Origin: a virus | IMG/VR virus record: IMGVR_UViG_3300046820_001584 | Location: 1 to 64,000 of that record | DNA: 64,000 nt | Reading direction: 5' to 3' (one strand) | Shown here: positions 1 through 64,000 of the stretch, piece by piece | How positions within the stretch are numbered: the first letter of the stretch is position 1 | Layout: each line of letters begins with the position of its first letter | Notes under the pieces: generated by a model | Seen by the model: only the letters and a program-made list of their open reading frames with translations | What the model was told of the DNA's origin: nothing | Databases searched by the model: none | Translations under genes and position numbers: made by a program

Positions 1-127
1 GTGGTTCTTCTGCAGGTGGTTCTTCTGCAGGTGGTTCTTCTGCAGGTGGTTCTTCTGCAGGTGGTTCTTCTGCAGGTGGTTCTTCTGCAGGTGGTTCTTC
101 TGCAGGTGGTTCTTCTGCAGGTGGTTC
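1..127 (-). repeat. 15-bp tandem repeat encoding PAEEP
   Basis: The plus-strand unit gtggttcttctgcag is repeated eight times without a mismatch (1-120), followed by a partial copy. On the minus strand it encodes Pro-Ala-Glu-Glu-Pro in frame. The array continues past the window edge, so the copy number is unknown. Identical copies suggest recent slippage or expansion, or an assembly collapse at the contig edge. Confidence 0.9.
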
Positions 128-1471
128 AGGCTGTGGCTGTGGTGTTGGTTCAGGCTGTGGCTGTGGTGTTGGTTCAGGCTGTGGCTGTGGTGTTGTTTCA
201 GGCTGTGGCTGTGGTGTTGGTTCAGGCTGTGGCTGTGGTGTTGGTTCAGGCTGTGGTAAAACATAAGATTGAATTGCTGCAACAGCAGTACTAACAAAAG
301 TAATAGCTGTATCAGCTAAAGTATTAGCAGTTGTGATCGCTGTTGTAGCCGTTGATTGGAGGGTTGTTAATGTTTGAGTCTCTGTTGTTAGTGTGGTTTG
401 AGCTGATGCAAGCGCTGTCACTGCTACTACTTTCACTTGCGTCTTATCTGTAACCACTGCTTCTGCTACAGGTACGGCAGCAACTGCTGTAACAGCAGCA
501 GCAACTAATGTTGGGTCTTGAGTGGTAGTAACTGTTGAAAATGCTGGTGCTTGTGGGAATGTGAAGTATCCAGTTCCATCGGCACGAATAATTACCCAAC
601 CTAAATTAACCGCTGCTCCTCCACCTCGTTCGTAATACCAAAGAACAAAGTCTTGTTTTTTATCTACAGATACATCAAAGTTTTTACTGTACGGGCTGTA
701 AGAAGTGCCCTGGTCTTTCCAGTTGTTTATTACTAATTCATTATCAATGTACAGCCTTGTGCCATCATCGGCATACGTGTTGTATTTAACTATAGATGCT
801 TCTTCTGGAAGAGTAATCGTTCCCTCAAATTTAACTATCACGTTATCTACTCTGCCTGAGTTAAGTACTTGACCATTGCCCCAATTATGAGAAAGTGAGG
901 CAACTGTAGTTGTTGAAAGAGGGGTTGTTTGAGCAGTAGGCAGTGGGGTAGCCGTGCTTCCGCTATACGCATAAGTTGTTGCTGTAACCCCATTAGTTGT
1001 AGTTGTAACAGTTGAAGACTCAGCAGCAGCCTGTGCTGTTGTTGCAGTTGTTTGAGCGGTAATTAAATCAGCCTGAGCGTTACTTAAGTTTGTAGTTGCT
1101 GTAGCCACTACCGCTGTTGCTGAATCAACGGTAGCAACGGCTTGCGTTACTACTGCTGTTTGAGAGTCAACAGCTGCAACTGCTGTAACCGCTATAGCTG
1201 TTGCGGACTCAGCCGCTGCAATTGCTGTTTGCGCTGCTGTTACTTCTGTAGCTGCTTCGGAAACTGCTTCTGGAGGGGCAATAGAGATTGCAGTAGATAA
1301 AGTTGCGGTTGCAGTTTCTATTTTTTCTTCAACAGTAATAATGGTTGGACTAACTATAACCTGTTCAGATGGCGCTGGTGGTTCATTAGCATTGGCAAAG
1401 TTAGGGCTAAAAAGGAAAAGCCAGCCGATTATAAAAAGGCTGGTTAAAAAGTACTTAATCTTTCTAGTCAA
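1..1471 (-). CDS. Secreted PA14-domain protein with proline-rich tandem repeats (3' end beyond window)
   Basis: The frame is open from a TTG start at 1471 to the window edge (490 codons seen). The start has an AGGAG Shine-Dalgarno 8 nt upstream. Residues 1-28 look like a signal peptide: basic MTRKIK, a hydrophobic stretch, then NANE. Next comes a low-complexity Ala/Thr/Val region (about 45-180), then residues about 205-292 resemble a PA14 domain, with YADDGTRLYIDNELV and a following ADGTGYF. Another Ala/Thr region leads to EPTPQPQP repeats (from about 405) and PAEEP repeats to the edge. PA14 domains usually bind carbohydrate, so an exported or surface adhesin-like role is inferred. A signal peptide is unusual for a virion protein. 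The family beyond PA14 is not recognised. Confidence 0.72.
   Translation of the reverse strand, partial: MTRKIKYFLTSLFIIGWLFLFSPNFANANEPPAPSEQVIVSPTIITVEEKIETATATLSTAISIAPPEAVSEAATEVTAAQTAIAAAESATAIAVTAVAAVDSQTAVVTQAVATVDSATAVVATATTNLSNAQADLITAQTTATTAQAAAESSTVTTTTNGVTATTYAYSGSTATPLPTAQTTPLSTTTVASLSHNWGNGQVLNSGRVDNVIVKFEGTITLPEEASIVKYNTYADDGTRLYIDNELVINNWKDQGTSYSPYSKNFDVSVDKKQDFVLWYYERGGGAAVNLGWVIIRADGTGYFTFPQAPAFSTVTTTQDPTLVAAAVTAVAAVPVAEAVVTDKTQVKVVAVTALASAQTTLTTETQTLTTLQSTATTAITTANTLADTAITFVSTAVAAIQSYVLPQPEPTPQPQPEPTPQPQPETTPQPQPEPTPQPQPEPTPQPQPEPPAEEPPAEEPPAEEPPAEEPPAEEPPAEEPPAEEPPAEEP
123..256 (-). repeat. 24-bp tandem repeat encoding EPTPQPQP
   Basis: About 5.6 copies of a 24-bp unit start at 123, 147, 171, 195, 219 and 243. 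The copy at 195 differs by one base, which changes Pro to Thr. In the minus-strand gene it encodes Glu-Pro-Thr-Pro-Gln-Pro-Gln-Pro, an extended Pro-rich stalk of the kind found in cell-surface proteins. Confidence 0.9.
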
Positions 1472-1514
1472 CTAAGGATCTCCTAAGTAATGCAATATTT
1501 TTGCTTACTTAGTA

Positions 1515-1520
1515 ATTATA
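1515..1520 (-). promoter_or_regulatory. Extended -10 promoter for the PA14 gene
   Basis: The minus strand reads TGC directly followed by TATAAT (1520..1515), an extended -10 box, about 44 bases before the TTG start at 1471. No good -35 hexamer is visible. The mRNA would have a leader of about 37 nt carrying the AGGAG ribosome site. Confidence 0.5.
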
Positions 1521-1557
1521 GCAGAATGTTAGTTTTAATAACTACATTATGTAAAAA

Positions 1558-2205
1558 TTAATAACCAATCTCTATTACTTTGCCGTTATAACTTTTATTA
1601 GCATTAGCTATGATTTTAGCTATTTGATCTTTAGTTGCTAACTCATTTATGTCTCCAACATAAGTCTGTTGATGAAAAGCAAAAGAATCGTATATAAGAC
1701 CTGGAGATATAGAAAAAGCAGATTGGTTTGGCTTTAAGCTAAGAGATAAAGACTTTACAAACGCCTGTACTCCAGCCTTTACTGCAGAATAGTGTGCATC
1801 ATGGATAGGCACATTGGCTGCAATAGAAGATATAAAAACAATTTGTCCGTCATCATCTAAAGATTTGGCTGCTTCCATTATTAAAAGATTATATCTAAAA
1901 ACAAATGCGCTATAAAAATTTTCTAGACGCTCATAAGAATATTCTTCGCTAGATGGCCCTAGTGAATTGCCTGGTAAAAAAATTACCTTTGAGTATTTAT
2001 TTGCCTTCATTATTTTTATTAAATTGTTGACTGTGTCTAGATTTTCTAGGTCAAGATAGACCCAAGAATAGGATCCATAAACTTTATGTTTTTGTCTAAA
2101 GGTCATTAGATCTATTTTGTATTGATTAGACTCTAGCTGTTTTACTATTTCCCCTGCTATGCATGAGGTCCCGCCAACAATTAATACCTTTTTTTCATTT
2201 GACAT
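1558..2205 (-). CDS. Short-chain dehydrogenase/reductase (SDR) family protein
   Basis: A 215-residue Rossmann protein. The N-terminus has a dinucleotide-binding glycine motif (VLIVGGTSCIAGE, residues 7-19). The SDR catalytic signature is present: Ser126/127 in FISSIAA, then Tyr139 and Lys143 (YSAVK). The family carries out NAD(P)-dependent oxidation or reduction of sugars, lipids or small alcohols; the substrate cannot be told here. It is somewhat short for an SDR (usually about 250). It is divergent from the plus-strand oxygenase at 2236. The ATG lies 6 bases after a TATAAT box, so translation is probably leaderless. Confidence 0.85.
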   Translation of the reverse strand: MSNEKKVLIVGGTSCIAGEIVKQLESNQYKIDLMTFRQKHKVYGSYSWVYLDLENLDTVNNLIKIMKANKYSKVIFLPGNSLGPSSEEYSYERLENFYSAFVFRYNLLIMEAAKSLDDDGQIVFISSIAANVPIHDAHYSAVKAGVQAFVKSLSLSLKPNQSAFSISPGLIYDSFAFHQQTYVGDINELATKDQIAKIIANANKSYNGKVIEIGY

Positions 2206-2229
2206 ACCTACATTATACCATGATACAAT
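2199..2229 (+). promoter_or_regulatory. Promoter of the plus-strand oxygenase
   Basis: TTGACA at 2199-2204 and TACAAT at 2224-2229 on the plus strand, with a long 19-bp spacer. The ATG at 2236 begins six bases after the -10 box, again a leaderless arrangement. It overlaps the divergent SDR promoter, so the two could be co-regulated or compete. Confidence 0.5.
2212..2217 (-). promoter_or_regulatory. -10 box for leaderless SDR transcript
   Basis: TATAAT on the minus strand (2217..2212), preceded by TGG (extended -10) and followed by six bases and then the ATG at 2205. There is no room for a Shine-Dalgarno, so the start codon would coincide with or lie next to +1. Confidence 0.6.
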
Positions 2230-2235
2230 AGATAT

Positions 2236-2823
2236 ATGGAAAAAGTATACCTAGACGAAAATATATTTTATATAAATGACTTTTTATCGGAGCCATCTTT
2301 TAATTCATTTCTAGAAATGTGCGCTGAGTATGATAGTGAATTTATATATAAAGAAGACTTTTTTTTAAATCGTGGGTCTTTTAATATGTACGAACTCGAA
2401 ATGAAAGAATCCCACAAAATTGCATGGGAAGAGCTTACAGAAAAGCTAGAGAGTCTTTTCAACAACGACATACACAGCGTTGGCAAAAGAATGTCTCTCA
2501 CTAAATTTAAAAAATACGATCCAATTGAAAACAATAAAGATTTGTCCTTTGGAAGACATTCAGATGACTATGGGTTTATTAATGAGTCTAGCGGCGTAGA
2601 GTCTAACATAACTGCCATCTTTTTAGGATTAAACTACTACATTAACGATGACTATGAGGGTGGGGAAATATGTTATCCTCAAAAGAATATAAGAATAAAA
2701 CCTAAGCGTAATTCTATCTTATGTCATCCTGGCTCAAAAGAATACGAGCATGAGGTGACACAGATTTTTAACGCTGACAAATACACCTTCCCCTGTTTTG
2801 CAATAAATAATAATCTATTTTGA
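2236..2823 (+). CDS. 2OG-Fe(II) oxygenase (prolyl 4-hydroxylase-like)
   Basis: The only supported plus-strand gene in the window, 195 residues. It carries the double-stranded beta-helix iron site: His108 and Asp110 (GRHSDDYGF) and His172 (YEHEV). The core strand YYINDDYEGGEI recurs almost unchanged in the other phage oxygenases here. The 2OG-anchoring Arg after the last His is not evident; Lys182 occupies a similar place. The family hydroxylates peptidyl proline or other substrates using Fe(II), O2 and 2-oxoglutarate. It converges with the cupin gene at 2815, overlapping it tail to tail by about 9 bases. Confidence 0.85.
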   Translation: MEKVYLDENIFYINDFLSEPSFNSFLEMCAEYDSEFIYKEDFFLNRGSFNMYELEMKESHKIAWEELTEKLESLFNNDIHSVGKRMSLTKFKKYDPIENNKDLSFGRHSDDYGFINESSGVESNITAIFLGLNYYINDDYEGGEICYPQKNIRIKPKRNSILCHPGSKEYEHEVTQIFNADKYTFPCFAINNNLF

Positions 2824-3462
2824 GTTAGGGTGACTTATTATATCAAATATGCATGTTGACCTTATGGATGAGTTATCTAAAGCATGTATTGTTCCATATG
2901 GCAAGAATAGCATATCGTTTTTTTCTAAAATATATTCTTTAAAGTCTCTACCGACTGTGTCTATCTCAGACTCAAATGGGTCTGTATCCCTTGGCTCATA
3001 AATAAAATACTTTGAGTCACCTATTGCTTGCGTTAAAAGTACATGATGTCTGTCTTTGTGTGGTATAACTTTAGGACTGTTTTCAGCTAAATTGATTGAA
3101 AATTTTACATGAACAGAATAATAGATATCGGCATAAAGTCCTGCATCCTCTAAATCCCTTTTTATTCTTTTAACTTGATCATATTTTTTAGAATCTAGTT
3201 TGTTTTCTGCGTGTAGTAAATCTTGTGTATGAAAGGATACTGGTTGTTTTGAAGGAGTGCTTAGTCTAGAAAGCTTTTTATGCTTACTATTAAACACTTG
3301 AAGACCTTTATTGGATTCTGCAATCTCTTCACCATAAACAGTGTTATATGAAATACTAATTACATTGACCATATCTTCCCAATTAAAATCATAGTCCATA
3401 TATGACTTTATAAATAGTGGAGTTTTTGTGGCTATTGAATCTTTAATATTATCTATTAACAC
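2815..3462 (-). CDS. Cupin/JmjC-like 2OG oxygenase
   Basis: 215 residues from the GTG at 3462. This start was chosen because AGGAG lies 5 nt upstream and the upstream gene stops at 3464; an ATG at 3516 would overlap that gene by 53 bases. Residues 131-195 resemble the Cupin_4/JmjC iron site: His135-x-Asp137 (VIPHKDRHHVLL) and His193 (LPYGTIHAL), with a YFIYEP strand between. Known relatives hydroxylate protein side chains such as ribosomal residues. The substrate here is unknown. It lies among other oxygenases and small accessory genes. Confidence 0.7.
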   Translation of the reverse strand: MLIDNIKDSIATKTPLFIKSYMDYDFNWEDMVNVISISYNTVYGEEIAESNKGLQVFNSKHKKLSRLSTPSKQPVSFHTQDLLHAENKLDSKKYDQVKRIKRDLEDAGLYADIYYSVHVKFSINLAENSPKVIPHKDRHHVLLTQAIGDSKYFIYEPRDTDPFESEIDTVGRDFKEYILEKNDMLFLPYGTIHALDNSSIRSTCIFDIISHPNSK

Positions 3463-3463
3463 C

Positions 3464-3652
3464 TTAGCTCCTGTTATCCGTTTTATAAAAACCATTGCCT
3501 TTAAACTGTATACCAAATGGACTAAAGTGTCTTACCATTTGTGCTTCACATTCTTCACACTGGTACCCTGGATCATCTTCAGAGATGGAACGTGTAACAG
3601 CGAGTAATGCGTGTGATTCGTCTAATTTACACTTGTACTCATATACTGGCAT
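3464..3652 (-). CDS. FmdB-type zinc-ribbon protein
   Basis: 62 residues beginning MPVYEYKC, the signature of the FmdB/CxxC_CxxC regulatory zinc-ribbon family. Metal-binding cysteines are C8 and the CxxC of YQCEECEAQM. In many FmdB proteins the first knuckle is CxxC; here it is C followed by KLDESH, so His14 may serve. Function is unclear for the whole family; a nucleic-acid or regulatory role is usually proposed. It is one base upstream of the GTG of the cupin gene, and its ATG overlaps the stop of the DUF2061 gene. Confidence 0.8.
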   Translation of the reverse strand: MPVYEYKCKLDESHALLAVTRSISEDDPGYQCEECEAQMVRHFSPFGIQFKGNGFYKTDNRS

Positions 3653-3855
3653 TATTTTCTACCCCATTGAATATAGTTCCATCCACGCTCATGTGCATAG
3701 TATAGAATAAAGTTAATTGTATTTGTCAATACCGTGACTTTTAGCGCAGCAATCTCTTCACCAGTGATCCAAAAAGCAGACACAAAAGTAGTTATTAGTG
3801 CAACTACTCTCCATGTCAATGACTTAATTAGTGATCTTGATTTAGAAACTATCAC
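3652..3855 (-). CDS. DUF2061 small membrane protein
   Basis: 67 residues from GTG 3855, which overlaps the preceding stop as GTGA (coupled start). A longer reading from ATG 3927 would overlap the neighbour by 76 bases and adds an unconserved-looking tail. The body matches DUF2061: KSLTWRVVALITTFVSAFWITG, a central helix, then NFILYYAHERGWNYIQWG at the end. Two hydrophobic segments predict an inner-membrane protein. DUF2061 proteins occur in bacteria and aquatic phages without known function. Confidence 0.75.
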   Translation of the reverse strand: MIVSKSRSLIKSLTWRVVALITTFVSAFWITGEEIAALKVTVLTNTINFILYYAHERGWNYIQWGRK

Positions 3856-4136
3856 GAAAGGATCTCTGGTCCTGGCCCAGTTTGAATTGATGCCCTTGTT
3901 CCGTGCCAATAAATTCTTCCATCGCAAGCCATATTCATTTTCTGATCATCGTCTACAACGCTTGACTCACCATATGTATACCCATGGATTTCAATGTGGC
4001 TGGCAAACATTTCTTCTCCATCAACTATAATTCTCCACTTTAGTGGACCACCATTATTTTTGGTATTATATCTAATCTGAAAATGTTGGTTTGGTTTAAA
4101 GAACCAAGACTTAAATTTATCCAGCATATCTGTCAT
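3852..4136 (-). CDS. Hypothetical protein
   Basis: 94 residues, no membrane segment, family not recognised. It is rich in aromatic and polar residues (KSWFFKPNQHFQIRYN, GGPLKWRIIVDGEE, GRIYWHG), consistent with a small beta-sheet protein. It is coupled to the gene before it (20-base overlap with the DUF6356 gene) and to the gene after it (GTGA), so it belongs to one operon with the DUF6356, DUF2061 and FmdB genes. Confidence 0.6.
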   Translation of the reverse strand: MTDMLDKFKSWFFKPNQHFQIRYNTKNNGGPLKWRIIVDGEEMFASHIEIHGYTYGESSVVDDDQKMNMACDGRIYWHGTRASIQTGPGPEILS

Positions 4137-4308
4137 CCGTTCTTTTAAGTGTTTTTCTTATTATAGAAGACGCTGTTGTTTTAAATGCAAATGGCAAAAA
4201 TGCATGAACTAAACATGCAATAGCAGCCTTTAGCAAAGAAAACACTATAAGCATGGCCTCATACAGGTGAGTAAAGTAATTTTCTTTCATGCTTTTGAGA
4301 TGGCTCAT
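4117..4308 (-). CDS. DUF6356 family protein
   Basis: 63 residues. The pattern SMKENYFTHLYEAM, a hydrophobic helix VFSLLKAAIACLVHA, then FLPFAFKTTAS matches DUF6356 (SYxxHxxxA ... HAxxPxxFxTTxS). One membrane-associated helix is likely. The family has no known function. It starts with ATG overlapping the stop of the APS-kinase fusion gene (ATGA), so it is translated with it. Confidence 0.72.
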   Translation of the reverse strand: MSHLKSMKENYFTHLYEAMLIVFSLLKAAIACLVHAFLPFAFKTTASSIIRKTLKRTDDRYAG

Positions 4309-5066
4309 ATACCCATCTCCTTACGCTTTTGCGTAGCAGAAATAGCATGAATGTCTGCCCCCAAGTCTACTTGTTCAATCTTATATCCAACATCTCTGCC
4401 ATATACAATGTTGGTAATGTTAGGTAGTCTTAGTACTAATGCACCGTCCATAAATTCATCTTTAGCAATATATTCTTTAACCTGATCAAACGTCAATGGA
4501 TCCTTCTCGCTAGTCTTATAAGTGTTTCTGACTCCAAGAAGCACCTGCTTTGTTCTACTCCCCGCCTTTTGATAAAGAGCATGGTGTCCTTCATGCCATG
4601 GTTGGTATCGACCAAGCATTAATGTAGTAGGTGCTGACCAATCATGCAGATTAAAGTATTGAATAATTACTGTAGCTTTTTGGTCTTGATCTAGCTTATG
4701 ATCTTCAAATGTTGCATCAAATTCTGTAGGACGCTCAAACATTTTGTTTGTGTCTTCAAATCGGCTCTCTTCAATTGTATCCATAAAAATTAAAATGTCT
4801 GGCTTACCAAATGCTGCACGTGTAAGTTCGGTTGGGCACACAAAGTCAACAATGACTGGCGCTACACCTTGCTTAGAAATTAGACGTGCCATCTCGCCCA
4901 TTCGTCTTGATTGCTCTAGTCTGTCATCTGGAGTAAATCCTAAATCAGAGTTTACCGTAGCTCTTACTTCATCAGCATTAAGATGTATTGCATTAATACG
5001 CTCTTTTAATGCTTTTGCTAGTTCTGTCTTTCCTGAGCCTGGTAGCCCAATAATCTGAATAATCAT
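4305..5066 (-). CDS. Bifunctional APS kinase-like / nucleotidyltransferase fusion
   Basis: 253 residues with two domains. Residues 1-about 125 form a P-loop kinase (Walker A GLPGSGKT, 7-14; HLNADEVR 28-35), like adenylylsulfate kinase/CysC. Residues about 145-253 form an HxGH-superfamily nucleotidyltransferase: LGRYQPWHEGH (151-161) with His158 and His161, and the C-terminal ISATQKR (242-248) matching ISxTxxR. Candidates are an NMN adenylyltransferase-like or cytidylyltransferase-like activity. The biochemical product is not deducible. AAGGAG lies just upstream of the ATG. Confidence 0.78.
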   Translation of the reverse strand: MIIQIIGLPGSGKTELAKALKERINAIHLNADEVRATVNSDLGFTPDDRLEQSRRMGEMARLISKQGVAPVIVDFVCPTELTRAAFGKPDILIFMDTIEESRFEDTNKMFERPTEFDATFEDHKLDQDQKATVIIQYFNLHDWSAPTTLMLGRYQPWHEGHHALYQKAGSRTKQVLLGVRNTYKTSEKDPLTFDQVKEYIAKDEFMDGALVLRLPNITNIVYGRDVGYKIEQVDLGADIHAISATQKRKEMGI

Positions 5067-5162
5067 AATACTCCTTAGTTAGTGAGCCTTTTAAACACAT
5101 GCCCAGGTGCAAACTGTACGCTTCCTACATATCCCGATGTCCACCGACGTACAGAATGTTAT

Positions 5163-5570
5163 TTATTTTTTAGACTTTGATCTTGCTTTAGCAAGTGCTT
5201 CAAAATCCTTTACTTTTGTATCGCCAAGGTATCCCCAAGCATATCCGTCATCAATCATCTTCTGATTTAACGAAACGGGTGAGTTGTCTAAAAATACCCA
5301 CCCTAAAATTCTTCCATACTTTTCAGAACTATCCATTTTTTCAGTTTTGATTACAACTGTTTTTGCAGAATCAATCTGAGTTTTTACGTAAGCTTTTGCC
5401 TCAAGGCCAAGAGCCTTTTCTGCTTTGTCTGTTGTTCTACTTTCTGGAGTGTCTATTCCAGAAAGTCTTACTCTAGAACTAAAACATATATCAAAGCCTA
5501 GGTCAATGTCAACATCTATGGTGTCTCCATCAACTACTTTAGTTACTTTTTTAACATAGTATTCAAACAT
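5163..5570 (-). CDS. Staphylococcal nuclease-like (thermonuclease) protein
   Basis: 135 residues of a single SNase OB-fold domain. It has VVDGDTIDVDIDLGF with Asp21, RVRLSGIDTPES with Arg35, Asp40 and Glu43, and KYGRILGWVF with Arg87, equivalent to the calcium-binding and two-arginine catalytic site. The family cleaves DNA and RNA. No signal peptide, so it acts in the cytoplasm, for example on host nucleic acid or in repair. Its ATG overlaps the TAA of the upstream IMPDH-like gene (TAATG). Confidence 0.85.
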   Translation of the reverse strand: MFEYYVKKVTKVVDGDTIDVDIDLGFDICFSSRVRLSGIDTPESRTTDKAEKALGLEAKAYVKTQIDSAKTVVIKTEKMDSSEKYGRILGWVFLDNSPVSLNQKMIDDGYAWGYLGDTKVKDFEALAKARSKSKK

Positions 5571-6568
5571 TATATCCTACTTCCTGATTCTTTTAGAGAT
5601 TGTGGCGAGACCTCTATGTATTGCAAATTATTTTGAAGCTCTTTAATATTCTCTGCGCCAGAATAAGTAAATGCACTTTTGGTATTGTTTAATATATTCC
5701 ATAGTCCTTCAAAAGCTGGCCCTCTGGATTCAATCTTTCCAGCAACGCCTTCAAAATTAAATATAGGATTTTTTACATCAGATATTCCTTCTTCTCTAGC
5801 AGCAAACTCTCTTGACCCCAAACCTATTAATGAATACTCACCGTTTTCTGATGTGCATTCATCATGTCCAGCTAACATATAGCCAAGCATTACGGCGCTT
5901 GCTCCAGCTCCTAAAGCCTTTACTATGTCCCCAGATGTTTTAATGCCACCATCTGCAATGATGCCATTGACCTCGTCATCTTTTACCATTTCATAGATGT
6001 TCATTATAGAAGAAAGAGTTGGTGCACCAAAGCCAGTCATTATTCGGGTAGTGCATGCTGCACCTCCTCCAATTCCAACTCTCACTGAGTCACATCCAGC
6101 ATCCATAAGCATTTTGTATGCGCCATAGGAAGATACGTTTCCGCACATAATATGTGTTGATCTAGGAACAATTTTTCTTAAATGAGATATTGCATCAGCA
6201 ACTAATTTTAGGTGGCCATTAGCAACATCCAGTAATATTATCTTGATATTACTTTTTATGATTTTATTAATAGCCTCTTCATTATAAACATCTTTTACTT
6301 TTATTGTAACAGCAACTCTTTTTGGATTAACCTCTAAAGACTTTTTAATTTTTAAATCTAGTAAGTCAGTTCTAACCGTTGTTCCTATACACCCAGAAGT
6401 TACTAAAATGGAAAGCATTTCTCTTGAAGAAATTGACTCCATTGGAGCAGAAATTATTGGAGACTCAAATTCTATAATTGCTTCTGGGTTATTAGGATTA
6501 CCTATTTTGGTTGTTAGATCTATATGAGATCTACTCAACAACGGAGAAGAGTCATTGGGCAACAGCAA
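5570..6568 (-). CDS. IMP dehydrogenase / GMP reductase family enzyme
   Basis: TIM-barrel enzyme of purine nucleotide interconversion. The catalytic cysteine loop is at about 166-175 (GIGGGAACTTR, Cys172), and the phosphate-binding ADGGIKTSGD follows at about 205. It has no CBS module, so its length (332) is closer to GMP reductase, but the motifs do not settle which reaction. The first canonical start is TTG 6568, yet the family N-terminus (GLCFDDILLLPN) is encoded in frame upstream with no ATG, GTG or TTG before a stop. An ATT at 6613, just after the endolysin stop and preceded by AAGAAG, may be the true start. Confidence 0.85.
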   Translation of the reverse strand: MLLPNDSSPLLSRSHIDLTTKIGNPNNPEAIIEFESPIISAPMESISSREMLSILVTSGCIGTTVRTDLLDLKIKKSLEVNPKRVAVTIKVKDVYNEEAINKIIKSNIKIILLDVANGHLKLVADAISHLRKIVPRSTHIMCGNVSSYGAYKMLMDAGCDSVRVGIGGGAACTTRIMTGFGAPTLSSIMNIYEMVKDDEVNGIIADGGIKTSGDIVKALGAGASAVMLGYMLAGHDECTSENGEYSLIGLGSREFAAREEGISDVKNPIFNFEGVAGKIESRGPAFEGLWNILNNTKSAFTYSGAENIKELQNNLQYIEVSPQSLKESGSRI

Positions 6569-6617
6569 GATATCGTCAAAGCATAGCCCATTGACAGAAG
6601 TATTCTTTTTAATTTTA

Positions 6618-7211
6618 TTACTTCTTTTTTACTGTTGTTGGCTTTGCTGCGGCCTTCTTGACCACTGGCTTTTCTACCTTTGGCTTAACTGCTTGTCCAA
6701 ATTTTGGTCGTCCAAATCCTACAATGCCTACAATCTGGCTTTTACGAAGCTTTGATCCATTCTTCTTCTTGTATGCACGATTCTTAAGACAGCATTCTCC
6801 GCCATTTCTCTGATCGCCTTTCTTATCTGAAGATGTATTTCCTTCTACAACATCTACTGTGCCATCTGTATTAACACCAACAACAATTCCTACGTGAGAA
6901 ATTCTGTCTACTCCGTCTGATGGGAAATCAAAATAAGCAATATCTCCGACTTCTGGTGTTGCTACTTCCGCCATCTGCCATGTTCCTGCCTTAATAAATG
7001 CTTGTGCTCCTGCTGGTGTATATACTGTATTAGGAACTTTTACTCCTGCTTGATCTGCACACCACATAACAAATGATCCGCACCATGGTTGAAAGTTTGA
7101 CTTTGTAAACTTACCATACTTTGTTTCATTATCTTTCGGTCCTTCAATAGTTCCAACTTCTGCTAGCGCTACCTCTACTAGTCTTGCTGCTGATCCCTGT
7201 ACTGCTGCCAT
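6618..7211 (-). CDS. CHAP-domain endolysin
   Basis: 197 residues. CHAP amidase/endopeptidase domain in residues about 10-130: catalytic Cys44 in FQPWCGSFVMWCAD, His106 in SHVGIVVG, and VVEGNTSS with Glu123/Asn125. These enzymes cleave peptidoglycan amide bonds. The C-terminal 30 residues are Lys/Pro/Ala-rich (VEKPVVKKAAAKP), a basic tail that may bind the wall. No signal peptide, so a holin would be needed; none is identified with confidence. A ribosome site (AAGGAG) and a TGC-TATAAT promoter lie upstream. Confidence 0.88.
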   Translation of the reverse strand: MAAVQGSAARLVEVALAEVGTIEGPKDNETKYGKFTKSNFQPWCGSFVMWCADQAGVKVPNTVYTPAGAQAFIKAGTWQMAEVATPEVGDIAYFDFPSDGVDRISHVGIVVGVNTDGTVDVVEGNTSSDKKGDQRNGGECCLKNRAYKKKNGSKLRKSQIVGIVGFGRPKFGQAVKPKVEKPVVKKAAAKPTTVKKK

Positions 7212-7243
7212 TTTATTCTCCTTTTGGTATATCTATTTCTATC

Positions 7244-7249
7244 ATTATA
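7244..7249 (-). promoter_or_regulatory. Extended -10 promoter for the endolysin
   Basis: The minus strand has TGC followed by TATAAT (7249..7244), about 33 bases before the endolysin ATG, leaving a leader of about 26 nt that carries AAGGAG. It lies between the tRNA-Arg and the endolysin. No strong -35 is seen. Confidence 0.5.
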
Positions 7250-7277
7250 GCATTTATGGTATTAAAAAAACATGCTG

Positions 7278-7350
7278 TGCCGTCGGCAGGAATCGAACCT
7301 GCGACCTACTGCTTAGAAGGCAGTTGCTCTATCCCCTGAGCTACGAAGGC
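7278..7350 (-). tRNA. tRNA-Arg (anticodon TCT)
   Basis: 73-nt cloverleaf on the minus strand. The acceptor GCCTTCG pairs with CGACGGC with one T-C mismatch. The D arm contains GCTCAGGGGATAGAGC. The anticodon stem ACTGC/GCAGT encloses loop CTTCTAA, giving anticodon TCT. The T arm is GCAGG-TTCGATT-CCTGC. CCA is not encoded. It reads AGA codons, which this AT-rich phage uses heavily. Confidence 0.92.
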
Positions 7351-7355
7351 TTTAT

Positions 7356-7955
7356 TTAAATAGCTGGTATTTTAAGCTCGGTAGAAAGAAAGTTAGAATA
7401 TGAATATCTGTATCCACGCAAAATTTTATTTACTCCGTGGATACAGTTTTCTTCTGCGCTGTGTATAACCATGTCACCTGGGTTTGGAGAATATGTTATA
7501 CCTTGGTTAGAATAGTAAAGCTCTCCTCCTTCTTCAACGCTGTTAAAATAGACAACTAATCCATATTTTGTATCCTGTACTATTTGGTAAGGCTCTCCAT
7601 CTTTTAATAATAAACTTAGTTTTCTTTTTTCAATAAAATCATGATTATCTGAATGCTGTCCCCAGCTATCTCCCTCACGCATAACATTTATAGATGTATT
7701 TGGGTGCAGAGAAAATGAAGACCCAATCAGAGACTTGGCTTTATCTAAAACGTTTTGCAGATCATCAAGTGGCACTGACACTCTATTCTCAAAAGGTGTG
7801 CCGACTAGGTCTGGCTGAAATAACGAGTTGTCTTTTACTTTATTAAAAACTTGAACTAAACTATTAATTTCTTCTTCTTTTAAAAAGTTTTTGTATACAT
7901 ATATGTCAGAGCCTATTTTATCAAAACCCTTTTCTATAAAATATTGATCATTCAT
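7356..7955 (-). CDS. 2OG-Fe(II) oxygenase (prolyl 4-hydroxylase-like)
   Basis: 199 residues. Iron ligands His101 and Asp103 (GQHSDNHDF) and His173 (NCIHGV), with Arg183 positioned to bind 2-oxoglutarate. The core strand YFNSVEEGGELYY replaces the NDDYEGGE seen in the others, so this copy is more diverged. It sits between the two tRNA genes with a good ribosome site (GGAGG, 5 nt spacing). It probably adds a hydroxyl to a peptidyl residue; the substrate is unknown. Confidence 0.85.
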   Translation of the reverse strand: MNDQYFIEKGFDKIGSDIYVYKNFLKEEEINSLVQVFNKVKDNSLFQPDLVGTPFENRVSVPLDDLQNVLDKAKSLIGSSFSLHPNTSINVMREGDSWGQHSDNHDFIEKRKLSLLLKDGEPYQIVQDTKYGLVVYFNSVEEGGELYYSNQGITYSPNPGDMVIHSAEENCIHGVNKILRGYRYSYSNFLSTELKIPAI

Positions 7956-7974
7956 TTTTGCCTCCTATTGTCCG

Positions 7975-8048
7975 TGTGCCAAGTAGGACTTGAACCTACG
8001 ATTACCGAATTATGAGTTCGGGGCTTTAACCAACTAAGCTATTGGCAC
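7975..8048 (-). tRNA. tRNA with CAT anticodon (Met or Ile2)
   Basis: 74-nt cloverleaf. The acceptor GTGCCAA pairs fully with TTGGCAC. The anticodon stem CCGAA/TTCGG encloses loop CTCATAA, giving anticodon CAT. The T arm is GTAGG-TTCAAGT-CCTAC. It lacks the initiator hallmark of three G-C pairs in the anticodon stem, so it is elongator Met or the Ile2 type whose C34 is modified to lysidine to read ATA. Sequence alone does not decide. Confidence 0.9.
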
Positions 8049-8057
8049 CTTAGCTTA

Positions 8058-8085
8058 ATTGTACTATATTACTCTGGGCTGTCAA
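8058..8085 (-). promoter_or_regulatory. Consensus promoter for the tRNA(CAT) transcript
   Basis: On the minus strand TTGACA (8085..8080), a 16-bp spacer and TACAAT (8063..8058). The tRNA begins 10 bases after the -10 box. It overlaps the 3' end of the small gene at 8069, and would drive the tRNA, the oxygenase, the second tRNA and possibly downstream genes. Confidence 0.65.
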
Positions 8086-8305
8086 TAGTAGATTCTACTA
8101 TTTGCTGAACATATTCTGAAAAATGTTTTCTTACGCTTCCAGCTGGCCTTGTTCCAAATGACTTCCATATTCTGGTATATTCAATTACATTATAGTATGT
8201 AGTTGGGCATAAGATTAAATCATTATATAATTTCATTGTAGTTGGTAGCGGAACGTGTTTTGTACAACACTTACATTGTTTTGCTAGCTCTTGGTACTCG
8301 CTCAT
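8069..8305 (-). CDS. Small cysteine-containing hypothetical protein
   Basis: 78 residues, not recognised. The N-terminal cluster CKCC (11-14) and a later Cys33 could bind a metal. A basic stretch (RPAGSVRKHF) suggests nucleic-acid contact. It starts inside the end of the terminase large-subunit gene (4-base overlap, ATGA), so it is coupled to terminase translation. A DNA-packaging accessory or unrelated role cannot be separated. Confidence 0.65.
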   Translation of the reverse strand: MSEYQELAKQCKCCTKHVPLPTTMKLYNDLILCPTTYYNVIEYTRIWKSFGTRPAGSVRKHFSEYVQQIVESTIDSPE

Positions 8306-10104
8306 ATTATCTCCATATTTTCTATTGATCTTGCTAAGCTTTCGGGCATTCTTGGTGCCCTAATCATATTGTATACATTTTCCACTTCGCCATCACTTAC
8401 TGAAAAATCATTATCGTAGCTCATAGACTCATAGTCATGAATTTTTATTTCTTCATCTCTACGCATTCTAGTTCTGCTAATTGAATTATATACCGCTCCG
8501 CATACAGCATCTGCCAAGTCTTTTGAGCCTTTTCTTGGGTGATCCACTTTGTCTCTCATAATTCTTAGCTGAAGAAGTTCGTCTATTAGCAAAGGTATGT
8601 GTGGACCAGAAAGTCTTTCCTCTAAAACAACCATAGCCATATCGTCATAATGCTTTTTGGCGACAGACAGAATCTCTGTATTGATGCCATATTGTTTTAG
8701 TTGTTGCATCATATCATGAGAGTTCCATCTGTCAAAAGTACACATTTTAATATTAAAGCCTCTAGTTCTTAGAGCAAGAATATAATCTTTTACTTCAGAA
8801 AAATCTACAGATTTATCTGGTGTTGGTGTCCAAAATCTAACTGCGTCAATTTCTACAATGGGTGCTGGCTGAGAATATGTATCTGTAACTTTTACCTCTA
8901 CCCATTTATTAACATGACCCATTGCTACGGCACAGTGATCATGCTTTTGAGCTAAATCTACGTGAATAAAATAATCTTTGTCTGGCTCTGGTTTAAACCA
9001 TTCTTCTAGCCTTCCAAAATTATCTACTGCTAAATGAGCTTTATTAAAAGCCTTTTCAATTTTTTCTCTAGATTTAAAGAATGCGTCGACTGCATCAGAA
9101 GGCATGCATGCGAATCTTCCTAGTGCGTCTACTGAATTTTTATGAAATGCAACTGTAAAGTCCGTTATCTTTTTAGTTGGGTTTACTTCCCAGGTTGGTC
9201 TCTTTAATGCAAATACACGTGGGTATACATAAGATACTATGTGGTCTTCTTCCCAAGAAACTTCAAATTCATTTCCTTCTGTATTATCTGGAAGGTCTTG
9301 ATCAAGCTTTAATTTTTCTGTCCTAATTACAGTTTCTTTTTCTGCTATAACTGATTCATAAAACTTCTGTATTGGATCATTTTTGAAGCGTGGGAAAGAT
9401 AGTAGAATGACTTTACCTACATCTGGGAAACGTGAATCAACTGAAGCTCTATACATATCGTAAATAGCATCAGCGGTCTTAGCTTGGTCGTGGCCGCTTG
9501 TATTTTCAGTTGCAAATCCTGAGATTTCATCTAGGATAACAACTAATACGTTATAGCCTTCCCATGCTTCTCTTTCAGAGTGACCAGAATGAACGGTAAT
9601 AGACTTATCAAATTTAATTTCTGATGCTTTGTCAGTGTATTTACCAGCAAACCAAGGTGAGACTTCGATTCTCATCTTAAATCCCTTAAAGAAAACATTG
9701 TTTGCCTGTTGAGCATTTATAGCTATATTAAGTATGTCAATAGCATCTCTTGGAGGCTTGCCGTAATAAGCTGCTGGATCTTTAAGACACAATAGCAAAT
9801 AAACTATGTAGGCCACAGCAATTGTTGAAGAGTAATCTTTTCCAGATCCTTTTCCTAATTGTGCTATTACTTCAACACAAGTTTGCTTGAACATCTTTTG
9901 CCCAAGATCTTCCCCGTAAAGTTTTATAAGAGTAGACTCTTTATATATTTGAGAGCTTCTTGCAATAAGTGTATATTGATTTTCAGATAGTGGAGGCAGA
10001 CCAAGATAGTCTGGGCTGGTTACAAAAGTTTGTAGATCTACTGGACGCTCTTCAAATTCGTCGCCATCTAATATCTCTATAAAATCTGAAAAATCAATAG
10101 ACAT
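8302..10104 (-). CDS. terL: Terminase large subunit
   Basis: 600 residues, typical length. N-terminal ATPase: Walker A QLGKGSGKDY (about 82-91) and Walker B VVILDEIS with Asp192 and the catalytic Glu193. C-terminal RNase H-like nuclease: YFIHVDLAQKHDHC with Asp383, and later Asp residues near LADAVCGAVYN. It powers DNA translocation into the procapsid and cuts the concatemer. It follows the small-subunit candidate with no gap and precedes the small coupled gene. Confidence 0.93.
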   Translation of the reverse strand: MSIDFSDFIEILDGDEFEERPVDLQTFVTSPDYLGLPPLSENQYTLIARSSQIYKESTLIKLYGEDLGQKMFKQTCVEVIAQLGKGSGKDYSSTIAVAYIVYLLLCLKDPAAYYGKPPRDAIDILNIAINAQQANNVFFKGFKMRIEVSPWFAGKYTDKASEIKFDKSITVHSGHSEREAWEGYNVLVVILDEISGFATENTSGHDQAKTADAIYDMYRASVDSRFPDVGKVILLSFPRFKNDPIQKFYESVIAEKETVIRTEKLKLDQDLPDNTEGNEFEVSWEEDHIVSYVYPRVFALKRPTWEVNPTKKITDFTVAFHKNSVDALGRFACMPSDAVDAFFKSREKIEKAFNKAHLAVDNFGRLEEWFKPEPDKDYFIHVDLAQKHDHCAVAMGHVNKWVEVKVTDTYSQPAPIVEIDAVRFWTPTPDKSVDFSEVKDYILALRTRGFNIKMCTFDRWNSHDMMQQLKQYGINTEILSVAKKHYDDMAMVVLEERLSGPHIPLLIDELLQLRIMRDKVDHPRKGSKDLADAVCGAVYNSISRTRMRRDEEIKIHDYESMSYDNDFSVSDGEVENVYNMIRAPRMPESLARSIENMEII

Positions 10105-10635
10105 TTAAGCCTCTTGAGCAATAACGATAGGCTCTACTATACCAGTAATCTGAGATAGCCTTTTGGCAACCTCTATTTTACAGTGGTTACAGCTAGAGGT
10201 TACTTCTTTTAATATACTAACTAGCATCTCTTGCTTTCTTTCGTTTTCCAATATCTGCGATGCTATCTCATTATTTTCTAGTACTCCTACTGCCTGCAAC
10301 ATAGCAATTCTTTTTGACTCTATATCTGCAATTAACTTTAATGTACCAGATTTTACATTGAGTTGACCTTGTGTATCGGCATCTTCTACTGTCTTCCAAG
10401 CCTCTTTGATTAATATGTCGTAGTGTTGATCTGCTCCCATTAAGGCTTCTCTGGCACGATCTCTTACGTTAGTATCATTATGTACAACGGCCTTCCACTC
10501 ATCAATATACTCAAGTACATCTTTTCTAGTCAGTCCAGTTATTGTAGCAATTTGAGTAGCTGAGTTGCCTTTTAGTAACTCTGAAACAACCTTATTCATT
10601 TTGTCAAAGTGGATGGATGGCTCTATTTCTGTCAT
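10105..10635 (-). CDS. Putative terminase small subunit (HTH)
   Basis: 176 residues. Residues about 15-50 form a helix-turn-helix (LLKGNSATQIATITGLTRKD), the rest is largely helical. Its place directly upstream of the large subunit, with ends abutting, supports the DNA-recognition subunit of terminase; sequence alone is not diagnostic. The ATG lies six bases after a TATAAT with a TTGACA -35 (17-bp spacing), so the mRNA appears leaderless. Confidence 0.65.
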   Translation of the reverse strand: MTEIEPSIHFDKMNKVVSELLKGNSATQIATITGLTRKDVLEYIDEWKAVVHNDTNVRDRAREALMGADQHYDILIKEAWKTVEDADTQGQLNVKSGTLKLIADIESKRIAMLQAVGVLENNEIASQILENERKQEMLVSILKEVTSSCNHCKIEVAKRLSQITGIVEPIVIAQEA

Positions 10636-10641
10636 TAAATA

Positions 10642-10670
10642 ATTATACTTCTAGTCAACTAAAATGTCAA
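10642..10670 (-). promoter_or_regulatory. Consensus leaderless promoter for the terminase operon
   Basis: TTGACA (10670..10665), a 17-bp spacer and TATAAT (10647..10642) on the minus strand: a perfect sigma-70-type promoter. Six bases separate the -10 box from ATG 10635. It is the cleanest promoter in the window and overlaps nothing but the stop region of the HTH gene at 10671. Confidence 0.75.
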
Positions 10671-10817
10671 TTAGCGCTTGACTTTTATGCCAAATTTATC
10701 TATGTATCTCTGTATGGTCATTGCCGAAACACCACATTCTTTTGATATCTCAACTATATTCTTTTTTTGAATAATATATCTATTGTAAAGCCAGCCCTTA
10801 TCCTGATAAAGTTTCAT
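10671..10817 (-). CDS. Small helix-turn-helix protein
   Basis: 48 residues from an ATG that overlaps the RuvC-like gene stop as ATGA. The sequence WLYNRYIIQKKNIVEISKEC followed by GVSAMTIQRYIDKFGI is a classic homeodomain-like HTH (helix 2 EISKECG, recognition helix TIQRYI). Similar mini-HTH proteins occur in phages next to HNH nucleases or as stand-alone regulators. It lies immediately before the terminase promoter and could bind there; that is inference. Confidence 0.72.
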   Translation of the reverse strand: MKLYQDKGWLYNRYIIQKKNIVEISKECGVSAMTIQRYIDKFGIKVKR

Positions 10818-11380
10818 CGCTGTGTTAATACCTTGTTAGCATAATGTGCAATACCAAAGCTATCTGCAACATCAAAATCCACCACATTTAAATTATACTT
10901 TTTGTTAAAATAGTCAGCAGTCCTTTGCTTCCTCATATTACGTAATTGGTTTTTATACCAAGAATCTGCGTATCCTGGGTTAGCCAGCCTTATTCCAGCC
11001 TTTTCATCTTTTGTTGGGTTCTTATTACCAACGTATGCCTGCCATGCGGAAGGACTAATGGTTATCACTTTAGCCCCAGTAGACATTAGCTCAGCAATAA
11101 CAACACCGTAAACATAAGATAATTTTATTACAGCATCAGGAGATCTAACAAGCACTGCTCCTTCAACCGCAATATAATCTGCTTTTAATTCTTCTAGCAT
11201 TACGCTCATCTTAATCTTTGCATCGTATATTTTTTCATAAATATCGTTACCAGATAAATTAATTTTGCCCCACTTTAATGGTACGTCATTTTCCATAAGG
11301 CAAAAGGCTATTGAATTTGTAGACGCATCGATCCCCAGAACTTTAGATGCTTTTGTTTTTACTAAGCTAGCCAATGTCAT
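10814..11380 (-). CDS. RuvC-like Holliday junction resolvase
   Basis: 188 residues with an RNase H fold. Acidic catalytic residues are Asp18 (VLGIDAST), Glu73 (YIAVEG) and Asp170/Asp173 (DFDVADSFGIAHY). The family resolves branched DNA during recombination and before packaging. It is coupled to the zinc-finger gene upstream (14-base overlap) and to the small HTH gene downstream, in a recombination cluster with the Cas4-like nuclease and RecA. Confidence 0.85.
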   Translation of the reverse strand: MTLASLVKTKASKVLGIDASTNSIAFCLMENDVPLKWGKINLSGNDIYEKIYDAKIKMSVMLEELKADYIAVEGAVLVRSPDAVIKLSYVYGVVIAELMSTGAKVITISPSAWQAYVGNKNPTKDEKAGIRLANPGYADSWYKNQLRNMRKQRTADYFNKKYNLNVVDFDVADSFGIAHYANKVLTQR

Positions 11381-11645
11381 CTAGTATACCCATTAACTGA
11401 TTTTTATCTTTTATGTGCTTAGACTTTATGCATTTAGCACATACAGTCTCTGAGTTATACCTACTTAAAAAGCTATTGCATGTCTTGCATTTTCTTGGAG
11501 CGCCATTTTTGATTGCTTTTTTTTCATAATACTTTTCCATTATTCTTTTATTTGTTGCAACACGGCAACATTCATCAGAACAATACTTTTGATTGTGAGT
11601 CTTGGCCTCAAATATTTGTCCGCATTTAATGTTTAGGCAGACCAT
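11367..11645 (-). CDS. Double zinc-finger protein
   Basis: 92 residues. The first knuckle has C3 and C8 (CLNIKC) followed by CSDEC at 22-26; the second is CKTC (53-56) followed by CAKC (69-72). Two treble-clef or ribbon-like metal sites with Lys-rich linkers suggest DNA or RNA binding. It lies between the Cas4-like and RuvC-like nuclease genes, with TAATG and 14-base overlaps, so it is probably part of the recombination functions. Confidence 0.72.
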   Translation of the reverse strand: MVCLNIKCGQIFEAKTHNQKYCSDECCRVATNKRIMEKYYEKKAIKNGAPRKCKTCNSFLSRYNSETVCAKCIKSKHIKDKNQLMGILDDIG

Positions 11646-12433
11646 TACTTGGACACCTTCATTAAATCAATTTCAACGGTACCAGGATTAGATCCTTTGG
11701 CCCAACATTCTTTTTTAACAGGGCAGTAGGTGCAAGGTAGCTTGTACTTTGTAGCATTTTCTGGACGTTTAGGCAGGTCTCCTTCTTTAAAGTTATCCCA
11801 GACTTTTCTCATCCATTCAAAAGCATTTTCAATTATTTCTTTATTTTTATCATTCATTGAAATTGGAATGATTAATATTTCTTGAGTATTTTTATTTTCA
11901 TATAAGAAAAAGCCTTCTTTAGCATTCTTTAACTTCATATATGTAAGCAGCTGTAGCATGTGATTAGGTGAAGACTTCATCTCTGCTTGTCTAGTATCCC
12001 AAACTTCTTGCTTAGCCGTCTTAATTTCTCCAATTACGGTCTCGCCATCATACTCCATGATCAAGTCTATGAAGCCACGAATTGGTGGGTACTCATTAAT
12101 AATCTCTTCTTCTTCCGCCTTCCACTCAGGCATAGTTTTAATAAGGTTCTGCAATCTTTCATGAGCCTGTGTGCCCTGAGCCATATTGGCAACGGCAACT
12201 GCATCGTTATCATCAATGAATACTGCGCCAGTAAATGCCATATACCAATATCTTGGACATGTTCCGTGGCCATACCCAAGTGAACTGGGACTAAATGATT
12301 TCTTTGTAGTGTCTCCATCTGGACGCTTAGTGTTTCTGTAAGATTCGTCTAGTAGCTGTGCAAACTTTTCTGGGTCAAAGAAATTACCAGTATGCTTTTT
12401 AAACTTAAGGTTCTTTACAATATCTCTAGCCAT
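11645..12433 (-). CDS. Cas4-like PD-(D/E)XK exonuclease with Fe-S cluster
   Basis: 262 residues. Nuclease core: His91, Asp123 (RGFIDLIME), Glu136-x-Lys138 (IGEIKTAK), then QLLTYM. Four cysteines fit a [4Fe-4S] site: Cys59 (GTCPRYWY) and Cys234, Cys237, Cys243 (CTYCPVKKEC). Such RecB/Cas4 family enzymes process DNA ends. There is no CRISPR array in the window, so a phage recombination role is most likely. Its ATG overlaps the stop of a 25-residue membrane peptide. Confidence 0.87.
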   Translation of the reverse strand: MARDIVKNLKFKKHTGNFFDPEKFAQLLDESYRNTKRPDGDTTKKSFSPSSLGYGHGTCPRYWYMAFTGAVFIDDNDAVAVANMAQGTQAHERLQNLIKTMPEWKAEEEEIINEYPPIRGFIDLIMEYDGETVIGEIKTAKQEVWDTRQAEMKSSPNHMLQLLTYMKLKNAKEGFFLYENKNTQEILIIPISMNDKNKEIIENAFEWMRKVWDNFKEGDLPKRPENATKYKLPCTYCPVKKECWAKGSNPGTVEIDLMKVSK

Positions 12434-12510
12434 TATTTAATGTCCTTCCAGAATGCTATAAGCAAAATTAATACTGGACCAAAGATAATTGAAGCCTGTA
12501 TCCAACTCAT
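12433..12510 (-). CDS. 25-residue single-pass membrane peptide
   Basis: ATG 12510 overlaps the upstream stop as ATGA, and its TAA overlaps the Cas4-like start as TAATG, so both junctions are coupled. Residues 7-20 (SIIFGPVLILLIAF) form one hydrophobic helix followed by the basic WKDIK. No family is recognised. The tight packing argues that it is translated. Confidence 0.55.
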   Translation of the reverse strand: MSWIQASIIFGPVLILLIAFWKDIK

Positions 12511-12845
12511 GAGTTATACCTAACGACATACTTAAGTGCATCTACAAGTTTGTCTATGGACTCCTTTACTGAATAATAAATATTTTTCTTGTTGTTATTG
12601 GCTGTGCCAGCCTTATCTTTAGCAATCGTAGAGTATACAGAAGCAAGTACGGCAAACTTAGTTGACATTGCCTGCAACTCCATAATAAGATAAGGTGCTT
12701 TTGCAGAAGGCACGTCAGGGTTCATAAGAAGCTTGACAACTATAGACAGAGCTTTATCTAAATGTTCATCCTGCATAAATTCATGAAGGTCATTAAACTC
12801 TGTGATATCGCTAATAAGTTCTAGTGTGTTCTTATCATCTGCCAT
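12507..12845 (-). CDS. Hypothetical helical protein
   Basis: 112 residues, mostly predicted helix with an acidic N-terminus, rich in Ala/Leu/Lys. No recognised motif. It lies between two tiny membrane-peptide genes whose reading frames overlap it at both ends, so the three are translated as a unit. Confidence 0.6.
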   Translation of the reverse strand: MADDKNTLELISDITEFNDLHEFMQDEHLDKALSIVVKLLMNPDVPSAKAPYLIMELQAMSTKFAVLASVYSTIAKDKAGTANNNKKNIYYSVKESIDKLVDALKYVVRYNS

Positions 12846-12951
12846 CTTTAATCCTCTTATCTATCTTGTCAACAAAAAGCCCAAGGCCGTATCCCAGGGA
12901 CAAACCAATCAAAAATGCAATAGAAGATACTACTAAGTAATCTTCAATCAT
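12835..12951 (-). CDS. 38-residue single-pass membrane peptide
   Basis: The ATG overlaps the preceding oxygenase stop as ATGA; the TGA lies 11 bases inside the following gene. Residues 5-27 (YLVVSSIAFLIGLSLGYGL and on) are a Gly-rich hydrophobic helix, followed by a charged tail KIDKRIKDGR. A one-pass membrane peptide of this shape could be a holin-like or membrane-anchoring factor; neither is shown. Confidence 0.55.
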   Translation of the reverse strand: MIEDYLVVSSIAFLIGLSLGYGLGLFVDKIDKRIKDGR

Positions 12952-13892
12952 TTATTATCTTCCCATACCTCTACTGTTTTGGGGAAAAATGGAATTCCAT
13001 TCCCGTGCTGTCTTTCATAAACAGAAACTCCTGGCAAGTAAACATCCTTTTGATATAACCCTAAAAGGTCTTCAGTCTCTCTAATGAGATCTTGCATTAC
13101 GTCCCACTGCTCTTTGCCAAACTTTTCTTGTCCTTCTTTATATCTATCTGATCCTGAATGTTGCCACAATAAAAAGTTTCTTATAAGATATTTATCTGTG
13201 CCATAAACTTTTTGAGCAGCATGAAAAAATGGTTTTGAAGAAGGGAATACTATAAGGTCTCCTTGCTTTGGCTTATAGGTTACAATACTGCTATCAAACT
13301 CATTTAAAAATGATATCTCTCCGCCTTCATAATCATCATTTAAATACACTGTCCCAGTTATAATTGATTTTGGACCAGCGGCATCCTTTGAGTTAAAGGC
13401 GTCTAAGTGATACCCAATTGCAAGCTCAAGACCTCTGCCGACAGTATGATCATGCTTTAATATTTCTACTGCGCCCTTAATCCAATAGTCTTTATCTGAC
13501 TCATTAGGAATTGCATCAAATCCTGACCAGTCAGTTACAAACTCTCCAAATACATACTTCCAGTCTTCATAAAAAGACCTGTTTGGGTTAATATGCTTTT
13601 CAATAATTTCTGGCTTAGCCCAATCTTCTATATAATCTTTATATGCAGCTATTAAGTTATTATATATATATTGTTGCAAACCTAGTTGATGTTTTTCTAT
13701 TTCTGATAAAGTGCCACCTCTGCTTGGCTCTAATCTTGTTCTTAATCCTAGTTCATACCATGGCTCCCACTCTTGAAGAATACTTGATGTATTTGAGTCC
13801 TTTAGCATTTGTAATATTTCTGGTGCGTTATCAAAAACACCACGATACAAAACTACAAACGGCATGATTGTTGTTTTATTGTACTGAGTCAT
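12948..13892 (-). CDS. 2OG-Fe(II) oxygenase (prolyl 4-hydroxylase-like)
   Basis: 314 residues, the longest of the set. Catalytic half at about 150-245: His162 and Asp164 (YHLDAF), the strand YLNDDYEGGEISF, GDLIVFPSSKPFFH with His224, and Arg238 (YLIRNF). The extra N-terminal 145 residues and C-terminal 70 residues are not recognised and may define the substrate. It is embedded in the replication region, coupled by ATGA to a small membrane peptide, and overlaps the upstream gene by about 17 bases. Confidence 0.88.
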   Translation of the reverse strand: MTQYNKTTIMPFVVLYRGVFDNAPEILQMLKDSNTSSILQEWEPWYELGLRTRLEPSRGGTLSEIEKHQLGLQQYIYNNLIAAYKDYIEDWAKPEIIEKHINPNRSFYEDWKYVFGEFVTDWSGFDAIPNESDKDYWIKGAVEILKHDHTVGRGLELAIGYHLDAFNSKDAAGPKSIITGTVYLNDDYEGGEISFLNEFDSSIVTYKPKQGDLIVFPSSKPFFHAAQKVYGTDKYLIRNFLLWQHSGSDRYKEGQEKFGKEQWDVMQDLIRETEDLLGLYQKDVYLPGVSVYERQHGNGIPFFPKTVEVWEDNK

Positions 13893-14190
13893 AATTTTCC
13901 TCCCAAAACTTTATTAGTTCCTCTAACACTGACCATTCTATTATACCAAGCCTTACCTTTGAATCTGTACCTATTATTATCTTTAGAAGAGGATGCATGT
14001 CCCTATTTACCTTAAATGTGTCTGTGCATATTTTTGCCCAGACTTCTTTGTTTAAAGTAAACGATTTTGAAGCTTCCTTATAGTCTACCAAAAATTTATT
14101 CCACTGAGCATCACCTTTTTGATAGTCTCCGCGTCCTGAATTTTTTTGTGCTTTGGCACCGTCTCTTTTTATTTCTGATCTTTCAGACAT
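13876..14190 (-). CDS. Putative PD-(D/E)XK-type nuclease or resolvase
   Basis: 104 residues from ATG 14190, which overlaps the upstream stop (TAATG); a start at 14235 would overlap by 46 bases. The sequence SGRGDYQKGDAQWNKFLVDY followed by KEASKSF, then VWAKICTDTF and LLKIIIG, resembles small PD-(D/E)XK endonucleases: an acidic residue, then DYK in place of ExK, then a helix and a beta-strand. A role in recombination fits its position after RecA. The assignment is by pattern only. Confidence 0.5.
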   Translation of the reverse strand: MSERSEIKRDGAKAQKNSGRGDYQKGDAQWNKFLVDYKEASKSFTLNKEVWAKICTDTFKVNRDMHPLLKIIIGTDSKVRLGIIEWSVLEELIKFWEENYDSVQ

Positions 14191-14375
14191 TACTGCACCT
14201 GAAATGAATTTTTGTGTCCAGAAGAACAATCCCAAGACATTTTAAGATTAGCTGTATCCCAAAAAGCACCAACTACGTCTTCATCGCATTCAGCACATGG
14301 CCTTAAGCCATCAACATATTCTAGAGATGCGTCAACAGCAATATCTTTTTTTAAAAATTCATTAAGATCTGGCAT
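14190..14375 (-). CDS. Small zinc-ribbon-like protein
   Basis: 61 residues from ATG 14375, preceded by AGGTG at 6 nt; a GTG three codons upstream is a weaker alternative. Cysteines CAEC plus a later Cys and His (CSSGH) could form a zinc ribbon. Its start lies inside the recA-like gene end (14-base overlap), and its stop overlaps the next gene. No function is recognised. Confidence 0.65.
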   Translation of the reverse strand: MPDLNEFLKKDIAVDASLEYVDGLRPCAECDEDVVGAFWDTANLKMSWDCSSGHKNSFQVQ

Positions 14376-15363
14376 TGATTTCACCTATTAGAGATGCAGC
14401 AACTTCTGGGTTATCCCTAAGATATGCAACTGCTTTTGCTCTACCCTGGAATCGCTCTCCATTAATTGTATACCACGCTCCGCCTTTTTCAATTAGCCCA
14501 TACATCTCAGCAACATCTAGAGATTCTCCTACTTTATCTACCCCTATATGTTCTCCCTGGTAGTAGAAATCGTATTGTCCTGAAAGATTAGGGGGGCCGA
14601 GCTTGTTGTAATCAATAATCCAATTGACTGGCCTGCCAACTCTTTGTTCAATGATCTTGTCACCGACTGCAACACCCGCTTTAATAGCATTAGCTTCAGC
14701 CTCCGAAGACCATAGCTTAATGACTGTGGAAGAGAAGAACTTAACTGCCATTCCTCCTGTCGGAATGTGGGAGGCATGCATAGATCCAAATTGATTTCTT
14801 TGCTGTGAGATGAGAACCAGTAGTGTATTTTTGTTTGCATAATTTAACATCTTGACTGCATGAGTCATATCCTTTGCTTCTGCTCCGATTTGCTTGGTAT
14901 CTTGCAAATCTTTCATTTCGTTTCCATCTTTTTCAAAATATATACCAGGTAGCAAAGCTGAGATTGAGTCAACAACAATTACATCAACTCCAGCCTCCAT
15001 TAACTTTACTCCAACATCAACCATATCGTTAACTGTTTTAGCCTGTGAATAAATAAGAGAAGATGAATCTACTCCAAGCTGTTCTGCCCAACTTTGATCG
15101 TAAGATGATTCGGCATCAATCCAAGCGCATGTCTTTCCTTCTTGTTGAGCTAAGGCTATCATTTGTAAACAGAAAGAAGATTTGCCAGCAGATTTATTAC
15201 CCCAAACTAAAACTTGTCTGCCGTATCCAAGCCCACCCTTTAAAGCAACATTTAGTCCTATGCTTGGAGTAAGCTGTTTTGAAACTTCAACATTTTGTGC
15301 AGACTGAACTCTAGCACGTGTCTTGGGATCTAGTTTAGAAAGTATTGTGTCTATTGATATCAT
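14362..15363 (-). CDS. recA: RecA-like recombinase
   Basis: 333 residues. Walker A GNKSAGKSS (55-63), a WIDAESSYD strand with the catalytic Glu near 85, Walker B VIVVDSIS (Asp132), and a loop-2 region SQQRNQFGSMH ... IPTGGMAVKFF. It carries out strand exchange in recombination and repair. It is shorter than bacterial RecA mainly at the ends and lacks an obvious acidic tail. It is coupled to the upstream gene (TAATG) and downstream to the zinc-ribbon gene. Confidence 0.88.
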   Translation of the reverse strand: MISIDTILSKLDPKTRARVQSAQNVEVSKQLTPSIGLNVALKGGLGYGRQVLVWGNKSAGKSSFCLQMIALAQQEGKTCAWIDAESSYDQSWAEQLGVDSSSLIYSQAKTVNDMVDVGVKLMEAGVDVIVVDSISALLPGIYFEKDGNEMKDLQDTKQIGAEAKDMTHAVKMLNYANKNTLLVLISQQRNQFGSMHASHIPTGGMAVKFFSSTVIKLWSSEAEANAIKAGVAVGDKIIEQRVGRPVNWIIDYNKLGPPNLSGQYDFYYQGEHIGVDKVGESLDVAEMYGLIEKGGAWYTINGERFQGRAKAVAYLRDNPEVAASLIGEINARS

Positions 15364-15740
15364 TAGTGTTTGTATATAGGGCTATCATGATCAATATCCC
15401 CAACCTTTGTTTGATTTCTAGCACAGATATAAGCAACAAGATCTGCTGGGTGATCATTATCCATAAGGTATCGCAACTCAAATCCCATTTCGTCTGTATC
15501 TGGATTATATGTAACAGCCATTACTGATCCATGTCTATACATAAAATCATTTGGCCAGATTTGCTCTATCTCAATCAATTCCATTAGATTTTTTCTAGGA
15601 ACATTTAGCTTACCATAATGCTCTAATATTGCAGTTAGTGCGTTTGTTCCAGCCAACTGATCAGAAATTTTTTCATTTATTTCAGCATCTTCTTGCGATA
15701 TCCAATAACCGCCCTCATACACTACATCGTGATCTTTCAT
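15363..15740 (-). CDS. Hypothetical protein (paralogue of the 15807 gene)
   Basis: 125 residues, no known family. The segment ALTAILEHYGKLNVPRKNL and the later VTYNPDTDEMGFELRY are echoed by the adjacent upstream gene (VAAIENLGEISLPVSSFL; VDYNESDQTFSFKL), so the two look like paralogues. It probably forms a small alpha/beta fold. Its stop overlaps the recA-like start, so the two are co-translated. Confidence 0.62.
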   Translation of the reverse strand: MKDHDVVYEGGYWISQEDAEINEKISDQLAGTNALTAILEHYGKLNVPRKNLMELIEIEQIWPNDFMYRHGSVMAVTYNPDTDEMGFELRYLMDNDHPADLVAYICARNQTKVGDIDHDSPIYKH

Positions 15741-15806
15741 TTTTGCTCTTTTCTCTTATATGTAATAGTATACCATTTAAAATAACGGCTGTGAAGCCTA
15801 TTTAAA

Positions 15807-16004
15807 TTAATCTTTTTGCTTTAGTTTAAAGCTAAATGTTTGATCAGATTCATTATAATCTACCTGTAACTCTTTATCCTCATTGGTTGCATTTAAAAAA
15901 CTTGAAACTGGCAGCGAAATTTCTCCAAGATTTTCAATTGCAGCAACAAGAATTTTAGCAATATTTAACTGTGCATATACATCTTCAATTTTTACATCGC
16001 TCAT
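15807..16004 (-). CDS. Hypothetical protein (short paralogue)
   Basis: 65 residues sharing the helix-Gly-Pro helix and the YN...F.L strand pattern with the 125-residue neighbour, but lacking its N-terminal extension. Its ATG overlaps the DNA polymerase stop (ATGA). The 66-base gap after it contains a possible extended -10 (TGG TATACT) for the next gene. Confidence 0.58.
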   Translation of the reverse strand: MSDVKIEDVYAQLNIAKILVAAIENLGEISLPVSSFLNATNEDKELQVDYNESDQTFSFKLKQKD

Positions 16005-19000
16005 TTTATTTCCTTTACATTCATAGTTCCATCATCTAGTTTTGATAGAACAACCTTACACTTCATTCCCTCACGCATTTTTGCAAGAGTCATCTTATAC
16101 ATAGTTGGGAAAGCGATGGCTCTAGTTAACTCTTTATTTCTATTTGACAATACTATGTGGCTCATAGTCTTTCCAGCTTTTGTTACATATGGAGTAAAGT
16201 TTACCACAATATACTCGTCTTCTTCAAGGTCGTACTCTTTGCGATATAGGTAGTCAACAAACATATCATTTGATGAAGGATCTATATCTGAAACCTTTAT
16301 GTATCTTGCAATTCTATTGTCTCCAACAAGAATGAAGTACATTTGGCCAACTTCAATTTGTGTTTGTTCATTATGGAAAAGTCCAATTGATCCAGTCTCA
16401 TCTACAATTTCTACTCTTGCCCAGCCAGTTCCACGTTTAATTCCTTTTACCATTCCAAACATAACAAAAGAGCCTAGGTCATCAAACTCTTCAATTGGCC
16501 TAGCTTGAGCTTTAACTCTTGGTGGAATACCCTCTAGGTTAAATGTTGGTATTCCTAGATACTCATAGTAATTATCTTTTTCATTTCCGCTTCTAGGATT
16601 ATCTTTAAATGCTGCTGCGCCAATTGCATTGAGTGAACTGATTGCTCTGCTATTTATACCACTTCCTTTGGCTGAAGCAATAGATATGAAGTGATCATAG
16701 TTAGTGTATGGTCTGCTATCAATAATCTTATTAGCAATGTTGTCGGATATAAATTTAACTTCAGATAGCCCAAAACGAATAGCATTTTCCTGAAGTGAAA
16801 AGTCTAGTCCTGACTCATTAATATGAGGAAGTAATACCTTTAGTCCTAATCTCTTAGACTCAATTAAGTATTCCGTTCTAGCATCTTTATCGTTTTCATT
16901 TTTAAGAATTGAAAACATAAACTCAAGTGGATAATAAAACTTAAGCCAAGCAGTATAATAACTAAGCATAGAGTAAGCAACAGCATGGGAGCGGTTAAAA
17001 GAATAACCAGCATGCGCTTCAAAATCGTGCCATAACGCCTCTGCTTTTTTCTTAGTAATGTGCTCTGAAGCCCCAGCAACAAACCTATCTTTGAACTGGT
17101 CAAATTCTTTCGCATCTTTTTTCTTTCCAATAATCTTGCGGACCTTATCAGCCTCTGCCCAAGTCATACCGCCCAAATGTACGCATGCTTGCATAACTTG
17201 CTCTTGATATATAATAACACCATAAGTATTCTCGGTAAAAGGCTTCATGATTGTGTGCATATAGTCTACAGCCTCATTGCCATGCTTACGCTTAATGTAT
17301 GCAGCACCAACTGTATTCATAGCTCCTGGTCTTACAAGTGCATTAGATGCAACTAGATCCTCAAACTTATCTGTTCCCATCTTGATAAGTAGGTTGGTGT
17401 ACGGTGTTGCTTCAGCCTGGAATACTCCTTTAGTAAATCCTTCGCTAAGCATTTTATAAACCTCTGGGTCATCAAGCGTTAGGTCAGAAAGTATAATGTC
17501 TTTACCAGTTCTAGATTTAATTGATTTAAGGGTATCAGAAATCACAGATAAGGTCTTAAGTCCTAGTGCATCTAGTTTAATAAGACCTATATCTGCAACC
17601 GTATCCATATCGTATGCGACGACAGGAATTCTTCCTGATACTTTGTCTTGTGCATCTTCTCTTGATTCAACTGGAGCAAACTTTCTTAGGTCGTCCTTTG
17701 CTACAACAACTCCTGCAGCATGAACTCCAACAGATCTAATTCTTCCACGAAGCCTGTCTGCAAGCCACACAACTTCGGGGTACTTAGCTCTAAACTCTTT
17801 TGTATTTGGAGAAGAAATAAAATCTTCAAACGTGTCAATGGATTTCATTGCACGATTAACTTCTTGAAGCGGAACCATAAAAATTCTTGCTGCATCACGA
17901 ATTACACCCTTATCTTTAAAATAAGTGTAGGTGGAAATAGATGCTACGTGTTTAAACTTTTTCTTTAAATATTCTTTTACTTCTTTACGTCGTCGATCTT
18001 CAAAGTCCGTGTCAATATCTGGGAAGTCATTGCGCTCTGGATTAATAAATCTAAAAAACAAAAGGTTATATTTAATTGGATCAACATCTGTTATTCCTAA
18101 TGAGTAACATACAAGTGAGCCTGCTGCAGAACCACGACCAGGACCAACACGGATATCATTAGTTTTAGCCCAATCAATCATATCTGCAATTACTAAAAAG
18201 TAAGAAGCAAAACTTTTAGATGCAATTACTGAAAGCTCTTCTTCAACTCTATCAATATAAGCTTTATCCCCTGCAAAACCAAGTTTATCTAAGCCAGCAT
18301 ACGCCATCTCACGAAGCTTATCATCTGCATCTGTTTTTGGAACTGGAAGAAGGTCCAGACCTTGATGAAAATCGTATTCTTCAATTTTGTTTTGAATCTC
18401 CATTGTATTCTCATATATGTCTGTACGAGTAATACCAGCAGCATTAAAGTCTGCCTCAATCTCTGATCTAGATTGAATAAATAAATTGTAATCTTGAAAA
18501 GAAATTCTACGGTCTGGGTAAAGGTAGTTAAATCTTTCCATCATGTCTTTAATATTTCGTGACATTTCAAAGTCTGAATCTTTATCAATCTTAGGCGATG
18601 TTGATAGAATGAGAAGTGCTTCCTCTAAAACCCTATCTTCTTCTTTTGCAAAGTGAGCATCACCTGTTGCTACCGCTTTAATTTTAAGCTTATCTGCTAA
18701 TTCTAAAAGGGCAGAGTTGATCTCCACAGGGTTATGTGATTGCACTTCCACATAAAAATCTTGTCCGAAAGTTTTCTTAAACCCTTTGAGAAGAAGCTCA
18801 GCCTCTTCCATGTTACCTTTATCGATAGCCTTACTAATGAGTCCATTAAGACATCCGCTGAGAACGATAATACCTTCGCTATAATCATTTAAAACCTCTC
18901 TGTCAATACGTGGCTTGTGATAAAAGCCTTCGTTCCAAGCAAGCTCTTGTAGAATATTTATATTCTCCAACCCCTTTTTATTTTTCGCTAGCAAAATAAT

Positions 19001-19270
19001 ATGGTTATACGCTTGAATCGACTTATCTGTTTTAGAAGATCTATCAAACCTATCGGTTGGAGAAATGTACGCCTCAACACCAAGAATTGGCTTAATGCCA
19101 ATTTCCTTTGCGGCAATCTGCATATCTCTGTGTGACGAGAGAGTACCATGGTCTGTGATTGCAATCGCAGTTTGTCCAGCATCTAACGCTGCTTGACATA
19201 ATTCTTTAGGTGAATTTAGTCCATCCATTAATGAATAGTATGAATGAACATGTAGGTGTGTAAAGCTCAT
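16001..19270 (-). CDS. dnaE: DNA polymerase III alpha subunit (DnaE-type)
   Basis: 1089 residues from ATG 19270, whose A is shared with the TAA of the upstream gene (TAATG); the extra six codons upstream are not needed. An N-terminal PHP domain is intact (THLHVHSYYS, AITDHGT, GVEAY, ATGDAH). The C-family polymerase active site shows GPGRGSAAGS (about 376-385) and PDIDTDF (417-423). Fingers and an OB-like C-terminal region follow. It replicates the phage genome independently of the host catalytic subunit. No separate proofreading exonuclease is seen in the window; PHP may proofread. Confidence 0.93.
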   Translation of the reverse strand: MSFTHLHVHSYYSLMDGLNSPKELCQAALDAGQTAIAITDHGTLSSHRDMQIAAKEIGIKPILGVEAYISPTDRFDRSSKTDKSIQAYNHIILLAKNKKGLENINILQELAWNEGFYHKPRIDREVLNDYSEGIIVLSGCLNGLISKAIDKGNMEEAELLLKGFKKTFGQDFYVEVQSHNPVEINSALLELADKLKIKAVATGDAHFAKEEDRVLEEALLILSTSPKIDKDSDFEMSRNIKDMMERFNYLYPDRRISFQDYNLFIQSRSEIEADFNAAGITRTDIYENTMEIQNKIEEYDFHQGLDLLPVPKTDADDKLREMAYAGLDKLGFAGDKAYIDRVEEELSVIASKSFASYFLVIADMIDWAKTNDIRVGPGRGSAAGSLVCYSLGITDVDPIKYNLLFFRFINPERNDFPDIDTDFEDRRRKEVKEYLKKKFKHVASISTYTYFKDKGVIRDAARIFMVPLQEVNRAMKSIDTFEDFISSPNTKEFRAKYPEVVWLADRLRGRIRSVGVHAAGVVVAKDDLRKFAPVESREDAQDKVSGRIPVVAYDMDTVADIGLIKLDALGLKTLSVISDTLKSIKSRTGKDIILSDLTLDDPEVYKMLSEGFTKGVFQAEATPYTNLLIKMGTDKFEDLVASNALVRPGAMNTVGAAYIKRKHGNEAVDYMHTIMKPFTENTYGVIIYQEQVMQACVHLGGMTWAEADKVRKIIGKKKDAKEFDQFKDRFVAGASEHITKKKAEALWHDFEAHAGYSFNRSHAVAYSMLSYYTAWLKFYYPLEFMFSILKNENDKDARTEYLIESKRLGLKVLLPHINESGLDFSLQENAIRFGLSEVKFISDNIANKIIDSRPYTNYDHFISIASAKGSGINSRAISSLNAIGAAAFKDNPRSGNEKDNYYEYLGIPTFNLEGIPPRVKAQARPIEEFDDLGSFVMFGMVKGIKRGTGWARVEIVDETGSIGLFHNEQTQIEVGQMYFILVGDNRIARYIKVSDIDPSSNDMFVDYLYRKEYDLEEDEYIVVNFTPYVTKAGKTMSHIVLSNRNKELTRAIAFPTMYKMTLAKMREGMKCKVVLSKLDDGTMNVKEIK

Positions 19271-19476
19271 TAGTATCCGCCCATGCATTCGTTTCGTGTA
19301 TGATAAAGTCTAATCTTTGTCATAGTCTTTTTATTTGGAGCGTATAAATCTTCTCCACAACACGCTGCCTTCAGGTGCCATTCTTTTGCAAAGAAATCAT
19401 ATAGCATGCCTTTATAGTCTCTATACTTATTTGCTACAAAAGTATCAAACGGGTCTGGTATTTCGTATGAGATCAT
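19270..19476 (-). CDS. Hypothetical protein
   Basis: 68 residues, not recognised. The sequence KEWHLKAACCGEDLYAP recalls the start of a WhiB iron-sulphur domain, but the CxxCx5C triplet needed for that family is absent, so the link is weak. It is coupled to the polymerase gene by TAATG and is preceded by a hairpin that probably ends the SSB transcript. Confidence 0.55.
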   Translation of the reverse strand: MISYEIPDPFDTFVANKYRDYKGMLYDFFAKEWHLKAACCGEDLYAPNKKTMTKIRLYHTRNECMGGY

Positions 19477-19499
19477 TATGTTATTCTACTAAATAAAGC

Positions 19500-19523
19500 A
19501 GGGGCAGTCAATAGACTGCCCCT
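19500..19523 (-). terminator. Hairpin after the SSB-like gene
   Basis: A 10-bp perfect stem (AGGGGCAGTC/GACTGCCCCT) with a 4-base loop, followed on the minus strand by GCTTTATTT. It sits between the SSB-like stop and the next start. The T-run is interrupted, so termination may be partial, separating highly expressed SSB from the polymerase. Confidence 0.6.
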
Positions 19524-19535
19524 TGCAATAAATAT

Positions 19536-20213
19536 TTACCAGACTAAATTACTGTCTGACTCTGAGGCAGCAGATGCTTCTTGGCTTCCGCCTTCTCCAT
19601 TGAAGAATGCTTCTTGTTCGGTGTAAGGCAGATCACGAATAGCAGTTGTCTCTAAGTCATACAGCTCAAGTGCTGATGAATCAAATGGTGCTTCATCTTT
19701 AGCTAAAGGAATGATTGTATAGCTTGTATCTGTCTTTGTGCCAGTGCGCTTAATGCGCCACATTAGATTACTAATTGAACCCATTTCTCCAGCATACTCA
19801 ATAAGAGTTGGTGTGATTGTTTTACCGCTTGAACCTTGAGAAAGAATTGCTACATACGGCTCTTCTTTACCATCATCAATAAGTACGTTCATGTAAAGTC
19901 GTGAACGACCCTTCCATCCCGCTTTATAATCCTTGCGATGTTGTTCGCAACCGTAGCACTTGCCTTGATCTTCCATTGAACATAGTGCCTTGCGCTTGTA
20001 GTCTTTAGGGTTAGTGTGCTCGACGGCAATAAAACCCAAACCATTTTTTTCGTTGTACATCGGTGAGTCTGGATCTAGTTCCTGCAAGAAGCGAACCTTT
20101 ACGCTTTCTGCATCCTCTAGCTTTGCCCAACGTGCTTTTGTTCCGTCACCTTCACTGTATGAAGGCTTGTCCATTACTTGATTTAAACCTTTTAGGCCTT
20201 TAACGATACCCAT
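19536..20213 (-). CDS. gp32-like single-stranded DNA-binding protein
   Basis: 225 residues. A basic N-terminus, a zinc-binding segment CSMEDQGKCYGCEQH (three Cys and one His in the spacing of T4 gp32), an OB-like strand region (SRLYMNVLIDD), and an acidic Ser/Asp-rich tail ending in DSNLVW. Such tails recruit replication partners. It lies between primase and polymerase and has its own leader with AAGGAG. It would coat ssDNA at forks and recombination intermediates. Confidence 0.75.
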   Translation of the reverse strand: MGIVKGLKGLNQVMDKPSYSEGDGTKARWAKLEDAESVKVRFLQELDPDSPMYNEKNGLGFIAVEHTNPKDYKRKALCSMEDQGKCYGCEQHRKDYKAGWKGRSRLYMNVLIDDGKEEPYVAILSQGSSGKTITPTLIEYAGEMGSISNLMWRIKRTGTKTDTSYTIIPLAKDEAPFDSSALELYDLETTAIRDLPYTEQEAFFNGEGGSQEASAASESDSNLVW

Positions 20214-20267
20214 TGTATCTCCTTATTGTATAGTTGATGGTGTAAATCCATCTGTTGTTTTAGTATA

Positions 20268-21263
20268 TCATATCCATGAGCGATATTCAATATCTGATAC
20301 GGATTTTTTTATGCATGCTTTTATTTCTTCTTCCGTTAAATCACCAGCATCCTTAGCCTTATTTGGGTATATCTCACGATATCCAAAAGAAGCCCAAGAA
20401 ATATCTTTATTTCGCAATTTGCTAGAAATAGATTTTCCTAGCTCTCTACCAGCCTCATCAGCATCAGTCATTATTATTATCTTGTTAAAGTGTCTATTTA
20501 ATAAAGACTGTTGCTCATTAGATAAAAATCCACCTAGTGTTGCAACAACATTTGGGAAACCAGCCTGATGAATCCTTATTGCATCAAAATTAGATTCGCA
20601 AACTATGACCTGGTCTCCAATCTTTTTTGCCCTATGTATATTAAATAAAGTTTTGCTTTTTGGCAAACTAGTGCTATTTTTAAAAGTCTTTCCTTCGATA
20701 GATCTTCCAACTATTCCAATTGGAATTCCGTCTGGACTATGTACGGGAGTAACAACCATATTCATGGCTGGTGAATACCCAAGACTAAAATGTTTCATAG
20801 ACTCTACATTAATTCCTCTTGATTGAAGATACGTTCTAGCGTTACTGTTGCCAGCAAGGTCTGCGTGTAGTCTATCTAAAGTATCTTGTGAAAACTCTTC
20901 AAATGTTGGCTTCTCTTCAAGCATCTCTTCCATGATCTCGTCAAAGTTATTTAAGGCTTCTGTTTCTTTGGCTGCGATTAATCGTAAAGACTGAAAATCA
21001 TTTTTGTGCATAGTACGTTTAATTAAATCTATTAGTGTTCCAGTTTCTCCACATGCAGGATTAAAGCATATAAATGCTCCAGATGTTTGGCTTACGCTAA
21101 AGCTAGATGTATGTCTATTAGAATGAAATGGACAGTAGCATAGAAAGTCGTTGCCTGTCTCACCAACAATATTCAATCCAATTTCTTTTAGGACTGACTT
21201 AATGTGGCTTGGGGCATATTCCTTGGTATCAATTTGTTTTGAGTTGTACCCTCTAATTGCCAT
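20268..21263 (-). CDS. dnaG: DnaG-like primase
   Basis: 331 residues from ATG 21263; the longer reading from 21314 would overlap the upstream gene by 127 bases rather than 76. A CHC2 zinc finger is at about 44-71 (CPFH ... CFNPAC). A TOPRIM domain follows: VIVCESNFDAI with the catalytic Glu, and IIIMTDADEAG with the DxD metal site. It is shorter than bacterial DnaG (about 600) and lacks the C-terminal helicase-interaction domain. It makes RNA primers with the DnaB-like helicase next to it. Confidence 0.87.
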   Translation of the reverse strand: MAIRGYNSKQIDTKEYAPSHIKSVLKEIGLNIVGETGNDFLCYCPFHSNRHTSSFSVSQTSGAFICFNPACGETGTLIDLIKRTMHKNDFQSLRLIAAKETEALNNFDEIMEEMLEEKPTFEEFSQDTLDRLHADLAGNSNARTYLQSRGINVESMKHFSLGYSPAMNMVVTPVHSPDGIPIGIVGRSIEGKTFKNSTSLPKSKTLFNIHRAKKIGDQVIVCESNFDAIRIHQAGFPNVVATLGGFLSNEQQSLLNRHFNKIIIMTDADEAGRELGKSISSKLRNKDISWASFGYREIYPNKAKDAGDLTEEEIKACIKKSVSDIEYRSWI

Positions 21264-21490
21264 GCCTTCTTCTTTCCTACGTATATACCATGGAGGGTCA
21301 TTAAGAACTTCCATGTTTCACCATTAAACTCTATTGAAAATGCTGGGTCTATATCTAATACTCTTACATACCCTTTGCCACGCATATCTTGGATCAAAAG
21401 GTTTTCATATTGAGGCCTTAGACTTATAAGCTGAGAGTTGTCATAAAACTGTACCTCAATTTGAAATCTTTTAATTCTTTTGTGCGTCAT
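21188..21490 (-). CDS. Hypothetical protein overlapping the primase start
   Basis: 100 residues from ATG 21490, which overlaps the helicase stop by 20 bases. The coding signal is good: QLISLRPQYENLLI, GYVRVLDIDPAFSIE and LHGIYVGKKKAWQLEG look like a conserved beta-rich protein. Its last 25 codons share DNA with the primase N-terminus in another frame. I do not recognise the family. Location points to replication. Confidence 0.6.
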   Translation of the reverse strand: MTHKRIKRFQIEVQFYDNSQLISLRPQYENLLIQDMRGKGYVRVLDIDPAFSIEFNGETWKFLMTLHGIYVGKKKAWQLEGTTQNKLIPRNMPQATLSQS

Positions 21491-22718
21491 CTGCAAATGG
21501 ATTTTCGTAAATTTCTTTAACAATACCTCTATTGATATCCCAATCTAAGAATACACCGAAGTCATGTCCGTGTCTATTCTTTCTAGAAACAATTTCAATC
21601 ATGTCTGTGCCTTTATACTTATGGATAGCCATAGCCATATCAGCATCGTACTCAATTGCCTTTGACCAAGCAACCTGGCTCATCATTGGTGGATTATCTT
21701 GATCAGTGATATCATCTGCAGTCGCAGCTGTAATATCAATAATAGGAATATTATTTCTAACTGCCAAGTTTTTAAACTCACGAGAAATATTCATGTTGCG
21801 TTCTGTTGGCGCCTTTGAATTATTATTGTCTGTAAACAGCTGATGATAATCAAGAATAACAATATCGGGCTTGTGCTGATCTATCTTGGCCTGAATAGCA
21901 TTTGGAGTTACATTGCCAGAGCCTTCATTTGACACCAAGATAAACTTATTCTTGTCCGCAAACTTCTTTCCCGACCAAGTTCTGAAATCATCAATATTGA
22001 TATCACCCTTTGCAAAATCGCTAGCCTTAAATAGACCAGATCCCAGCATAGTATAAATTCTGTCACGCATATTCTCTGGAGTCATTTCAAGTGAAACAAT
22101 CATAGGCTTAAATCCCTGCTCCCAAGCCTTACAGGCTAGATATGATGTAAACCATGTCTTACCACGTCCTGGCCAGCCAATAGCCACTATAAGGTGCCCT
22201 GGAGCCATTCCAGTAGGGTATGCAAGGTCGATGGACTGGAAACCAGTCTTAATGCCTGGGGAGCCACCCATCTCGGCTGTACGGACCTTCAGAGCCTCTA
22301 AATGCTTAATAGCGTTATCTGCATCAGTTACGTCTAGGTCACGGACATTATTAGTATATTTATTTAAACTAGATAGTTGAGACTGAAGCTCACCGATCAC
22401 CCTTGAAGCGGCATCTTCTTTTAGCATTGAGCCACCACGAATTAAAATACTCTTTAGTCTGCTAGACAAGAATTCATTTTTTAAATTATCTAAGTAATAT
22501 GCCGTTTCAGCATTTGCATTTAGATCTGGCTCAAAGTCTTTAAACTTTTCCTGGAGAATTCCAACCTCTGGTATAGCCTTAAACTTATTATAATATGATT
22601 TTAAACCTTCCCAAACATCTCCGTGAGAAGTAAACAGTTCATCTACATTTTCAGCCATAACAGTACTTATGTCTTTGTTTTTGCAGATAGCAGAAATTAA
22701 TGTTGCTTCTGTATTCAT
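21471..22718 (-). CDS. dnaB: DnaB-like replicative helicase
   Basis: 415 residues. An N-terminal helical region (1-120) precedes a RecA-type motor: Walker A GWPGRGKTWF (181-190), Walker B DIVILDYHQL (Asp290), and an RxxxEYDADM/MIEIVSRKNRHG region typical of the DnaB C-terminal core. It unwinds the fork. The motor is complete though the protein is slightly shorter than bacterial DnaB. It is coupled by ATGA to the small gene upstream. Confidence 0.88.
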   Translation of the reverse strand: MNTEATLISAICKNKDISTVMAENVDELFTSHGDVWEGLKSYYNKFKAIPEVGILQEKFKDFEPDLNANAETAYYLDNLKNEFLSSRLKSILIRGGSMLKEDAASRVIGELQSQLSSLNKYTNNVRDLDVTDADNAIKHLEALKVRTAEMGGSPGIKTGFQSIDLAYPTGMAPGHLIVAIGWPGRGKTWFTSYLACKAWEQGFKPMIVSLEMTPENMRDRIYTMLGSGLFKASDFAKGDINIDDFRTWSGKKFADKNKFILVSNEGSGNVTPNAIQAKIDQHKPDIVILDYHQLFTDNNNSKAPTERNMNISREFKNLAVRNNIPIIDITAATADDITDQDNPPMMSQVAWSKAIEYDADMAMAIHKYKGTDMIEIVSRKNRHGHDFGVFLDWDINRGIVKEIYENPFADDAQKN

Positions 22719-23035
22719 AGTCCGCCTTCTTCCACCATCTTCTTAGTAGCCTCTCGAAGTAAGCGGCGTGTCTCAAAATCTTTCTGTAATTCTATTCTAG
22801 CATTATCCATCTTGTCAAAGTTGTAATAGAAAAATTGGAGTGGGTGTCCAGCCTTTTCTAATGTAAAATAGTAATGAAGCAGATCATTAGCTTTTTCAAA
22901 GCCAACGCTGTCAATTACATCCTGCATAGCCCACTTTTCTCTAAATTTATTTATAGTGGCAACCTTGCCATATTTATCCTTGTACAGATTTTGATAGGCT
23001 GTCATAAGAATATAGGGCTCTCTATTATTTGCCAC
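22715..23035 (-). CDS. Small replication-region protein (possible helicase partner)
   Basis: 106 residues, helical. KYGKVATINKFREKWAMQD and a LLHYYFTLEKAGHPLQFFYY segment resemble small phage proteins that sit directly before DnaB-like helicases, but no loader ATPase or other motif is present. Its stop overlaps the helicase start by ATGA, so it is made with helicase. A loader or adaptor role is inference from position. Confidence 0.58.
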   Translation of the reverse strand: MANNREPYILMTAYQNLYKDKYGKVATINKFREKWAMQDVIDSVGFEKANDLLHYYFTLEKAGHPLQFFYYNFDKMDNARIELQKDFETRRLLREATKKMVEEGGL

Positions 23036-23228
23036 TCTTGAGTTCTTCCTCTACCTCGCTTGTTTTTTGAATTAGTTTATTCTCTACAAACGCATACACT
23101 CTTTCGGTAGCAGAGTCAACAGTCTCGCCAGAACGCACATCATCTTCTACTCCAACATTAATTCTAATGCTTTCATAGTTGCCAAGGTTTCTGGTAAAAG
23201 AAAGGTCTACCTTTACTCTTGTTGTCAT
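23025..23228 (-). CDS. Hypothetical protein
   Basis: 67 residues, no recognised family. A strand-rich start (RVKVDLSFTRNLGNYESIRI, then NVGVEDDVR) and a helix (ERVYAFVENKLIQKTSEVEE) suggest a compact alpha/beta fold. It overlaps the next gene by 11 bases and the preceding zinc-finger gene by ATGA. Confidence 0.6.
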   Translation of the reverse strand: MTTRVKVDLSFTRNLGNYESIRINVGVEDDVRSGETVDSATERVYAFVENKLIQKTSEVEEELKSGK

Positions 23229-23338
23229 TTGTGCTCCGCCTTCTTATGTCTAGTTAATGTATCGTTAGCGAATATACCCCAACGAACCTCAATATCTCTT
23301 TTGCAAATATCGCAAGTAACGACTCTACCCTTTTCCAT
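23225..23338 (-). CDS. 37-residue C2H2 zinc-finger protein
   Basis: Cys9 and Cys12 (TCDIC), 18 residues, then His31 and His36 (RHKKAEH) form one C2H2-type finger in a protein of only 37 residues. The start is preceded by a GGC-A-rich stretch, and the TGA overlaps the next ATG (ATGA). A single finger of this size may act with a partner on nucleic acid. Confidence 0.6.
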   Translation of the reverse strand: MEKGRVVTCDICKRDIEVRWGIFANDTLTRHKKAEHK

Positions 23339-23456
23339 CTTTTGCCTTCTTAACTATTACTGGGCCGTTCTTAGAGCTCCAAGATTTCTCTTCTTCTTCT
23401 CTTCTACGTTTTTTAGCAGCACCTGACTCAAGCTTATAAATAGCGTTATAACTCAT
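23325..23456 (-). CDS. 43-residue charged hypothetical protein
   Basis: The ATG overlaps the stop of the HTH gene (ATGA); its TAG is 14 bases inside the next gene. It is very charged: KKRRREEEEKSWSSK in the middle, then VIVKKAKDGKG. Likely disordered or a single helix. No function is recognised. Couplings at both ends support expression. Confidence 0.55.
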   Translation of the reverse strand: MSYNAIYKLESGAAKKRRREEEEKSWSSKNGPVIVKKAKDGKG

Positions 23457-23929
23457 TGATCTGCCTTCCATACTGGAACAAAACCGCTGTCTGTCTTAGT
23501 ATACAATATAAAGCTGTGTTTGAGAAGAGCTAGTAATTCGGCTTTAGATGGTACGTTTTTAGAGTGACCTGATTCTAATATATATTCATGCAAGTCTAAT
23601 ATATCTTTTTCGCTAAACATATATTTATACCATCTATCTTCTGAAATATTCCCTATGGGATATATCTTTTGAGGAGACTTAATCTTTCCTTCTAGTATAT
23701 AATCCTGTACTGTAACCCTATGCTTATTAAGCATAGATGCTACCTGTGCAATACTATATGCGTTTCCCATATTCTTTTTTACCTCTGAGTATGGATACAG
23801 CATTCTTTTTTTATCTATATAAGACCAGGCAATTAATTGATCTTTAGCTCTAGATGAACTAATTATCTTATGAATTTTACCATTTAAGAAAAAATACTTT
23901 ATATCTTTCTTTAACTTTTTGTTATTCAT
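23453..23929 (-). CDS. MerR/excisionase-like HTH DNA-binding protein
   Basis: 158 residues. A winged-helix-like HTH at about 56-90 (AYSIAQVASMLNKHRVTVQD then YILEGKIKSP) resembles phage excisionase/MerR-type binders. Regions either side are basic and helical. It may regulate the early operon, or be a replication-origin binder, since it sits at the head of the helicase-primase genes. Which of these cannot be decided. Confidence 0.65.
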   Translation of the reverse strand: MNNKKLKKDIKYFFLNGKIHKIISSSRAKDQLIAWSYIDKKRMLYPYSEVKKNMGNAYSIAQVASMLNKHRVTVQDYILEGKIKSPQKIYPIGNISEDRWYKYMFSEKDILDLHEYILESGHSKNVPSKAELLALLKHSFILYTKTDSGFVPVWKADQ

Positions 23930-23944
23930 TTGCCCGCCAAACTT

Positions 23945-24526
23945 TTAATTAATCTTTATTTTGTTAATGAAATCAATATTTTTACTGTCTTCTTCAGATA
24001 GCAATGAGAAGTGGTTTAAGAATGTAATTCTTGAACCTGATGTAACAGTACGAACTCCGTGTGTTAAAAGGTGTCCAGGAAACAAAACTGCGTCTCCTAA
24101 CTCTACCTTTAGATCTACTCCTAGTTCTTCAAAATACAGCTCTCCGCCTTCACAGTCGGAAAGATATAGATTACATACAAGAGAATCTCCGTAGGTAAAG
24201 TCATGCTCTCTGCCAGAATTATAGTGGTCTTTGTGTGGCTCAAGACGTGCATCTTTATGCATTATTGTTCCATATGACCTAGTTAAAACAATTGATCTTC
24301 CCTCTGGCACATAATTTTCCATAAAGTATTGCTCGGCATATTTAATTAGATCAGATACTTTATTTTCTGGGTCTACTTTAGAGTAGTCTAAAGGTATACC
24401 CTGGAAATAGGAGAATGGGTGCTCTTCAGTTAAATTATTGTTATTGACATTGTCAATCATTTGCTGAGCATACTCTTTAGTAATTACGTTTTTAATTACT
24501 TTATAGTTAGGGTTTTCAGTATTCAT
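23945..24526 (-). CDS. 2OG-Fe(II) oxygenase (prolyl 4-hydroxylase-like)
   Basis: 193 residues. His98 and Asp100 (EPHKDHYN), the strand CNLYLSDCEGGELYFEE, LGDAVLFPGHLLTHGV with His156, and Arg166 for 2-oxoglutarate. All expected ligands are present. It lies at the head of the early region, downstream of the zinc-ribbon gene, with AAAGGA before ATG. The substrate is unknown. Confidence 0.87.
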   Translation of the reverse strand: MNTENPNYKVIKNVITKEYAQQMIDNVNNNNLTEEHPFSYFQGIPLDYSKVDPENKVSDLIKYAEQYFMENYVPEGRSIVLTRSYGTIMHKDARLEPHKDHYNSGREHDFTYGDSLVCNLYLSDCEGGELYFEELGVDLKVELGDAVLFPGHLLTHGVRTVTSGSRITFLNHFSLLSEEDSKNIDFINKIKIN

Positions 24527-24544
24527 ATTACATTAATCCTTTCA

Positions 24545-24730
24545 CTATGACATTCCGTATTTCCTAGAATGATCTTCCTCTAATTTTTCCAGCCACTTAC
24601 CCATACTGTTTGTATGTTTGTTCATCATCCAGCGTTTACCACACATAATGCAAAACAGCTCCATGTGCATTTTTTGGGAGAATACTCTATCTACAAATAC
24701 TCTGCCACCGCACTTGTTACATTTTATCAT
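24545..24730 (-). CDS. Small zinc-ribbon protein
   Basis: 61 residues from ATG 24730, overlapping the phosphoesterase stop as ATGA; an upstream start at 24760 would add ten residues. Two CxxC knuckles (CNKC, CIMC) form a zinc ribbon, followed by a basic helix. Function not recognised; a nucleic-acid role fits. Confidence 0.65.
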   Translation of the reverse strand: MIKCNKCGGRVFVDRVFSQKMHMELFCIMCGKRWMMNKHTNSMGKWLEKLEEDHSRKYGMS

Positions 24731-25527
24731 ACTTGAAAAAACTTTCCGTCCACCACACAAGAGTAATCTGGTGACACGTGGATCATCTGAATGTGTGGAT
24801 AGTCATTAACGATATGTGCAACAGCAAATCCCTTTTGCCAATCATGATGCTGTGTATACTTCATACCTGGACCCTTTTCATCACACATGTGGCCAATCTC
24901 GTATCCACGAAGAGTTTCTCCAGCGCCGTTGTTTCTAAGTTCATAGGTAACCATATGAGAAGCAATTCTATGCGAGTGACCACGAATTAAAGAAACCTGC
25001 ATATCTTCCATATCTTTTCTAGCAGATCCTGTTGCTGCAATTGAAAGACCGTGATGAACGTGAATGTCTCCAAAACGTCGCTTAGGAAGCTCATCATAAT
25101 AAATATATTCATAGCCAAGGGAGTCTAATGACCATAGCGCTTCTGGGGTTACTTCGTTAATGTAGTCTGGAAGCTTAGCATCTACATAGTTAAAGATACG
25201 AATATCATGATTGCCTAAAGCAGAAAATAGCTGTGCGTTAGGAAGCATCTCTCTAGTTTTTGCATAAAAATCTCTTGCACCCTTTGCCTCATGACGCATC
25301 ATTGGAACAATTAAGTCACGGCTATCATTCTTATGCAGTTGCATAAATTCAGCAGAACGGCCTTCTGTATATTTGCTATAACATGCTTGGTCGTCTGTAT
25401 CACCAAGGTAGTCCACAACATCTGGCTTAAACCACTTCATGACCTTGAACCATAGCTCAATCATCTTGTCATCCTGATATGGGAACTGCTGATCTGATGA
25501 GAGCATCCACTTTAAATCGTTTGTCAT
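24727..25527 (-). CDS. Calcineurin-like metallophosphoesterase
   Basis: 266 residues. Metal-binding motifs in order: SSDQQFP (Asp12, with Gln14 where His is usual), LGDTDDQ (Asp43), LGNHD (Asn106, His107), HVHHG (His158/159) and RGHSHR (His184, His186). It could cleave phosphodiesters or phosphomonoesters, for example in DNA end processing or nucleotide turnover. It is the first gene of the early region, behind a consensus promoter and a 26-bp palindrome. Confidence 0.85.
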   Translation of the reverse strand: MTNDLKWMLSSDQQFPYQDDKMIELWFKVMKWFKPDVVDYLGDTDDQACYSKYTEGRSAEFMQLHKNDSRDLIVPMMRHEAKGARDFYAKTREMLPNAQLFSALGNHDIRIFNYVDAKLPDYINEVTPEALWSLDSLGYEYIYYDELPKRRFGDIHVHHGLSIAATGSARKDMEDMQVSLIRGHSHRIASHMVTYELRNNGAGETLRGYEIGHMCDEKGPGMKYTQHHDWQKGFAVAHIVNDYPHIQMIHVSPDYSCVVDGKFFQV

Positions 25528-25543
25528 ATTTACCTTAATGTTA

Positions 25544-25569
25544 ATAGGCCATGAATATTCATGGCCTAT
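25544..25569. promoter_or_regulatory. Perfect 26-bp palindrome (operator or 5' hairpin)
   Basis: The sequence ATAGGCCATGAAT and its exact reverse complement meet with no loop. It starts about six bases after the predicted transcription start and lies before the phosphoesterase ATG. No T-run follows on the minus strand, so an operator or an mRNA-stabilising stem is more likely than a terminator. Confidence 0.6.
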
Positions 25570-25581
25570 AGTCTAAATCAA

Positions 25582-25609
25582 ATTGTAGCATAGTGCTACA
25601 GAATGTCAA
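25582..25609 (-). promoter_or_regulatory. Consensus promoter for the early/replication region
   Basis: TTGACA (25609..25604), a 16-bp spacer and TACAAT (25587..25582) on the minus strand. The spacer carries a second inverted repeat GTAGCA-TAG-TGCTAC (25585-25599) that touches the -10 box, a good place for a repressor. It separates structural from replication genes. Confidence 0.7.
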
Positions 25610-25619
25610 TACCTAATTG

Positions 25620-26039
25620 CTAACTACAAGCAATCCACTGAACCCAAATTTCGCCTTCTTTAGTTGCTCCAAGTGACATCATTCTTACTGTGAACCCATT
25701 AACACTTGATTCTGTAACAATAGGCTGATATTTTTGAGTATTGAAGTTTGTACCACTTGTCTGCCAAATTGTGCAAATTACGTTTGGTCTTGCTGTAAAT
25801 ATCTTAGTGAAAGGAATAGCCTTGAATCCAGTGCCATCTTTTTTACATGGCACCTTAATTCTTCCAGACTCAATTATTGTTTGAGAGCTTGGCTTATCTT
25901 CTGTTCCACCACCGCTGCCTCCATTAATACTGTTTGACAAACTATTAATAATATTAATATTAGAAACAATATTAGATAGTAACTCTGAGGTTATTGGATC
26001 TCCTGGGTTAACAGGCATTGGTTGTAATTGTTCTGCCAT
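25620..26039 (-). CDS. Putative lectin-like tail or fibre protein
   Basis: 139 residues. A coiled N-terminus (LLSNIVSNINIINSLSNSIN), a Gly-Ser linker, then a beta domain: GRIKVPCK, FTKIFTARPNVICTIWQT, VNGFTVRM and IWVQWIA, resembling H-type lectin/tail-fibre tip folds. This fits trimerisation followed by receptor binding. It is the last structural gene before the early promoter, and overlaps nothing. Assignment is by pattern. Confidence 0.55.
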   Translation of the reverse strand: MAEQLQPMPVNPGDPITSELLSNIVSNINIINSLSNSINGGSGGGTEDKPSSQTIIESGRIKVPCKKDGTGFKAIPFTKIFTARPNVICTIWQTSGTNFNTQKYQPIVTESSVNGFTVRMMSLGATKEGEIWVQWIACS

Positions 26040-26041
26040 AG

Positions 26042-26191
26042 CTACTTCTCCTCTGGCTCCGCAGAATTTTGTGGTTGCTGAAGCTGTGTAATTTCTGCAC
26101 GAAGTATTGCAACATGCGTCTCATATTGTGAGACAATCTCTCCAATACGTTGCTGTAGTGCTGTTACAACTAGTTCTAATTTATTATCCAT
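26042..26191 (-). CDS. 49-residue coiled-coil protein
   Basis: ATG 26191 to TAG 26042, two bases before the next ATG. It is almost entirely helical with hydrophobic heptads (LELVVTALQQRIGEIVSQY), ending in a Pro/Glu-rich tail. Small coiled-coil proteins at this place often trimerise tail tips. It is too short for a family call. Confidence 0.6.
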   Translation of the reverse strand: MDNKLELVVTALQQRIGEIVSQYETHVAILRAEITQLQQPQNSAEPEEK

Positions 26192-26224
26192 TATATTCCT
26201 TTTCTATTCATAACAAGGATACCA

Positions 26225-28840
26225 TTATCCTTCAAGGGCGTCAAGTCTAGTATTGATGACATCAATCTTCTCTGATAATTCTTGAATAGCTAGTATCAGG
26301 GCTGTGGTCATTCTATCATAAGCTAAACCTTCTGTTTCCCCTAAAGCATTATAATTCACAAAGTCTTTTAATTTATCTATTTGTTCTACATCTTCAGCAA
26401 TCAAACCAGTTATTATTGGTCTAACTGTTTCATATCCTGGGGTTTCGTCAATGTCTGTTTCTTGAAGTTTATATGAAAATTTAACTGGCTTTAATAGTTT
26501 AATTGCATCTAAGTATCCAGTGCTTTCTATTTCAGAAATGTTTTCTTTGTATCTTAGACTAGAAGAAGCAACTCTTATGTACCCTTGTGAATCTTGCACT
26601 AATCCAGTTCCCGATCCAGTTCCTAGCGTATTTGCATAAATTCTTCCAGTTTGAAGGAATACTGAATACGGCTGCTGAGCTGTAACGTTTGTTATAGTAT
26701 CGCTTCCGCCGTGCCCCATAAAAACTCTACCGCTACTTCTTACGTCATTCCATCTAAAACCTGGTAGCCCCAAATCACAGTTTGGAGAACCTGGCATATA
26801 TGGATACCAATGTGTTGTGACGCCACCAGTTGCACTAGACTCAATTCCAATTGCATTTATAACTAAAGAATCTATTCCAGCCTTATTTCCTTTTGTATCC
26901 AAGAAATAGCTTGTGTTAAGTGCTCCAGCTGTTAATCTGTGACCGTTTAGTGTGCCGACTGTAATTTTGGAGGCTGAAATTTCAAATGCAGATATAAAGT
27001 TTGAAACAACAGCGTCGGCAGAAATTGTTCCTGTTCTTATTAATCCGCCTTCGATAGTTGTTGTATTAGTACTATTATTTATTTTAGCTATTATAGCTTC
27101 TTTGTTAAAATCGCTTTTTGCTACAGAAGCTAATACTGCTGCATTCTGAGCAGCTTGAGCTTTTGTTGTTGCATCTCCTGCTGCTGCATTAATTGCTGCT
27201 GTCTGCGCCGCATTGGCCTTAGTAGTGGCATCTGCGGCTGCAGATGATAGTATGCCATTTACAGAATCTGAAGTAGCATATCCAGCAAATACAGCACCAG
27301 TTGCATACAAAGTTCCATCTGCTGCGACTCTAAATTTTGCATTTGCGTCTGGTGTATTATTACCAGCCCACATAAGAAAGCCACCAGAAGATTTTAAATA
27401 AACGCTCTGGGCTGCAGTGGACCCTACCTGTATTTGTCCTGTGCTGTCTAAGATAATATTGTTTTTAGATAATGTTGTACCGCTTAAGTTCCAGCCACCA
27501 ATTGATCCAGCATTGGCTGTTATAGTTCCTGTTGCTGCTGCAATTGTTACAGAGTTAACGCCGTTAGCAACTTTTAATCCTGTTGAGTTTAACGCAAATC
27601 CATTTCCAGTTAGGTTGCCAGTAGTAGCATCAATTGTTCCATTATAAATTGATGCGCCAGAAGTAGACATAAATATGTTACCGCTAAAGTTTCCGCCTTT
27701 TGCATTTATATCTCCATCTATTGTTAGCTTAGTACCATTCCATAAAAGGTAGTTTGAGGTAGCGCCGCCAACTTTTAATGAAGCTGATTGATTGGAATCT
27801 ATATACCAATAGTTATTTGGATTAAATAGCAAGCCTCGTTTGCCAGTCTCGATTCCATATCCAAACTTAAATGCAGTTGAATCGGCATCTGTAGGATTTG
27901 CTTTTGCTCTAAAGAACCCAGCAACATCAACGGTTCCAGCAATATATGGAGTTCCAGTAATAGTTATGTTATTGCCAGCAACATATTGAGTTGATGTATT
28001 ATTATATTCATCATATGTTGCAACTGCAAACTCATAAGTTAAACCAACACCAAGACCTAAAAGGTGATACGAAGTTCCTGTTCCAGGAGAGTCAACATAT
28101 GAATATGCTGTTTCTGGTGTTGCAACTTGTCTCCACCGAATTCTATATCCTCTTATACCGTTTCCAGTTACTGGCGACCAACGTATTGTTGCATGTCCAT
28201 TAAATCCAATTATCCCGTCTAGATCCAAAGACCCTTCGGTAGTAACAGAACCAACATTTCCTGGGCCAGTTGTATCTACAACAATTGGGTCTTTTGCATT
28301 AAACTTTGCAGAAAAAACGCTTTTCTTTCTATAGTCTTGGTCTCTGGTATCTACACGAATCCACCTATCTGCAGTATTAGAGGCTAATATTGTTGCTGAA
28401 TTGCCATTGCCATTCCAAACTAAATACTCTTCTCCAGTAAATGCTCCAGTTAAACTTTCATATATTTGTATGTCTATAAGCCATTTGTTTGCAGGTAAAG
28501 CTTTATCTATTAGGTCCCATTTAACGCCGTAAGAAAGCAAGCCTGGTGTTACAACAAGATTAGTAACTGGCTGAGTTAAATCTGGTGTTTGTAGAGTAAC
28601 TATAAAGTTTGGAGATCTTGGGCCAGTAATTGGAGCAGATGGATTATCTGGATTTTCATAAATGTATGCAAATGAGAACTTGTATACTCCGTTCTGAACA
28701 ACATTTAGTCCTGATCGTTGAACAATAAACGCATCTGATGTCTGTGTATTTGCTACTGCTGCTGCATCTGTTGTGTTAGCCTGTAAATCTGCTGGTCTAA
28801 GATTTAGAAATCTATCTATTGCGTCGTTATAACCTGCCAT
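26225..28840 (-). CDS. Tail fibre with fibronectin III and S74 chaperone domain
   Basis: 871 residues. The N-terminal part has fibronectin-like repeats (IRWSPVTGNGIRGYRIRWR, TSYHLLGLGVG). A long beta-rich region follows, with Ala-rich helices (DATTKANAAQTAAINAAAGD). Residues about 757-871 form a C-terminal peptidase S74 intramolecular chaperone: Ser760 and Lys765 (SSLRYKENI) are five residues apart, then GLIAEDVEQ and a final coiled coil. S74 domains trimerise the fibre and then cut themselves off, so the mature protein should end near 760. It is probably the receptor-binding fibre. Confidence 0.83.
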   Translation of the reverse strand: MAGYNDAIDRFLNLRPADLQANTTDAAAVANTQTSDAFIVQRSGLNVVQNGVYKFSFAYIYENPDNPSAPITGPRSPNFIVTLQTPDLTQPVTNLVVTPGLLSYGVKWDLIDKALPANKWLIDIQIYESLTGAFTGEEYLVWNGNGNSATILASNTADRWIRVDTRDQDYRKKSVFSAKFNAKDPIVVDTTGPGNVGSVTTEGSLDLDGIIGFNGHATIRWSPVTGNGIRGYRIRWRQVATPETAYSYVDSPGTGTSYHLLGLGVGLTYEFAVATYDEYNNTSTQYVAGNNITITGTPYIAGTVDVAGFFRAKANPTDADSTAFKFGYGIETGKRGLLFNPNNYWYIDSNQSASLKVGGATSNYLLWNGTKLTIDGDINAKGGNFSGNIFMSTSGASIYNGTIDATTGNLTGNGFALNSTGLKVANGVNSVTIAAATGTITANAGSIGGWNLSGTTLSKNNIILDSTGQIQVGSTAAQSVYLKSSGGFLMWAGNNTPDANAKFRVAADGTLYATGAVFAGYATSDSVNGILSSAAADATTKANAAQTAAINAAAGDATTKAQAAQNAAVLASVAKSDFNKEAIIAKINNSTNTTTIEGGLIRTGTISADAVVSNFISAFEISASKITVGTLNGHRLTAGALNTSYFLDTKGNKAGIDSLVINAIGIESSATGGVTTHWYPYMPGSPNCDLGLPGFRWNDVRSSGRVFMGHGGSDTITNVTAQQPYSVFLQTGRIYANTLGTGSGTGLVQDSQGYIRVASSSLRYKENISEIESTGYLDAIKLLKPVKFSYKLQETDIDETPGYETVRPIITGLIAEDVEQIDKLKDFVNYNALGETEGLAYDRMTTALILAIQELSEKIDVINTRLDALEG

Positions 28841-29730
28841 TATAAAAACCCTAAATTAATTTTATATTCTATGTCCATCTCTACACCAAGCTTTTTTACA
28901 ATTGGGCTGGTTAAAATAGATCTGCTTATTAGTCCGTATTGACTATTATATCTATCGTCATCGTTTATTCTTAACCCATCAAGTAATACATTAGTAGCTC
29001 CAGAAGATTTTGCTTTGGCTCCAACTTCTATTGTTGTAATTGCAGAAAAGTCTGTTGCCCCTGCAGAAGAAAATGTTGAATTGAATAGGCTAGACATCTT
29101 GGCTGGTAATGAAATTTTTTGCCCAACTGATGAGTATCCAGGAAATCTTATTTCTTTATAGTTAGTTGGAGAGCTATAGAACCTAACGTAAACATAGTCT
29201 AGGTTTAAATCTGTTTGATAAAAAGCAATGGTCATAGAATCATCTACACCATAACCAGATAAATTAAAAACTGTATCTAGGCTGTATGATTTCGATTGTC
29301 CCGCAGTTGCTGTAATAGAAAAATATGAGGACCCTATTCTTGGAGTTGGCGTAGATACTGTTGGTGGCTGGTTGCCACTTGAGTCCTTCCATTGTGTAGA
29401 GTCTTCAAAAGAAGATATGTACTGTGATGAATAGTCAGTGCTTCCAGAAGAAGTTGTTGGGAAAATTCCAATTTCTGATATTATTCCTTCAACATCCGTT
29501 GGAAGTGTTGTTTTATAAACAACAGAGTATGTAGTCACACCAGTTGCCGTATTTGTTTGAATGTCGGAGCTTCCCAAGAAAACTCCTGATCTATAAAACT
29601 CAAATTGTAGATCTGAATCATTGAGTGTTGGAGCCTGGGAACCTATTCCGATTGCAATATCTTTTTGATTAAAGTTAAGGCCATTGGCCAGATAAGATGT
29701 TATAAACCTTTTTCCAAATTTTGTTATCAT
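28840..29730 (-). CDS. Minor tail protein
   Basis: 296 residues of beta-rich sequence. The N-terminus (ITKFGKRFITSYLANG, FNQKDIAIGIG) looks like a baseplate/tail-tip protein. Ser/Thr-rich central strands and a jelly-roll-like region follow (TIAFYQTDLNLDYVYVRFYS). Its end overlaps the fibre start by one base. Exact family not recognised; structural role from position. Confidence 0.6.
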   Translation of the reverse strand: MITKFGKRFITSYLANGLNFNQKDIAIGIGSQAPTLNDSDLQFEFYRSGVFLGSSDIQTNTATGVTTYSVVYKTTLPTDVEGIISEIGIFPTTSSGSTDYSSQYISSFEDSTQWKDSSGNQPPTVSTPTPRIGSSYFSITATAGQSKSYSLDTVFNLSGYGVDDSMTIAFYQTDLNLDYVYVRFYSSPTNYKEIRFPGYSSVGQKISLPAKMSSLFNSTFSSAGATDFSAITTIEVGAKAKSSGATNVLLDGLRINDDDRYNSQYGLISRSILTSPIVKKLGVEMDIEYKINLGFL

Positions 29731-30134
29731 ATGATTACTGCTCCTTTTACAACATCTCCAACACTATTTTTAATTTCGAACTTAACCCTTAACATTCTAT
29801 TATTGTTTGAGTCATAATATATTTCTGGATCTGTAATGACTTGTCCAGAAGAATATCTTTTGCCAGTAGTACCAATTAAAACGATGTCTTCTAGGTTTGG
29901 TGCGTCTAAGGAACTACCTGTATCCCCATCTTCTCCTGTGCCGTCTCCTGGATCTGTTTCTCCATCATCTGGAGTTGTGGCAACATACGTTTTGTCGACC
30001 TGATTTGTATATAGATTAACAACATCGTATTGATCTGTTTTAAGTACTCCAATTAAAGGTGAGTCAACTGGTAGCTGGACTTTAACTCCTCCAGCAACTT
30101 GCGACTTGCCTATTTTTGGTTTCTTTGTAGCCAT
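29727..30134 (-). CDS. Small tail protein with acidic linker
   Basis: 135 residues. Lys-rich start (MATKKPKIGKS), a beta segment, then an acidic Gly/Asp linker (DDGETDPGDGTGEDGDTGSS), and a C-terminal beta domain. It overlaps the following minor tail gene by 4 bases (ATGA). Probably a tail-tip component; no family recognised. Confidence 0.58.
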   Translation of the reverse strand: MATKKPKIGKSQVAGGVKVQLPVDSPLIGVLKTDQYDVVNLYTNQVDKTYVATTPDDGETDPGDGTGEDGDTGSSLDAPNLEDIVLIGTTGKRYSSGQVITDPEIYYDSNNNRMLRVKFEIKNSVGDVVKGAVII

Positions 30135-30154
30135 ATTAAGATTCTACCATTTCA

Positions 30155-33100
30155 TTAAACATAAATCGACCTACATGTAATTTTTGTTGAAGGCGACTGA
30201 CTATAGCCCTGCTCAATATCTAAAATAATATATTTACCCGCAGTTTTGCCAGTATCCTCAGTAGAGTAGATCATATTATTTGGATAAGATATCTCAACGA
30301 CATCCCCAGTTTCCAATATTGGGTTAGGGAAAATATCTAGCTGTATTACTGTTTGCTGCTTAGACCATTGTGTTCGCATCCACTTGGAAAGCTCTTTTGC
30401 CTCAGATTCTTTTTGAATCCACATAGATTCAAATGCTACTTGTTCATCATTTTTAGTTGCAGATAGGTCTGGGTCAAGATACTCAAATGGGTCTAGTGGT
30501 GCTACTGTTTCTCCAACAACAATAAAACTCTTTTCCCCTCCGTCTGCTAAATCAACAAATGCTCCTGTGTTATTTAGAATATATGCGTCTATGCCAAACG
30601 AGTTTGCATCATATCCAAGGAGTGTTACATTTGGGTTTAATATTATTTGAGGGTACTTTACAAACCCTGGTCTAGTTGCGTACTTAGTTGATATTTTTTT
30701 AATCTCTCTTGCAACTGGCCCAAATTCCTTTACCCATGGGCTAGACAATGTAGATGCTTCTCCGCTGGCAATAAAATCACCAAATACGTTTTTTAGAGCT
30801 GTAGAAGAACCAACATATGACCCATAGTTATCGTAAGAAGAAGAACCAGCAAAGTCTTCTTTCTTTAATGAAGCTGCATATGCATAGTCAAACGCTGACT
30901 CGCCTTGTATGCCAATCAGTGCAATTTTATTTTCAATAGCTATGGGTGCAGAATCTGTTGCGGTGATTACTGTATTGTTAAATTTAATTTTAAATATTAG
31001 TTTACCAGAAGTTGCCTTAGAAACTCTTACATCTATTCTGTAGAACTCTCCACCAGAAACTCCAGTAATTGATGTGTCTTCTGTTTTTTGGCTATCAGAA
31101 ACAATTGTCTCTACTCCATTAACAAGTTTAAATAATTGAACATCTCTATAATTTAATCCTTTATTAGCAACGTTTTGAGAAGTTCCAACTTTTAAAATAT
31201 ATCCATTAAGATTATTTGCGGAAAGGCCTATACCCAAACCTGCAGATACATATTGTTCTCCAGTAACTCTTCCATTGCCATTTTTTGCAAGCTTGAAGAA
31301 TAGCGCTGTTCCTACTGAAAAGTATGTCTCAGAAGCAAAATTAAATGTAGGTGATATTGAAGCACAGTAATATTCTTTTGTTGAAGGAGGTGAAACAATA
31401 GTAAGTAGGGATCTAGAAATTGATTTTCCTGAACCATCTGTTTGCCTTAATGAGAATACCGATTCGTCATTAACATTTGTTTTTGCGGCTAAATTTAATT
31501 TACTACCTCTCCACTCTCCCTTTAAAGAATCTATTTCCACTGTGTGTTCATCACCTACTCCTACACCCTTACCAGTAGCGTTAAAAGAGTTTCTTTCTTT
31601 GATTCTGTATCTAAGTGTAGGCTTAAATGAATTTATTTTACTTTCACCTAAGTACTTAGCAATATCTGAATCAGATGTTATCCACTTGTATAAAACAGGT
31701 TTTCCTGCAACAGGAACTAATGGCTCGTAGCCAAATTCTATTGCATCATATTCAATTATTTCATTGTTAATTAAAAAGTAACCAGTTTTATTATAAAAAG
31801 ATGTGTCTGCTAAATCACTGTAAACGCTTATGGGAGACAAAGATACCACGCCCTTTGGTGCGTCTGTTTCAGCAGTAGCTGCTGCTGGGAGTGTAGTTTG
31901 TAGTGCTGCTGCACCAATTGCAGCTGGTGGAGAAACGTAAAGGTTATCTGATGAACCCTGGTAGTTTGTACTAATAATTGGAGTGTATATTACTTTTACT
32001 GCTTTAACAGAAGGAACTGTTTCTTTAGTTAAAGATATAATGTTTGGTATGTTTGTTCCTTTGGTTTCACTTCTAAATTTAAAACTAGTTCCTCTTGTCT
32101 TATCAAACAGATAGTCTCTTGGATAGAATTGCAAAGTGTCATTATTATCAAATGTTGCTATCATTTGTGTATCTTTACATAACTCTTGAATATGTTGCCA
32201 TACTGTTTTTGTATCTTCTGTGTACCAATATAGTGGTACTATAGTGGCTGAATCTACTTTGTTTGGATCCGCTTTCCCATATGTATTAAAGTTATATCCC
32301 GTAAAACCTACACTATCTAATAGTCTTCTTATAATTGCTTGCGATGGTGCGTTTTGAATTACAATATCTGGAGCCAATATTTCTTGTAAAAACTTTGCCC
32401 CATCTAATCCCTGTATGTCAATGTCTCCAAATTCGGACAAGGTAAAGGAGTCTATATAAAATACACCCTGCGGAATAACATCGTCTCCTATTTTATTAAA
32501 TGGAGTCACCTTTACATTTTTATATAGATTAATATTGTCTTTGTTAAACGGCATTGTTTTATCGTATTCAATTCCTTTTTTATCATATCCTTCAAGTGAA
32601 AGTGATAGTGCATTTGAAGTAACAGATCCTACTGGAACAATACCAGATGAGTCATCGGATGAAGTTTTTGAAACCTGAAAAGAAACTATTCTATTTGATA
32701 CATCTTGTATATACCGTGCTCCAACCTCTATTACTCCAAGGTACGAATCGGCAACGCTGATTGTGCTTACAGATACAATAACTTTTTTAACGTTAACTGG
32801 TGCAGATGGTGTTGTAAATTTTGTTGTTGACCATGCAGATCCACTCCAATATAATTGAAATACTCCATTATCTGGAACTACACCATTTGTAGATATAGTG
32901 GATTCAACACCAGCATGGTCTTGTATTTTAATAGACCAGTTGGCTGGCTTAGAGTAGGATGTTTCAAATTTAACTAACACTGTATTTGCTACAGCTGTTT
33001 TAGATGCTGGATACTCTACAGTAAAACTAAAATTATCTAAAATTGTTCCCCCAGACTTAGGAGAAACCCAGAATTTATATTGATTCTTTGGGCTAGAAAA

Positions 33101-33424
33101 ATAAGTTCTTACTGGAAGATCTGATGAAACATTGTATTTAGGTATGTTATTGACAACGTTTTGATTTAATATAAAATAATTAATTCCGCCTTTTGAAGGT
33201 CTTCTTGGATCTATTATACTTGTTAAAGGAAATAGTTTTTTAAATGGCTGATATGTCTTACCAGTAATTGGATCTGTTTGAGTTGCTGTTTCAGCTGGTG
33301 TAGCTGTTACTTTTGCATCTAAAATTAAATCGTTCATATTATATTCTAGCCAGCATCCGCCCGACATTGAATATGATGGAGATGTATTTAGTTTATCTAG
33401 AGTTGCTTGGCTTACTGATTGCAT
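30155..33424 (-). CDS. Large minor tail / tail-tip protein
   Basis: 1089 residues from ATG 33424, which overlaps the upstream stop (TAATG); an ATG eleven codons earlier lies inside that gene. The N-terminus carries a tail-hub-like segment; the later parts are rich in beta-strands and Ser/Thr. It lies after the tape measure and the small tail protein, as expected for the protein at the tail tip that links tube, tape and fibre. No enzymatic motif is visible. Confidence 0.68.
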   Translation of the reverse strand: MQSVSQATLDKLNTSPSYSMSGGCWLEYNMNDLILDAKVTATPAETATQTDPITGKTYQPFKKLFPLTSIIDPRRPSKGGINYFILNQNVVNNIPKYNVSSDLPVRTYFSSPKNQYKFWVSPKSGGTILDNFSFTVEYPASKTAVANTVLVKFETSYSKPANWSIKIQDHAGVESTISTNGVVPDNGVFQLYWSGSAWSTTKFTTPSAPVNVKKVIVSVSTISVADSYLGVIEVGARYIQDVSNRIVSFQVSKTSSDDSSGIVPVGSVTSNALSLSLEGYDKKGIEYDKTMPFNKDNINLYKNVKVTPFNKIGDDVIPQGVFYIDSFTLSEFGDIDIQGLDGAKFLQEILAPDIVIQNAPSQAIIRRLLDSVGFTGYNFNTYGKADPNKVDSATIVPLYWYTEDTKTVWQHIQELCKDTQMIATFDNNDTLQFYPRDYLFDKTRGTSFKFRSETKGTNIPNIISLTKETVPSVKAVKVIYTPIISTNYQGSSDNLYVSPPAAIGAAALQTTLPAAATAETDAPKGVVSLSPISVYSDLADTSFYNKTGYFLINNEIIEYDAIEFGYEPLVPVAGKPVLYKWITSDSDIAKYLGESKINSFKPTLRYRIKERNSFNATGKGVGVGDEHTVEIDSLKGEWRGSKLNLAAKTNVNDESVFSLRQTDGSGKSISRSLLTIVSPPSTKEYYCASISPTFNFASETYFSVGTALFFKLAKNGNGRVTGEQYVSAGLGIGLSANNLNGYILKVGTSQNVANKGLNYRDVQLFKLVNGVETIVSDSQKTEDTSITGVSGGEFYRIDVRVSKATSGKLIFKIKFNNTVITATDSAPIAIENKIALIGIQGESAFDYAYAASLKKEDFAGSSSYDNYGSYVGSSTALKNVFGDFIASGEASTLSSPWVKEFGPVAREIKKISTKYATRPGFVKYPQIILNPNVTLLGYDANSFGIDAYILNNTGAFVDLADGGEKSFIVVGETVAPLDPFEYLDPDLSATKNDEQVAFESMWIQKESEAKELSKWMRTQWSKQQTVIQLDIFPNPILETGDVVEISYPNNMIYSTEDTGKTAGKYIILDIEQGYSQSPSTKITCRSIYV

Positions 33425-33873
33425 TATACTTCTTCCAGTGCAATAGTTACATCCCAAAATGCTTGTGCTGTATCCGCCGCTTTTTCCTTTACATTTCTTT
33501 TAATTAAATTAAATGAGCATGAGGTAAAGCTTGCTACAAAATCTTCGGTCCTAGTTGTGTTGTATGCTATTCTGGCATTAAATGTTCCTTGTCCTTTAGC
33601 GCTTAAATAGAATGTCTTTATATCTTCTGCGCCCCAGCCGCCGTCTACGGTCATTGTGGAGTATGACGGAACCATGCTCCAAGAGGTGGACACGTTCTTC
33701 TTATCGGCTATAAACAGCTTTCTAAGGCTTCCATTGGCCATTCTAGCAGTTTGCTCAAAGCGCTGGGTATCTATCGATATAGGAGATCTATTATGTTCAG
33801 TTAGTTTTTGCCATGCGCCAGCGGAATCTTGTATAAACAAGGCTGATCCTACTGGTAAAATTAAAGCTGGCAT
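33424..33873 (-). CDS. Distal tail / minor tail protein
   Basis: 149 residues, beta-rich (SALFIQDSAGAWQKL, NARIAYNTTRTEDFVASF, AFWDVTIALEEV). Its place between tape measure and tail-tip gene suggests a distal-tail-type protein joining tube and tip. Its start touches the tape measure stop. No specific motif. Confidence 0.58.
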   Translation of the reverse strand: MPALILPVGSALFIQDSAGAWQKLTEHNRSPISIDTQRFEQTARMANGSLRKLFIADKKNVSTSWSMVPSYSTMTVDGGWGAEDIKTFYLSAKGQGTFNARIAYNTTRTEDFVASFTSCSFNLIKRNVKEKAADTAQAFWDVTIALEEV

Positions 33874-36800
33874 TATATATTCTTCCCCTGTCCAACCATT
33901 TTAACATTAATCTTAGCCTTTTGTCCAATAACTATTTCAGCCTTCTTAACAATCATATTTGATAGTGCTTCGACATCCATTCCTTCTGAAGCATAAATAT
34001 TTTGATTAACAACATATGAATTGCCTGAAGCAGATCCATCCTTTAAACTATACTGAGCTTTATTAAAATTATATCTTGGAGATGCGGCAGCCAATGTATT
34101 CATAACATCGTTTGGCATAATGTTGGCACGGTTTTTTAAGTGAACAAATTCTGGTCCATTTTCTCCAACAAGGAACATTCCCTTGCCACCCATAACACCT
34201 GTTGCTGCTTTTTTAGGCTTTGGTGCATGCCATATCGGAGTTCCTCCAGTACTATTCATTCCATACTTTTGTCCCCCGAATAGGAATGTCTCTCCTACTT
34301 GAAGATCCAATCTCTTTCTAATAGCATCACGAGCTTCTGCGTTTAAGACTTGAACCTTTTTACCATCAAAAGTTTTATCTTCCATCTGACTAGCATAATT
34401 ACCAGTTACTTTAATGTCTTTTCTAAGAGCTGCGCTACCAGGAGTCTTGCCCTTTACGGCATCTACAACATCCTTAAGAGTTGCTCCACCCTTAATGCTA
34501 TTTGCCAGTGCGTCGTTGACTGGTGATCCCGCTCCTGATTTTGCTAAGATCGCTAATGCGTTTGCTTGTGGTGTAACTGGAACCTTTTTAGTTACTAGAG
34601 TGCCACCTTCGTAAGCTTTTGTTTCAGTATATCTTGCCATTTTTTGGCCAGTAGCAGCTTCAACTGCAGCTACTAATCCAGATGCAGCTTCTTTGTTTGC
34701 CTTAACATATTCTTCTACTGATTGACCTGCTGCAGCTGCATTTCCATAAAGCGCAGTCATTGAATTATTAACCTTGTCTATTGCTGCTTTCTGTTCATCA
34801 TACTTACCACGGACCTTATCTAAGCTTTCTCCAGCTAGTGCAGCACTATCTGCAAGCTTCTGCTGCTTGTTGCCCATAGCTTCAATAGCAGCCTTAAGTG
34901 GTGCATTTGCTGCTTCGTTTGCTTTGTCAATTGCTTTAGTTTGAGATTCTGTTTGCTGTGTAGTGGTTAATGTTTCTAAATCAAGTCTGAGCTCTTGAGC
35001 TTTTTGAGTGTCTCCAGTAGCTGAAGCGTTTTGCATTTCAAGTCTAGTTTTTTCAATTTGTCTTCCGAGATCTGCATCAGCCTGTGCTGCAGTCAAAGCT
35101 TTCTTTCTTGCATCTGCAAGTTTATTATTAGCTTCAATTTGCTTGTTTAATCCAGAAATCTTTTCTCTATCGGATATCTGCTGAGAAACTGTTTGTCCCT
35201 TTAGTGCCTTAGTATAAGATTTAATCTGATCTTCTAGTTTGCCAAGAGCAGAATACTGCTTGCTTAACATTCCGTCTTTACTTGAATTTGTTGCTACTAC
35301 AGCTGTTGCTATGGCATTAAATGAATCAGAAATTAATTGTGTTTGAGCAGCATTTAATTGAGAAAGGTCTCCAGTAAAGCCCTTTGCCTGCAATCTAATT
35401 TTTTGCCATACGCTGACAACTGTATCTGACCCATTAATCATTTTCTTTACTTCTGGATTTGTCTTTGCCATTTCATCAATGGTGCCTTGAGTAATTACTG
35501 TTCCAGCTTCCTTTGATTTATTGATCTGGTCAATCATTATCTTTTCAGCTTCTGCAAAACTTAGAGACTTAGTCTTTCCAGTTAAATCTTTTGCTACTAA
35601 TCTTTCTCTTTTTGCAATTAAATCATTAATTCCAGTCTCAGTTGCCATCAATGCTGTATTTAATGAGGCAGCCTTTTCTTTATTACCCTGGTCTTTAGTA
35701 TCTTTGCCAAAGCTTGTTACTGCAGAAACTGCAGCAGATTGTGGATCGGTAATTGCTTTGAAGTCTACGTTACCCATTGTTGCAGTAATTGCTTGATCTT
35801 TCTTATTTGAAAGCTGAAGCATTGTATAAACCTTTTTAGTTGCATCTTCAGCAGACATACCAGCAGCTATAAGCTGCTCTTTAATTCTTCTAACTGCATC
35901 TGGAACCTTAGTTGAAGGCTGACGGTCTAATGCATCAATCTGTTCTTTAAATGTTTCCTTAACTTCAACCTTTAGCTTTTTGTATTCTGCAATTGTCATC
36001 TGGAATGGAGTTCCGCCATCCTTCATGCTTTCATAAACTAATCTATTTGCATCTGCTAAATCTTTTGAATTTTGAATAGTATCTTTAATCTTTGATCCAA
36101 AGTCTGTGAATCTTAAGTTAGCTTTTTTGGCTGCTTCGGCAGTCATACCAAATGTAGATACGTTAAGTTCTTGTCCCTTTTTATAGTGTTGCCACATTTT
36201 GTATCCAGCATATCCAGCTGCTGTAACTGCTGCAAGCGGAGCAACTAATCCAGCAGCCGCTGCTGCTGTGGCTCCAAAGCCAGCTGAAGCTAATCCTGCT
36301 GTTGCTGCGCTAGCTGCGGCTCTTGTAGCAATCTTTCCTCCAATACCCTTCATGATAGATTGTCCACCCATCATTCCAGCCATGCTTCCCATCATTGCAC
36401 CAGTTTCACCGCCAAGCTTTCCTCCAACTGCTCCACCAACGGCCATTCCGCCCATCATTCCAACTGTGCTTCCGACTGCTCCTTGACCAAATGTTGCTGG
36501 ATTTATTAAGCCTTTATTCTTCATGTATTGCATTGGATGCAACATGTTAGAAGTTGTATATCTTGCATTGGCAGCAAAGTTTTGACGTAGTGTTGCACCA
36601 CCATAAGCTCCTGGAGCAACTGGTGGAGGAGAAGCAGCAAAACCTTTGAGATAAGATCCAGCTGCTTTTATTTGAGTACCGACTGCTTTAGCTGTTGTAG
36701 AAATTTGTGAACCTATGTACTTTATTCCAGTTACTAGTGGATTTAGCGCTGATTTAATTTGTCCTGGCAGCATTCTTGCGCCCACTACAAGTTGGTCACC

Positions 36801-39800
36801 AGAATACTTAATAACCCTTCCAGTTGTAAGCGCATCTTTCTTAACACTTGTTCCAAAGGCGAATAAGGCCATCTCTATTTGTTTTGACGCAGATAGTAGG
36901 GCTGCTTGTGTTTTATTTAAAGCTGCATGACCTAATGTGAGTCCAGGCATATATGGCAAAGAACCTTGTACCCCGTATGTGTTTGTTCTAACACCGCCAT
37001 TGCCAACTACTGTTGTTTTTGATCCAGTCAATGGGCCAGGCTTACGCTCTGGTGCTTCTACTGGCGCAGGAACATATGCCGCTGCACGTTCTGCCTTAGC
37101 TCTTTCTTGTGCTGCACGAGCCGCAGGATTTCCCTTACGACCATAATAATCTTTGCTACGACGAATGATTCCACCAGCTTCAAAACCTGGTATTATCTTT
37201 CCGCTTTCAGAAGGACTAAATATTTCTGGGCCTTTTTCTCCAACAATATAATTTTGTCCTGGAGATACTGGACCGCCCATTTCTCTTTTGCCATCAATAC
37301 CGAATATTGTTTTCTTAAGTTCTGCAGTAATAGGGGTATCTTTTTTTGAATCCCAGTTTAGATATTTCTTTCTAAGAATGTCTTTATCAATTGGAGATAG
37401 CTGTCTTATAAGATTTCTATCACTAAACAAATCGCTAGCTGCCGATCTAATAACTGAATCTAATGATGCTGGCTCAAGTGCATTCTTTAAAGAGCCCTTT
37501 GCATCTTTAACATAACCGTAAGGCTTTTCTTTTGCTAAAGCTGCAGCAAATTTATCATAAAGTAGTTTTTGTGTATTTTTTCTTAATCCAGAATTTGCAA
37601 ACAATTTGTTTGCCATTTCGATTGAAAGTGAATTAACTCCCCAAGGGGCTGACTCATACATGCTTGGCTTAGGGGCACCAGTAGGACCAAATCCAGCACC
37701 TATTCTTCTCATGGCTAATCCCTTTAGCACATTGCCAATTGATCCACCTCCGTTAAATCCGTTAAGAGGTGTTTTAAATGAATTGTCAGAAAGAGATACT
37801 GCGTGTCCTCTTTGTCTAATTCTTAGTTCTGCTTCTTCCTTTAGCTTTTGAAGTGCGGCTGGGGTAAGAGCCTTTGATTGTGAAACCTTAACTGCAGAAT
37901 GTATTCCATGGAATTCTTCCCAGTTTACTCTTCTTCCATCTTCAAGTCTCTTGATCATTGCTGCATATACAGCAGACTCTTCTGTGTTTAATTTACCAAG
38001 GGACTTGGCTACTGTTTCTTTAAGTCTAGGTAATACATCATCTATCTCATCTATCATAGCCTTATGATATTGTTTTGGAGTCATTCCCTTTGGAATAGCC
38101 AATGTAGATTCAGCAAAGAATCTTCTTGCTCCGCCCTTTACTCCTAGCAGATTAATATTTGCTTGGTCTTTCATTGAAATCATATTTTCTTCATATGATC
38201 TCTTACCAGAAGCTGTCTTAAATACACCAGCAGTACCTACGTCATTTAATGTGCTTCCATAAAGGTTATCTGGGCTTAAATCTTTATCACCTCTTAGATT
38301 AGCTGCAACTAACTGCTTGAAATAATCTTTCTTTGTAAATTCTCCAGATGCTTTTGCAAATGCTTCATCATAAGGAGACTCTAGAACTAATAGTTTTCTT
38401 CTACCTGCTGGATCGGTAGGATCAATCATTGTTCTAATTTCTTGCTTAGGGGCATTTAGTCCATGTGCCTCTCTAGCAATAATAGTAGCCCTTTGTTCTG
38501 CAAGTGCTGCGGTTTCATCCATTACTGGTTTAACAAATACTCTTGTGCCATCTGCTTTTTCATATAAACCGCCAATACCTGGAACTGGGAAACTTCTTCC
38601 TGTTGATGGAGAAATTAACTTACCAAAATCTGTTACAGGCATTCCTGCAAATCTACTGGTTTGTACTCCAGAATTAATTTCTTCCATGGTAAGTCTAGCT
38701 TTTCTTTGTAGTTCTACATCTTTAAATCTTTTTGGTATCCCAAGGAACAATGGTCTGCCATATGAGCGCTTGCCCTTTGTAACAGTACCACCAATCATTC
38801 CGCCAGCATTTTTTCTTTCTACTACATTTCTTTTTAAAAGCTTTAATTTAGCTGCAGATCCTCCTGCAGCAACAATGCTTGAATCAATAAATGGAATAAA
38901 TGAATCGAAAGTTATATCTCCCTTCTCATCTCCAATTTTCTTTGACTCTTTGCCCTTTAATGATGCAGCAATTTTTGCATCAATTTCTCTTTCAGTATCT
39001 GCCCACTTTGATCTGTGAACTCCTGAACGTTGCATTATAGTATCGTATTTGCCAGTACGAGACATATTTCTTTCTAAGAAATTTTTAGCAATTAGTGTAC
39101 CGTGGTTTGCTTGCAGATTAGATCTTGAATCATAATCAACTGTGTACTTGCTAACAAATCTTCTGCCATTTCTTACTGATGCTCTGGTTAAATGTGTAGC
39201 ATGAGTTACTCTTTCAAGATCCAAGGCTGGTAGCTTATTTTTTGCTAACAGTTTATCCAATGCTCCGCCACGCTCTAAATGGCCTGGCTCAATTGTAAAT
39301 GTATCTCTTGCAAATCCCTTGTCCATTCCGCCTCTTCCAGTTCGTATAGAACCAGAAAAATCTTCTAGCAGGCTGGCTGCTCTTCTTCTTTCTCCAGCAG
39401 GCAAAGACCTTATGTAGTCATTAAGTACTGCCCTTGTTGTTGCTCCTCTAGCTAGCCAAGATCTAGATCCGTAGCCTCCTACGTACTGTGCATCTCTTTC
39501 TCTTACGGCTGCTCTTTGTAAATTTCTTTTTTCAGCTAGTAAAACTAACTGCTTTCTATATGCTGTTCTATTTGATGTAAATAGTCCTCTTATTATTGCG
39601 GCAGATGGAGGAACTAATCCATAGCTAGATCTAGAAAGCGTAATATTTCCACCAGCCATATTTGCCTGAAGAGGAGTTCCATTATTTGCAGCATCTACTG
39701 CTCTAAATAATTCTGGATTATTTTGTATGCCTGGGCCAAATACTGTTTCTTGTGGAGTAAGCAATGCTGTTATATTGCTGCCAGATTTTTTATGTGTTGA

Positions 39801-42677
39801 AGGTGCGGCTGCAACAAGTGCTGCGTTTCTTGGATCTAGCGAAGCTTCTTGATTTAATACATATCCGCCAATTGGTACTGATCCCATTCTGTCATCATAT
39901 GTAATTGATGCTGGACCAGTAACCCGTGTTTTATTTGAACCAAATTCTTCAATTTTACCGCCCTCATTAAATCTAGGCTTTGTTGTTTGTATGCTGTATC
40001 CAGCACCTGAAGTTCTAACGCCAAGACCACGTGCAATAGAATCTACAAGCTTGGAAGTTTCTGATTTATGGAAAAGTTCTTTCATGTTTGACTTTCCAGC
40101 TGCGCTTACAACTGGCTGAGTTGTTAATGGCACTGTAGTCAAACTAATAGTTCTTGCTTGAGCTGCTGCAACACCTTGTGCTGTTTGAACCATCATTGCT
40201 TCTACTTGTGCGTTTAATGCAAATATTTTAGCTCTTGCTGCTTCGACTGTAATCTTACCAGCTTGTAGCTGCTTAACAATTAAAGCGGTTTCGTCTGCTG
40301 CCAAAGAAGTTATCTTTGTCATTTGTGGAAGTAATGCTTGGTATGAATCTGCTAATGACGCAGTTACTGTTCCTGTAGCAGCAACTTCAGTTTTAAGTAA
40401 TGCTAATTCTGCCTTTGACTGCATAGCAATTGCTGCTGTCATAGAATGCCACTTTGCTGCTTCTGCTGCAACTATACCATTAGAGACTCCATTTACTGAA
40501 GTAACTCCAGGAATTCTTGGAAGATCGTCATTCATATATGTCTGTGGTGAATTTGAAAGTCTTAGGTTTACTGGCTTAGGGCCAGGCACTGTAGAGAATA
40601 TTGTTTCACTTGCTCTTTGTTCTGCAGTTTTTGATCCAGTTGGAATAACATGAGACATGTCTCTTGAATAAGGTCTACCTACAAGAGGGTTATTTTTATC
40701 TACAATTCTTCCTCCACCTCGTGTAACTGGATTTCCAGCCACGGTAGACATACTATTGTTTGTTGCAATAGTAGAAGACATAGCGCTTTGCTTTAGTTTG
40801 TCAAATGAGGCTGCTAAGGTTAAGACTGCATCTGAAAATGTTGCAGCTGCTTTTGTATCGCTGTAAAATGCTTGTTCTACAGTTTTAGCAGCTGACTCTG
40901 CTGCAATTAGTTCTGGTGTTAAAAGCTTAAATCCTGTTCCACCCTTGCCAATATTTTTAAGTGCAAATATTCCTTTAATTATGTATCCAAAGAAGTTGGC
41001 AAGAACACCAGTTAACATAATGATTGGCCCAGCAATTGCTGTAAGGCTTCCAATAAATCCTAGAACTGCCTTAATCGGTCCAGGAAGGTTTCCTATAAAC
41101 TTTACAATTCCATCAATTGCATTTAATACAAATGTTCCTACCTTTAAGAACTGTTCTCCAATTACTGCGAGGTCTGCCTTTACAGCTTCGAGTGCTCTTC
41201 TATATTTACCAGAAGCAGACTCTGTCATTGCTGTTAATTCTCGCTCAGATATACTAGCCAAATCTTGTGTGCTAGCTTTCATTAAGTCTAGGACCTGAAG
41301 TGTTTGGCTTCCTTCTTTTCCTAGGTTTTCAAATAATGCATTGATTCTTGCAAACTGGAACTTGCCAAATAGCTGTTCAATTGCTCTTGCTCTTTGTAGT
41401 GGTTGTAACGCATCTAACGAATCTTTAAGTGCCATAACTGTTCCAGTTAAGTTCCCAGCGTTTTTATCTACTATGCCAGCTAGATCAATACCAAATCCCA
41501 TAAATTGTTCTTTAGCAACCTTAGTAGGATTAATAATAGATGCAAGTGCTGACTTAAGAGCATTTGCACCTTCTGATGCATTGATTCCACCTTCACGCAT
41601 TGCAGTTAAATAAAGTGCAAGATCTTGTACATCTCCGCCTAGAGCCTTTACTACTGGACCAGCTTTAGGAATCGCTTCAACTAAATCTGCAAGGCTTGTT
41701 GATGTTTGGTTTTCAACTGCGTTAAGGAAGTCAATTGATTCAGCCAACTGCTGTGTATTTTGACCAAAAGCTGTTTGGATAGAAAGTGTAGCTTTCATTG
41801 CTTCTTGTCTATCAACTTCTCCAAGAACTGCAAGTCTTGTAGTTTGTCTAGTAGAGTCTAGTAACTCAACTCCTTGCTTTCCAGTTGCTGCAATATCAGC
41901 CGCTAGTGCAATTGTTTCATTAAAGTTTGCACCTAATCCTGATGCTAATTCTCTTGATAATGCTGTAACATCTTTTCTAACTTGTAATAAATCTGCTGAT
42001 GATGTTGCTGTTAATCCGCCATAAACCTTTGTAAGTCTTACAAGCTCTTCGTCTGCTTGTCTAAATGCTTTTGCTGCAGCCATTCCAAATGCTGCCAATG
42101 GTACAGTAAGTCCTACAGTAAGCTGTCTACCTGCCCACTGAGTATTCTTACCCCAGTTAATAAGTTGATTAGATCCATCCATCATCACCTTGTTCATGAT
42201 AGATAGTTCTTGTCTTAATAATGCTGATTTATTTTTTGTTGCATCTAGACCAGACTGAACCATAACATTGTATTGCATTAATCCTTGAGCATTTTTACCA
42301 AGTGGTTGAACTATGGCATTTTCAAGCATTACTTGTTGCTTAGCTAATTCTTTAACTAGTGTGCTAGTTTTTTGTGTATGACCCTGCCATGTTCTAAAAT
42401 ATTGGCCAAGCTTCATTCTACCGCTATCTAGATTTTGTCCAAACTTAGATACGTCTGATGTTAATGTTACAAAGTGTCTAGAGAACTGGCCAGTGGAGCG
42501 CATGGTTTCGTCAAACTGACGATTCATGACTCCAACCTGGCTAGTTAAATTTTTATTTAAACCAATTGTTGTAGCTTGAAGTTTTAGAAGTTGAGAGGTC
42601 ACCGCTTGTAACTGCGCTGTTAGGCCACTAAAATTAGCCGTCGCAGTTATGTTGGTAACTATATTTTGATCTGCCAA
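33873..42677 (-). CDS. Tape measure protein with embedded kinase-like domain
   Basis: 2934 residues. The N-terminal half is alpha-helical with TMP features (NWGKNTQWAGRQLTVGLTV; FGYIIKGIFALK hydrophobic segments), followed by repeated Gly-rich GExGPE motifs (YIVGEKGPEIFSP and FLVGENGPEFV), and a Gly/Met-rich helix near 2080. At about 1350-1600 sits a region with a kinase look: a glycine-containing strand LYEKADGTRVFVKP (Lys1383) and a DLSPDN loop (Asp1466, Asn1471). Length predicts a tail of roughly 440 nm by the 1.5 angstrom per residue rule, less if domains are inserted. The gene sits downstream of the tail-assembly chaperone. Confidence 0.9.
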   Translation of the reverse strand: MADQNIVTNITATANFSGLTAQLQAVTSQLLKLQATTIGLNKNLTSQVGVMNRQFDETMRSTGQFSRHFVTLTSDVSKFGQNLDSGRMKLGQYFRTWQGHTQKTSTLVKELAKQQVMLENAIVQPLGKNAQGLMQYNVMVQSGLDATKNKSALLRQELSIMNKVMMDGSNQLINWGKNTQWAGRQLTVGLTVPLAAFGMAAAKAFRQADEELVRLTKVYGGLTATSSADLLQVRKDVTALSRELASGLGANFNETIALAADIAATGKQGVELLDSTRQTTRLAVLGEVDRQEAMKATLSIQTAFGQNTQQLAESIDFLNAVENQTSTSLADLVEAIPKAGPVVKALGGDVQDLALYLTAMREGGINASEGANALKSALASIINPTKVAKEQFMGFGIDLAGIVDKNAGNLTGTVMALKDSLDALQPLQRARAIEQLFGKFQFARINALFENLGKEGSQTLQVLDLMKASTQDLASISERELTAMTESASGKYRRALEAVKADLAVIGEQFLKVGTFVLNAIDGIVKFIGNLPGPIKAVLGFIGSLTAIAGPIIMLTGVLANFFGYIIKGIFALKNIGKGGTGFKLLTPELIAAESAAKTVEQAFYSDTKAAATFSDAVLTLAASFDKLKQSAMSSTIATNNSMSTVAGNPVTRGGGRIVDKNNPLVGRPYSRDMSHVIPTGSKTAEQRASETIFSTVPGPKPVNLRLSNSPQTYMNDDLPRIPGVTSVNGVSNGIVAAEAAKWHSMTAAIAMQSKAELALLKTEVAATGTVTASLADSYQALLPQMTKITSLAADETALIVKQLQAGKITVEAARAKIFALNAQVEAMMVQTAQGVAAAQARTISLTTVPLTTQPVVSAAGKSNMKELFHKSETSKLVDSIARGLGVRTSGAGYSIQTTKPRFNEGGKIEEFGSNKTRVTGPASITYDDRMGSVPIGGYVLNQEASLDPRNAALVAAAPSTHKKSGSNITALLTPQETVFGPGIQNNPELFRAVDAANNGTPLQANMAGGNITLSRSSYGLVPPSAAIIRGLFTSNRTAYRKQLVLLAEKRNLQRAAVRERDAQYVGGYGSRSWLARGATTRAVLNDYIRSLPAGERRRAASLLEDFSGSIRTGRGGMDKGFARDTFTIEPGHLERGGALDKLLAKNKLPALDLERVTHATHLTRASVRNGRRFVSKYTVDYDSRSNLQANHGTLIAKNFLERNMSRTGKYDTIMQRSGVHRSKWADTEREIDAKIAASLKGKESKKIGDEKGDITFDSFIPFIDSSIVAAGGSAAKLKLLKRNVVERKNAGGMIGGTVTKGKRSYGRPLFLGIPKRFKDVELQRKARLTMEEINSGVQTSRFAGMPVTDFGKLISPSTGRSFPVPGIGGLYEKADGTRVFVKPVMDETAALAEQRATIIAREAHGLNAPKQEIRTMIDPTDPAGRRKLLVLESPYDEAFAKASGEFTKKDYFKQLVAANLRGDKDLSPDNLYGSTLNDVGTAGVFKTASGKRSYEENMISMKDQANINLLGVKGGARRFFAESTLAIPKGMTPKQYHKAMIDEIDDVLPRLKETVAKSLGKLNTEESAVYAAMIKRLEDGRRVNWEEFHGIHSAVKVSQSKALTPAALQKLKEEAELRIRQRGHAVSLSDNSFKTPLNGFNGGGSIGNVLKGLAMRRIGAGFGPTGAPKPSMYESAPWGVNSLSIEMANKLFANSGLRKNTQKLLYDKFAAALAKEKPYGYVKDAKGSLKNALEPASLDSVIRSAASDLFSDRNLIRQLSPIDKDILRKKYLNWDSKKDTPITAELKKTIFGIDGKREMGGPVSPGQNYIVGEKGPEIFSPSESGKIIPGFEAGGIIRRSKDYYGRKGNPAARAAQERAKAERAAAYVPAPVEAPERKPGPLTGSKTTVVGNGGVRTNTYGVQGSLPYMPGLTLGHAALNKTQAALLSASKQIEMALFAFGTSVKKDALTTGRVIKYSGDQLVVGARMLPGQIKSALNPLVTGIKYIGSQISTTAKAVGTQIKAAGSYLKGFAASPPPVAPGAYGGATLRQNFAANARYTTSNMLHPMQYMKNKGLINPATFGQGAVGSTVGMMGGMAVGGAVGGKLGGETGAMMGSMAGMMGGQSIMKGIGGKIATRAAASAATAGLASAGFGATAAAAAGLVAPLAAVTAAGYAGYKMWQHYKKGQELNVSTFGMTAEAAKKANLRFTDFGSKIKDTIQNSKDLADANRLVYESMKDGGTPFQMTIAEYKKLKVEVKETFKEQIDALDRQPSTKVPDAVRRIKEQLIAAGMSAEDATKKVYTMLQLSNKKDQAITATMGNVDFKAITDPQSAAVSAVTSFGKDTKDQGNKEKAASLNTALMATETGINDLIAKRERLVAKDLTGKTKSLSFAEAEKIMIDQINKSKEAGTVITQGTIDEMAKTNPEVKKMINGSDTVVSVWQKIRLQAKGFTGDLSQLNAAQTQLISDSFNAIATAVVATNSSKDGMLSKQYSALGKLEDQIKSYTKALKGQTVSQQISDREKISGLNKQIEANNKLADARKKALTAAQADADLGRQIEKTRLEMQNASATGDTQKAQELRLDLETLTTTQQTESQTKAIDKANEAANAPLKAAIEAMGNKQQKLADSAALAGESLDKVRGKYDEQKAAIDKVNNSMTALYGNAAAAGQSVEEYVKANKEAASGLVAAVEAATGQKMARYTETKAYEGGTLVTKKVPVTPQANALAILAKSGAGSPVNDALANSIKGGATLKDVVDAVKGKTPGSAALRKDIKVTGNYASQMEDKTFDGKKVQVLNAEARDAIRKRLDLQVGETFLFGGQKYGMNSTGGTPIWHAPKPKKAATGVMGGKGMFLVGENGPEFVHLKNRANIMPNDVMNTLAAASPRYNFNKAQYSLKDGSASGNSYVVNQNIYASEGMDVEALSNMIVKKAEIVIGQKAKINVKMVGQGKNI

Positions 42678-42681
42678 CTAC

Positions 42682-43041
42682 CTACTCCTTTTGGTATCCA
42701 AGTCCTGCTCCGATACCGAACCCTGCTTCTGAAGCAAACTGACCTTGTAGTGAAACAACATCTGATGCATCTGCAGATATTCCAAGAGCTCTTCTTCTTA
42801 CATCTTCAAAGCTACTTGTTTCTTCTTGTTCTCCACCATCAAGCTCTATGCCTTGAATGGAGGCCAGAAACTTTCTTTTTTCTGATTCAGACTTTTGCAT
42901 TGATTTAAAAGTTTGAATCAACTCTGGCATTGAAAGACTGTCTTCCAATTCCTCATAATTCTTATAGTTGCCTATTAAGAATACTTCTCCTTCTAGTGCA
43001 GCTAGATCTAGTTCTGACCAGCTAGAACCGCTGCTGCTAGC
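42682..43041 (-). CDS. Tail-assembly chaperone C-terminal extension (-1 frameshift)
   Basis: The frame is open from 43041 to a stop at 42682, with no good start except an internal TTG at 42948. Joined at the slippery heptamer it extends the 43340 gene product by 119 residues: ASSSGSSWSELDLAALEGEV, then FLIGNYKNYEELEDS and a Glu/Lys-rich helix. This matches the gpG/gpGT arrangement of tail-assembly chaperones. The stop is four bases before the tape measure ATG. Confidence 0.72.
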   Translation of the reverse strand, partial: ASSSGSSWSELDLAALEGEVFLIGNYKNYEELEDSLSMPELIQTFKSMQKSESEKRKFLASIQGIELDGGEQEETSSFEDVRRRALGISADASDVVSLQGQFASEAGFGIGAGLGYQKE

Positions 43042-43340
43042 AAATTTGGATCATCCATCTTGATGCCACCGCAAATTTCAAGAATGCGATTGATTGTTGG
43101 AACATCAAGGGTGTCTTCAAATGCGTCTCTATCTTTTACCAAATCTGGCAGTTGCTTTTCTAATGCTACTGCACAAGCGTCGATAAGAATGGTTAGTGTC
43201 TCGTCTTCTGTAGTTACTTCTGCTGTCTTTGCGATAGCCGCCATAAACTTTCTAAGCTCTTTAATTGTTAAAGGCTTTAGCTTTACGGTTGCACCATTTT
43301 GCAGTTGAATCTCTTCTACATCATATACTGTTGTTGCCAA
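43008..43340 (-). CDS. Tail-assembly chaperone (short form)
   Basis: 110 residues. Start is TTG 43340 with AGGAGG 8 nt upstream. Helical sequence with LKPLTIKELRKFMAAIAK and ILEICGGIKMDDPN, characteristic of the gpG-type chaperones that bind the tape measure. It is terminated at 43008 unless ribosomes slip at A-AAT-TTG (43047..43041), 10 codons before its stop. Promoter at 43371. Confidence 0.78.
   Translation of the reverse strand: MATTVYDVEEIQLQNGATVKLKPLTIKELRKFMAAIAKTAEVTTEDETLTILIDACAVALEKQLPDLVKDRDAFEDTLDVPTINRILEICGGIKMDDPNLLAAAVLAGQN
43041..43047 (-). other. Slippery heptamer for -1 frameshift
   Basis: Minus strand A-AAT-TTG in the zero frame of the chaperone (codons 99 and 100), fitting X-XXY-YYZ. 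Tandem slippage to AAA-TTT opens the -1 frame without a stop for 119 codons. The position, just before the short-form stop, is standard for tail-assembly chaperones. Confidence 0.7.
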
Positions 43341-43370
43341 TTTAAATCCTCCTAGGATCTCGTCTTAATT

Positions 43371-43399
43371 ATTGTATCATATCAGAATTACCAATACAA
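43371..43399 (-). promoter_or_regulatory. Promoter for the tail-assembly chaperone operon
   Basis: TTGTAT (43399..43394), 17-bp spacer and TACAAT (43376..43371) on the minus strand. It directly follows the terminator at 43404, so a new transcript begins for the chaperone and tape measure. Confidence 0.6.
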
Positions 43400-43403
43400 T
43401 GTT

Positions 43404-43433
43404 AAAACCCCCCTAATTTCTTAGGGGGGTTTT
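43404..43433 (-). terminator. Intrinsic terminator after the major tail protein
   Basis: A 13-bp stem (AAAACCCCCCTAA/TTAGGGGGGTTTT) with a 4-base loop TTTC; the minus strand continues TTTTAAC. It is symmetric, so both strands could terminate. It separates the tail-tube transcript from the chaperone. Confidence 0.8.
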
Positions 43434-43452
43434 ATTAATTAATAAAAATTAA

Positions 43453-44190
43453 TTATGCTGAGTGTGATGAGATGACACGGTCAATAATTAGTCCGTATTC
43501 CTGACCTGACTTAGCGCCGTCTGGAAGCAAACGGAATGTTACTGGGAATGTTGATGCTGCGTTACGAGCCAAAGAGAACTGTGACTGTTGTACAGAAAGA
43601 ACACGACGTGCATAATATACACGCTCAGTAATCAAACCAAGTGTACCGTCAGATGCTGCTGAACCACCTTGTGGTGCTGCACCGACTGCAACTAATTGAC
43701 GCTCATTTGGAGCCTGTCCAAGAGCACCAGCTTCTAGTCCAAGTGTACGCTTTGCAGCTGCACCTGTTCCTGAATCTGCGAGAGTTGATGTTCCCTGACC
43801 AAATACAGCAAGAATGTTCTCTAGAGTACCTTCTGCCATTTCTGTAGCGATCATAACTTCCATTGACTCCTTGAAAAGCTTTGCTGTATCAAGAAGCTGA
43901 TCTACTGTTACTGAACCGTATGATGGGTTGTAAGTAATCTGAAGACCGTTGTTTGTGTAACCTACGTTACGGAATTTGTTTGTTGCGTCTGCATTAAGAG
44001 TTTCTGTGTAAGACTTTCCTGCTGTCTTAACTACTGGGGTTCCAGTTGAAGTTTCGTTTTCGAAAGCTACACCAGATACTGAACCAGGCTCCATGTTTTC
44101 TACATATCCTGCTGTTGTGATGTCCTTAGTAGACAAGAAGAGCGGTGAAGCTCCAACAAGAATATTCTTAGCATTGTTATACTTTGCCAT
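43453..44190 (-). CDS. Major tail protein
   Basis: 245 residues. Beta-rich with an N-terminal NAKNILVGASPLFLST and a Gly/Ser-rich centre, ending in a strand region (PVTFRLLPDGAKSGQEYGLI). Strong GGAGG ribosome site and a following terminator suit a highly expressed tail-tube protein. It lies between the tail-terminator gene and the chaperone, the usual place for siphovirus tail tubes. Confidence 0.75.
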   Translation of the reverse strand: MAKYNNAKNILVGASPLFLSTKDITTAGYVENMEPGSVSGVAFENETSTGTPVVKTAGKSYTETLNADATNKFRNVGYTNNGLQITYNPSYGSVTVDQLLDTAKLFKESMEVMIATEMAEGTLENILAVFGQGTSTLADSGTGAAAKRTLGLEAGALGQAPNERQLVAVGAAPQGGSAASDGTLGLITERVYYARRVLSVQQSQFSLARNAASTFPVTFRLLPDGAKSGQEYGLIIDRVISSHSA

Positions 44191-44313
44191 GTTGTACTAC
44201 CTCCATTATTAAATAAATATATATATATTGACTTACTGTAAATCTTTAAAGCAAGCTGGCTAGGCTCATTTCCTCTTGGTATAAGTTTATCTTACAATCA
44301 ACTAAAAGGCAAA

Positions 44314-44820
44314 CTAATCGAATCTGCCTCTAGAGGTGACTGTCCTAGAGTATTTGACTTCTAATATAACGTCTGCGGAGAGGAAGCCTGCTAGCTCCTC
44401 TGATGGCTCTGTAGGAGACATGTCTACAATCATTGTATTGTGGAATATTATTTTGTCCGTAGACTTTGACCTATTTAGGTCTTTAGCAGAATCGTCCATT
44501 CTTCTAAATACATCAAGCATCATATTTCTAATAGAGTTTATTTCAGAATAGTCAACTGAGTATATTGTAAATGATAGTTTTTCACAACAGATCATCCAAT
44601 TCTCTTCATAGCTTGTGCCAATTTTGTCATACACTATATGAGTCTTGCCGCTTAAAAATTGATTCATTTCTGGTGCTTGCTGCACGGGGATAATAGGGAT
44701 AATTGTTTCTCCTATGTTATCGCTGTAATATGAATTTGGGTCTAGCATATTATTTACTTGAATTTGTTGCCATAGGTGCTTTCTTATTTCATACATTGCA
44801 TCTATATTATAATCTGTCAT
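44314..44820 (-). CDS. Tail terminator / completion protein
   Basis: 168 residues. The order head-tail connector, this protein, major tail protein and chaperone supports a tail-terminator role. Sequence shows a mixed alpha/beta fold (YEENWMICCEKLSFTIYS, IRNMMLDVFRRMD), similar to phage tail-completion proteins. Its ATG touches the stop of the gene before it. No catalytic motif. Confidence 0.55.
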   Translation of the reverse strand: MTDYNIDAMYEIRKHLWQQIQVNNMLDPNSYYSDNIGETIIPIIPVQQAPEMNQFLSGKTHIVYDKIGTSYEENWMICCEKLSFTIYSVDYSEINSIRNMMLDVFRRMDDSAKDLNRSKSTDKIIFHNTMIVDMSPTEPSEELAGFLSADVILEVKYSRTVTSRGRFD

Positions 44821-45614
44821 TATGCTGCCCCTCCAAATTGCTCAGTCAATGCTGAGTCTGCCTGTAGTCTAATTGTACCTGGACTAAAAGAATAACGCAC
44901 CTTGGCAATAGAGGAAGGAACTCTCATTGCTTTTTCAAATTTAGATCCGAATAGATTTTGAAAGCCAGAGGCTTTTATAGAATTAGATACTAGTGGACCA
45001 CTAAAATATCTGCTATAGGTAAGGTCAAATTGGTTAGTTGAAGCTCTTCCTCCAGGACTTCTTACTGTAACTGATTTACCCTTTGGCATAAAAACTACTT
45101 CTCCGTCAATCTCAAACACTAGTCTTTCTGCTGATTTAGGCCTTATAATAATTGGCATTCCTTTTTCCATTACAGCAGCTTTATTTGCAAAGACATATCG
45201 GCTTTTTTGTTTTCTATTTTTTGTTGGGACCGATGTTCTAGATATCTTAAGGTCATAGTTTATTTTAAATGAAAGACCAAGTGAATCTATCTTATTGAGT
45301 CTAAATAGCCTGTTTGTTGCTTGGCCAGTTTTATTCCATTCGTAAACATGATGTAATGATTTAGGCTTTGTACGTGCTTGAGAATCTATAAATAGCCCAA
45401 AATCTTTATCTATCTGATTAAATACTGTAGTTTTAAAAAGTTTTTGGAATGCTTTATTAGATGTAAGCTTTGCCGCAACATTTGCTTGATAGTATAAGAA
45501 TGCAGATATCTGTGCAACATTACTATCTTTTAAAACTCCAACCGCTGTTGATCCAACCATTAATCTTTCTAGGCCAGAAGCTGCTTGCAATAGTGCTACT
45601 CCGTTAGTCTCCAA
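44820..45614 (-). CDS. Head-tail connector or neck protein
   Basis: 264 residues. Begins with a helical segment (GVALLQAASGLERLMVG), then a basic, beta-rich region (RKQKSRYVFANKAAVMEKGMPI). It resembles HK97 gp10-type neck proteins by position and size, though it is somewhat large. Overlaps the upstream gene by 11 bases. Confidence 0.5.
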   Translation of the reverse strand: METNGVALLQAASGLERLMVGSTAVGVLKDSNVAQISAFLYYQANVAAKLTSNKAFQKLFKTTVFNQIDKDFGLFIDSQARTKPKSLHHVYEWNKTGQATNRLFRLNKIDSLGLSFKINYDLKISRTSVPTKNRKQKSRYVFANKAAVMEKGMPIIIRPKSAERLVFEIDGEVVFMPKGKSVTVRSPGGRASTNQFDLTYSRYFSGPLVSNSIKASGFQNLFGSKFEKAMRVPSSIAKVRYSFSPGTIRLQADSALTEQFGGAA

Positions 45615-46032
45615 TTATCTGATTCTCCGACCTTTTGGCAATTGAGTTATATGCCATAAGTGTTCCAAACGGATCTGTGATTGGTGTTGAGCTTACTATT
45701 TCAAATACTGTTGGTGTATCATTTGGGTAGTTTAATTCAAACCATATTACATTATTTGATGAATCTTTAATGTTAGTTATCTTTTGTCTGTATGTAATTG
45801 GGGTTTGTGTTCTAACTTCTATTGTTTGAGTATTTTCATATTTAGTTGATATAGACCTATTGTCTCCGCTTCTTGCAGTAGATGAATTAGATATCATTCC
45901 TTTTGCAAAGCACGGGATAGTCTTTTGATATATCCAAGACTTTTTGATAGCACCAGTATTTGGGTCCTGGTAATCTTCTTGCAGATATATATCTACTTTC
46001 ATATTGAAAATAGAATCAACTAAATTGTTCAT
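45604..46032 (-). CDS. Head-tail joining (head closure) protein
   Basis: 142 residues, beta-rich. MKVDIYLQEDYQDPNTGAIK and KSWIYQKTIPCFAKG, then TQTPITYRQKI, are typical of small head-closure proteins (SPP1 gp16 type). It follows the adaptor gene, ending one base before it would start; both fit the connector cascade. Assignment mainly by position. Confidence 0.55.
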   Translation of the reverse strand: MNNLVDSIFNMKVDIYLQEDYQDPNTGAIKKSWIYQKTIPCFAKGMISNSSTARSGDNRSISTKYENTQTIEVRTQTPITYRQKITNIKDSSNNVIWFELNYPNDTPTVFEIVSSTPITDPFGTLMAYNSIAKRSENQIIGD

Positions 46033-46033
46033 G

Positions 46034-47014
46034 TTAAATAACTACCATTTTGTTTGTGACATATGGAAGCAATAGCTGATCTGCATAATTATTGCCTGTT
46101 CCACTAAAAGCAGATGTATCGTATTGGAACTGCCAGTCAAATGTCTGTATGCTCTTGATATACTTATTGCGCCACTCTTTATCTTTAGAGAAAAAGTCTT
46201 TCATTAATTCAATACATGCAAGCTCAACTTCATCTGGTACATATTGCCAGCCATATCTCCCAGCTACTCTGTATGTTCCTCCATTTACAAAGATACCTCT
46301 TCCAGTATCATTAATACTTGGGGGGATCATGCCATTTGCATAATATACTACATTGTCTAGAGCATTTGATCTATCAACCTTTAATCCAAATCCACTTTCA
46401 GATACTGAAACTGGCATATTTAAATTATTAATGTTATTAATAGTGTCAACTAGAAGCATGTCATTTAAATAAAGCTCATGCAGCTGATTAATCTTTTGAG
46501 GAAGCGGAAGAACATCTGCTCCAGTAGAATAAACAACGTTTACGTCGTCATACAGATGGAACTGTTGTCCCGTATAGTTTTCAATTAATTTTCTTGCATA
46601 TCTTTCTGCAGCAACTAAATCAGCAAATGTTCTGTAATTTGGGTCAGACTGATCGAAACCAAATCCTAGTGCATCTGCGGCCTGAGTTAAATCGGTATAC
46701 GGAGTAACAACAAAGAGCTTGTGCTCTTTTGTTACTAGTTGTCCTTCAACCCGATATTCCCATACTAACTTCAATGATCTTGGTCTGTTTGTAAGAGACA
46801 ATGGTGGGTATACGCTGTATACTCCAAAATCTGTATCAATCTCTTCTGCCGTTTGAGTATGCAAAACGGTAGATGGAATTATAGATGGAGCAACCGCTGG
46901 GTCTTCAGTTATGTCGTAAAACTTAACAGTTGGTAAAGAGTCCGCCTTGGCTATGCCACCCTTCCAAAAAACTCTTTGCTTTACTGGAGCATTTGTTCCT
47001 ACTATAATTTCCAT
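46034..47014 (-). CDS. Head-tail adaptor protein
   Basis: 326 residues, larger than the usual gp6/gp15 adaptor because of an N-terminal Ig-like beta region (LPTVKFYDITEDPAV, LKLVWEYRVEGQLV). The C-terminal half has the helical adaptor pattern FADLVAAERYARKLIENYTG and VELACIELMKDFFSKD. It would bind the portal. It lies downstream of the capsid and a small head protein. Confidence 0.65.
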   Translation of the reverse strand: MEIIVGTNAPVKQRVFWKGGIAKADSLPTVKFYDITEDPAVAPSIIPSTVLHTQTAEEIDTDFGVYSVYPPLSLTNRPRSLKLVWEYRVEGQLVTKEHKLFVVTPYTDLTQAADALGFGFDQSDPNYRTFADLVAAERYARKLIENYTGQQFHLYDDVNVVYSTGADVLPLPQKINQLHELYLNDMLLVDTINNINNLNMPVSVSESGFGLKVDRSNALDNVVYYANGMIPPSINDTGRGIFVNGGTYRVAGRYGWQYVPDEVELACIELMKDFFSKDKEWRNKYIKSIQTFDWQFQYDTSAFSGTGNNYADQLLLPYVTNKMVVI

Positions 47015-47029
47015 TTTGTGTGGTTAAGA

Positions 47030-47425
47030 TTAGCCGTAATAATCCTGTACTTCTTTTGGTGTGGCTAAACGAAACCCCTCCTCTATATCAAAAATTGCTT
47101 GAGCAGAGTCTTTATGCATTGCTACAAATGGGTGGTCCTGTGTGAACGTATGTCCCAAGATATCATACCTAAAGTTTGCTCTTGTCATTCTAACTAGCAC
47201 AGTATCTTCTGTACGCTCTGCCTTTGGATCAAATACTGGGAGGATTTCAATTTCCTCTTTTGCATCTTCTACATCCTTTAGTGTCTTAGCATACACTTCG
47301 TATGTGACACCTTCTTCTGCTAGTGCTGCAATTATGTCCTGCTTGTTCTTAAGTCCTTCTGTTTCAACTGCAAAATCTTCTGCAATTGCTTTTAGCTCTC
47401 CGACCTTTAATGTGTCAAAAGACAT
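47030..47425 (-). CDS. Small head protein with Rho_N/SAP-like domain
   Basis: 131 residues. The N-terminus LKVGELKAIAEDFAVETEGL is a Rho_N/LEM-like two-helix module; the rest is acidic then beta-rich (RANFRYDILGHTFTQDHPF). Such proteins occur next to capsid genes. Own promoter (TATAAT at 47453) and AAGGAG ribosome site. Could be a head-associated or scaffolding accessory; uncertain. Confidence 0.58.
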   Translation of the reverse strand: MSFDTLKVGELKAIAEDFAVETEGLKNKQDIIAALAEEGVTYEVYAKTLKDVEDAKEEIEILPVFDPKAERTEDTVLVRMTRANFRYDILGHTFTQDHPFVAMHKDSAQAIFDIEEGFRLATPKEVQDYYG

Positions 47426-47452
47426 TTATTACTCCTTTTTCTAGGTAAAACC

Positions 47453-47458
47453 ATTATA
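47453..47458 (-). promoter_or_regulatory. -10 promoter element before the small head protein
   Basis: TGC-TATAAT on the minus strand (47458..47453), an extended -10, directly after the capsid terminator and about 28 bases before ATG 47425. Confidence 0.5.
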
Positions 47459-47476
47459 GCATTGTATAATTAAAAT

Positions 47477-47508
47477 GAAAAGCCCCCAAAATTAATTGGG
47501 GGCTTTTC
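47477..47508 (-). terminator. Intrinsic terminator after the major capsid gene
   Basis: A 13-bp stem GAAAAGCCCCCAA/TTGGGGGCTTTTC with a six-base loop. On the minus strand TTTTCATTTTAA follows. It isolates the capsid mRNA from the downstream gene, allowing high capsid expression. Confidence 0.82.
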
Positions 47509-47524
47509 TGAGATTAATTCCTAA

Positions 47525-48574
47525 TTAGGAAGCAACCTTAACGTTCTTTACAACTACCCAAGCGTCTGCTTGCTCAATTTGAACACCAACACGAGTATAC
47601 ATTGTGTACTCGATTGAGTCCTTACGTGGCCAGAAGAAGCGGTAAACTGTTACGTCACGCTTTACACCAATTACCACGTTGTTAGGGAATGTCAAGTGGA
47701 CATCTCCGTGTGATCCTGATGGGCTTGCGTATGAACCAGTCTGTGTCTCTGGAAGAAGTGGAACTTCAACGATTGGAATACCAAATGCGTATGGAGCTAC
47801 ATATCCTGCTGGACCACCTAGAACAGGAACATCACCACGAATAATGCCAGAGGCAATATCTTGTGGAGTAACGTTCTGGATGTTCTGTGAGTTTGAGTAC
47901 AAGTAATCTTGGATCAAGTTTGATCCTGCAAGGAAGCGAAGGTCTGTACGACGCTGCTTATACTTACGTGGAAGAGCCTTAAGAGCTGAGTTGAATACAG
48001 CACGAGAAATTCCCGCACCTGCTGCATCGACTACACGACCAGAGGTCTTAGCCTTCTTGACTACACCGTCGAATGACTTGTATAGTGCATCGCTTGAAAG
48101 TGCTGTATCACCGTTAAGAATAACATCTTCGATGTCATTTCCTGCCTGTGTTGCCATCAAACGTGCAATGTGATCTTCAAGATCAGCACCTTCAATGTTG
48201 TCTTCTAGAGACTCAGTTGAAAGTTCCCAATCCATGCGAAGCTTCTTTGTTGTTAGAGAGATCTTTGAGAAAGTTACAGCTGAGTTAACACCTGTATTGT
48301 CTCCTTCGGATGCAAGCTTAACAAGCTTTTCTCCTACTGACATACGATCAATCTCTGTTGTGTCTGACTTCATTCGAACTGTACGTGCGACTTTTCCAAT
48401 TACGGTTGAATCGAACATATAGTCTAGGAAGCGAGCTGATTGTTCTGGATTTAGAAGACCACCGTTGCCGTTTTCAGACGCTGTGTGTACTCCTGCTCCA
48501 CCTGTTGTTGATGCAAAACCAGCGGTGGCTGTTGTGCCTGCTGCAATTGCTTTTTCTAATGTTTCATTGCTCAT
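47525..48574 (-). CDS. HK97-fold major capsid protein
   Basis: 349 residues. LLNPEQSARFLDYMFDSTVI and KVARTVRMKSDTTEI open the HK97 fold, WELSTESLEDNIEGADLEDH is the spine-helix region, and RFFWPRKDSIEYTMYTRVGV is the C-terminal beta strand. It builds the icosahedral shell. It follows the protease/scaffold gene and precedes a strong terminator, as expected for an abundant product. The codons are typical of the phage. Confidence 0.87.
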   Translation of the reverse strand: MSNETLEKAIAAGTTATAGFASTTGGAGVHTASENGNGGLLNPEQSARFLDYMFDSTVIGKVARTVRMKSDTTEIDRMSVGEKLVKLASEGDNTGVNSAVTFSKISLTTKKLRMDWELSTESLEDNIEGADLEDHIARLMATQAGNDIEDVILNGDTALSSDALYKSFDGVVKKAKTSGRVVDAAGAGISRAVFNSALKALPRKYKQRRTDLRFLAGSNLIQDYLYSNSQNIQNVTPQDIASGIIRGDVPVLGGPAGYVAPYAFGIPIVEVPLLPETQTGSYASPSGSHGDVHLTFPNNVVIGVKRDVTVYRFFWPRKDSIEYTMYTRVGVQIEQADAWVVVKNVKVAS

Positions 48575-48590
48575 TATAATTTCACCTACC

Positions 48591-49151
48591 CTAGTTAAAT
48601 ATTTCGTTTACGGAACCGAGGAAAGAACCGTTCCATTTTGATTTGTTTACTGCTGGTACCGCAGACCCGCCAAGGTCTGAGGACTTCTTAATTGCTGTAT
48701 CGCCTTCTACGGCATCTACACGCTTTTGAACACCATCAATGGTGCCCTTTATTTCTGTTACAGCTGCACTTAGTGCGCTGTGCTTTTCTGCTAACTCTGT
48801 AATTTGAGCATTTACGCTCTTGCTAAAAGTCTCTACAGTTTCTTTAATTTCTGAAACCTGTACTGCATTTGCCTCTGTAGCCTTGCTAAGAGTATCTGCA
48901 AAGAATCCCTTTAGGTCTACTAACATTTTTGCAAAATCAGGCTCTTCGTTTTCTACTGCAGTTTCTGCTTGAGGAGCTTCAACCGACTTAAAGACATCTA
49001 CAGAAGCAGAGTCTGCATCTTCCACTGAGTTATCAGCGTTTGGTGCATCTTCGACAGCAAGAGCATCAGATGCTACTACGGTCTCTTCAACGATTTCTGT
49101 TTCTGCAGTTACTACTGCTGAATCTTCAGCTATTGCGTTTAGTTTTTCCAC
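48591..49151 (-). CDS. Scaffold protein from in-frame internal start (predicted)
   Basis: GTG at 49151, in frame with the protease gene at residue 264, is preceded by AAGGAGGT (49165..49158) at 6 nt. Product of 186 residues: VEKLNAIAEDSAVVTAETEI, acidic helices and a C-terminal coiled coil. Nested protease/scaffold genes are known in lambda (C/Nu3). Proposed from the ribosome site, not shown. Confidence 0.6.
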   Translation of the reverse strand: MEKLNAIAEDSAVVTAETEIVEETVVASDALAVEDAPNADNSVEDADSASVDVFKSVEAPQAETAVENEEPDFAKMLVDLKGFFADTLSKATEANAVQVSEIKETVETFSKSVNAQITELAEKHSALSAAVTEIKGTIDGVQKRVDAVEGDTAIKKSSDLGGSAVPAVNKSKWNGSFLGSVNEIFN

Positions 49152-49940
49152 TTCATTACCTCCTTGTACGTTTACCTGTTTTGCTATTGTTTGTGTTTCA
49201 GGCAACGGAACTCTTGACTTCTTGAATGAAGCAAGAATCTTATCTATCTCTTTTGATTTGTTTATGTCTGAGCTTTCAACCCAGCCAATTAGCGTAGCTT
49301 CTTTTCCAGTGACTGGAGAAGAGTATGTCTTGTCTGTTGAGATAAAAACAGAATCGCTTTCTTCACAATAAAAAATATTTTCTGTAACTACATCTGCTGC
49401 CATGCCCTTAAATATAAGCTGGCCGTTCATCTTTTCAATTGAAATAATATTGCACATTTCGTTTGCTGGTGAATCAACAATTGAAAGTTCAATTAAATCA
49501 TAATCCTTAATAAATCTTACAGTCTCTCCTGTTGCCTTATTCATTTCGTTGTCTGACTCTTTAATCTTTCCGCCGATTGAAAAACCTGAAAGTGTTCCGT
49601 CTAAAACTTTTTCCCAAGTATCTTGTGCGCCTTTTGAAATGTATGATGTTACATAAACGCCATTATAAAATTGCTTTGACTTTTGATCGTAGTATGTTTC
49701 TGGCTTAAAAGAAACTACTTTACCTACAGCTAAAGGCTGATGCATCTCTCTAAGATTTCCTCTAAAGTTATCAAATGCTTTCATGCTTGCTTCTGCTGTT
49801 ACAACATCACCTGTTTGATCTACATTATCAAGTGTAGCAAACCCAGATACAGTTCTATTTTCCCTGTTCACCTTTGTAAACGGGACAGCTAAATGAATGT
49901 TTTGGCCGTCGGTGGACCACTGGGCTTTTTCAATGTTCAT
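48591..49940 (-). CDS. Prohead protease fused to scaffold
   Basis: 449 residues. Residues 1-about 190 are a U35-type prohead protease: His67 (LREMHQPL), Ser121 or Ser118 (GTLSGFSIGG) and an Asp near 150 (YDLIELSIVDSPAN). Residues about 264-449 are Glu/Val-rich and coiled-coil, like scaffolds (ETVETFSKSVNAQITEL). An internal GTG at 49151 has an AAGGAGGT ribosome site, so the scaffold is likely also made alone (186 residues). Confidence 0.83.
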   Translation of the reverse strand: MNIEKAQWSTDGQNIHLAVPFTKVNRENRTVSGFATLDNVDQTGDVVTAEASMKAFDNFRGNLREMHQPLAVGKVVSFKPETYYDQKSKQFYNGVYVTSYISKGAQDTWEKVLDGTLSGFSIGGKIKESDNEMNKATGETVRFIKDYDLIELSIVDSPANEMCNIISIEKMNGQLIFKGMAADVVTENIFYCEESDSVFISTDKTYSSPVTGKEATLIGWVESSDINKSKEIDKILASFKKSRVPLPETQTIAKQVNVQGGNEVEKLNAIAEDSAVVTAETEIVEETVVASDALAVEDAPNADNSVEDADSASVDVFKSVEAPQAETAVENEEPDFAKMLVDLKGFFADTLSKATEANAVQVSEIKETVETFSKSVNAQITELAEKHSALSAAVTEIKGTIDGVQKRVDAVEGDTAIKKSSDLGGSAVPAVNKSKWNGSFLGSVNEIFN

Positions 49941-49993
49941 ATGCTTAATTTTATACTTGTCTATCTAAAAATGCAAATAGCAGTTGATTAGGT

Positions 49994-51577
49994 TTAGTCA
50001 ACCTTTTTGCCATCTCCTTTTGCATTTCTGCCTTCCCCGACTTTATCGGAAGAAGCGGCAGATCTGGCAGAATCTCTAGCCCTAGTTTTTCCAGCAGTTG
50101 CTTTTTGATCGGCAGCTTGCTGTGGCTTTAATTCAACCATTTCATCTCCGCCATCTACAGGAATCATTCCCTTTCTGATTCTAACTTCATTTGGGGTAAT
50201 TACCTGCATTCTTAAATATCTTTCGTCTATTTGTGACTGGGTATCTTCATCAGTCAAAGTTAGCTCTTCGAATTTAATTTTTAATGCATCTGTCTTTTCT
50301 TCAATTATTGAATTAATTCTTTTTTCAAGTCTCATCTGAGCTGGACGACAAACCTGCTCTTTGAATGTTTTGTCTGCGTCTCTAGCATTTGCAAGAGATA
50401 CGCCTTCTGGAACACCAATTTTATTAATTGGAACTCTATGTGCTAATAAGATTTCATCTCTATTAGACTGTCTATAAATATTAAATGATGACTCTTGAGC
50501 ACCAGCTTCAACTGGCTCCATTTTAAACTCAACTTTATTATCTTGAGTGTCGGCTGGTAGAGGGATATATAGTGATCTGTGGTTCTTTCCTTTTAATCCA
50601 ACCTGGAAAAACTCAAGCAATTTTCTTTCTGACTCTGGAGAAAGCTTTGCTCCCTTAACTGTAATAATATATCTTGGGACCGCCTTATTCTCAAAGTAGT
50701 CTAGGTTATATCTACCAGCAAATTCATTTCCAGCAAGTGACATCTGGGCTGCTACAATATCTGGAATGCCATAGTAATTATTCATCGGAGTATACTTCTT
50801 TAAATGAATAATTTCATTTGGACGATCTTCCATATCTCCAATTGGGTTTACTGTTTCTGTATCTCCAAAGTTTCTAAAGAATACCGCCTTGCCGTAAAGC
50901 AATTGCATAAATCCATCTCTAAGTCTTCTTACACGCATTGTCTTAGCTGGTATGTGACCAATATATCCAATGTCTCCGCCTGTAGTTCTACCAATTTCAA
51001 GGTAACCGTTACCAGTTGCCTCCAGATCCGTATAAACCTTTATCAAGGTTTCAGTAAATGTATCCTCATCGTTTGTTGCGTCTAGCCAATCTTGAAGATC
51101 TTGCTTTAACTTATTTAATTTTCTACGAGCTCTGTCTAGCTGCTTGTCATCTGTTATTGCATCAATAGCATCATTTGTTTTTCTGGTTTCCATAAAAGAA
51201 TACCCAAGGCCAACAATGTTTGCAACCTTAGCATTAATAGCTGCGTAGTTGTATGTTGAAACTTCATATATTTGAGATAGGTATTCTAGATTATATACTG
51301 GTTGTACAAGATCAAACATTGCATATCCAGTGACTGCTGATTGCAATAGGTTCTGCTGTGTTCCTGCTCCGTCTTTACCAGTAAATGATTTTGCAAAATC
51401 TCTATTTACTTTTCTTTTAAAATTTGTTCCTAGACCTCTTACTTTTTTAAGGTCATCAATACCGATGGCAAATGGGTCTACGTGTTCTTTTTCTTTCTTA
51501 AATGAGAATAGGTCTGAGCTATTTTTAACAGATACTTCGTATGTATCTTCTGGTCCGTCTTCTAAAAATTGTGTCAT
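49994..51577 (-). CDS. Portal protein
   Basis: 527 residues. Portal-like features: INAKVANIVGLGYSFMETR, a wing region FLIEIG, and a C-terminal stretch with DEILLAHRVPINKIGVPEG and LANARDADKTFKEQV. The C-terminus is Lys/Ala-rich and disordered. It forms the dodecameric ring for DNA entry. It lies between the small gene at 51574 and the protease gene. No enzyme motif. Confidence 0.85.
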   Translation of the reverse strand: MTQFLEDGPEDTYEVSVKNSSDLFSFKKEKEHVDPFAIGIDDLKKVRGLGTNFKRKVNRDFAKSFTGKDGAGTQQNLLQSAVTGYAMFDLVQPVYNLEYLSQIYEVSTYNYAAINAKVANIVGLGYSFMETRKTNDAIDAITDDKQLDRARRKLNKLKQDLQDWLDATNDEDTFTETLIKVYTDLEATGNGYLEIGRTTGGDIGYIGHIPAKTMRVRRLRDGFMQLLYGKAVFFRNFGDTETVNPIGDMEDRPNEIIHLKKYTPMNNYYGIPDIVAAQMSLAGNEFAGRYNLDYFENKAVPRYIITVKGAKLSPESERKLLEFFQVGLKGKNHRSLYIPLPADTQDNKVEFKMEPVEAGAQESSFNIYRQSNRDEILLAHRVPINKIGVPEGVSLANARDADKTFKEQVCRPAQMRLEKRINSIIEEKTDALKIKFEELTLTDEDTQSQIDERYLRMQVITPNEVRIRKGMIPVDGGDEMVELKPQQAADQKATAGKTRARDSARSAASSDKVGEGRNAKGDGKKVD

Positions 51578-51912
51578 TGAACTGCTCCCCCTCTTAACAT
51601 TGAGTCTTTATACACACCAATATCTAAAGGATCTGGTGTTAGTCCCCATTTAAGTCTTTCGTTCTGATGTTCAAATTCTTCATCATCAATTTTTCTTCTA
51701 CCAGAAAGAAATTTAGGCTGGCCTTCGCTAATTCCATAATGTCTAACTGCATCTGCAAGTGCGGCAATTTTAGATCTATTGCCCTTTGTGGATGTTATAG
51801 AAAGAAAATTTCCATCGTCATCGCCGATCCATCGGCCATCTGGCATTTCCCATACGTATATGCCTAGGCGTGTTTCTTCAATGATTTGACTTTTTTGATT
51901 TAAGATGTCCAT
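51574..51912 (-). CDS. Hypothetical protein upstream of portal
   Basis: 112 residues, overlapping the portal start by ATGA. Conserved-looking beta segment GIYVWEMPDGRWIGDDDGNF followed by a helical AALADAVRHYG and an acidic tail. Function unknown. Genes of this type sit before portals in related phages. The region upstream is AT-rich, with no consensus promoter that I trust. Confidence 0.6.
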   Translation of the reverse strand: MDILNQKSQIIEETRLGIYVWEMPDGRWIGDDDGNFLSITSTKGNRSKIAALADAVRHYGISEGQPKFLSGRRKIDDEEFEHQNERLKWGLTPDPLDIGVYKDSMLRGGAVQ

Positions 51913-51993
51913 ATGTTAAACAGTTTACCATTATTTCTAACAAAAGTCCATCTTCTGTCCTAGCCCATGACAATATTTTAAATATATTGTAGC

Positions 51994-53799
51994 CTAGTTG
52001 TCAAAAGATCTAACAAAATACGCCGTATTGTCCTGACCAGTAGCACTTTCTTGAAAAGTTACGCCTGGGTCTTGGACAGATATTGAGTTGTCTGAACAAT
52101 ATAACTTGTAGTTTTTTAATGCTTCTGAGGCTGTAAATGCTTGTTGGTAGAAAGCAATGTTGCTGTAAACATTTGATCCGCCATAATTGAGTTCATCTTG
52201 ACTTTGATTAATTTTAATCCCTGTTGCTGCGGCATTTAAAACCACAATAACATGGTGAGCTACACCGCCTAATAAAAATTGGGATACGTTTGTTGAAGAA
52301 GTCCTATTAACTCCATTTACGTATATTGCACTAATTCCAGTTTTAGATATAGATCCATTAGCCGCCCAGCTTAATTGGGCAGAAGTAGAAGAAAACAAAA
52401 CATTTTTACCAGGCTCTGGAGTAAAAAACATCTCTACTGTTCTTGGCTGTATTGCTAGATCAACAGAGAATCCGTGTCCTGAGTACATAGAAAGCCCATT
52501 ATATTTATTTTGCATTCTTACTGGATAATTATAATATCCCAAAGAGAAGTCGTAGTCTGAGTATATTTTGCCGCCAGCATTATCAGAATAAAAATCTTTA
52601 TTAGAATATAGGTCTATCTCTAGTCTATCAAAATAAGGCAAGTCAAAAGAGGAGTCTTCAGTAGACATTGTAATTCTTATGTCTAGTATGGGGCCAGATA
52701 AATTTTCATTTTTATTAAAGTACGGTAAGGGAGAATTGTTTTTACAAGGCTTCCATTGTTCTCCAGGAACTTTAACCTCTACCAAAATATTTTCTACATC
52801 TTGTCCGTAAGATATTCTAGATGAAACAATACTTTCTGGATTTGGCACATAAAGCCTATCTTCAAATACAAAAGTTTTTTCTTCTGGTAACTGTGTCTGT
52901 GCAAATTCTATTCTTTGATACACTGGATTATAGTAAGCATCACCTGAAACTATTTTGTCTAAAGAATTTGCTCCAGGATATCTAAAAGATACTGCTGGCT
53001 TTATAAATACAGAGTTTAGTGAAAAAAACGTACCTTCTTGTGAATAAACAATTTGTGAGTATTTAGTTTCTTTGTATCCAGCTGCATAATGATTTAGTAT
53101 TTTTGAATCATCTAGCTCGTATTTATAGATTGCCGCTGAATCTACTAAAAATCTTTTCCCTATGTTTGCTGGGCCTATTTTTAAACTAATGTCTTCGTTT
53201 ATAAACTTAAAGCCATCTGAAATAAGTTTTTCAGAAGCTAAGACTCCATCTACATAAAGGGCTAATCTATTTTTAGAAAATACTCCAACTAAATGCATTA
53301 CTTTGTTTCTAGATACTTTGTGCCATACTGTTTTCTGATCAGTGCATTTAAATATTACATTTTCATTTTTGTAAAATAGACCTATTTTGTTTAGAGAGTC
53401 TCCAAGTATCATATATTCATTTAAGTCAGAAGAGTCTGGCTTAAACCATATTTCAAATGAAAATGGGCTGTCTGGATTTTTAGATGTGGCAACTCCAAGT
53501 GCCTTTAGAGATAGATCTACATTGTCATTAATTTCAGTTCCTCTAACTCCCGCTCCAACTATTGGAAGCACTTCCATGTCAGAAGAATCTAGTGCATATC
53601 CTTCCATTGCATTTCCAGAATAATCTATTATTGGAAGCCCAGATATAGCTGCATATGAAACGCCATTATCTCTTAGATCTGCATAGGTTGCATATAATGT
53701 AGTTAAATTGCTGTAAACGCCAGCTTCTCCAGAACGAACTTCATCTAGCAAAAAAAATGCAAGTGGGTTATCTTTTAAGACAGTGTATTTATATGACAT
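51994..53799 (-). CDS. LamG-like (concanavalin-type) structural protein
   Basis: 601 residues. Two concanavalin-like lectin/LamG-type regions: PFSFEIWFKPDSSDLNEYM with HLVGVFSKNRLALYVDGVL (about 110-240), and VEMFFTPEPGK with HHVIVVLNAAATGIK near 470-560. Such domains bind carbohydrates and decorate phage heads or tails. It lies between the collagen-like fibre and the head genes, three bases after the fibre stop. No signal peptide. Confidence 0.75.
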   Translation of the reverse strand: MSYKYTVLKDNPLAFFLLDEVRSGEAGVYSNLTTLYATYADLRDNGVSYAAISGLPIIDYSGNAMEGYALDSSDMEVLPIVGAGVRGTEINDNVDLSLKALGVATSKNPDSPFSFEIWFKPDSSDLNEYMILGDSLNKIGLFYKNENVIFKCTDQKTVWHKVSRNKVMHLVGVFSKNRLALYVDGVLASEKLISDGFKFINEDISLKIGPANIGKRFLVDSAAIYKYELDDSKILNHYAAGYKETKYSQIVYSQEGTFFSLNSVFIKPAVSFRYPGANSLDKIVSGDAYYNPVYQRIEFAQTQLPEEKTFVFEDRLYVPNPESIVSSRISYGQDVENILVEVKVPGEQWKPCKNNSPLPYFNKNENLSGPILDIRITMSTEDSSFDLPYFDRLEIDLYSNKDFYSDNAGGKIYSDYDFSLGYYNYPVRMQNKYNGLSMYSGHGFSVDLAIQPRTVEMFFTPEPGKNVLFSSTSAQLSWAANGSISKTGISAIYVNGVNRTSSTNVSQFLLGGVAHHVIVVLNAAATGIKINQSQDELNYGGSNVYSNIAFYQQAFTASEALKNYKLYCSDNSISVQDPGVTFQESATGQDNTAYFVRSFDN

Positions 53800-53802
53800 G
53801 TC

Positions 53803-54915
53803 TTACTTCTCTTCTAGTGCTTTAACTCTCGCTGTAAGCTCTTGTACTGCTTTAATTAATGGAGCAATAAATTGGTCATATCTAAGTCCCTGCATAGAGT
53901 CTTCTTCTGACATATCCATTTTTACCCAGCCTGCAAAATCTGCAACTCCAGACTCATCTAAAACTGTTTTTACTTCTTGTGCAATAAGTCCATAGTGGGT
54001 TCTTGATCCAGGAATTGAAACAATATCTCCGTCTACTATTTCTTTTCCGCCTTCAATAAACTTATAGCTTACTGGATTTAGATTATTAATAAAATTAAGG
54101 CCTAGTTGAGATGATGTAATGTCAGTCTTTAGTCTTTGATCTGATGTATTAATAGTTCCAGTGTTTGAGTATATTGTTTTCCAAAATCTATTTGAGCTAA
54201 CTCCATTAGGAACGTCTGTTGGCTGACCAAGATTATAAAGGTTGTTTGCAATTGGATACCAGTTAGAGTTTACGCCAAATCCTGCTGAGGTTGGTATATT
54301 TAAACTTATTGTTGTTGGCACTGGATCTATAGTTGCGCTTGATCCAGGAATTCCTTGTGGTCCCGTGGCACCCGTGGCACCCGTGGCACCTCTTGGAATT
54401 GTAAATGCAAAAACGGCATTTGCAGACGTGCCAGTGTTGGTTACAGAAGCGCTTGTTCCAGCTGCACCTGTTGTAGTAGTTCCAATAGCTAGAGTGGTTG
54501 GACCCTGCGGGCCAGCGGGCCCTTGCGGACCCTGTGGACCTTGTGGTAAAACTAGATTTAATGTTTGCGATGGGCTGGTGCCAGTTATTGTTGCATTAGC
54601 TGAAGCTCCGCCAACAACGGTACCTATATTTAAAACATTAGAAGGGCCAGGCCCACCAATAATTCCATCAATACCTCTAGGCAATGTTAAGTTTAATATA
54701 GCATTAGAAGATGTTCCAACATTTGTAACTGCTGCTGGAGTACTTGCGCTAACGGTGGTTACTGTACCTATTGCTAAGGTGCCTGAAGGGCCCTGTGGGC
54801 CTGGATTAGCAGCAATGAAGGTTGCAATGTCAGCACCAAGGTTTCCAAGGTCTCTAGGGACGTCTGGGGTGTCTGTATAGTCTGGAAATCTCCAGCCGTT
54901 TACTCCTGTGCTCAT
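53803..54915 (-). CDS. Collagen-like tail fibre with S74 chaperone domain
   Basis: 370 residues. Three collagen-like Gly-Pro-Gln stretches (GPQGPSG; GPQGPQGPAGPQGP near 130-143; GATGATGATGPQGIPG) alternate with repeats (LAIGTVTTVSASTPAAVTN). The C-terminal S74 chaperone starts near residue 258: Ser258 and Lys263 (SDQRLKTDI), GLIAQEVK, and a terminal coiled coil. The mature fibre should be cut near 258. The ATG lies six bases after a TATAAT box. Proline in the X-Y positions makes it a candidate substrate for the hydroxylases encoded next door. Confidence 0.85.
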   Translation of the reverse strand: MSTGVNGWRFPDYTDTPDVPRDLGNLGADIATFIAANPGPQGPSGTLAIGTVTTVSASTPAAVTNVGTSSNAILNLTLPRGIDGIIGGPGPSNVLNIGTVVGGASANATITGTSPSQTLNLVLPQGPQGPQGPAGPQGPTTLAIGTTTTGAAGTSASVTNTGTSANAVFAFTIPRGATGATGATGPQGIPGSSATIDPVPTTISLNIPTSAGFGVNSNWYPIANNLYNLGQPTDVPNGVSSNRFWKTIYSNTGTINTSDQRLKTDITSSQLGLNFINNLNPVSYKFIEGGKEIVDGDIVSIPGSRTHYGLIAQEVKTVLDESGVADFAGWVKMDMSEEDSMQGLRYDQFIAPLIKAVQELTARVKALEEK

Positions 54916-54921
54916 TTTTTT

Positions 54922-54927
54922 ATTATA
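54922..54927 (-). promoter_or_regulatory. Leaderless -10 box for the collagen-like fibre
   Basis: TGG-TATAAT on the minus strand (54927..54922) followed by six A residues and the ATG at 54915. No Shine-Dalgarno is possible. No consensus -35 seen. Confidence 0.6.
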
Positions 54928-54935
54928 CCACCGAT

Positions 54936-55586
54936 CTACTTAATATATACGTGTGCTGGGCTCATATATCTGGTGCCAGAAATAATTGGCTTTACTTCAT
55001 GAATATATGGCTCCTGCGAAGGAAACATTATCATGCTTCCAGCCTTTGGCTTAACGGTAACATTGTGATTTGGAAAGCTAATTTCTCCGCCTTCGTAGTC
55101 GTCGTTTATATATGCTACCAAAGAAAATGCTAGATCTGCATTACCATCTTGTCCGTCAAAATGTGGACCCATAGACTGTCCTTCATTCCAAGCCTTAATA
55201 GTGGTGTTATCTAAATTTAAATTATATTTACTTTTATCTAGCTTGTGTCCTTCTAGGTATCTATCGGTACACATTTCAAATGCCATTAGAAAGCTATTTG
55301 CTATATACAAAGTTTTTTTATCTACCACATCTGATCCAGTAGATTCTTTTAACTTAGACTTATTAATATTTTTCGTTTTCCCGTAAATTAATTCTTTGTC
55401 GTCGCTTGCTGTCCAATTTTCCCATTTAGATATTCTAGAATAAGACTGTGGCTCTTCATCAATTTTGTCAATAAATACTTTTAGCTCTTCTGGAAAACTT
55501 AATGCATTTTCCCAGTACCAAATTTGTGGTCCAAGAACCTTAAGGTCAAACATTATAAATTGTTTAAACTCAATATTGTTTTGCAT
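54936..55586 (-). CDS. 2OG-Fe(II) oxygenase (prolyl 4-hydroxylase-like)
   Basis: 216 residues. His142 and Asp144 (GPHFDGQD), the strand LVAYINDDYEGGEISF, GSMIMFPSQEPYIH with His196, and Arg206. Complete active site. It is the last gene of the oxygenase operon, next to the collagen-like fibre promoter. Its ATG overlaps the previous stop (TAATG). Confidence 0.88.
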   Translation of the reverse strand: MQNNIEFKQFIMFDLKVLGPQIWYWENALSFPEELKVFIDKIDEEPQSYSRISKWENWTASDDKELIYGKTKNINKSKLKESTGSDVVDKKTLYIANSFLMAFEMCTDRYLEGHKLDKSKYNLNLDNTTIKAWNEGQSMGPHFDGQDGNADLAFSLVAYINDDYEGGEISFPNHNVTVKPKAGSMIMFPSQEPYIHEVKPIISGTRYMSPAHVYIK

Positions 55587-56335
55587 TATTCTACTTCCTT
55601 GGCTGGATATTTTTCTCCAGTTGCAGTAATACGTAGTCCTTGATTACGAATTTCTTCCCATTCGACAGCTTCTGTTTTTTGATATGCTCTTACTTCAGCA
55701 AGCTCAGCTGCCCAAGCGTCTCTTACTTCTTGTGGATAGTCTGATTCTTCTCTGTCATCCCAAAAAGATCCAAGGGTATATCTAATTGCTTTCTTTACGG
55801 TTGTAACTTCATGAGTATTTTCAAATCCACCCGCAAATGTAGCCATGCTTCCAGTCTTTGGAATAATTGTTAATCCGTGCTTAAAATTTAAAACTCCGTC
55901 TTCAAAGTCATCATTTAAGTAAATAAATGTTGCGTATCTGCTTCTTGTAAATGCACCAGAGTTTCCGTCATTGTCTGTGTTATCTGAATGCATATTTGCA
56001 AATGCGCCAGGTGCCCATCTCTGAGAGTGCCAACTAATTTGTGACATTTGCTCAGGATTTTTACCAGCCATATCGGCTGTTGCGTCAATTACTCTTTGTC
56101 TTAGTACTTGAAAAAAATCTCCTGGCAATCCGCAAGCAATTGTATCTGGATCATTGACTTCTGGCATACCAGATGAATATGATTCATAGAAAGAAATAGG
56201 CATCCACTTCAATTCTTCTTTTTGCATTTTTATGTCTAGGACTTTAATAATTGCAGCGCACTCTTCTGGAGTCAAGAAATTGTCATATACAACTATATCT
56301 GATTTATGTCTTGTTACAACCATGTCTCTTTCCAT
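55586..56335 (-). CDS. 2OG-Fe(II) oxygenase (prolyl 4-hydroxylase-like)
   Basis: 249 residues. His116 and Asp118 (NMHSDNTDNDG), TFIYLNDDFEDGVLNF, GSMATFAGGFENTH with His175, and Arg185. The C-terminal 60 residues (ESDYPQEVRDAWAAELAEV) are extra and helical. Part of the operon: TAATG at both ends. The variant EDG in place of EGG distinguishes it. Confidence 0.87.
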   Translation of the reverse strand: MERDMVVTRHKSDIVVYDNFLTPEECAAIIKVLDIKMQKEELKWMPISFYESYSSGMPEVNDPDTIACGLPGDFFQVLRQRVIDATADMAGKNPEQMSQISWHSQRWAPGAFANMHSDNTDNDGNSGAFTRSRYATFIYLNDDFEDGVLNFKHGLTIIPKTGSMATFAGGFENTHEVTTVKKAIRYTLGSFWDDREESDYPQEVRDAWAAELAEVRAYQKTEAVEWEEIRNQGLRITATGEKYPAKEVE

Positions 56336-57150
56336 TATTCATTTTCTCCCTTTATATTAGCAAGATCATCGTAAAGTGTTGGTACACCATTTTCCAAATA
56401 TCTCATGTTTCTTGGATCTTCGTATTTAATTCTTTCCGCTTCCATTTGAGCCCATTTATATGCACCATAAGTTTTTTGATTATTTAGCCATTCTTTTGTT
56501 CCATCGAACGGTGTCATAACAAAGTTTCTTACAAAAAACTTTTCGTTATTTTCAATAGTTTTAACTCCGTGGTAGTATGGCTCTGTAGATGGAAATACTA
56601 AAATATCTCCAGAAACTGGCTTATGATTAATAAGCTTGCCGTCTACAAAAAATTCAATATCTCCTCCATCATAATCGTCATTTATATACATAGTACATGT
56701 TATTGAAAACTTGTCTCCAGGCATATCTTTTTGAGACGTTATGTGGTCTGTATGATACTGCATTGTCATTTTATTATCTAGAGTGTTAATTTGTGGATTA
56801 TACTTTGAATAAGAGCATCCGCTAAATCTCCAGCCTTCTGGCAAATCAATATTGTGTCTTTCTACGTAGTCCATTAAAACTGCATGATAGGCAGCCTCAA
56901 CTTCTTCTACAAAATTCTTTTCTTTAATAAACATTTCATCTGACTGCTGATCATCAGATATCTCCATTGGATTCTTTTTTTGTGTATAAGTGCCAAAGTG
57001 TGCCCATGGATCCCATGTCTTTAAAAAATGCTTGCCCTCTGAAGTTTTTTCAGACTCTTTCATTACTTCGTACATTTTTTGTGGATCAGTAAGAACATCT
57101 CTGTAAACTTCTACATTTGGATAAATCTCTATATAGTTTAATTTGCTCAT
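56335..57150 (-). CDS. 2OG-Fe(II) oxygenase (prolyl 4-hydroxylase-like)
   Basis: 271 residues. His133 and Asp135 (QYHTDHITS), TMYINDDYDGGDIEFF, GDILVFPSTEPYYH with His194, and Arg208 (VRNF). The C-terminal half adds a helical extension. It overlaps the neighbours by TAATG and by ATGA. Confidence 0.88.
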   Translation of the reverse strand: MSKLNYIEIYPNVEVYRDVLTDPQKMYEVMKESEKTSEGKHFLKTWDPWAHFGTYTQKKNPMEISDDQQSDEMFIKEKNFVEEVEAAYHAVLMDYVERHNIDLPEGWRFSGCSYSKYNPQINTLDNKMTMQYHTDHITSQKDMPGDKFSITCTMYINDDYDGGDIEFFVDGKLINHKPVSGDILVFPSTEPYYHGVKTIENNEKFFVRNFVMTPFDGTKEWLNNQKTYGAYKWAQMEAERIKYEDPRNMRYLENGVPTLYDDLANIKGENE

Positions 57151-57821
57151 GGTTGTCTTTCTCCTGTATGCTTAGATATCGTCCAAAAGAATGGAGATGT
57201 AAATCGATTGCCAGATTTTACTGGTCTTACCCCGTGAGTATAATACATGTCTCCTGGGAAAAAATATGCTGCTCCTGCAACTGGCTGAAATTCAATTCCA
57301 TGTTGTGGGAAATAAAGCTCTCCACCTTCATAGTCATCGTTAAAATAAAAAAGTCCTGCTAAATCGTACCAAGGGAAATCATTTGGTCTGCCTTTTTCTG
57401 GGCCAGAATGAAATTCTTTATCTGCATGAGGTTCTTGTCTTGCGCCAATTGGCCATTTAACAATTGCTGGACCAGTTTCTTTTGCATCAACGTCAAAAAA
57501 TTTATCTACTTCGATCTTTAGTCTGTCAATCATGCTGTAAATAAGTTCTAATATTGTTGGGTCTGAAGCCCGTAAAGAATTTATAGTGCATACTCTGTCT
57601 TCCCAAACTTTATGGTCATACAGCACAAGCCCGTCTTCGTCAACGTGTGTTTCTGTCACATCCCAAATTTTATTAGAAAGGGCAAAATCCATTAATCTTT
57701 TTCTTTCTTCTAATGAAAGAAAGTCTTTAATTTCTACAATGTTATCTATGGAATTGCCAAAAAATCCAGAGGGTGTAATAGATACTGGTCTGTTGTCATG
57801 CCATTCGTTTTGAGGTTTCAT
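57147..57821 (-). CDS. 2OG-Fe(II) oxygenase (prolyl 4-hydroxylase-like)
   Basis: 224 residues. His132 and Asp134 (EPHADKEFH), FYFNDDYEGGELYFPQ, AAYFFPGDMYYTH with His196, and Arg206. The ATG has AGAAG upstream, 51 bases after the DUF6065 stop, so a weak internal promoter (TGG-TAAAAT) is possible here. Confidence 0.88.
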   Translation of the reverse strand: MKPQNEWHDNRPVSITPSGFFGNSIDNIVEIKDFLSLEERKRLMDFALSNKIWDVTETHVDEDGLVLYDHKVWEDRVCTINSLRASDPTILELIYSMIDRLKIEVDKFFDVDAKETGPAIVKWPIGARQEPHADKEFHSGPEKGRPNDFPWYDLAGLFYFNDDYEGGELYFPQHGIEFQPVAGAAYFFPGDMYYTHGVRPVKSGNRFTSPFFWTISKHTGERQP

Positions 57822-57872
57822 TTTATCTTCTTCCCTTGGTAATTAATTTTACCATATTGTCGTTTATAATCT

Positions 57873-58583
57873 TTATTCTTCTTTATTCTTTTGGTTTACG
57901 CTTAGTCTTAATGCTTTTACCTGATGCTTGCCGATGGCATTTTTTAAATGATCTACCGCATCTCTGTAGAAATTAGACCATACTCCAGACCTATTTAAAT
58001 CGTAAATTATCTCAGAATATTTGTCTGAATCAAACTGGCTAGCTGGCATAGTAGACATTGGCTCAAAATTTATTTCTGACCCTTGAAGTGAGGCTAAGTC
58101 AATTGGCAAGATGGCTATAATTGGAGTTCCAGCCTTTATTGTTAAAATTTCATTTGGCTTAGTAATCATCCAGGCTACTGGAAGCTCACCTCTAAAAAAA
58201 GAAGTACTAATTAAAGTTGTAAATGGCACAGCGCCATCAAAAAAGAAATTTGGAACTGGCATAGAAAGAAGACTTAAGTTTTCTTCTGTTTTAAACATAA
58301 GCCCAGTATTAAAGCTTATAGTGCCATTTGCTCTTCCTGAATATGCATACTTTTCGCCAGATAAAATTTTAACATGATCTGGACTTGCATCGCTTACTCC
58401 ATCCCAAATAAAGCTTATGTCTTCTGGGAATGATATAGCCCATCCAAGCTGGTTTGTTAATCCCACTGGAAAACATTTATATGCATGTGCTTCCCAGGTG
58501 TCGTCCATCCATTTTCTTTTTATGGAAAGAGGTTCGACTATTCCGTATCCGTCTCTTATTTCCCAAGCCTTTATATTATGCAT
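57873..58583 (-). CDS. DUF6065 family protein
   Basis: 236 residues matching DUF6065: AHAYKCFPVGLTNQLGWAI, FPEDISFIWDG, then FRGELPVAWMITKPNEILTI, and a conserved LPIDL. The function is unknown. It lies inside the oxygenase operon, overlapping the first oxygenase by 8 bases, so it may act on the same substrate or provide a partner step. Confidence 0.75.
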   Translation of the reverse strand: MHNIKAWEIRDGYGIVEPLSIKRKWMDDTWEAHAYKCFPVGLTNQLGWAISFPEDISFIWDGVSDASPDHVKILSGEKYAYSGRANGTISFNTGLMFKTEENLSLLSMPVPNFFFDGAVPFTTLISTSFFRGELPVAWMITKPNEILTIKAGTPIIAILPIDLASLQGSEINFEPMSTMPASQFDSDKYSEIIYDLNRSGVWSNFYRDAVDHLKNAIGKHQVKALRLSVNQKNKEE

Positions 58584-59289
58584 ATGGGTTTTTGCCAGTT
58601 TTGGCGTCTTCCTCTACCCACTTAGATCTCATTTCCATAAACTCTTGTCTGTGTTGATGATCGTTATAATCTAGCATTGTAACAATTGAAAATTTCATTC
58701 CAGATTTTACTGGCATTGCTCTATGAGAGAATAAATATGTTGATGGGAATATGTATAGGTCTCCAGCTTGTGGCTTAATGTCAAGACCTATCTTTGGAAA
58801 ATATAAATTCCCGCCTTCATAATCATCGTTAACGTAAGCTACAAGGGAGACGGTGGCGCTGTAAGAAAATCCATGATCTGCGTGTTCTTGAAAGTGTTGA
58901 CCTTCCCCATAACGAATACAGTTCATAACTTCCCAGTAATTCATTTTTACGTTGTGTTTCGAACAATAATCTTCTACTGCTGGATTTTGAGACTTTTTTA
59001 GGTCTTGCCATAAACTAGAAACTAATTTTTCTGTTTCTGTTCTTGGGTTTGGAATGTCTCCAACTTTAATGTCTTCACAATCTCTATAGTCTGGTCTTTT
59101 TTCGCTGTATCCAACAAAACCAAATGTCCATAAAAATCTAGAGTCGTTGTCTTTAATTGCCGACTCACCAATTTCATTAAGTCTTTCAATAACATTTAAC
59201 TCTTTTTTAATTGCATTTCTATAAACCCAAACTCCTGGGAAAAGCTCTTCTTTTGAAGAAAATTTATATTTATCATTAATGTTATTCAT
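58576..59289 (-). CDS. 2OG-Fe(II) oxygenase (prolyl 4-hydroxylase-like)
   Basis: 237 residues. His136 and Asp138 (EHADHGF), VAYVNDDYEGGNLYFPK, GDLYIFPSTYLFSH with His189; Lys199 sits where Arg usually anchors 2-oxoglutarate, which some P4H-like enzymes allow. It is the first gene of the operon. The ATG lies 7 bases after TATAAT, so it is probably leaderless. Confidence 0.87.
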   Translation of the reverse strand: MNNINDKYKFSSKEELFPGVWVYRNAIKKELNVIERLNEIGESAIKDNDSRFLWTFGFVGYSEKRPDYRDCEDIKVGDIPNPRTETEKLVSSLWQDLKKSQNPAVEDYCSKHNVKMNYWEVMNCIRYGEGQHFQEHADHGFSYSATVSLVAYVNDDYEGGNLYFPKIGLDIKPQAGDLYIFPSTYLFSHRAMPVKSGMKFSIVTMLDYNDHQHRQEFMEMRSKWVEEDAKTGKNPYA

Positions 59290-59296
59290 AATATTT

Positions 59297-59326
59297 ATTA
59301 TAGCATTTAAAAATTCATATTGTCAA
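59297..59326 (-). promoter_or_regulatory. Consensus promoter for the oxygenase operon
   Basis: TTGACA (59326..59321), 18-bp spacer, TGC-TATAAT (59302..59297) on the minus strand, then seven bases to ATG 59289. It follows a terminator, so the oxygenase operon has its own, probably leaderless, transcript. Confidence 0.75.
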
Positions 59327-59332
59327 TAAGAA

Positions 59333-59355
59333 AGGGAGCAGATTGACTGCTCCCT
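59333..59355 (-). terminator. Intrinsic terminator after the Hint protein gene
   Basis: A 9-bp stem AGGGAGCAG/CTGCTCCCT with a 5-base loop, followed on the minus strand by TTCTTATT. It ends the structural transcript, and the oxygenase promoter starts immediately after. Confidence 0.75.
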
Positions 59356-59375
59356 CTCTTATTTTACGCTTATTT

Positions 59376-60716
59376 CTAGTTTCTAATTATGAACGATTGT
59401 CCTAGAACTAGAACGTCTGGGTCAGTGAAGAATCTATATACTATAGAGGCATCTTCTACTGTATCAATTGACTCTACTGCTAAGTACTTAATATCTTCGT
59501 CAGATCTATAAACTATCTGATCTCCAATTTGCATATCCGCTGGGGTTACAAATTTATAAGTATTTCCTCTAAGTGCTAGAATTTCTTCTTGCAACGAGAA
59601 TCTTGCAGTGGCATCATTATTAACCATGAATGTCTTGTTTTGCAATGTGGCTTGTATTGAGAATATCTTTGACTCAATTACCTTTGAATTACCAAGATGT
59701 GTATCTTCCCATGTTGCTGGGTCGTACTCACCTTCATTTGGCAACTTATCAAATGATAAGCTTATTAGAATATCTCCAATTTTTATATCTTTAGCCATCT
59801 TGTAGCCTGTAGATGTAAGTATTAAAGTGTCTTCATTTATGCAACCAAATCTTGGCGGTGCAAAGAAGCCAGGTGGGAAGAACGGTGGCGCAAAGAAGTT
59901 AGGTGGGAAGAACGGTGGGAAGAATGGTGGGAAGAACGGTGGGAAGAACGGTGGCGCAAAGAAGTTAGGTGGGAAGAACGGTGGCGCAAAGAAGCCAGGT
60001 GGGAAGAACGGTGGCGCAAAGAATGCGGGTGGGAAGAACGGTGGCGCAAAGAAGCCAGGTGGGAAGAACGGTGGCGCAAAGAAGCCAGGTGGGAAGAACG
60101 GTGGGAAGAACGGTGCCTGAGTTGTAATAGTTGCTGTATTAGCTGAGGCTGCTGAACGTCCATTAGCATTGTCTGCATAAACATTGTAATACTGTGATGT
60201 ATTAGCGGCGTCATCAATTGTTGTAGATAACCCTGTTACATTGTCTCTGCTTGTTCCATCATTACCAGCTACAAAATACTTGGTGATTGCTTTTCCACCA
60301 TTTGCTGGAGCTGCCCATGAAATTGTATTCTGGTTAACGCCTGGAGTTGCTGATGGGCTTGTTGGAGCACTTGGAACTGTTGTTGCTGTAACAGCAGAAG
60401 CTGCTACTGCATTTGAATTGCTATCAAGGAAGCCATCATAAGATGATACTGAGAAAGTATAAGATGTTCCTCCTGATAATCCAGTTATTGTAGCGGTATT
60501 TGTGCCAAATGCAACTGTAGCTTTTACTGTTGCGCCGTCATATACCTTGTAACCAGTTGGCGTATTACCATCAACTGGTGCTGTCCAAGATACTGTTACA
60601 GCACCGTCATTAAATGCTCTGTTGGTACCAATATCAGATGCCGTGACACCTGTTACTGGATTTGGTCCAATAAAGTTATCTTGGGCGGAAGATTTTCTAC
60701 CTATATTTTTTGACAT
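59376..60716 (-). CDS. Fibronectin III / proline-repeat / Hint-domain protein
   Basis: 446 residues. Two fibronectin III domains (about 18-113 and 115-200). Residues 202-289 are a Phe/Pro/Gly/Ala repeat, unit FFPPGFFAPP with G, A or N at the fifth place. Residues 291-446 resemble a Hint (Hedgehog/intein) domain: Cys292 followed by INEDTLILTSTGYKMAKDIK and IGDIL, then a C-terminal FIIRN with the last residue Asn446. No extein follows. The block-B T-x-x-H is not visible (NNDATARF instead), so self-cleavage is uncertain. No signal peptide. It lies before the terminator and the oxygenase operon. Confidence 0.8.
   Translation of the reverse strand: MSKNIGRKSSAQDNFIGPNPVTGVTASDIGTNRAFNDGAVTVSWTAPVDGNTPTGYKVYDGATVKATVAFGTNTATITGLSGGTSYTFSVSSYDGFLDSNSNAVAASAVTATTVPSAPTSPSATPGVNQNTISWAAPANGGKAITKYFVAGNDGTSRDNVTGLSTTIDDAANTSQYYNVYADNANGRSAASANTATITTQAPFFPPFFPPGFFAPPFFPPGFFAPPFFPPAFFAPPFFPPGFFAPPFFPPNFFAPPFFPPFFPPFFPPFFPPNFFAPPFFPPGFFAPPRFGCINEDTLILTSTGYKMAKDIKIGDILISLSFDKLPNEGEYDPATWEDTHLGNSKVIESKIFSIQATLQNKTFMVNNDATARFSLQEEILALRGNTYKFVTPADMQIGDQIVYRSDEDIKYLAVESIDTVEDASIVYRFFTDPDVLVLGQSFIIRN
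59853..60110 (-). repeat. Tandem repeat encoding FFPPxFFAPP
   Basis: A 30-bp unit (plus strand ggtgggaagaacggtggcgcaaagaag with variants) recurs with shorter FFPP units inside. It encodes about 88 residues of Phe/Pro repeat, extremely hydrophobic and polyproline-like. Nearly identical codons suggest expansion by slippage. Confidence 0.88.
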
Positions 60717-60736
60717 TTTATTCTCCTATTTCCCAA

Positions 60737-63217
60737 TTACGCTTTCAAGTCTCCAGCTAACAACCAAGTTGTTGCTGCGACTTTTGTGGCTGTCACTGAT
60801 GAGTTTGTTGTTCTAAGTGTTGCACCTGGTGTTGCAAGAATTGTAACTCCAGATCCAGTTATGTTAGCACCAGTACCTGATGACTGGTAGAAGTTAATTG
60901 AAGAACCAATTGCATACTTAGCATTTCCTGTTGCTTCAAAGCTTACGTTTACTGCTCCTGATAGAGGGACCAATGAGTCTCTTACTGCGGCATCTGTTCC
61001 AAGTGCATCTAATGTTGAGTTAGATGAAACAGCTGTTGCTATTGTTGTAAGTGATGGTACACCAGCCCGTGTTTGAACCTTATCTGTAAATGCTACTCCA
61101 GCTGCTGCAACTGTTACTGTTCCAGTAAATGTTGGGCTAGCGATTGGTGCCTTTGCTGCAAGTCCAGTTGTAACTGTTGAAGCAAAGTTTGCGTCATCAC
61201 CGAGTGCTGCTGCAAGTTCGTCAAGGGTATTGAGTGCTGCTGGGGCTGATGCAATTACTGCATTTACCTGAGCTGTTGCATCTGCAATAGCCTCTGACTT
61301 AGCAGTTGCAATTGCTGAAGCCTGTGCTGTAGATACTGGCTTAGCTGAGTCTGCTGTATTATTAACATTTGCAAGTCCTACTGAAGACTTTGTAAGTGCT
61401 GCTACCGCAGTTGAAACCTTTGTATCTGCTGCTGTTCCAGCTGCAGTAATAGCTTCTGACTTAGCAGTTGCTACATTTGCTGTAGTTGCTAGAAGTGAAG
61501 TATCTGCAATGCCGTGAATGTTTGTTGTATCTGATTCGTGATTTGAAAGTGCTGTAGCTGCTGAACCAAATTGTGACTGCACAGAAGATGAAATTCCATC
61601 AAGATAACCTAGTTCTGTTGAGCTAAGATTTCCAATTGATGTTGTGCTTGGTAGCACTACTGTTCCTGTAAATGTTGGACCATCTAATGGGGCAAGGGCT
61701 GTTAGTGAAGCTCCTAGTCCGTCAATTTTACTTTGAGCAATTGCTGCGGTAGGGCTAATGTCTGCGTTTACAATTGTTTCATTTGTAATTTTATCAGATG
61801 TAATTGCTCCATTTATAATGTTTACTGTATTTATTGAGTTAGCTGCAACCTTTGCAGCAGTTACTGATGAGTCAGCAATCTTTGCAGTGCTAACTGCGCT
61901 GTCGGCAATCTTTCCATTTGATACTGATAAAGCTGCAATTTTGGCTTCAGTTACAGCATTTGTTGCAATCTTAGATGAAGTTACAGCATCTTCTGCAATC
62001 TTCTCTGTAGTGACTGCAAGTCCACCAATTTCATTTGTTCCAACAGAATCATCAGAAAGATGAGACTGGGAAATTGAATTAGCTGCAATCTTTTCTGCAG
62101 TAACTGCATTGAGTGCAATTTTAGCTGTAGTGACTGCATTTGGAGCAATCTCAGACTCTCCAACTGCATTGTCTGAAATCTTAGCGGCTGTAATTGAGTT
62201 GTCTGCAATCTTGGCTGCTGTTACTGCATTTTCTGCAAGATTTGCTGCAACAATTGATCCGTTTGGCAAAACTATTGTTCCAGTTAATGTTGGGTTATTT
62301 AGAACAGATTCTGTTGACTCTAATCTTCCAACTGCTATGGCATCTAATGATCCCTGTGTAAAATCAACTGTGGTTGTAGGCTCTGTTGTAACTCCCTTAA
62401 ATAACTTCCACTTGTCTTCTGAAGCATCACGCACAAATCCAGTGTGATTAAATGTTCCAGTGTTATGACCAGCAACAAAACCTAAGTCAAGCATTCCCGA
62501 CTGGTTTGCTTTTGCCATAAGAAGCATTGTGTCTTCAATCGCAAAGTTTTCGGTGTTAATTGTTGTCATTGTTCCATTGACTGCAAGATTACCGCTAATT
62601 GTAACATCCTTAGCAAATAAGTCTCCAGTTGTTGAAATGTCTGTAGTAAGAGAGCCTAGTGGCAACTCTGACTGTAAAATTTTAGTATTTGAATCTAACG
62701 AAGCAACTCCGCCTGCAGTTCCTCTATCTCCTGTTTCTAGGTATCCTGATAGTGAGCTGTTTAATCCGCTTACTGCAGTGTCAGTGTAATCTTCTGCAGC
62801 AGATATTGCTGCAGCCTGTGCTGCATTTGCTTTAGTAGTTGCATCTGACGCAGCTGCTGCGATTGCTTCTGATTTAGCATTTGCTGCTTTAGTGTTTGCT
62901 TCTGATGTAGCAAATGTTTTTGTTGAAACTACATCTGTGTCTACAGTTATAGTAATTGTATTTGCACCATCGTTATAAGTCTTTGTTAAACCTGCGCCCA
63001 TTGTTAAGGCTGTGTTAATTGCATCTTGGGAAATTTCACCAATTGCTACATCTGAGTTGTTGGCATATGCTAGGGCTGTCCATGTAGCTGTTCCATTACC
63101 AAACTTAAATAAATTAGTGTTTGTTTCAACACCCATTTCACCTGCAGCTAATACTGGATTTGCTGTGGTCCATTCAGAGGCTGTACCTCTTCTTACTTGA
63201 ATTCTTACTGTTGACAT
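60737..63217 (-). CDS. Tail fibre with Mtd-type N-domain and AKIxxNxV repeats
   Basis: 826 residues. The N-terminus IQVRRGTASEWTTANPVLAA then GEMGVETNTNLFKFGNG resembles the N-terminal module of Mtd-type fibres. Residues about 315-500 are a degenerate 10-11-residue repeat (AVTAAKIADNSI, AVTTEKIAED), a beta-helix-like stalk. Two Ala-rich coiled segments and a beta-rich C-terminus complete it. A GGGGTGG ribosome site lies before ATG. It is probably a long tail fibre. Confidence 0.72.
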   Translation of the reverse strand: MSTVRIQVRRGTASEWTTANPVLAAGEMGVETNTNLFKFGNGTATWTALAYANNSDVAIGEISQDAINTALTMGAGLTKTYNDGANTITITVDTDVVSTKTFATSEANTKAANAKSEAIAAAASDATTKANAAQAAAISAAEDYTDTAVSGLNSSLSGYLETGDRGTAGGVASLDSNTKILQSELPLGSLTTDISTTGDLFAKDVTISGNLAVNGTMTTINTENFAIEDTMLLMAKANQSGMLDLGFVAGHNTGTFNHTGFVRDASEDKWKLFKGVTTEPTTTVDFTQGSLDAIAVGRLESTESVLNNPTLTGTIVLPNGSIVAANLAENAVTAAKIADNSITAAKISDNAVGESEIAPNAVTTAKIALNAVTAEKIAANSISQSHLSDDSVGTNEIGGLAVTTEKIAEDAVTSSKIATNAVTEAKIAALSVSNGKIADSAVSTAKIADSSVTAAKVAANSINTVNIINGAITSDKITNETIVNADISPTAAIAQSKIDGLGASLTALAPLDGPTFTGTVVLPSTTSIGNLSSTELGYLDGISSSVQSQFGSAATALSNHESDTTNIHGIADTSLLATTANVATAKSEAITAAGTAADTKVSTAVAALTKSSVGLANVNNTADSAKPVSTAQASAIATAKSEAIADATAQVNAVIASAPAALNTLDELAAALGDDANFASTVTTGLAAKAPIASPTFTGTVTVAAAGVAFTDKVQTRAGVPSLTTIATAVSSNSTLDALGTDAAVRDSLVPLSGAVNVSFEATGNAKYAIGSSINFYQSSGTGANITGSGVTILATPGATLRTTNSSVTATKVAATTWLLAGDLKA

Positions 63218-63247
63218 TATGCCACCCCTTTAATTTGATATATTGAA

Positions 63248-63253
63248 ATTATA
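63248..63253 (-). promoter_or_regulatory. Extended -10 before the tail fibre
   Basis: TGC-TATAAT on the minus strand (63253..63248), about 35 bases before ATG 63217, leaving room for the GGGGTGG ribosome site. No strong -35. Confidence 0.48.
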
Positions 63254-63278
63254 GCATCTAAACTCTTACAATTAAACA

Positions 63279-63641
63279 TCATGCTACTAATGCTCCTGAA
63301 TCGAAAGTCATTCCAAATTCAGTAGTTGAAGGATCTCCTCCAGAAACATATTTACTTGTTCCTGATGGGGTTACTCCATTTGCCTGAATAATATATGTTG
63401 GTTGACCATTATAATCAATTGCTAGACCTACATCCATAAATGAGAGCATAGTGTTCTCATTTGGAATTTCTGAGTACAAAGCTATAGGCTGCCAAGTTCC
63501 ATCAATTTGGACTTGTAGCCTATTTGTTGCTGTATCAAAAGATATCGGGGCTGTTCCTAATACAATACTAGAATCAAACGTTGCCGTTCCAGCTACGTTT
63601 AACCCATTCTTTACTCTAAAGTTCTTATTTACTGTTGCCAT
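63279..63641 (-). CDS. Small structural protein, fibre-like
   Basis: 120 residues. The start FRVKNGLNVAGTATFDSSIV resembles the first rungs of phage fibre stalks and the tail-fibre family that begins with a KNGLxV pattern. It may be an adaptor that joins fibre to baseplate. The gene before it lies beyond a hairpin at 63674. Confidence 0.6.
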   Translation of the reverse strand: MATVNKNFRVKNGLNVAGTATFDSSIVLGTAPISFDTATNRLQVQIDGTWQPIALYSEIPNENTMLSFMDVGLAIDYNGQPTYIIQANGVTPSGTSKYVSGGDPSTTEFGMTFDSGALVA

Positions 63642-63673
63642 TTAAGTTCACATATCCCCTAATTGTTTGTTGT

Positions 63674-63696
63674 GGGGGATTTTTAAGGAATCCCCC
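63674..63696 (-). other. Hairpin between structural genes
   Basis: An 8-bp stem GGGGGATT/AATCCCCC with a 7-base loop. There is no T-run on the minus strand after it, so it may be an RNA-processing or attenuating element rather than a full terminator. Confidence 0.45.
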
Positions 63697-63711
63697 AAAA
63701 CCTTTATTTAA

Positions 63712-64000
63712 TTATTTAATTAATGTTCCAGATACTTTAACTGTTGAGTTATTTACTGGTGTAACCTTTACAAGGACATTTGCACCAGATACTTCTGCTG
63801 TAATTGTTCCTCTTGATCCATTAGTTCCGACAATTGCATATTCTGTAATTGCTACGTTATCTGATGCATCTAGTGTTAGTAGTATTTCTGATATTTCATT
63901 GTGTGTTGCATTGTCAATCTTAACAAGAAGCTTGGCTGAACGATAATCTGCCTTTGCCCACTGATAAGCTGTTCCTGCAACAGCTGCTGTTCCATTTGAA
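63712..64000 (-). CDS. C-terminus of a structural protein (5' end beyond window)
   Basis: 96 codons to TAA at 63712. Beta-rich: AYQWAKADYRSAKLLVKI, LLTLDASDNVAITEYAIVG, VSGANVLVKVTPVNNSTVKV. It resembles the C-terminal strands of a tail or fibre protein. Only the end is visible, so function is not assigned. Confidence 0.6.
   Translation of the reverse strand, partial: SNGTAAVAGTAYQWAKADYRSAKLLVKIDNATHNEISEILLTLDASDNVAITEYAIVGTNGSRGTITAEVSGANVLVKVTPVNNSTVKVSGTLIK

What the first reader, a model, noticed from the sequence alone, without database searches (positions are those of the whole stretch)
1..1471. Secreted PA14 protein with expanding proline-repeat stalk in a phage
The gene has a TTG start, a signal-peptide-like N-terminus, a PA14-like domain and two kinds of Pro-rich repeats (EPTPQPQP, 24 bp; PAEEP, 15 bp, eight perfect copies and continuing). 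Phage virion proteins normally lack signal peptides, so this looks made for the host surface during infection. The 15-bp array has no mismatch, a mark of recent expansion.
Basis: partly seen in the sequence, partly recalled or inferred. Interest (0 to 1): 0.65.

Follow-up and report, generated by a model that had tools for sequence, protein, structure and literature searches.

The report
Phage-encoded lectin-headed surface stalk protein
This is the first part of a gene by which freshwater viruses of bacteria appear to make an exported, sugar-binding stalk protein on the surface of the cell they infect; it belongs to a large, undescribed family of phage genes that seem to be kept at low output and are tied to the cell-bursting genes.

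Summary
A 490-codon ORF (TTG start at 1471, minus strand) has a Sec signal peptide, a PA14 domain and two Pro-rich repeat arrays. It runs off the end of the viral contig inside a perfect 15-bp array.

Relatives supply the rest: A/T/V-rich spacers around one exchangeable head (PA14, SUEL lectin or an unassigned beta domain), a Pro-rich stalk, a conserved helical C-terminus with a hydrophobic helix and a basic tail. The family is in at least 577 viral contigs. It was not found in 84,980 cellular genomes or in 50,697 phage records.

The window gene is a chimera: leader and signal peptide from one lineage, head from another. Repeat number varies (5 to 18) between genes with identical flanks.

The stop codon overlaps the start of a conserved ~56-aa membrane protein in 130 of 135 loci. 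A CHAP endolysin follows within 4 kb in 74 of 112. Initiation looks weak throughout: TTG, ATA, ATT or CTG starts with a good Shine-Dalgarno, or ATG without one.

Best reading: a low-dose, membrane-anchored, glycan-binding stalk on the infected cell, acting with the lysis module. Export, glycan binding and role are inferred, not shown.

The parts
1515..1523 (-). extended -10 promoter element TGCTATAAT (no good -35)
   Evidence: TGNTATAAT present in 36 of 36 unique leaders of this subfamily
1483..1512 (-). 5'-leader hairpin CTAAGTAAGCAA..TTGCATTACTTAG whose 3' arm abuts and partly covers the Shine-Dalgarno
   Evidence: fold z = -3.1; 96% of cells paired in 23 leaders, one G-C/A-U covarying pair; no Rfam family
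1480..1484 (-). Shine-Dalgarno AGGAG
   Evidence: sequence; SD-to-start spacing of 8 nt in most of this subfamily
2..1471 (-). stalk-protein gene, TTG start, cut by the contig end (490 codons present)
   Evidence: family
1388..1471 (-). Sec signal peptide MTRKIKYFLTSLFIIGWLFLFSPNFANA
   Evidence: translation; conserved in relatives
914..1387 (-). A/T/V-rich spacer 1 (48% Ala+Thr)
   Evidence: composition
581..913 (-). PA14 head (aa 187-297)
   Evidence: Pfam above cut-off; AlphaFold pLDDT 87.7; Foldseek to RsgI3 PA14 E 7e-7 and to sugar-binding MpAFP PA14 E 1e-4
257..580 (-). A/T/V-rich spacer 2
   Evidence: composition
122..256 (-). 24-bp repeat array (PEPTPQPQ), 5.6 copies
   Evidence: TRF
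1..127 (-). 15-bp repeat array (PPAEE), 8.5 copies, continues past the contig end
   Evidence: TRF; copy-number variation in relatives

Best explanation
The gene encodes a phage-made surface protein of the infected cell. It is transcribed from its own extended -10 promoter and translated at a low rate. It is exported through Sec and stays in the membrane by a C-terminal helix with a basic, probably cytoplasmic tail (present in relatives, cut off here). It holds a single sugar-binding head away from the membrane on A/T/V-rich spacers and a Pro-rich stalk of variable length. Its partner is a ~56-aa membrane protein whose start codon overlaps the stalk's stop codon. Because the pair usually sits at the head of the lysis genes, I take its job to be surface-linked lysis: binding the outermost glycan or protein layer of the host so that this layer is loosened or detached when the membrane and wall are opened. 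Shown by sequence: the anatomy, head exchange, overlap and pairing, lysis neighbourhood and weak start sites. Inferred: export, topology, ligand and function.
For: Signal peptide and C-terminal hydrophobic helix: KD19 >= 1.6 at the N-terminus in 196 and at the C-terminus in 216 of 217 full-length relatives, followed by a Gly-rich and RRRKP/GRRKW tail. Head: PA14 in the window, SUEL lectin above cut-off in L096; A0A6J5NGG5, annotated 'SUEL lectin', carries the same C-terminus. Heads are swapped on one scaffold: window leader and nt 1-126 are 88-92% identical to loci with the unassigned head, nt 230-1161 are 72% identical to PA14-head L004. Partner: the ~56-aa membrane gene starts at an NTG overlapping or touching the stalk stop in 130 of 135 loci, and a separate search with the partner found the stalk directly upstream in 76 of 80. 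Lysis: small membrane ORF within 1.5 kb in 110 of 112, CHAP protein within 4 kb downstream in 74 of 112 against 13 of 70 upstream; that CHAP protein matches endolysin PHROGs. Low output.
Against: No protein data. No ligand is known. The membrane anchor rests on hydropathy, and Ala/Val-rich helices can be soluble. In the window itself the CHAP gene lies upstream (6618-7211), with metabolic genes between, and the downstream side is missing. A lysis neighbour does not prove a lysis function. The C-terminal model matches no solved structure.
Confidence: 0.45

Rival explanations
1. Superinfection exclusion or adhesion: the displayed head masks or binds the host receptor glycan so that other phages cannot adsorb, or makes infected cells stick to other cells or particles. 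The anatomy is the same but the job is unrelated to lysis.
For: Surface anatomy and exchangeable lectin-like heads; heads recombine like recognition parts; own sigma-70-type promoter element, which could act early.
Against: Near-obligate coupling to a small membrane protein and a frequent endolysin just downstream. No direct test.
Confidence: 0.3
2. Virion or tail-fibre protein that happens to start with a hydrophobic stretch.
For: Phage fibres are modular and exchange heads; genes next to holins in phages of Gram-positive hosts are often receptor-binding proteins (general knowledge).
Against: Conserved signal peptides with AxA (219 of 220); no PHROG match for the protein; the tail genes lie tens of kb away in this phage.
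Confidence: 0.1
3. The stalk ORF works partly as a leader for its partner: a weak start, a long ORF and Pro-Pro stretches that slow ribosomes delay and limit translation of the overlapping membrane protein, a translational timer for lysis.
For: Weak initiation kept by two routes; overlap in 130 of 135 loci; partner small and hydrophobic, near an endolysin.
Against: Partners may be translated independently; the conserved C-terminus and heads show that the stalk protein itself is selected; no holin family matched the partner.
Confidence: 0.1

Closest known systems
PA14 carbohydrate-binding domains of adhesins (MpAFP RTX adhesin, Flo1/Flo5, Epa) and of RsgI3
   Same: Fold and the invariant DDG motif; a single head carried on a long repetitive protein
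   Different: Made by a phage; other heads sit on the same scaffold; low sequence identity (about 10-24%); no ligand known
'TerB_like' and 'SUEL lectin' proteins of uncultured Caudovirales phages (A0A6J5NEV5, A0A6J5NGG5)
   Same: Same conserved C-terminal region; probably members of this family
   Different: Named only by domain hits; no function, partner gene or start-site feature found described
Spanins (Rz/Rz1)
   Same: Pro-rich, envelope-spanning, encoded with lysis genes (general knowledge)
   Different: No lipobox on the stalk, lectin-like heads, much longer, probable actinobacterial hosts without a typical outer membrane
Phage-encoded surface adhesins PblA/PblB (PMC4508584)
   Same: Phage proteins that act as adhesins on the host surface
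   Different: From general knowledge those are tail proteins without a signal peptide; here there is a signal peptide and no tail locus

Membership tests
PA14 domain (PF07691) | profile score above the curated cut-off | tested here: met
   30.2 bits vs 24
PA14 domain (PF07691) | beta-sandwich PA14 fold | tested here: met
   pLDDT 87.7, Foldseek prob 1.00 to 6qe7 and 6x8a
PA14 lectin | binds a sugar through Ca2+ and a DcisD motif | not testable with these tools
   DDG is invariant in 25 PA14 heads of the family; binding not tested
Sec-exported protein | n-region, h-region and AxA cleavage site at the true N-terminus | tested here: met
   forced TTG start; AxA-like motif in 219 of 220 relatives; pattern evidence only, no trained predictor run
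Tail fibre / receptor-binding protein | encoded in the tail module or matches tail families | tested here: not met
   no PHROG; tail genes elsewhere
Spanin | lipoprotein or u-spanin signal on the protein | tested here: not met
   no Cys lipobox seen in the stalk N-termini; a separate small lipoprotein gene is present downstream in some loci
LPXTG wall-anchored protein | LPXTG before a C-terminal hydrophobic stretch | tested here: not met
   C-termini of 32 full-length members
TerB domain (PF05099) | profile score above the curated cut-off | tested here: not met
   21.1 bits vs 24.4
SEC10/PgrA surface exclusion (TIGR04320) | profile score above the curated cut-off | tested here: not met
   18.7 bits vs 70, in the low-complexity spacer
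Holin (for the ~56-aa partner) | holin family match | tested here: not met
   no PHROG family and no NCBIfam family near its cut-off; best Pfam hit below cut-off

The most novel reading that the evidence does not exclude
A phage-only two-gene module in which a lectin-headed stalk gene is kept at low translation by selection (even AUA, AUU and CUG start codons, or AUG without a Shine-Dalgarno) and is coupled by overlap to a small membrane protein, so that stalk translation doses or times lysis.
Probability: 0.15. Interest if true: 0.82.

Novelty: new variant of a known kind. Interest (0 to 1): 0.62.

Why it matters
It describes what looks like a widespread but unnamed surface-protein module of freshwater phages, absent from the phage-isolate records and cellular genomes searched, with swappable sugar-binding heads. 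Phages are known to recombine receptor-binding parts of the virion; here the same play is seen in a protein that seems to be shown by the infected cell. The family is also a natural experiment on start sites: many lineages reach weak initiation by either of two routes, including AUA starts, which makes a question about selected low expression directly testable with reporters.

Tried and rejected
A DNA-pattern scan of viral contigs for the LRxFAA motif mostly returned chance matches. PHROG and NCBIfam gave no family for the stalk. The TerB and SEC10/PgrA hits lie below cut-off and were not used. Foldseek of the C-terminal model against PDB gave nothing (best E 1.0). The idea that the contig closes on itself through the repeat was rejected. 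The idea that the nearby 2OG-Fe(II) oxygenase genes hydroxylate the prolines was left as a lead only: such genes were seen in several of these phages but no co-occurrence test was done. WhiB was not found in this record, but in L017 it lies about 2.5 kb past the stalk gene, on the side missing here. Literature searches found no description of the family. One script statistic on partner identity used a faulty register and is not used.

Full report
What is there. The first 1,471 bases of the window hold, on the minus strand, a 490-codon ORF that starts with TTG and runs off the first base of an 85,740-bp IMG/VR record. The start is forced by an in-frame TAG directly upstream, with AGGAG at 8 nt. 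The N-terminus reads as a Sec signal peptide ending in ANA. Pfam PA14 covers aa 187-297 above its cut-off. The other end of the record has no array, so the gene is simply cut by the assembly.

The family. The same profile found nothing in 84,980 bacterial and archaeal genomes, and a member C-terminus found nothing in 50,697 phage records. These are pattern-seeded or BLAST searches, so distant relatives may be missed. Full-length members share one plan: signal peptide, A/T/V-rich spacer, one globular head, A/T/V-rich spacer, Pro-rich stalk, conserved helical region, hydrophobic helix, Gly-rich and basic tail. A few members carry other spacers. Clustering of heads gave two large groups, 68 with an unassigned beta-type head and 33 with PA14, plus small ones. 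One member, L096, has a SUEL lectin domain above its cut-off.

Head and C-terminus. The PA14 head of the window folds with pLDDT 87.7 and matches RsgI3 PA14 (E 7e-7), the sugar-binding PA14 of the MpAFP adhesin (E 1e-4) and the flocculins. DDG is invariant among the 25 PA14 heads aligned. The C-terminal region folds as mostly helices with a 29-residue last helix (pLDDT 75.7). It matches no solved structure but matches three proteins of uncultured Caudovirales phages at E < 1e-5, two of them named 'TerB_like' and 'SUEL lectin'. Hydropathy gives a candidate membrane helix at the C-terminus in 216 of 217.

The window gene is a chimera. Its leader and first 126 nt are 88-92% identical to loci whose head is of the unassigned type; nt 230-1161 are 72% identical to PA14-head L004; nt 943-1166 are 85% identical to L007; and the 15-bp array is 100% identical to arrays in L023, L080 and L153. 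Heads therefore appear to move between scaffolds by recombination.

The repeat. Near-identical genes differ in repeat number: L042 has 18 and L043 5 copies of PPAEE with 100% identical flanks of 1,683 and 639 nt; L049 and L040 have 6 and 14. The 10-residue repeat of other members varies as well. Short-read assembly can collapse arrays, so the exact numbers are uncertain, but the variation across several sets supports fast change in length.

Neighbourhood. In 130 of 135 loci a conserved ~56-aa membrane protein starts at an ATG, GTG or TTG that overlaps or touches the stalk's stop codon (alignment). Three more have a related sequence after a TTGA overlap. A search started from the partner found the stalk directly upstream in 76 of 80 loci; of the other four, two are cut by the contig end and two have another small gene between. 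The partner is also absent from cellular genomes and phage records searched. Downstream, a small membrane ORF lies within 1.5 kb in 110 of 112 and a CHAP protein within 4 kb in 74 of 112, against 13 of 70 upstream. CHAP proteins of this kind match endolysin PHROGs. In the window the CHAP gene is upstream at 6618-7211 and the downstream side is missing.

Weak initiation. In the LRxFAA class, the codon three before the conserved Leu-Arg is a start-type codon in all 47 unique 5' ends counted: ATA 19, TTG 14, ATG 8, ATT 4, ATC 1, GTG 1; the QLNASRPF class uses CTG (3 of 3) and the window's class TTG (23 of 23). Twenty-six of 110 unique 5' ends have no ATG, GTG or TTG between the upstream in-frame stop and the hydrophobic core. 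By clusters of similar sequence, 22 non-ATG clusters all have a Shine-Dalgarno at 5-12 nt, while the 6 ATG clusters have none or one at only 3-4 nt (Fisher p = 3e-6 by cluster). The one GTG case is probably mis-registered and was left out of that test. Neighbouring genes mostly use ATG: 22 of 22 for the 136-aa membrane protein, 66 of 69 for CHAP, 17 of 18 for FmdB, and the first two mostly have a normal Shine-Dalgarno. Clusters are not fully independent, the test was formed after seeing the pattern, and the starts are inferred, not mapped. In the window's subfamily there is also a conserved extended -10 element (36 of 36) and a leader hairpin whose 3' arm abuts the Shine-Dalgarno (z = -3.1; 96% of cells paired with one covarying pair).

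Function. The anatomy argues for an exported, membrane-anchored, sugar-binding stalk made in small amounts and paired with a small membrane protein. The lysis neighbourhood makes a lysis-linked surface role my first choice; superinfection exclusion or adhesion is a close second. A virion role is unlikely because of the signal peptide and the distance from the tail genes. A host among the freshwater actinobacteria is likely from the WhiB gene beside relatives (L017) and from the description of WhiB as a marker of actinophages (PMC10202952), but WhiB was not found in this record, which is incomplete.

Limits. Everything here is computed from sequence. The unassigned head has no Pfam family. The loci come from short-read metagenome assemblies and many are near-duplicates; counts were made on unique sequences where stated.

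Noticed in passing
window 2236-2823 (+), 7356-7955 (-), 2815-3516 (-); L003:68-637: Two 2OG-Fe(II) oxygenase-like ORFs (just under the Pfam cut-off) near the stalk gene and two JmjC/cupin ORFs in the record; a prolyl hydroxylase acting on the Pro-rich stalk is conceivable.
   Followed up: no
window 59860-60115: Array of 12/30-bp repeats (GGTGGGAAGAAC) inside a putative tail protein ORF at 59376-60716.
   Followed up: no
window 62083-62238: Diverged 30-bp repeats (about 5 copies, 68%) in the tail-fibre ORF 60737-63217.
   Followed up: no
window 4305-6568: Possible auxiliary genes: an ORF with a P-loop/APS-kinase-like N-terminus, a thermonuclease-like ORF and an IMP dehydrogenase/GMP reductase homologue, between the stalk gene and the CHAP gene.
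   Followed up: no
window 7277-7350 and 7974-8048: tRNA-Arg(TCT) and a tRNA with a CAT anticodon; the latter could be Met, initiator or Ile2 (reads AUA), not resolved.
   Followed up: no
L042:8774-9061: A holin-like small membrane ORF matches PHROG 26427, which is labelled 'nuclease'; the label looks wrong.
   Followed up: no
L017:8760-8766 and other KW-ending members: The C-terminal Lys-Trp of these stalk proteins is encoded by AAATGGTAA, which also holds the partner's ATG, so the overlap may explain the KW ending.
   Followed up: partly

What the first reader, a model, noticed from the sequence alone, without database searches (positions are those of the whole stretch)
2236..60716. A prolyl-hydroxylase-like arsenal with matching proline-repeat proteins
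Seen: nine genes with the HxD...H site and an NDDYEGGE-like strand (2236, 7356, 12948, 23945, 54936, 55586, 56335, 57147, 58576), plus one JmjC-like gene at 2815. The same phage encodes a collagen-like Gly-Pro-Gln fibre (53803), a Phe-Pro repeat Hint protein (59376) and a secreted EPTPQPQP/PAEEP protein (1-1471). Known: P4H-family enzymes hydroxylate peptidyl proline and stabilise collagen-like helices. Inference: the phage modifies its own surface proteins, possibly as attachment points for glycans. Several paralogues with different extensions suggest different substrates.
Basis: partly seen in the sequence, partly recalled or inferred. Interest (0 to 1): 0.88.

Follow-up and report, generated by a model that had tools for sequence, protein, structure and literature searches.

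The report
Phage proline-hydroxylase array beside proline-repeat proteins
An uncultured actinobacterial-type phage carries about a dozen enzymes related to collagen prolyl hydroxylases, and its core row of five, with a partner protein of dUTPase-like fold, sits next to tail-type proteins ending in Phe-Phe-Pro-Pro repeats in many phages, which suggests (but does not prove) that phages chemically modify their own fibres.

Summary
The window holds nine P4H-type 2OG-Fe(II) oxygenase genes and one JmjC gene; the rest of the 85.7-kb record adds three and one more (12 P4H-like, 11 with an intact HxD...H...R/K site). Five form an operon-like array (54936-59289) with DUF6065, between an FN3-FFPP-repeat protein and a collagen-like S74 fibre. 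Starting from the repeat alone (FFxPPxFFxPP in IMG/VR), 89 of 109 loci carry a P4H-like gene, 56 of them within 150 bp, and 49 of 50 whole records have PF13640. For collagen GPQGPQGP the figures are 5 of 117 and 10 of 50. A second, sheath-bearing phage backbone has the same FFxPP-P4H-DUF6065-P4H unit. Six isolated Streptomyces relatives have no PF13640. The five array members are old, position-specific clades under purifying selection. A predicted structure is closest to peptidyl-prolyl hydroxylases. DUF6065 is predicted to have a dUTPase-like fold. The FFxPP repeat is therefore the best-supported substrate. Collagen stabilisation is weak (1 Y-position Pro in 14 triplets), the secreted EPTPQPQP protein is not supported, and no glycan step was found. 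Hydroxyproline is unproven; in the chlorovirus precedent none was detected in virions.

The parts
59376..60716 (-). FN3-FN3-(FFPP/FFAPP) repeat-Hint-like protein, 446 aa; repeat at residues 203-288 holds 36 Pro and 36 Phe in 86 residues; proposed main substrate
   Evidence: fn3; Hint part similar to a Phage NCTB 'tail protein, contains intein domain'
59297..59355 (-). intergenic: GC-rich hairpin (59333-59355), then a perfect TTGACA-18-TATAAT match (59326-59297) about 7 nt before the P4H start codon, i.e. a predicted near-leaderless promoter for the array; hairpin plus -10-like box also seen upstream in most close relatives
58576..59289 (-). P4H-like oxygenase, array position 1 (HAD...H...K)
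57873..58583 (-). DUF6065 (PF19541) protein inside the array; predicted dUTPase-like fold
57147..57821 (-). P4H-like oxygenase, array position 2 (HAD...H...R)
56335..57150 (-). P4H-like oxygenase, array position 3 (HTD...H...K)
55586..56335 (-). P4H-like oxygenase, array position 4 (HSD...H...R)
54936..55586 (-). P4H-like oxygenase, array position 5 (HFD...H...R)
53803..54915 (-). collagen-like (GPQ-type, 14 triplets in runs of 3 or more) fibre with C-terminal Peptidase_S74 chaperone; possible second substrate
2236..2823 (+). solitary P4H-like oxygenase, next to an SDR gene and overlapping the 3' end of the JmjC gene
2815..3516 (-). JmjC_2 (PF08007) oxygenase-like protein, a different family from the P4H-like genes
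7356..7955 (-). solitary P4H-like oxygenase between tRNA-Arg and tRNA-Met, upstream of the terminase; conserved near the terminase in relatives
12948..13892 (-). solitary P4H-like oxygenase, groups with the array position 3 clade
23945..24526 (-). solitary divergent P4H-like oxygenase (phrog_61/274; no Pfam hit)

Best explanation
The five-gene array plus DUF6065 is a protein-tailoring module attached to the fibre genes. Its P4H-type enzymes use Fe(II), O2 and 2-oxoglutarate to hydroxylate prolines in the phage's own aromatic-diproline (FFxPP/FFPP) segments, which sit at or near the C-termini of tail-region structural proteins, with the neighbouring collagen-like S74 fibre as a possible second target. 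Each paralogue would act on a different proline, register or carrier. DUF6065, which has a dUTPase-like (possibly trimeric) fold, would be a non-catalytic partner or presenter. Shown by computation: enzyme family, conserved active sites, predicted fold closest to peptidyl-prolyl hydroxylases, conserved array, linkage to the repeat on two phage backbones. Inferred: the substrate, the product (hydroxyproline), the DUF6065 role, and the effect on the virion (stiffer or more soluble fibre tips, or altered host binding). The solitary oxygenases elsewhere in the genome probably have other targets.
For: Active sites: the HxD..H..R/K pattern is kept in 105/108, 159/163, 120/120, 216/220 and 115/121 relatives of the five array members, and pairwise dN/dS is below 0.3 in all comparisons of the five enzymes. 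Fold: AF2 model of 58576 (pLDDT 94.3) is closest in the PDB to Chlamydomonas P4H-1, including the (Ser-Pro)5 complex, PHD2-HIF complexes, P. putida P4H-EF-Tu and PBCV-1 vCPH; a profile search gives mostly the same families. Linkage, repeat first: FFxPPxFFxPP hits in IMG/VR: 89 of 109 in-frame loci have a P4H-like gene in the held DNA, 56 within 150 bp; GPQGPQGP loci 5 of 117. Whole records: 49/50 against 10/50 with PF13640. Order FFPP protein-P4H-DUF6065-P4Hs-collagen-like fibre is kept in most of 80 loci. Independent backbone: records without the window-type portal and with a predicted tail sheath carry PASTA-like-FFxPP, P4H, P4H, DUF6065, P4H. Five clades by array position. DUF6065 adjacent to P4H in 172 of 175 copies, mostly in loci chosen by P4H or repeat.
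Against: No hydroxyproline, enzyme activity or virion protein was observed. Linkage could reflect a fibre-module hot spot: the loci are related, so counts are not independent. The repeat protein and the array seem to be separately transcribed, which fits but does not demand coupling. Cyanophage Syn10 carries a 2OG array without FFxPP in the stretch read. In chloroviruses the P4H acts on Pro peptides, but hydroxyproline was not detected in purified virions and its role is unknown (PMC7019647). P4H-fold enzymes in bacteria also modify host EF-Tu.
Confidence: 0.58

Rival explanations
1. The oxygenases hydroxylate host proteins (EF-Tu, ribosomal proteins, regulators) to take over the host; their place beside fibre genes is only a late-module insertion site.
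For: P. putida and B. anthracis P4Hs with EF-Tu are among the closest solved structures; JmjC_2 is the family of ribosomal oxygenases (own knowledge); several oxygenases sit outside structural genes (2236, 7356, 12948, 23945).
Against: Does not explain repeat-first linkage, next-gene adjacency and the same unit in a second phage backbone.
Confidence: 0.2
2. The array mainly stabilises the collagen-like S74 fibre by collagen-type 4-hydroxylation.
For: The collagen-like fibre directly follows the array in the window and close relatives; cyanophages place a 2OG oxygenase near collagen-repeat proteins; a marine contig has two collagen-like proteins next to a DUF6065-like gene and a P4H; the B. anthracis P4H can hydroxylate X as well as Y prolines (PMC8968730).
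Against: Only 1 of 14 triplets has Y-position Pro in the window protein and 56 of 748 in relatives; several relatives keep 6-7 array genes with no collagen-like neighbour detected (L142, L143, L145, L146, L150); collagen-repeat phages as a set rarely have P4Hs; bacterial collagens fold without hydroxyproline.
Confidence: 0.1
3. They act on nucleic acid or small molecules, or merely draw down 2-oxoglutarate, as proposed for cyanophage 2OG-Fe(II) enzymes.
For: PMC3037559 proposes DNA repair and 2OG control for cyanophage enzymes; PHROG labels such as DNA endonuclease or ferrochelatase.
Against: Closest folds are peptidyl-prolyl hydroxylases; of AlkB-like folds only one marginal sequence hit (E 0.097); five separately conserved clades would be odd for a 2OG sink.
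Confidence: 0.08

Closest known systems
PBCV-1 (chlorovirus) prolyl 4-hydroxylase vCPH
   Same: Virus-encoded small P4H; [quoted passage not shown] among the closest solved structures.
   Different: A eukaryotic virus and, from own knowledge, one enzyme rather than an array; no hydroxyproline found in virions.
T4-like cyanophage 2OG-Fe(II) oxygenases (phrog_61; ACG-2014f, S-CAM7, Syn10)
   Same: Same Pfam family; in ACG-2014f and S-CAM7 near collagen-repeat proteins, a glycosyltransferase and a tail fibre; Syn10 has a mixed 2OG array next to a DUF6065-like gene and halogenase-type genes.
   Different: Up to five 2OG-Fe(II) superfamily genes per genome in a 16-genome survey, mixed families, no FFxPP repeat seen in the stretches read; best identity to the window enzyme 27-39%.
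Algal/plant P4Hs of hydroxyproline-rich cell-wall proteins (Chlamydomonas P4H-1)
   Same: Best PDB fold match; its natural substrates are Pro-rich repeats (substrate role from own knowledge).
   Different: Eukaryotic and secretory; phage repeats are Phe/Pro, not Ser/Pro.
Stanwilliamsviridae (Streptomyces phages BillNye, StarPlatinum, Patelgo)
   Same: Terminase about 61-65% and portal about 55-59% identical; same RNR...portal-protease-MCP-tape-measure order.
   Different: No PF13640 in six complete genomes and no DUF6065 in the five tested; they lack the ~19-kb fibre plus P4H stretch.

Membership tests
P4H-type 2OG-Fe(II) oxygenases (PF13640) | profile match | tested here: met
   8 of 9 window genes match (2 just under cut-off); 23945 by PHROG only
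P4H-type 2OG-Fe(II) oxygenases (PF13640) | HxD...H iron site and distal R/K for 2OG | tested here: met
   all nine in the window; lost in 77475 outside it
P4H-type 2OG-Fe(II) oxygenases (PF13640) | double-stranded beta-helix fold | tested here: met
   58576 only: pLDDT 94.3, top PDB hits P4H/PHD2
Peptidyl-prolyl hydroxylase | hydroxylates peptidyl proline | not testable with these tools
   no biochemistry available; inferred from fold and gene linkage
Collagen-type P4H with a collagen substrate | substrate rich in Gly-X-Pro (Y-position Pro) | tested here: not met
   1/14 triplets in the window, 56/748 in relatives
JmjC_2 (ribosomal-oxygenase type) | profile match | tested here: met
   2815-3516 and 80067-80636
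dUTPase (for DUF6065) | dUTPase fold | tested here: met
   pLDDT 93.8; best PDB hits are dUTPases, E 2.5e-4, TMt mostly 0.6-0.7 but TMq about 0.4; profile-sequence hit to WSSV dUTPase (Wsv112) only E 0.14
dUTPase (for DUF6065) | five catalytic dUTPase motifs | tested here: inconclusive
   not recognisable by eye; the conserved columns (W25 C37 P39 G47 N112 P154) differ from the motifs; no formal motif test
Hint/intein autoprocessing domain (59376) | N-terminal Cys nucleophile and C-terminal His-Asn | tested here: inconclusive
   Cys follows the repeat (CINEDT...), but the protein ends ...FIIRN and Pfam shows no Hint hit; similarity to an annotated intein domain in Phage NCTB
Collagen-like protein (53803) | Gly-X-Y repeat above the Pfam cut-off | tested here: not met
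   short Gly-X-Y runs; Pfam Collagen 13.6 bits against 27.2

The most novel reading that the evidence does not exclude
Tailed phages have a dedicated protein-hydroxylation system (multi-P4H array plus a dUTPase-fold partner) that turns aromatic-diproline tails of their fibres into hydroxyproline-rich segments, a bacterial-virus counterpart of algal or plant hydroxyproline-rich proteins; DUF6065-like proteins mark a wider class of phage oxidative protein-tailoring clusters that also includes cyanophage halogenases.
Probability: 0.42. Interest if true: 0.86.

Novelty: new variant of a known kind. Interest (0 to 1): 0.72.

Why it matters
2OG-Fe(II) oxygenases are widespread in phages and usually filed as metabolic genes with unknown substrates. 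A specific, repeat-first gene linkage to one sequence motif turns an open question into a testable peptide assay. If true, phages carry out hydroxyproline chemistry on their own structural proteins, with array paralogues that could show how P4H specificity diversifies, and with a new protein partner (DUF6065).

Tried and rejected
Collagen as the main substrate (Y-Pro test; GPQ control). EPTPQPQP protein as substrate: relatives share the N-terminal part, but the loci read lack the Pro repeat (three full-length copies; a fourth is cut off) and show no oxygenase in 1.9-4 kb. Repeat pattern in cellular genomes: hits scattered over unrelated genomes, 35 of 80 in open frames of 100 codons or more, mostly looking antisense or low-complexity. 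First repeat pattern was one base short by my mistake; it serves after the fact as an out-of-register control: 1 hit in 2.9 million contigs against at least 120. Papers on DUF6065: none. DUF6065 in phage records using the window and sheath-phage versions: no match.
Full report
What was checked. The window is bases 1-64000 of an 85,740-base linear IMG/VR virus record. Pfam PF13640 matches eight of the nine P4H-like genes, two of them just under the curated cut-off as proteins; 23945 is recognised by 2OG PHROGs only; 2815 is JmjC_2. An alignment shows the HxD...H site in all nine. Outside the window are three more P4H-like genes, one of which (77475) has lost HxD, and a second JmjC_2. The total is 12 P4H-like and 2 JmjC genes. 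A related 106.7-kb record has 15 PF13640 matches; a survey of 16 cyanophage genomes lists up to five 2OG-Fe(II) superfamily genes per genome.

What phage it is. Terminase (about 61-65% identity) and portal (about 55-59%) are closest to Streptomyces phages of Stanwilliamsviridae. Gene order RNR, endolysin, one long gene, a small gene, portal, protease, major capsid, tape measure is shared; in the window record the stretch between RNR (about 72.9 kb) and the gene before the portal (about 53.8 kb) is filled by fibre genes and the P4H array. Six complete Streptomyces relatives have no PF13640 and five tested have no DUF6065. An actinobacterial host is inferred, not shown; habitat metadata were not checked.

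The array. On the minus strand the order is FFPP protein (59376), P4H 58576, DUF6065 57873, P4Hs 57147, 56335, 55586, 54936, collagen-like S74 fibre 53803. Within the array most neighbours overlap by 1-8 bases. A hairpin and a perfect sigma-70 consensus match lie between the FFPP gene and the array, with the -10 box about 7 bases before the start codon; a hairpin with a -10-like box in the same place is seen in most close relatives (by eye; the strict pattern hits 5 of 26). The same order recurs in most of 80 loci found with 58576. A 284-sequence tree places the five array members in separate, well-supported clades by position (quick method, SH-aLRT support). Active-site patterns are kept in 95-100% of relatives and pairwise dN/dS of the five enzymes is low (0.01-0.29, some dS saturated).

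Linkage test from the repeat side. Because loci found with a P4H must contain one, I searched IMG/VR for the repeat itself, FFxPPxFFxPP, and for collagen GPQGPQGP as a control. In held DNA 89 of 109 repeat loci have a P4H-like gene, 56 within 150 bp, against 5 of 117 for collagen. In whole records PF13640 is found in 49 of 50 against 10 of 50. The rows are the first ones returned by capped scans and many are related, so these are not independent trials. Independence was probed with the portal: 29 of the 50 repeat records have the window-type portal, whereas long records such as G022, G028, G030 and G045 do not and carry shared genes that include a weakly predicted tail sheath. Around the cassette these records have a divergent P4H, a P4H, DUF6065 and a P4H, with a PASTA-like FFxPP protein beside them where one was recognised. 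The repeat rides on several carrier types: FN3 proteins, a long 'IFDGSSW' protein, and short PASTA-like proteins, usually near the C-terminus or before a Hint-like, Cys-rich or S74 end.

Fold evidence. An AF2 model of 58576 (pLDDT 94.3) is closest to Chlamydomonas P4H-1, PHD2, P. putida P4H and PBCV-1 vCPH, all peptidyl-prolyl hydroxylases. DUF6065 (pLDDT 93.8) is closest to dUTPases, with modest coverage. DUF6065 is next to a P4H in 172 of 175 copies, mostly in loci chosen for P4H or repeat. More distant relatives occur in a marine contig with two collagen-like proteins and a P4H, in haloarchaeal tailed viruses (in HF1 without a detected adjacent P4H), and in cyanophages Syn10 and P-TIM40 directly after two tryptophan-halogenase-type genes; Syn10 continues with a mixed 2OG/JmjC array. 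A Syn10 halogenase, VirX1, is characterised on non-natural substrates; whether it is the gene seen here was not checked.

Substrate judgement. FFxPP is the best candidate. The collagen-like fibre has only 1 Y-position Pro in 14 triplets, and relatives 56 in 748; since the B. anthracis enzyme can use X as well as Y positions, it is not excluded. The EPTPQPQP protein is unlikely: the relatives read lack the repeat. No glycosyltransferase was recognised among the ORFs scanned, but not every ORF was scanned. The chlorovirus review is a warning: its P4H modifies Pro peptides, yet no hydroxyproline was detected in virions.

Verdict. A real and unusual oxygenase expansion, with strong gene-linkage evidence for self-modification of FFxPP proteins and no chemical evidence. 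It is a new variant of a known kind (viral P4H with proline-repeat proteins).

Noticed in passing
57873-58583 (DUF6065): DUF6065 is predicted to have a dUTPase-like fold and is almost always next to a P4H in the loci held.
   Followed up: yes
L557, L555 (cyanophages Syn10, P-TIM40): A DUF6065-like gene directly follows two tryptophan-halogenase-type genes; in Syn10 a mixed 2OG/JmjC array follows, near structural-type genes.
   Followed up: partly
L103, L112, L114 and others: Two different carrier proteins of one phage can end in the same FFxPP repeat and C-terminal tail, while tails differ between phages (mean identity 46% within, 13% between, 9 distinct pairs), suggesting gene conversion or co-assembly.
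   Followed up: partly
59297-59355: Perfect TTGACA-18-TATAAT match ending about 7 bases before the first array ATG, after a hairpin: a predicted near-leaderless promoter.
   Followed up: partly
record 77475-78044: P4H-like gene that has lost the HxD motif; possible pseudo-enzyme.
   Followed up: no
record 78541-79188 and window 1558-2205: TylF-type methyltransferase and a short-chain dehydrogenase lie next to solitary oxygenases, which could hint at a sugar or small-molecule role for those.
   Followed up: no
L173 7310-8637: Contig with two long collagen-like proteins (one with 50 Y-position Pro) followed by a DUF6065-like gene and a P4H.
   Followed up: partly
HF1, HRTV viruses: Haloarchaeal tailed viruses carry a distant DUF6065-like protein; in HF1 no P4H was detected beside it.
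   Followed up: partly
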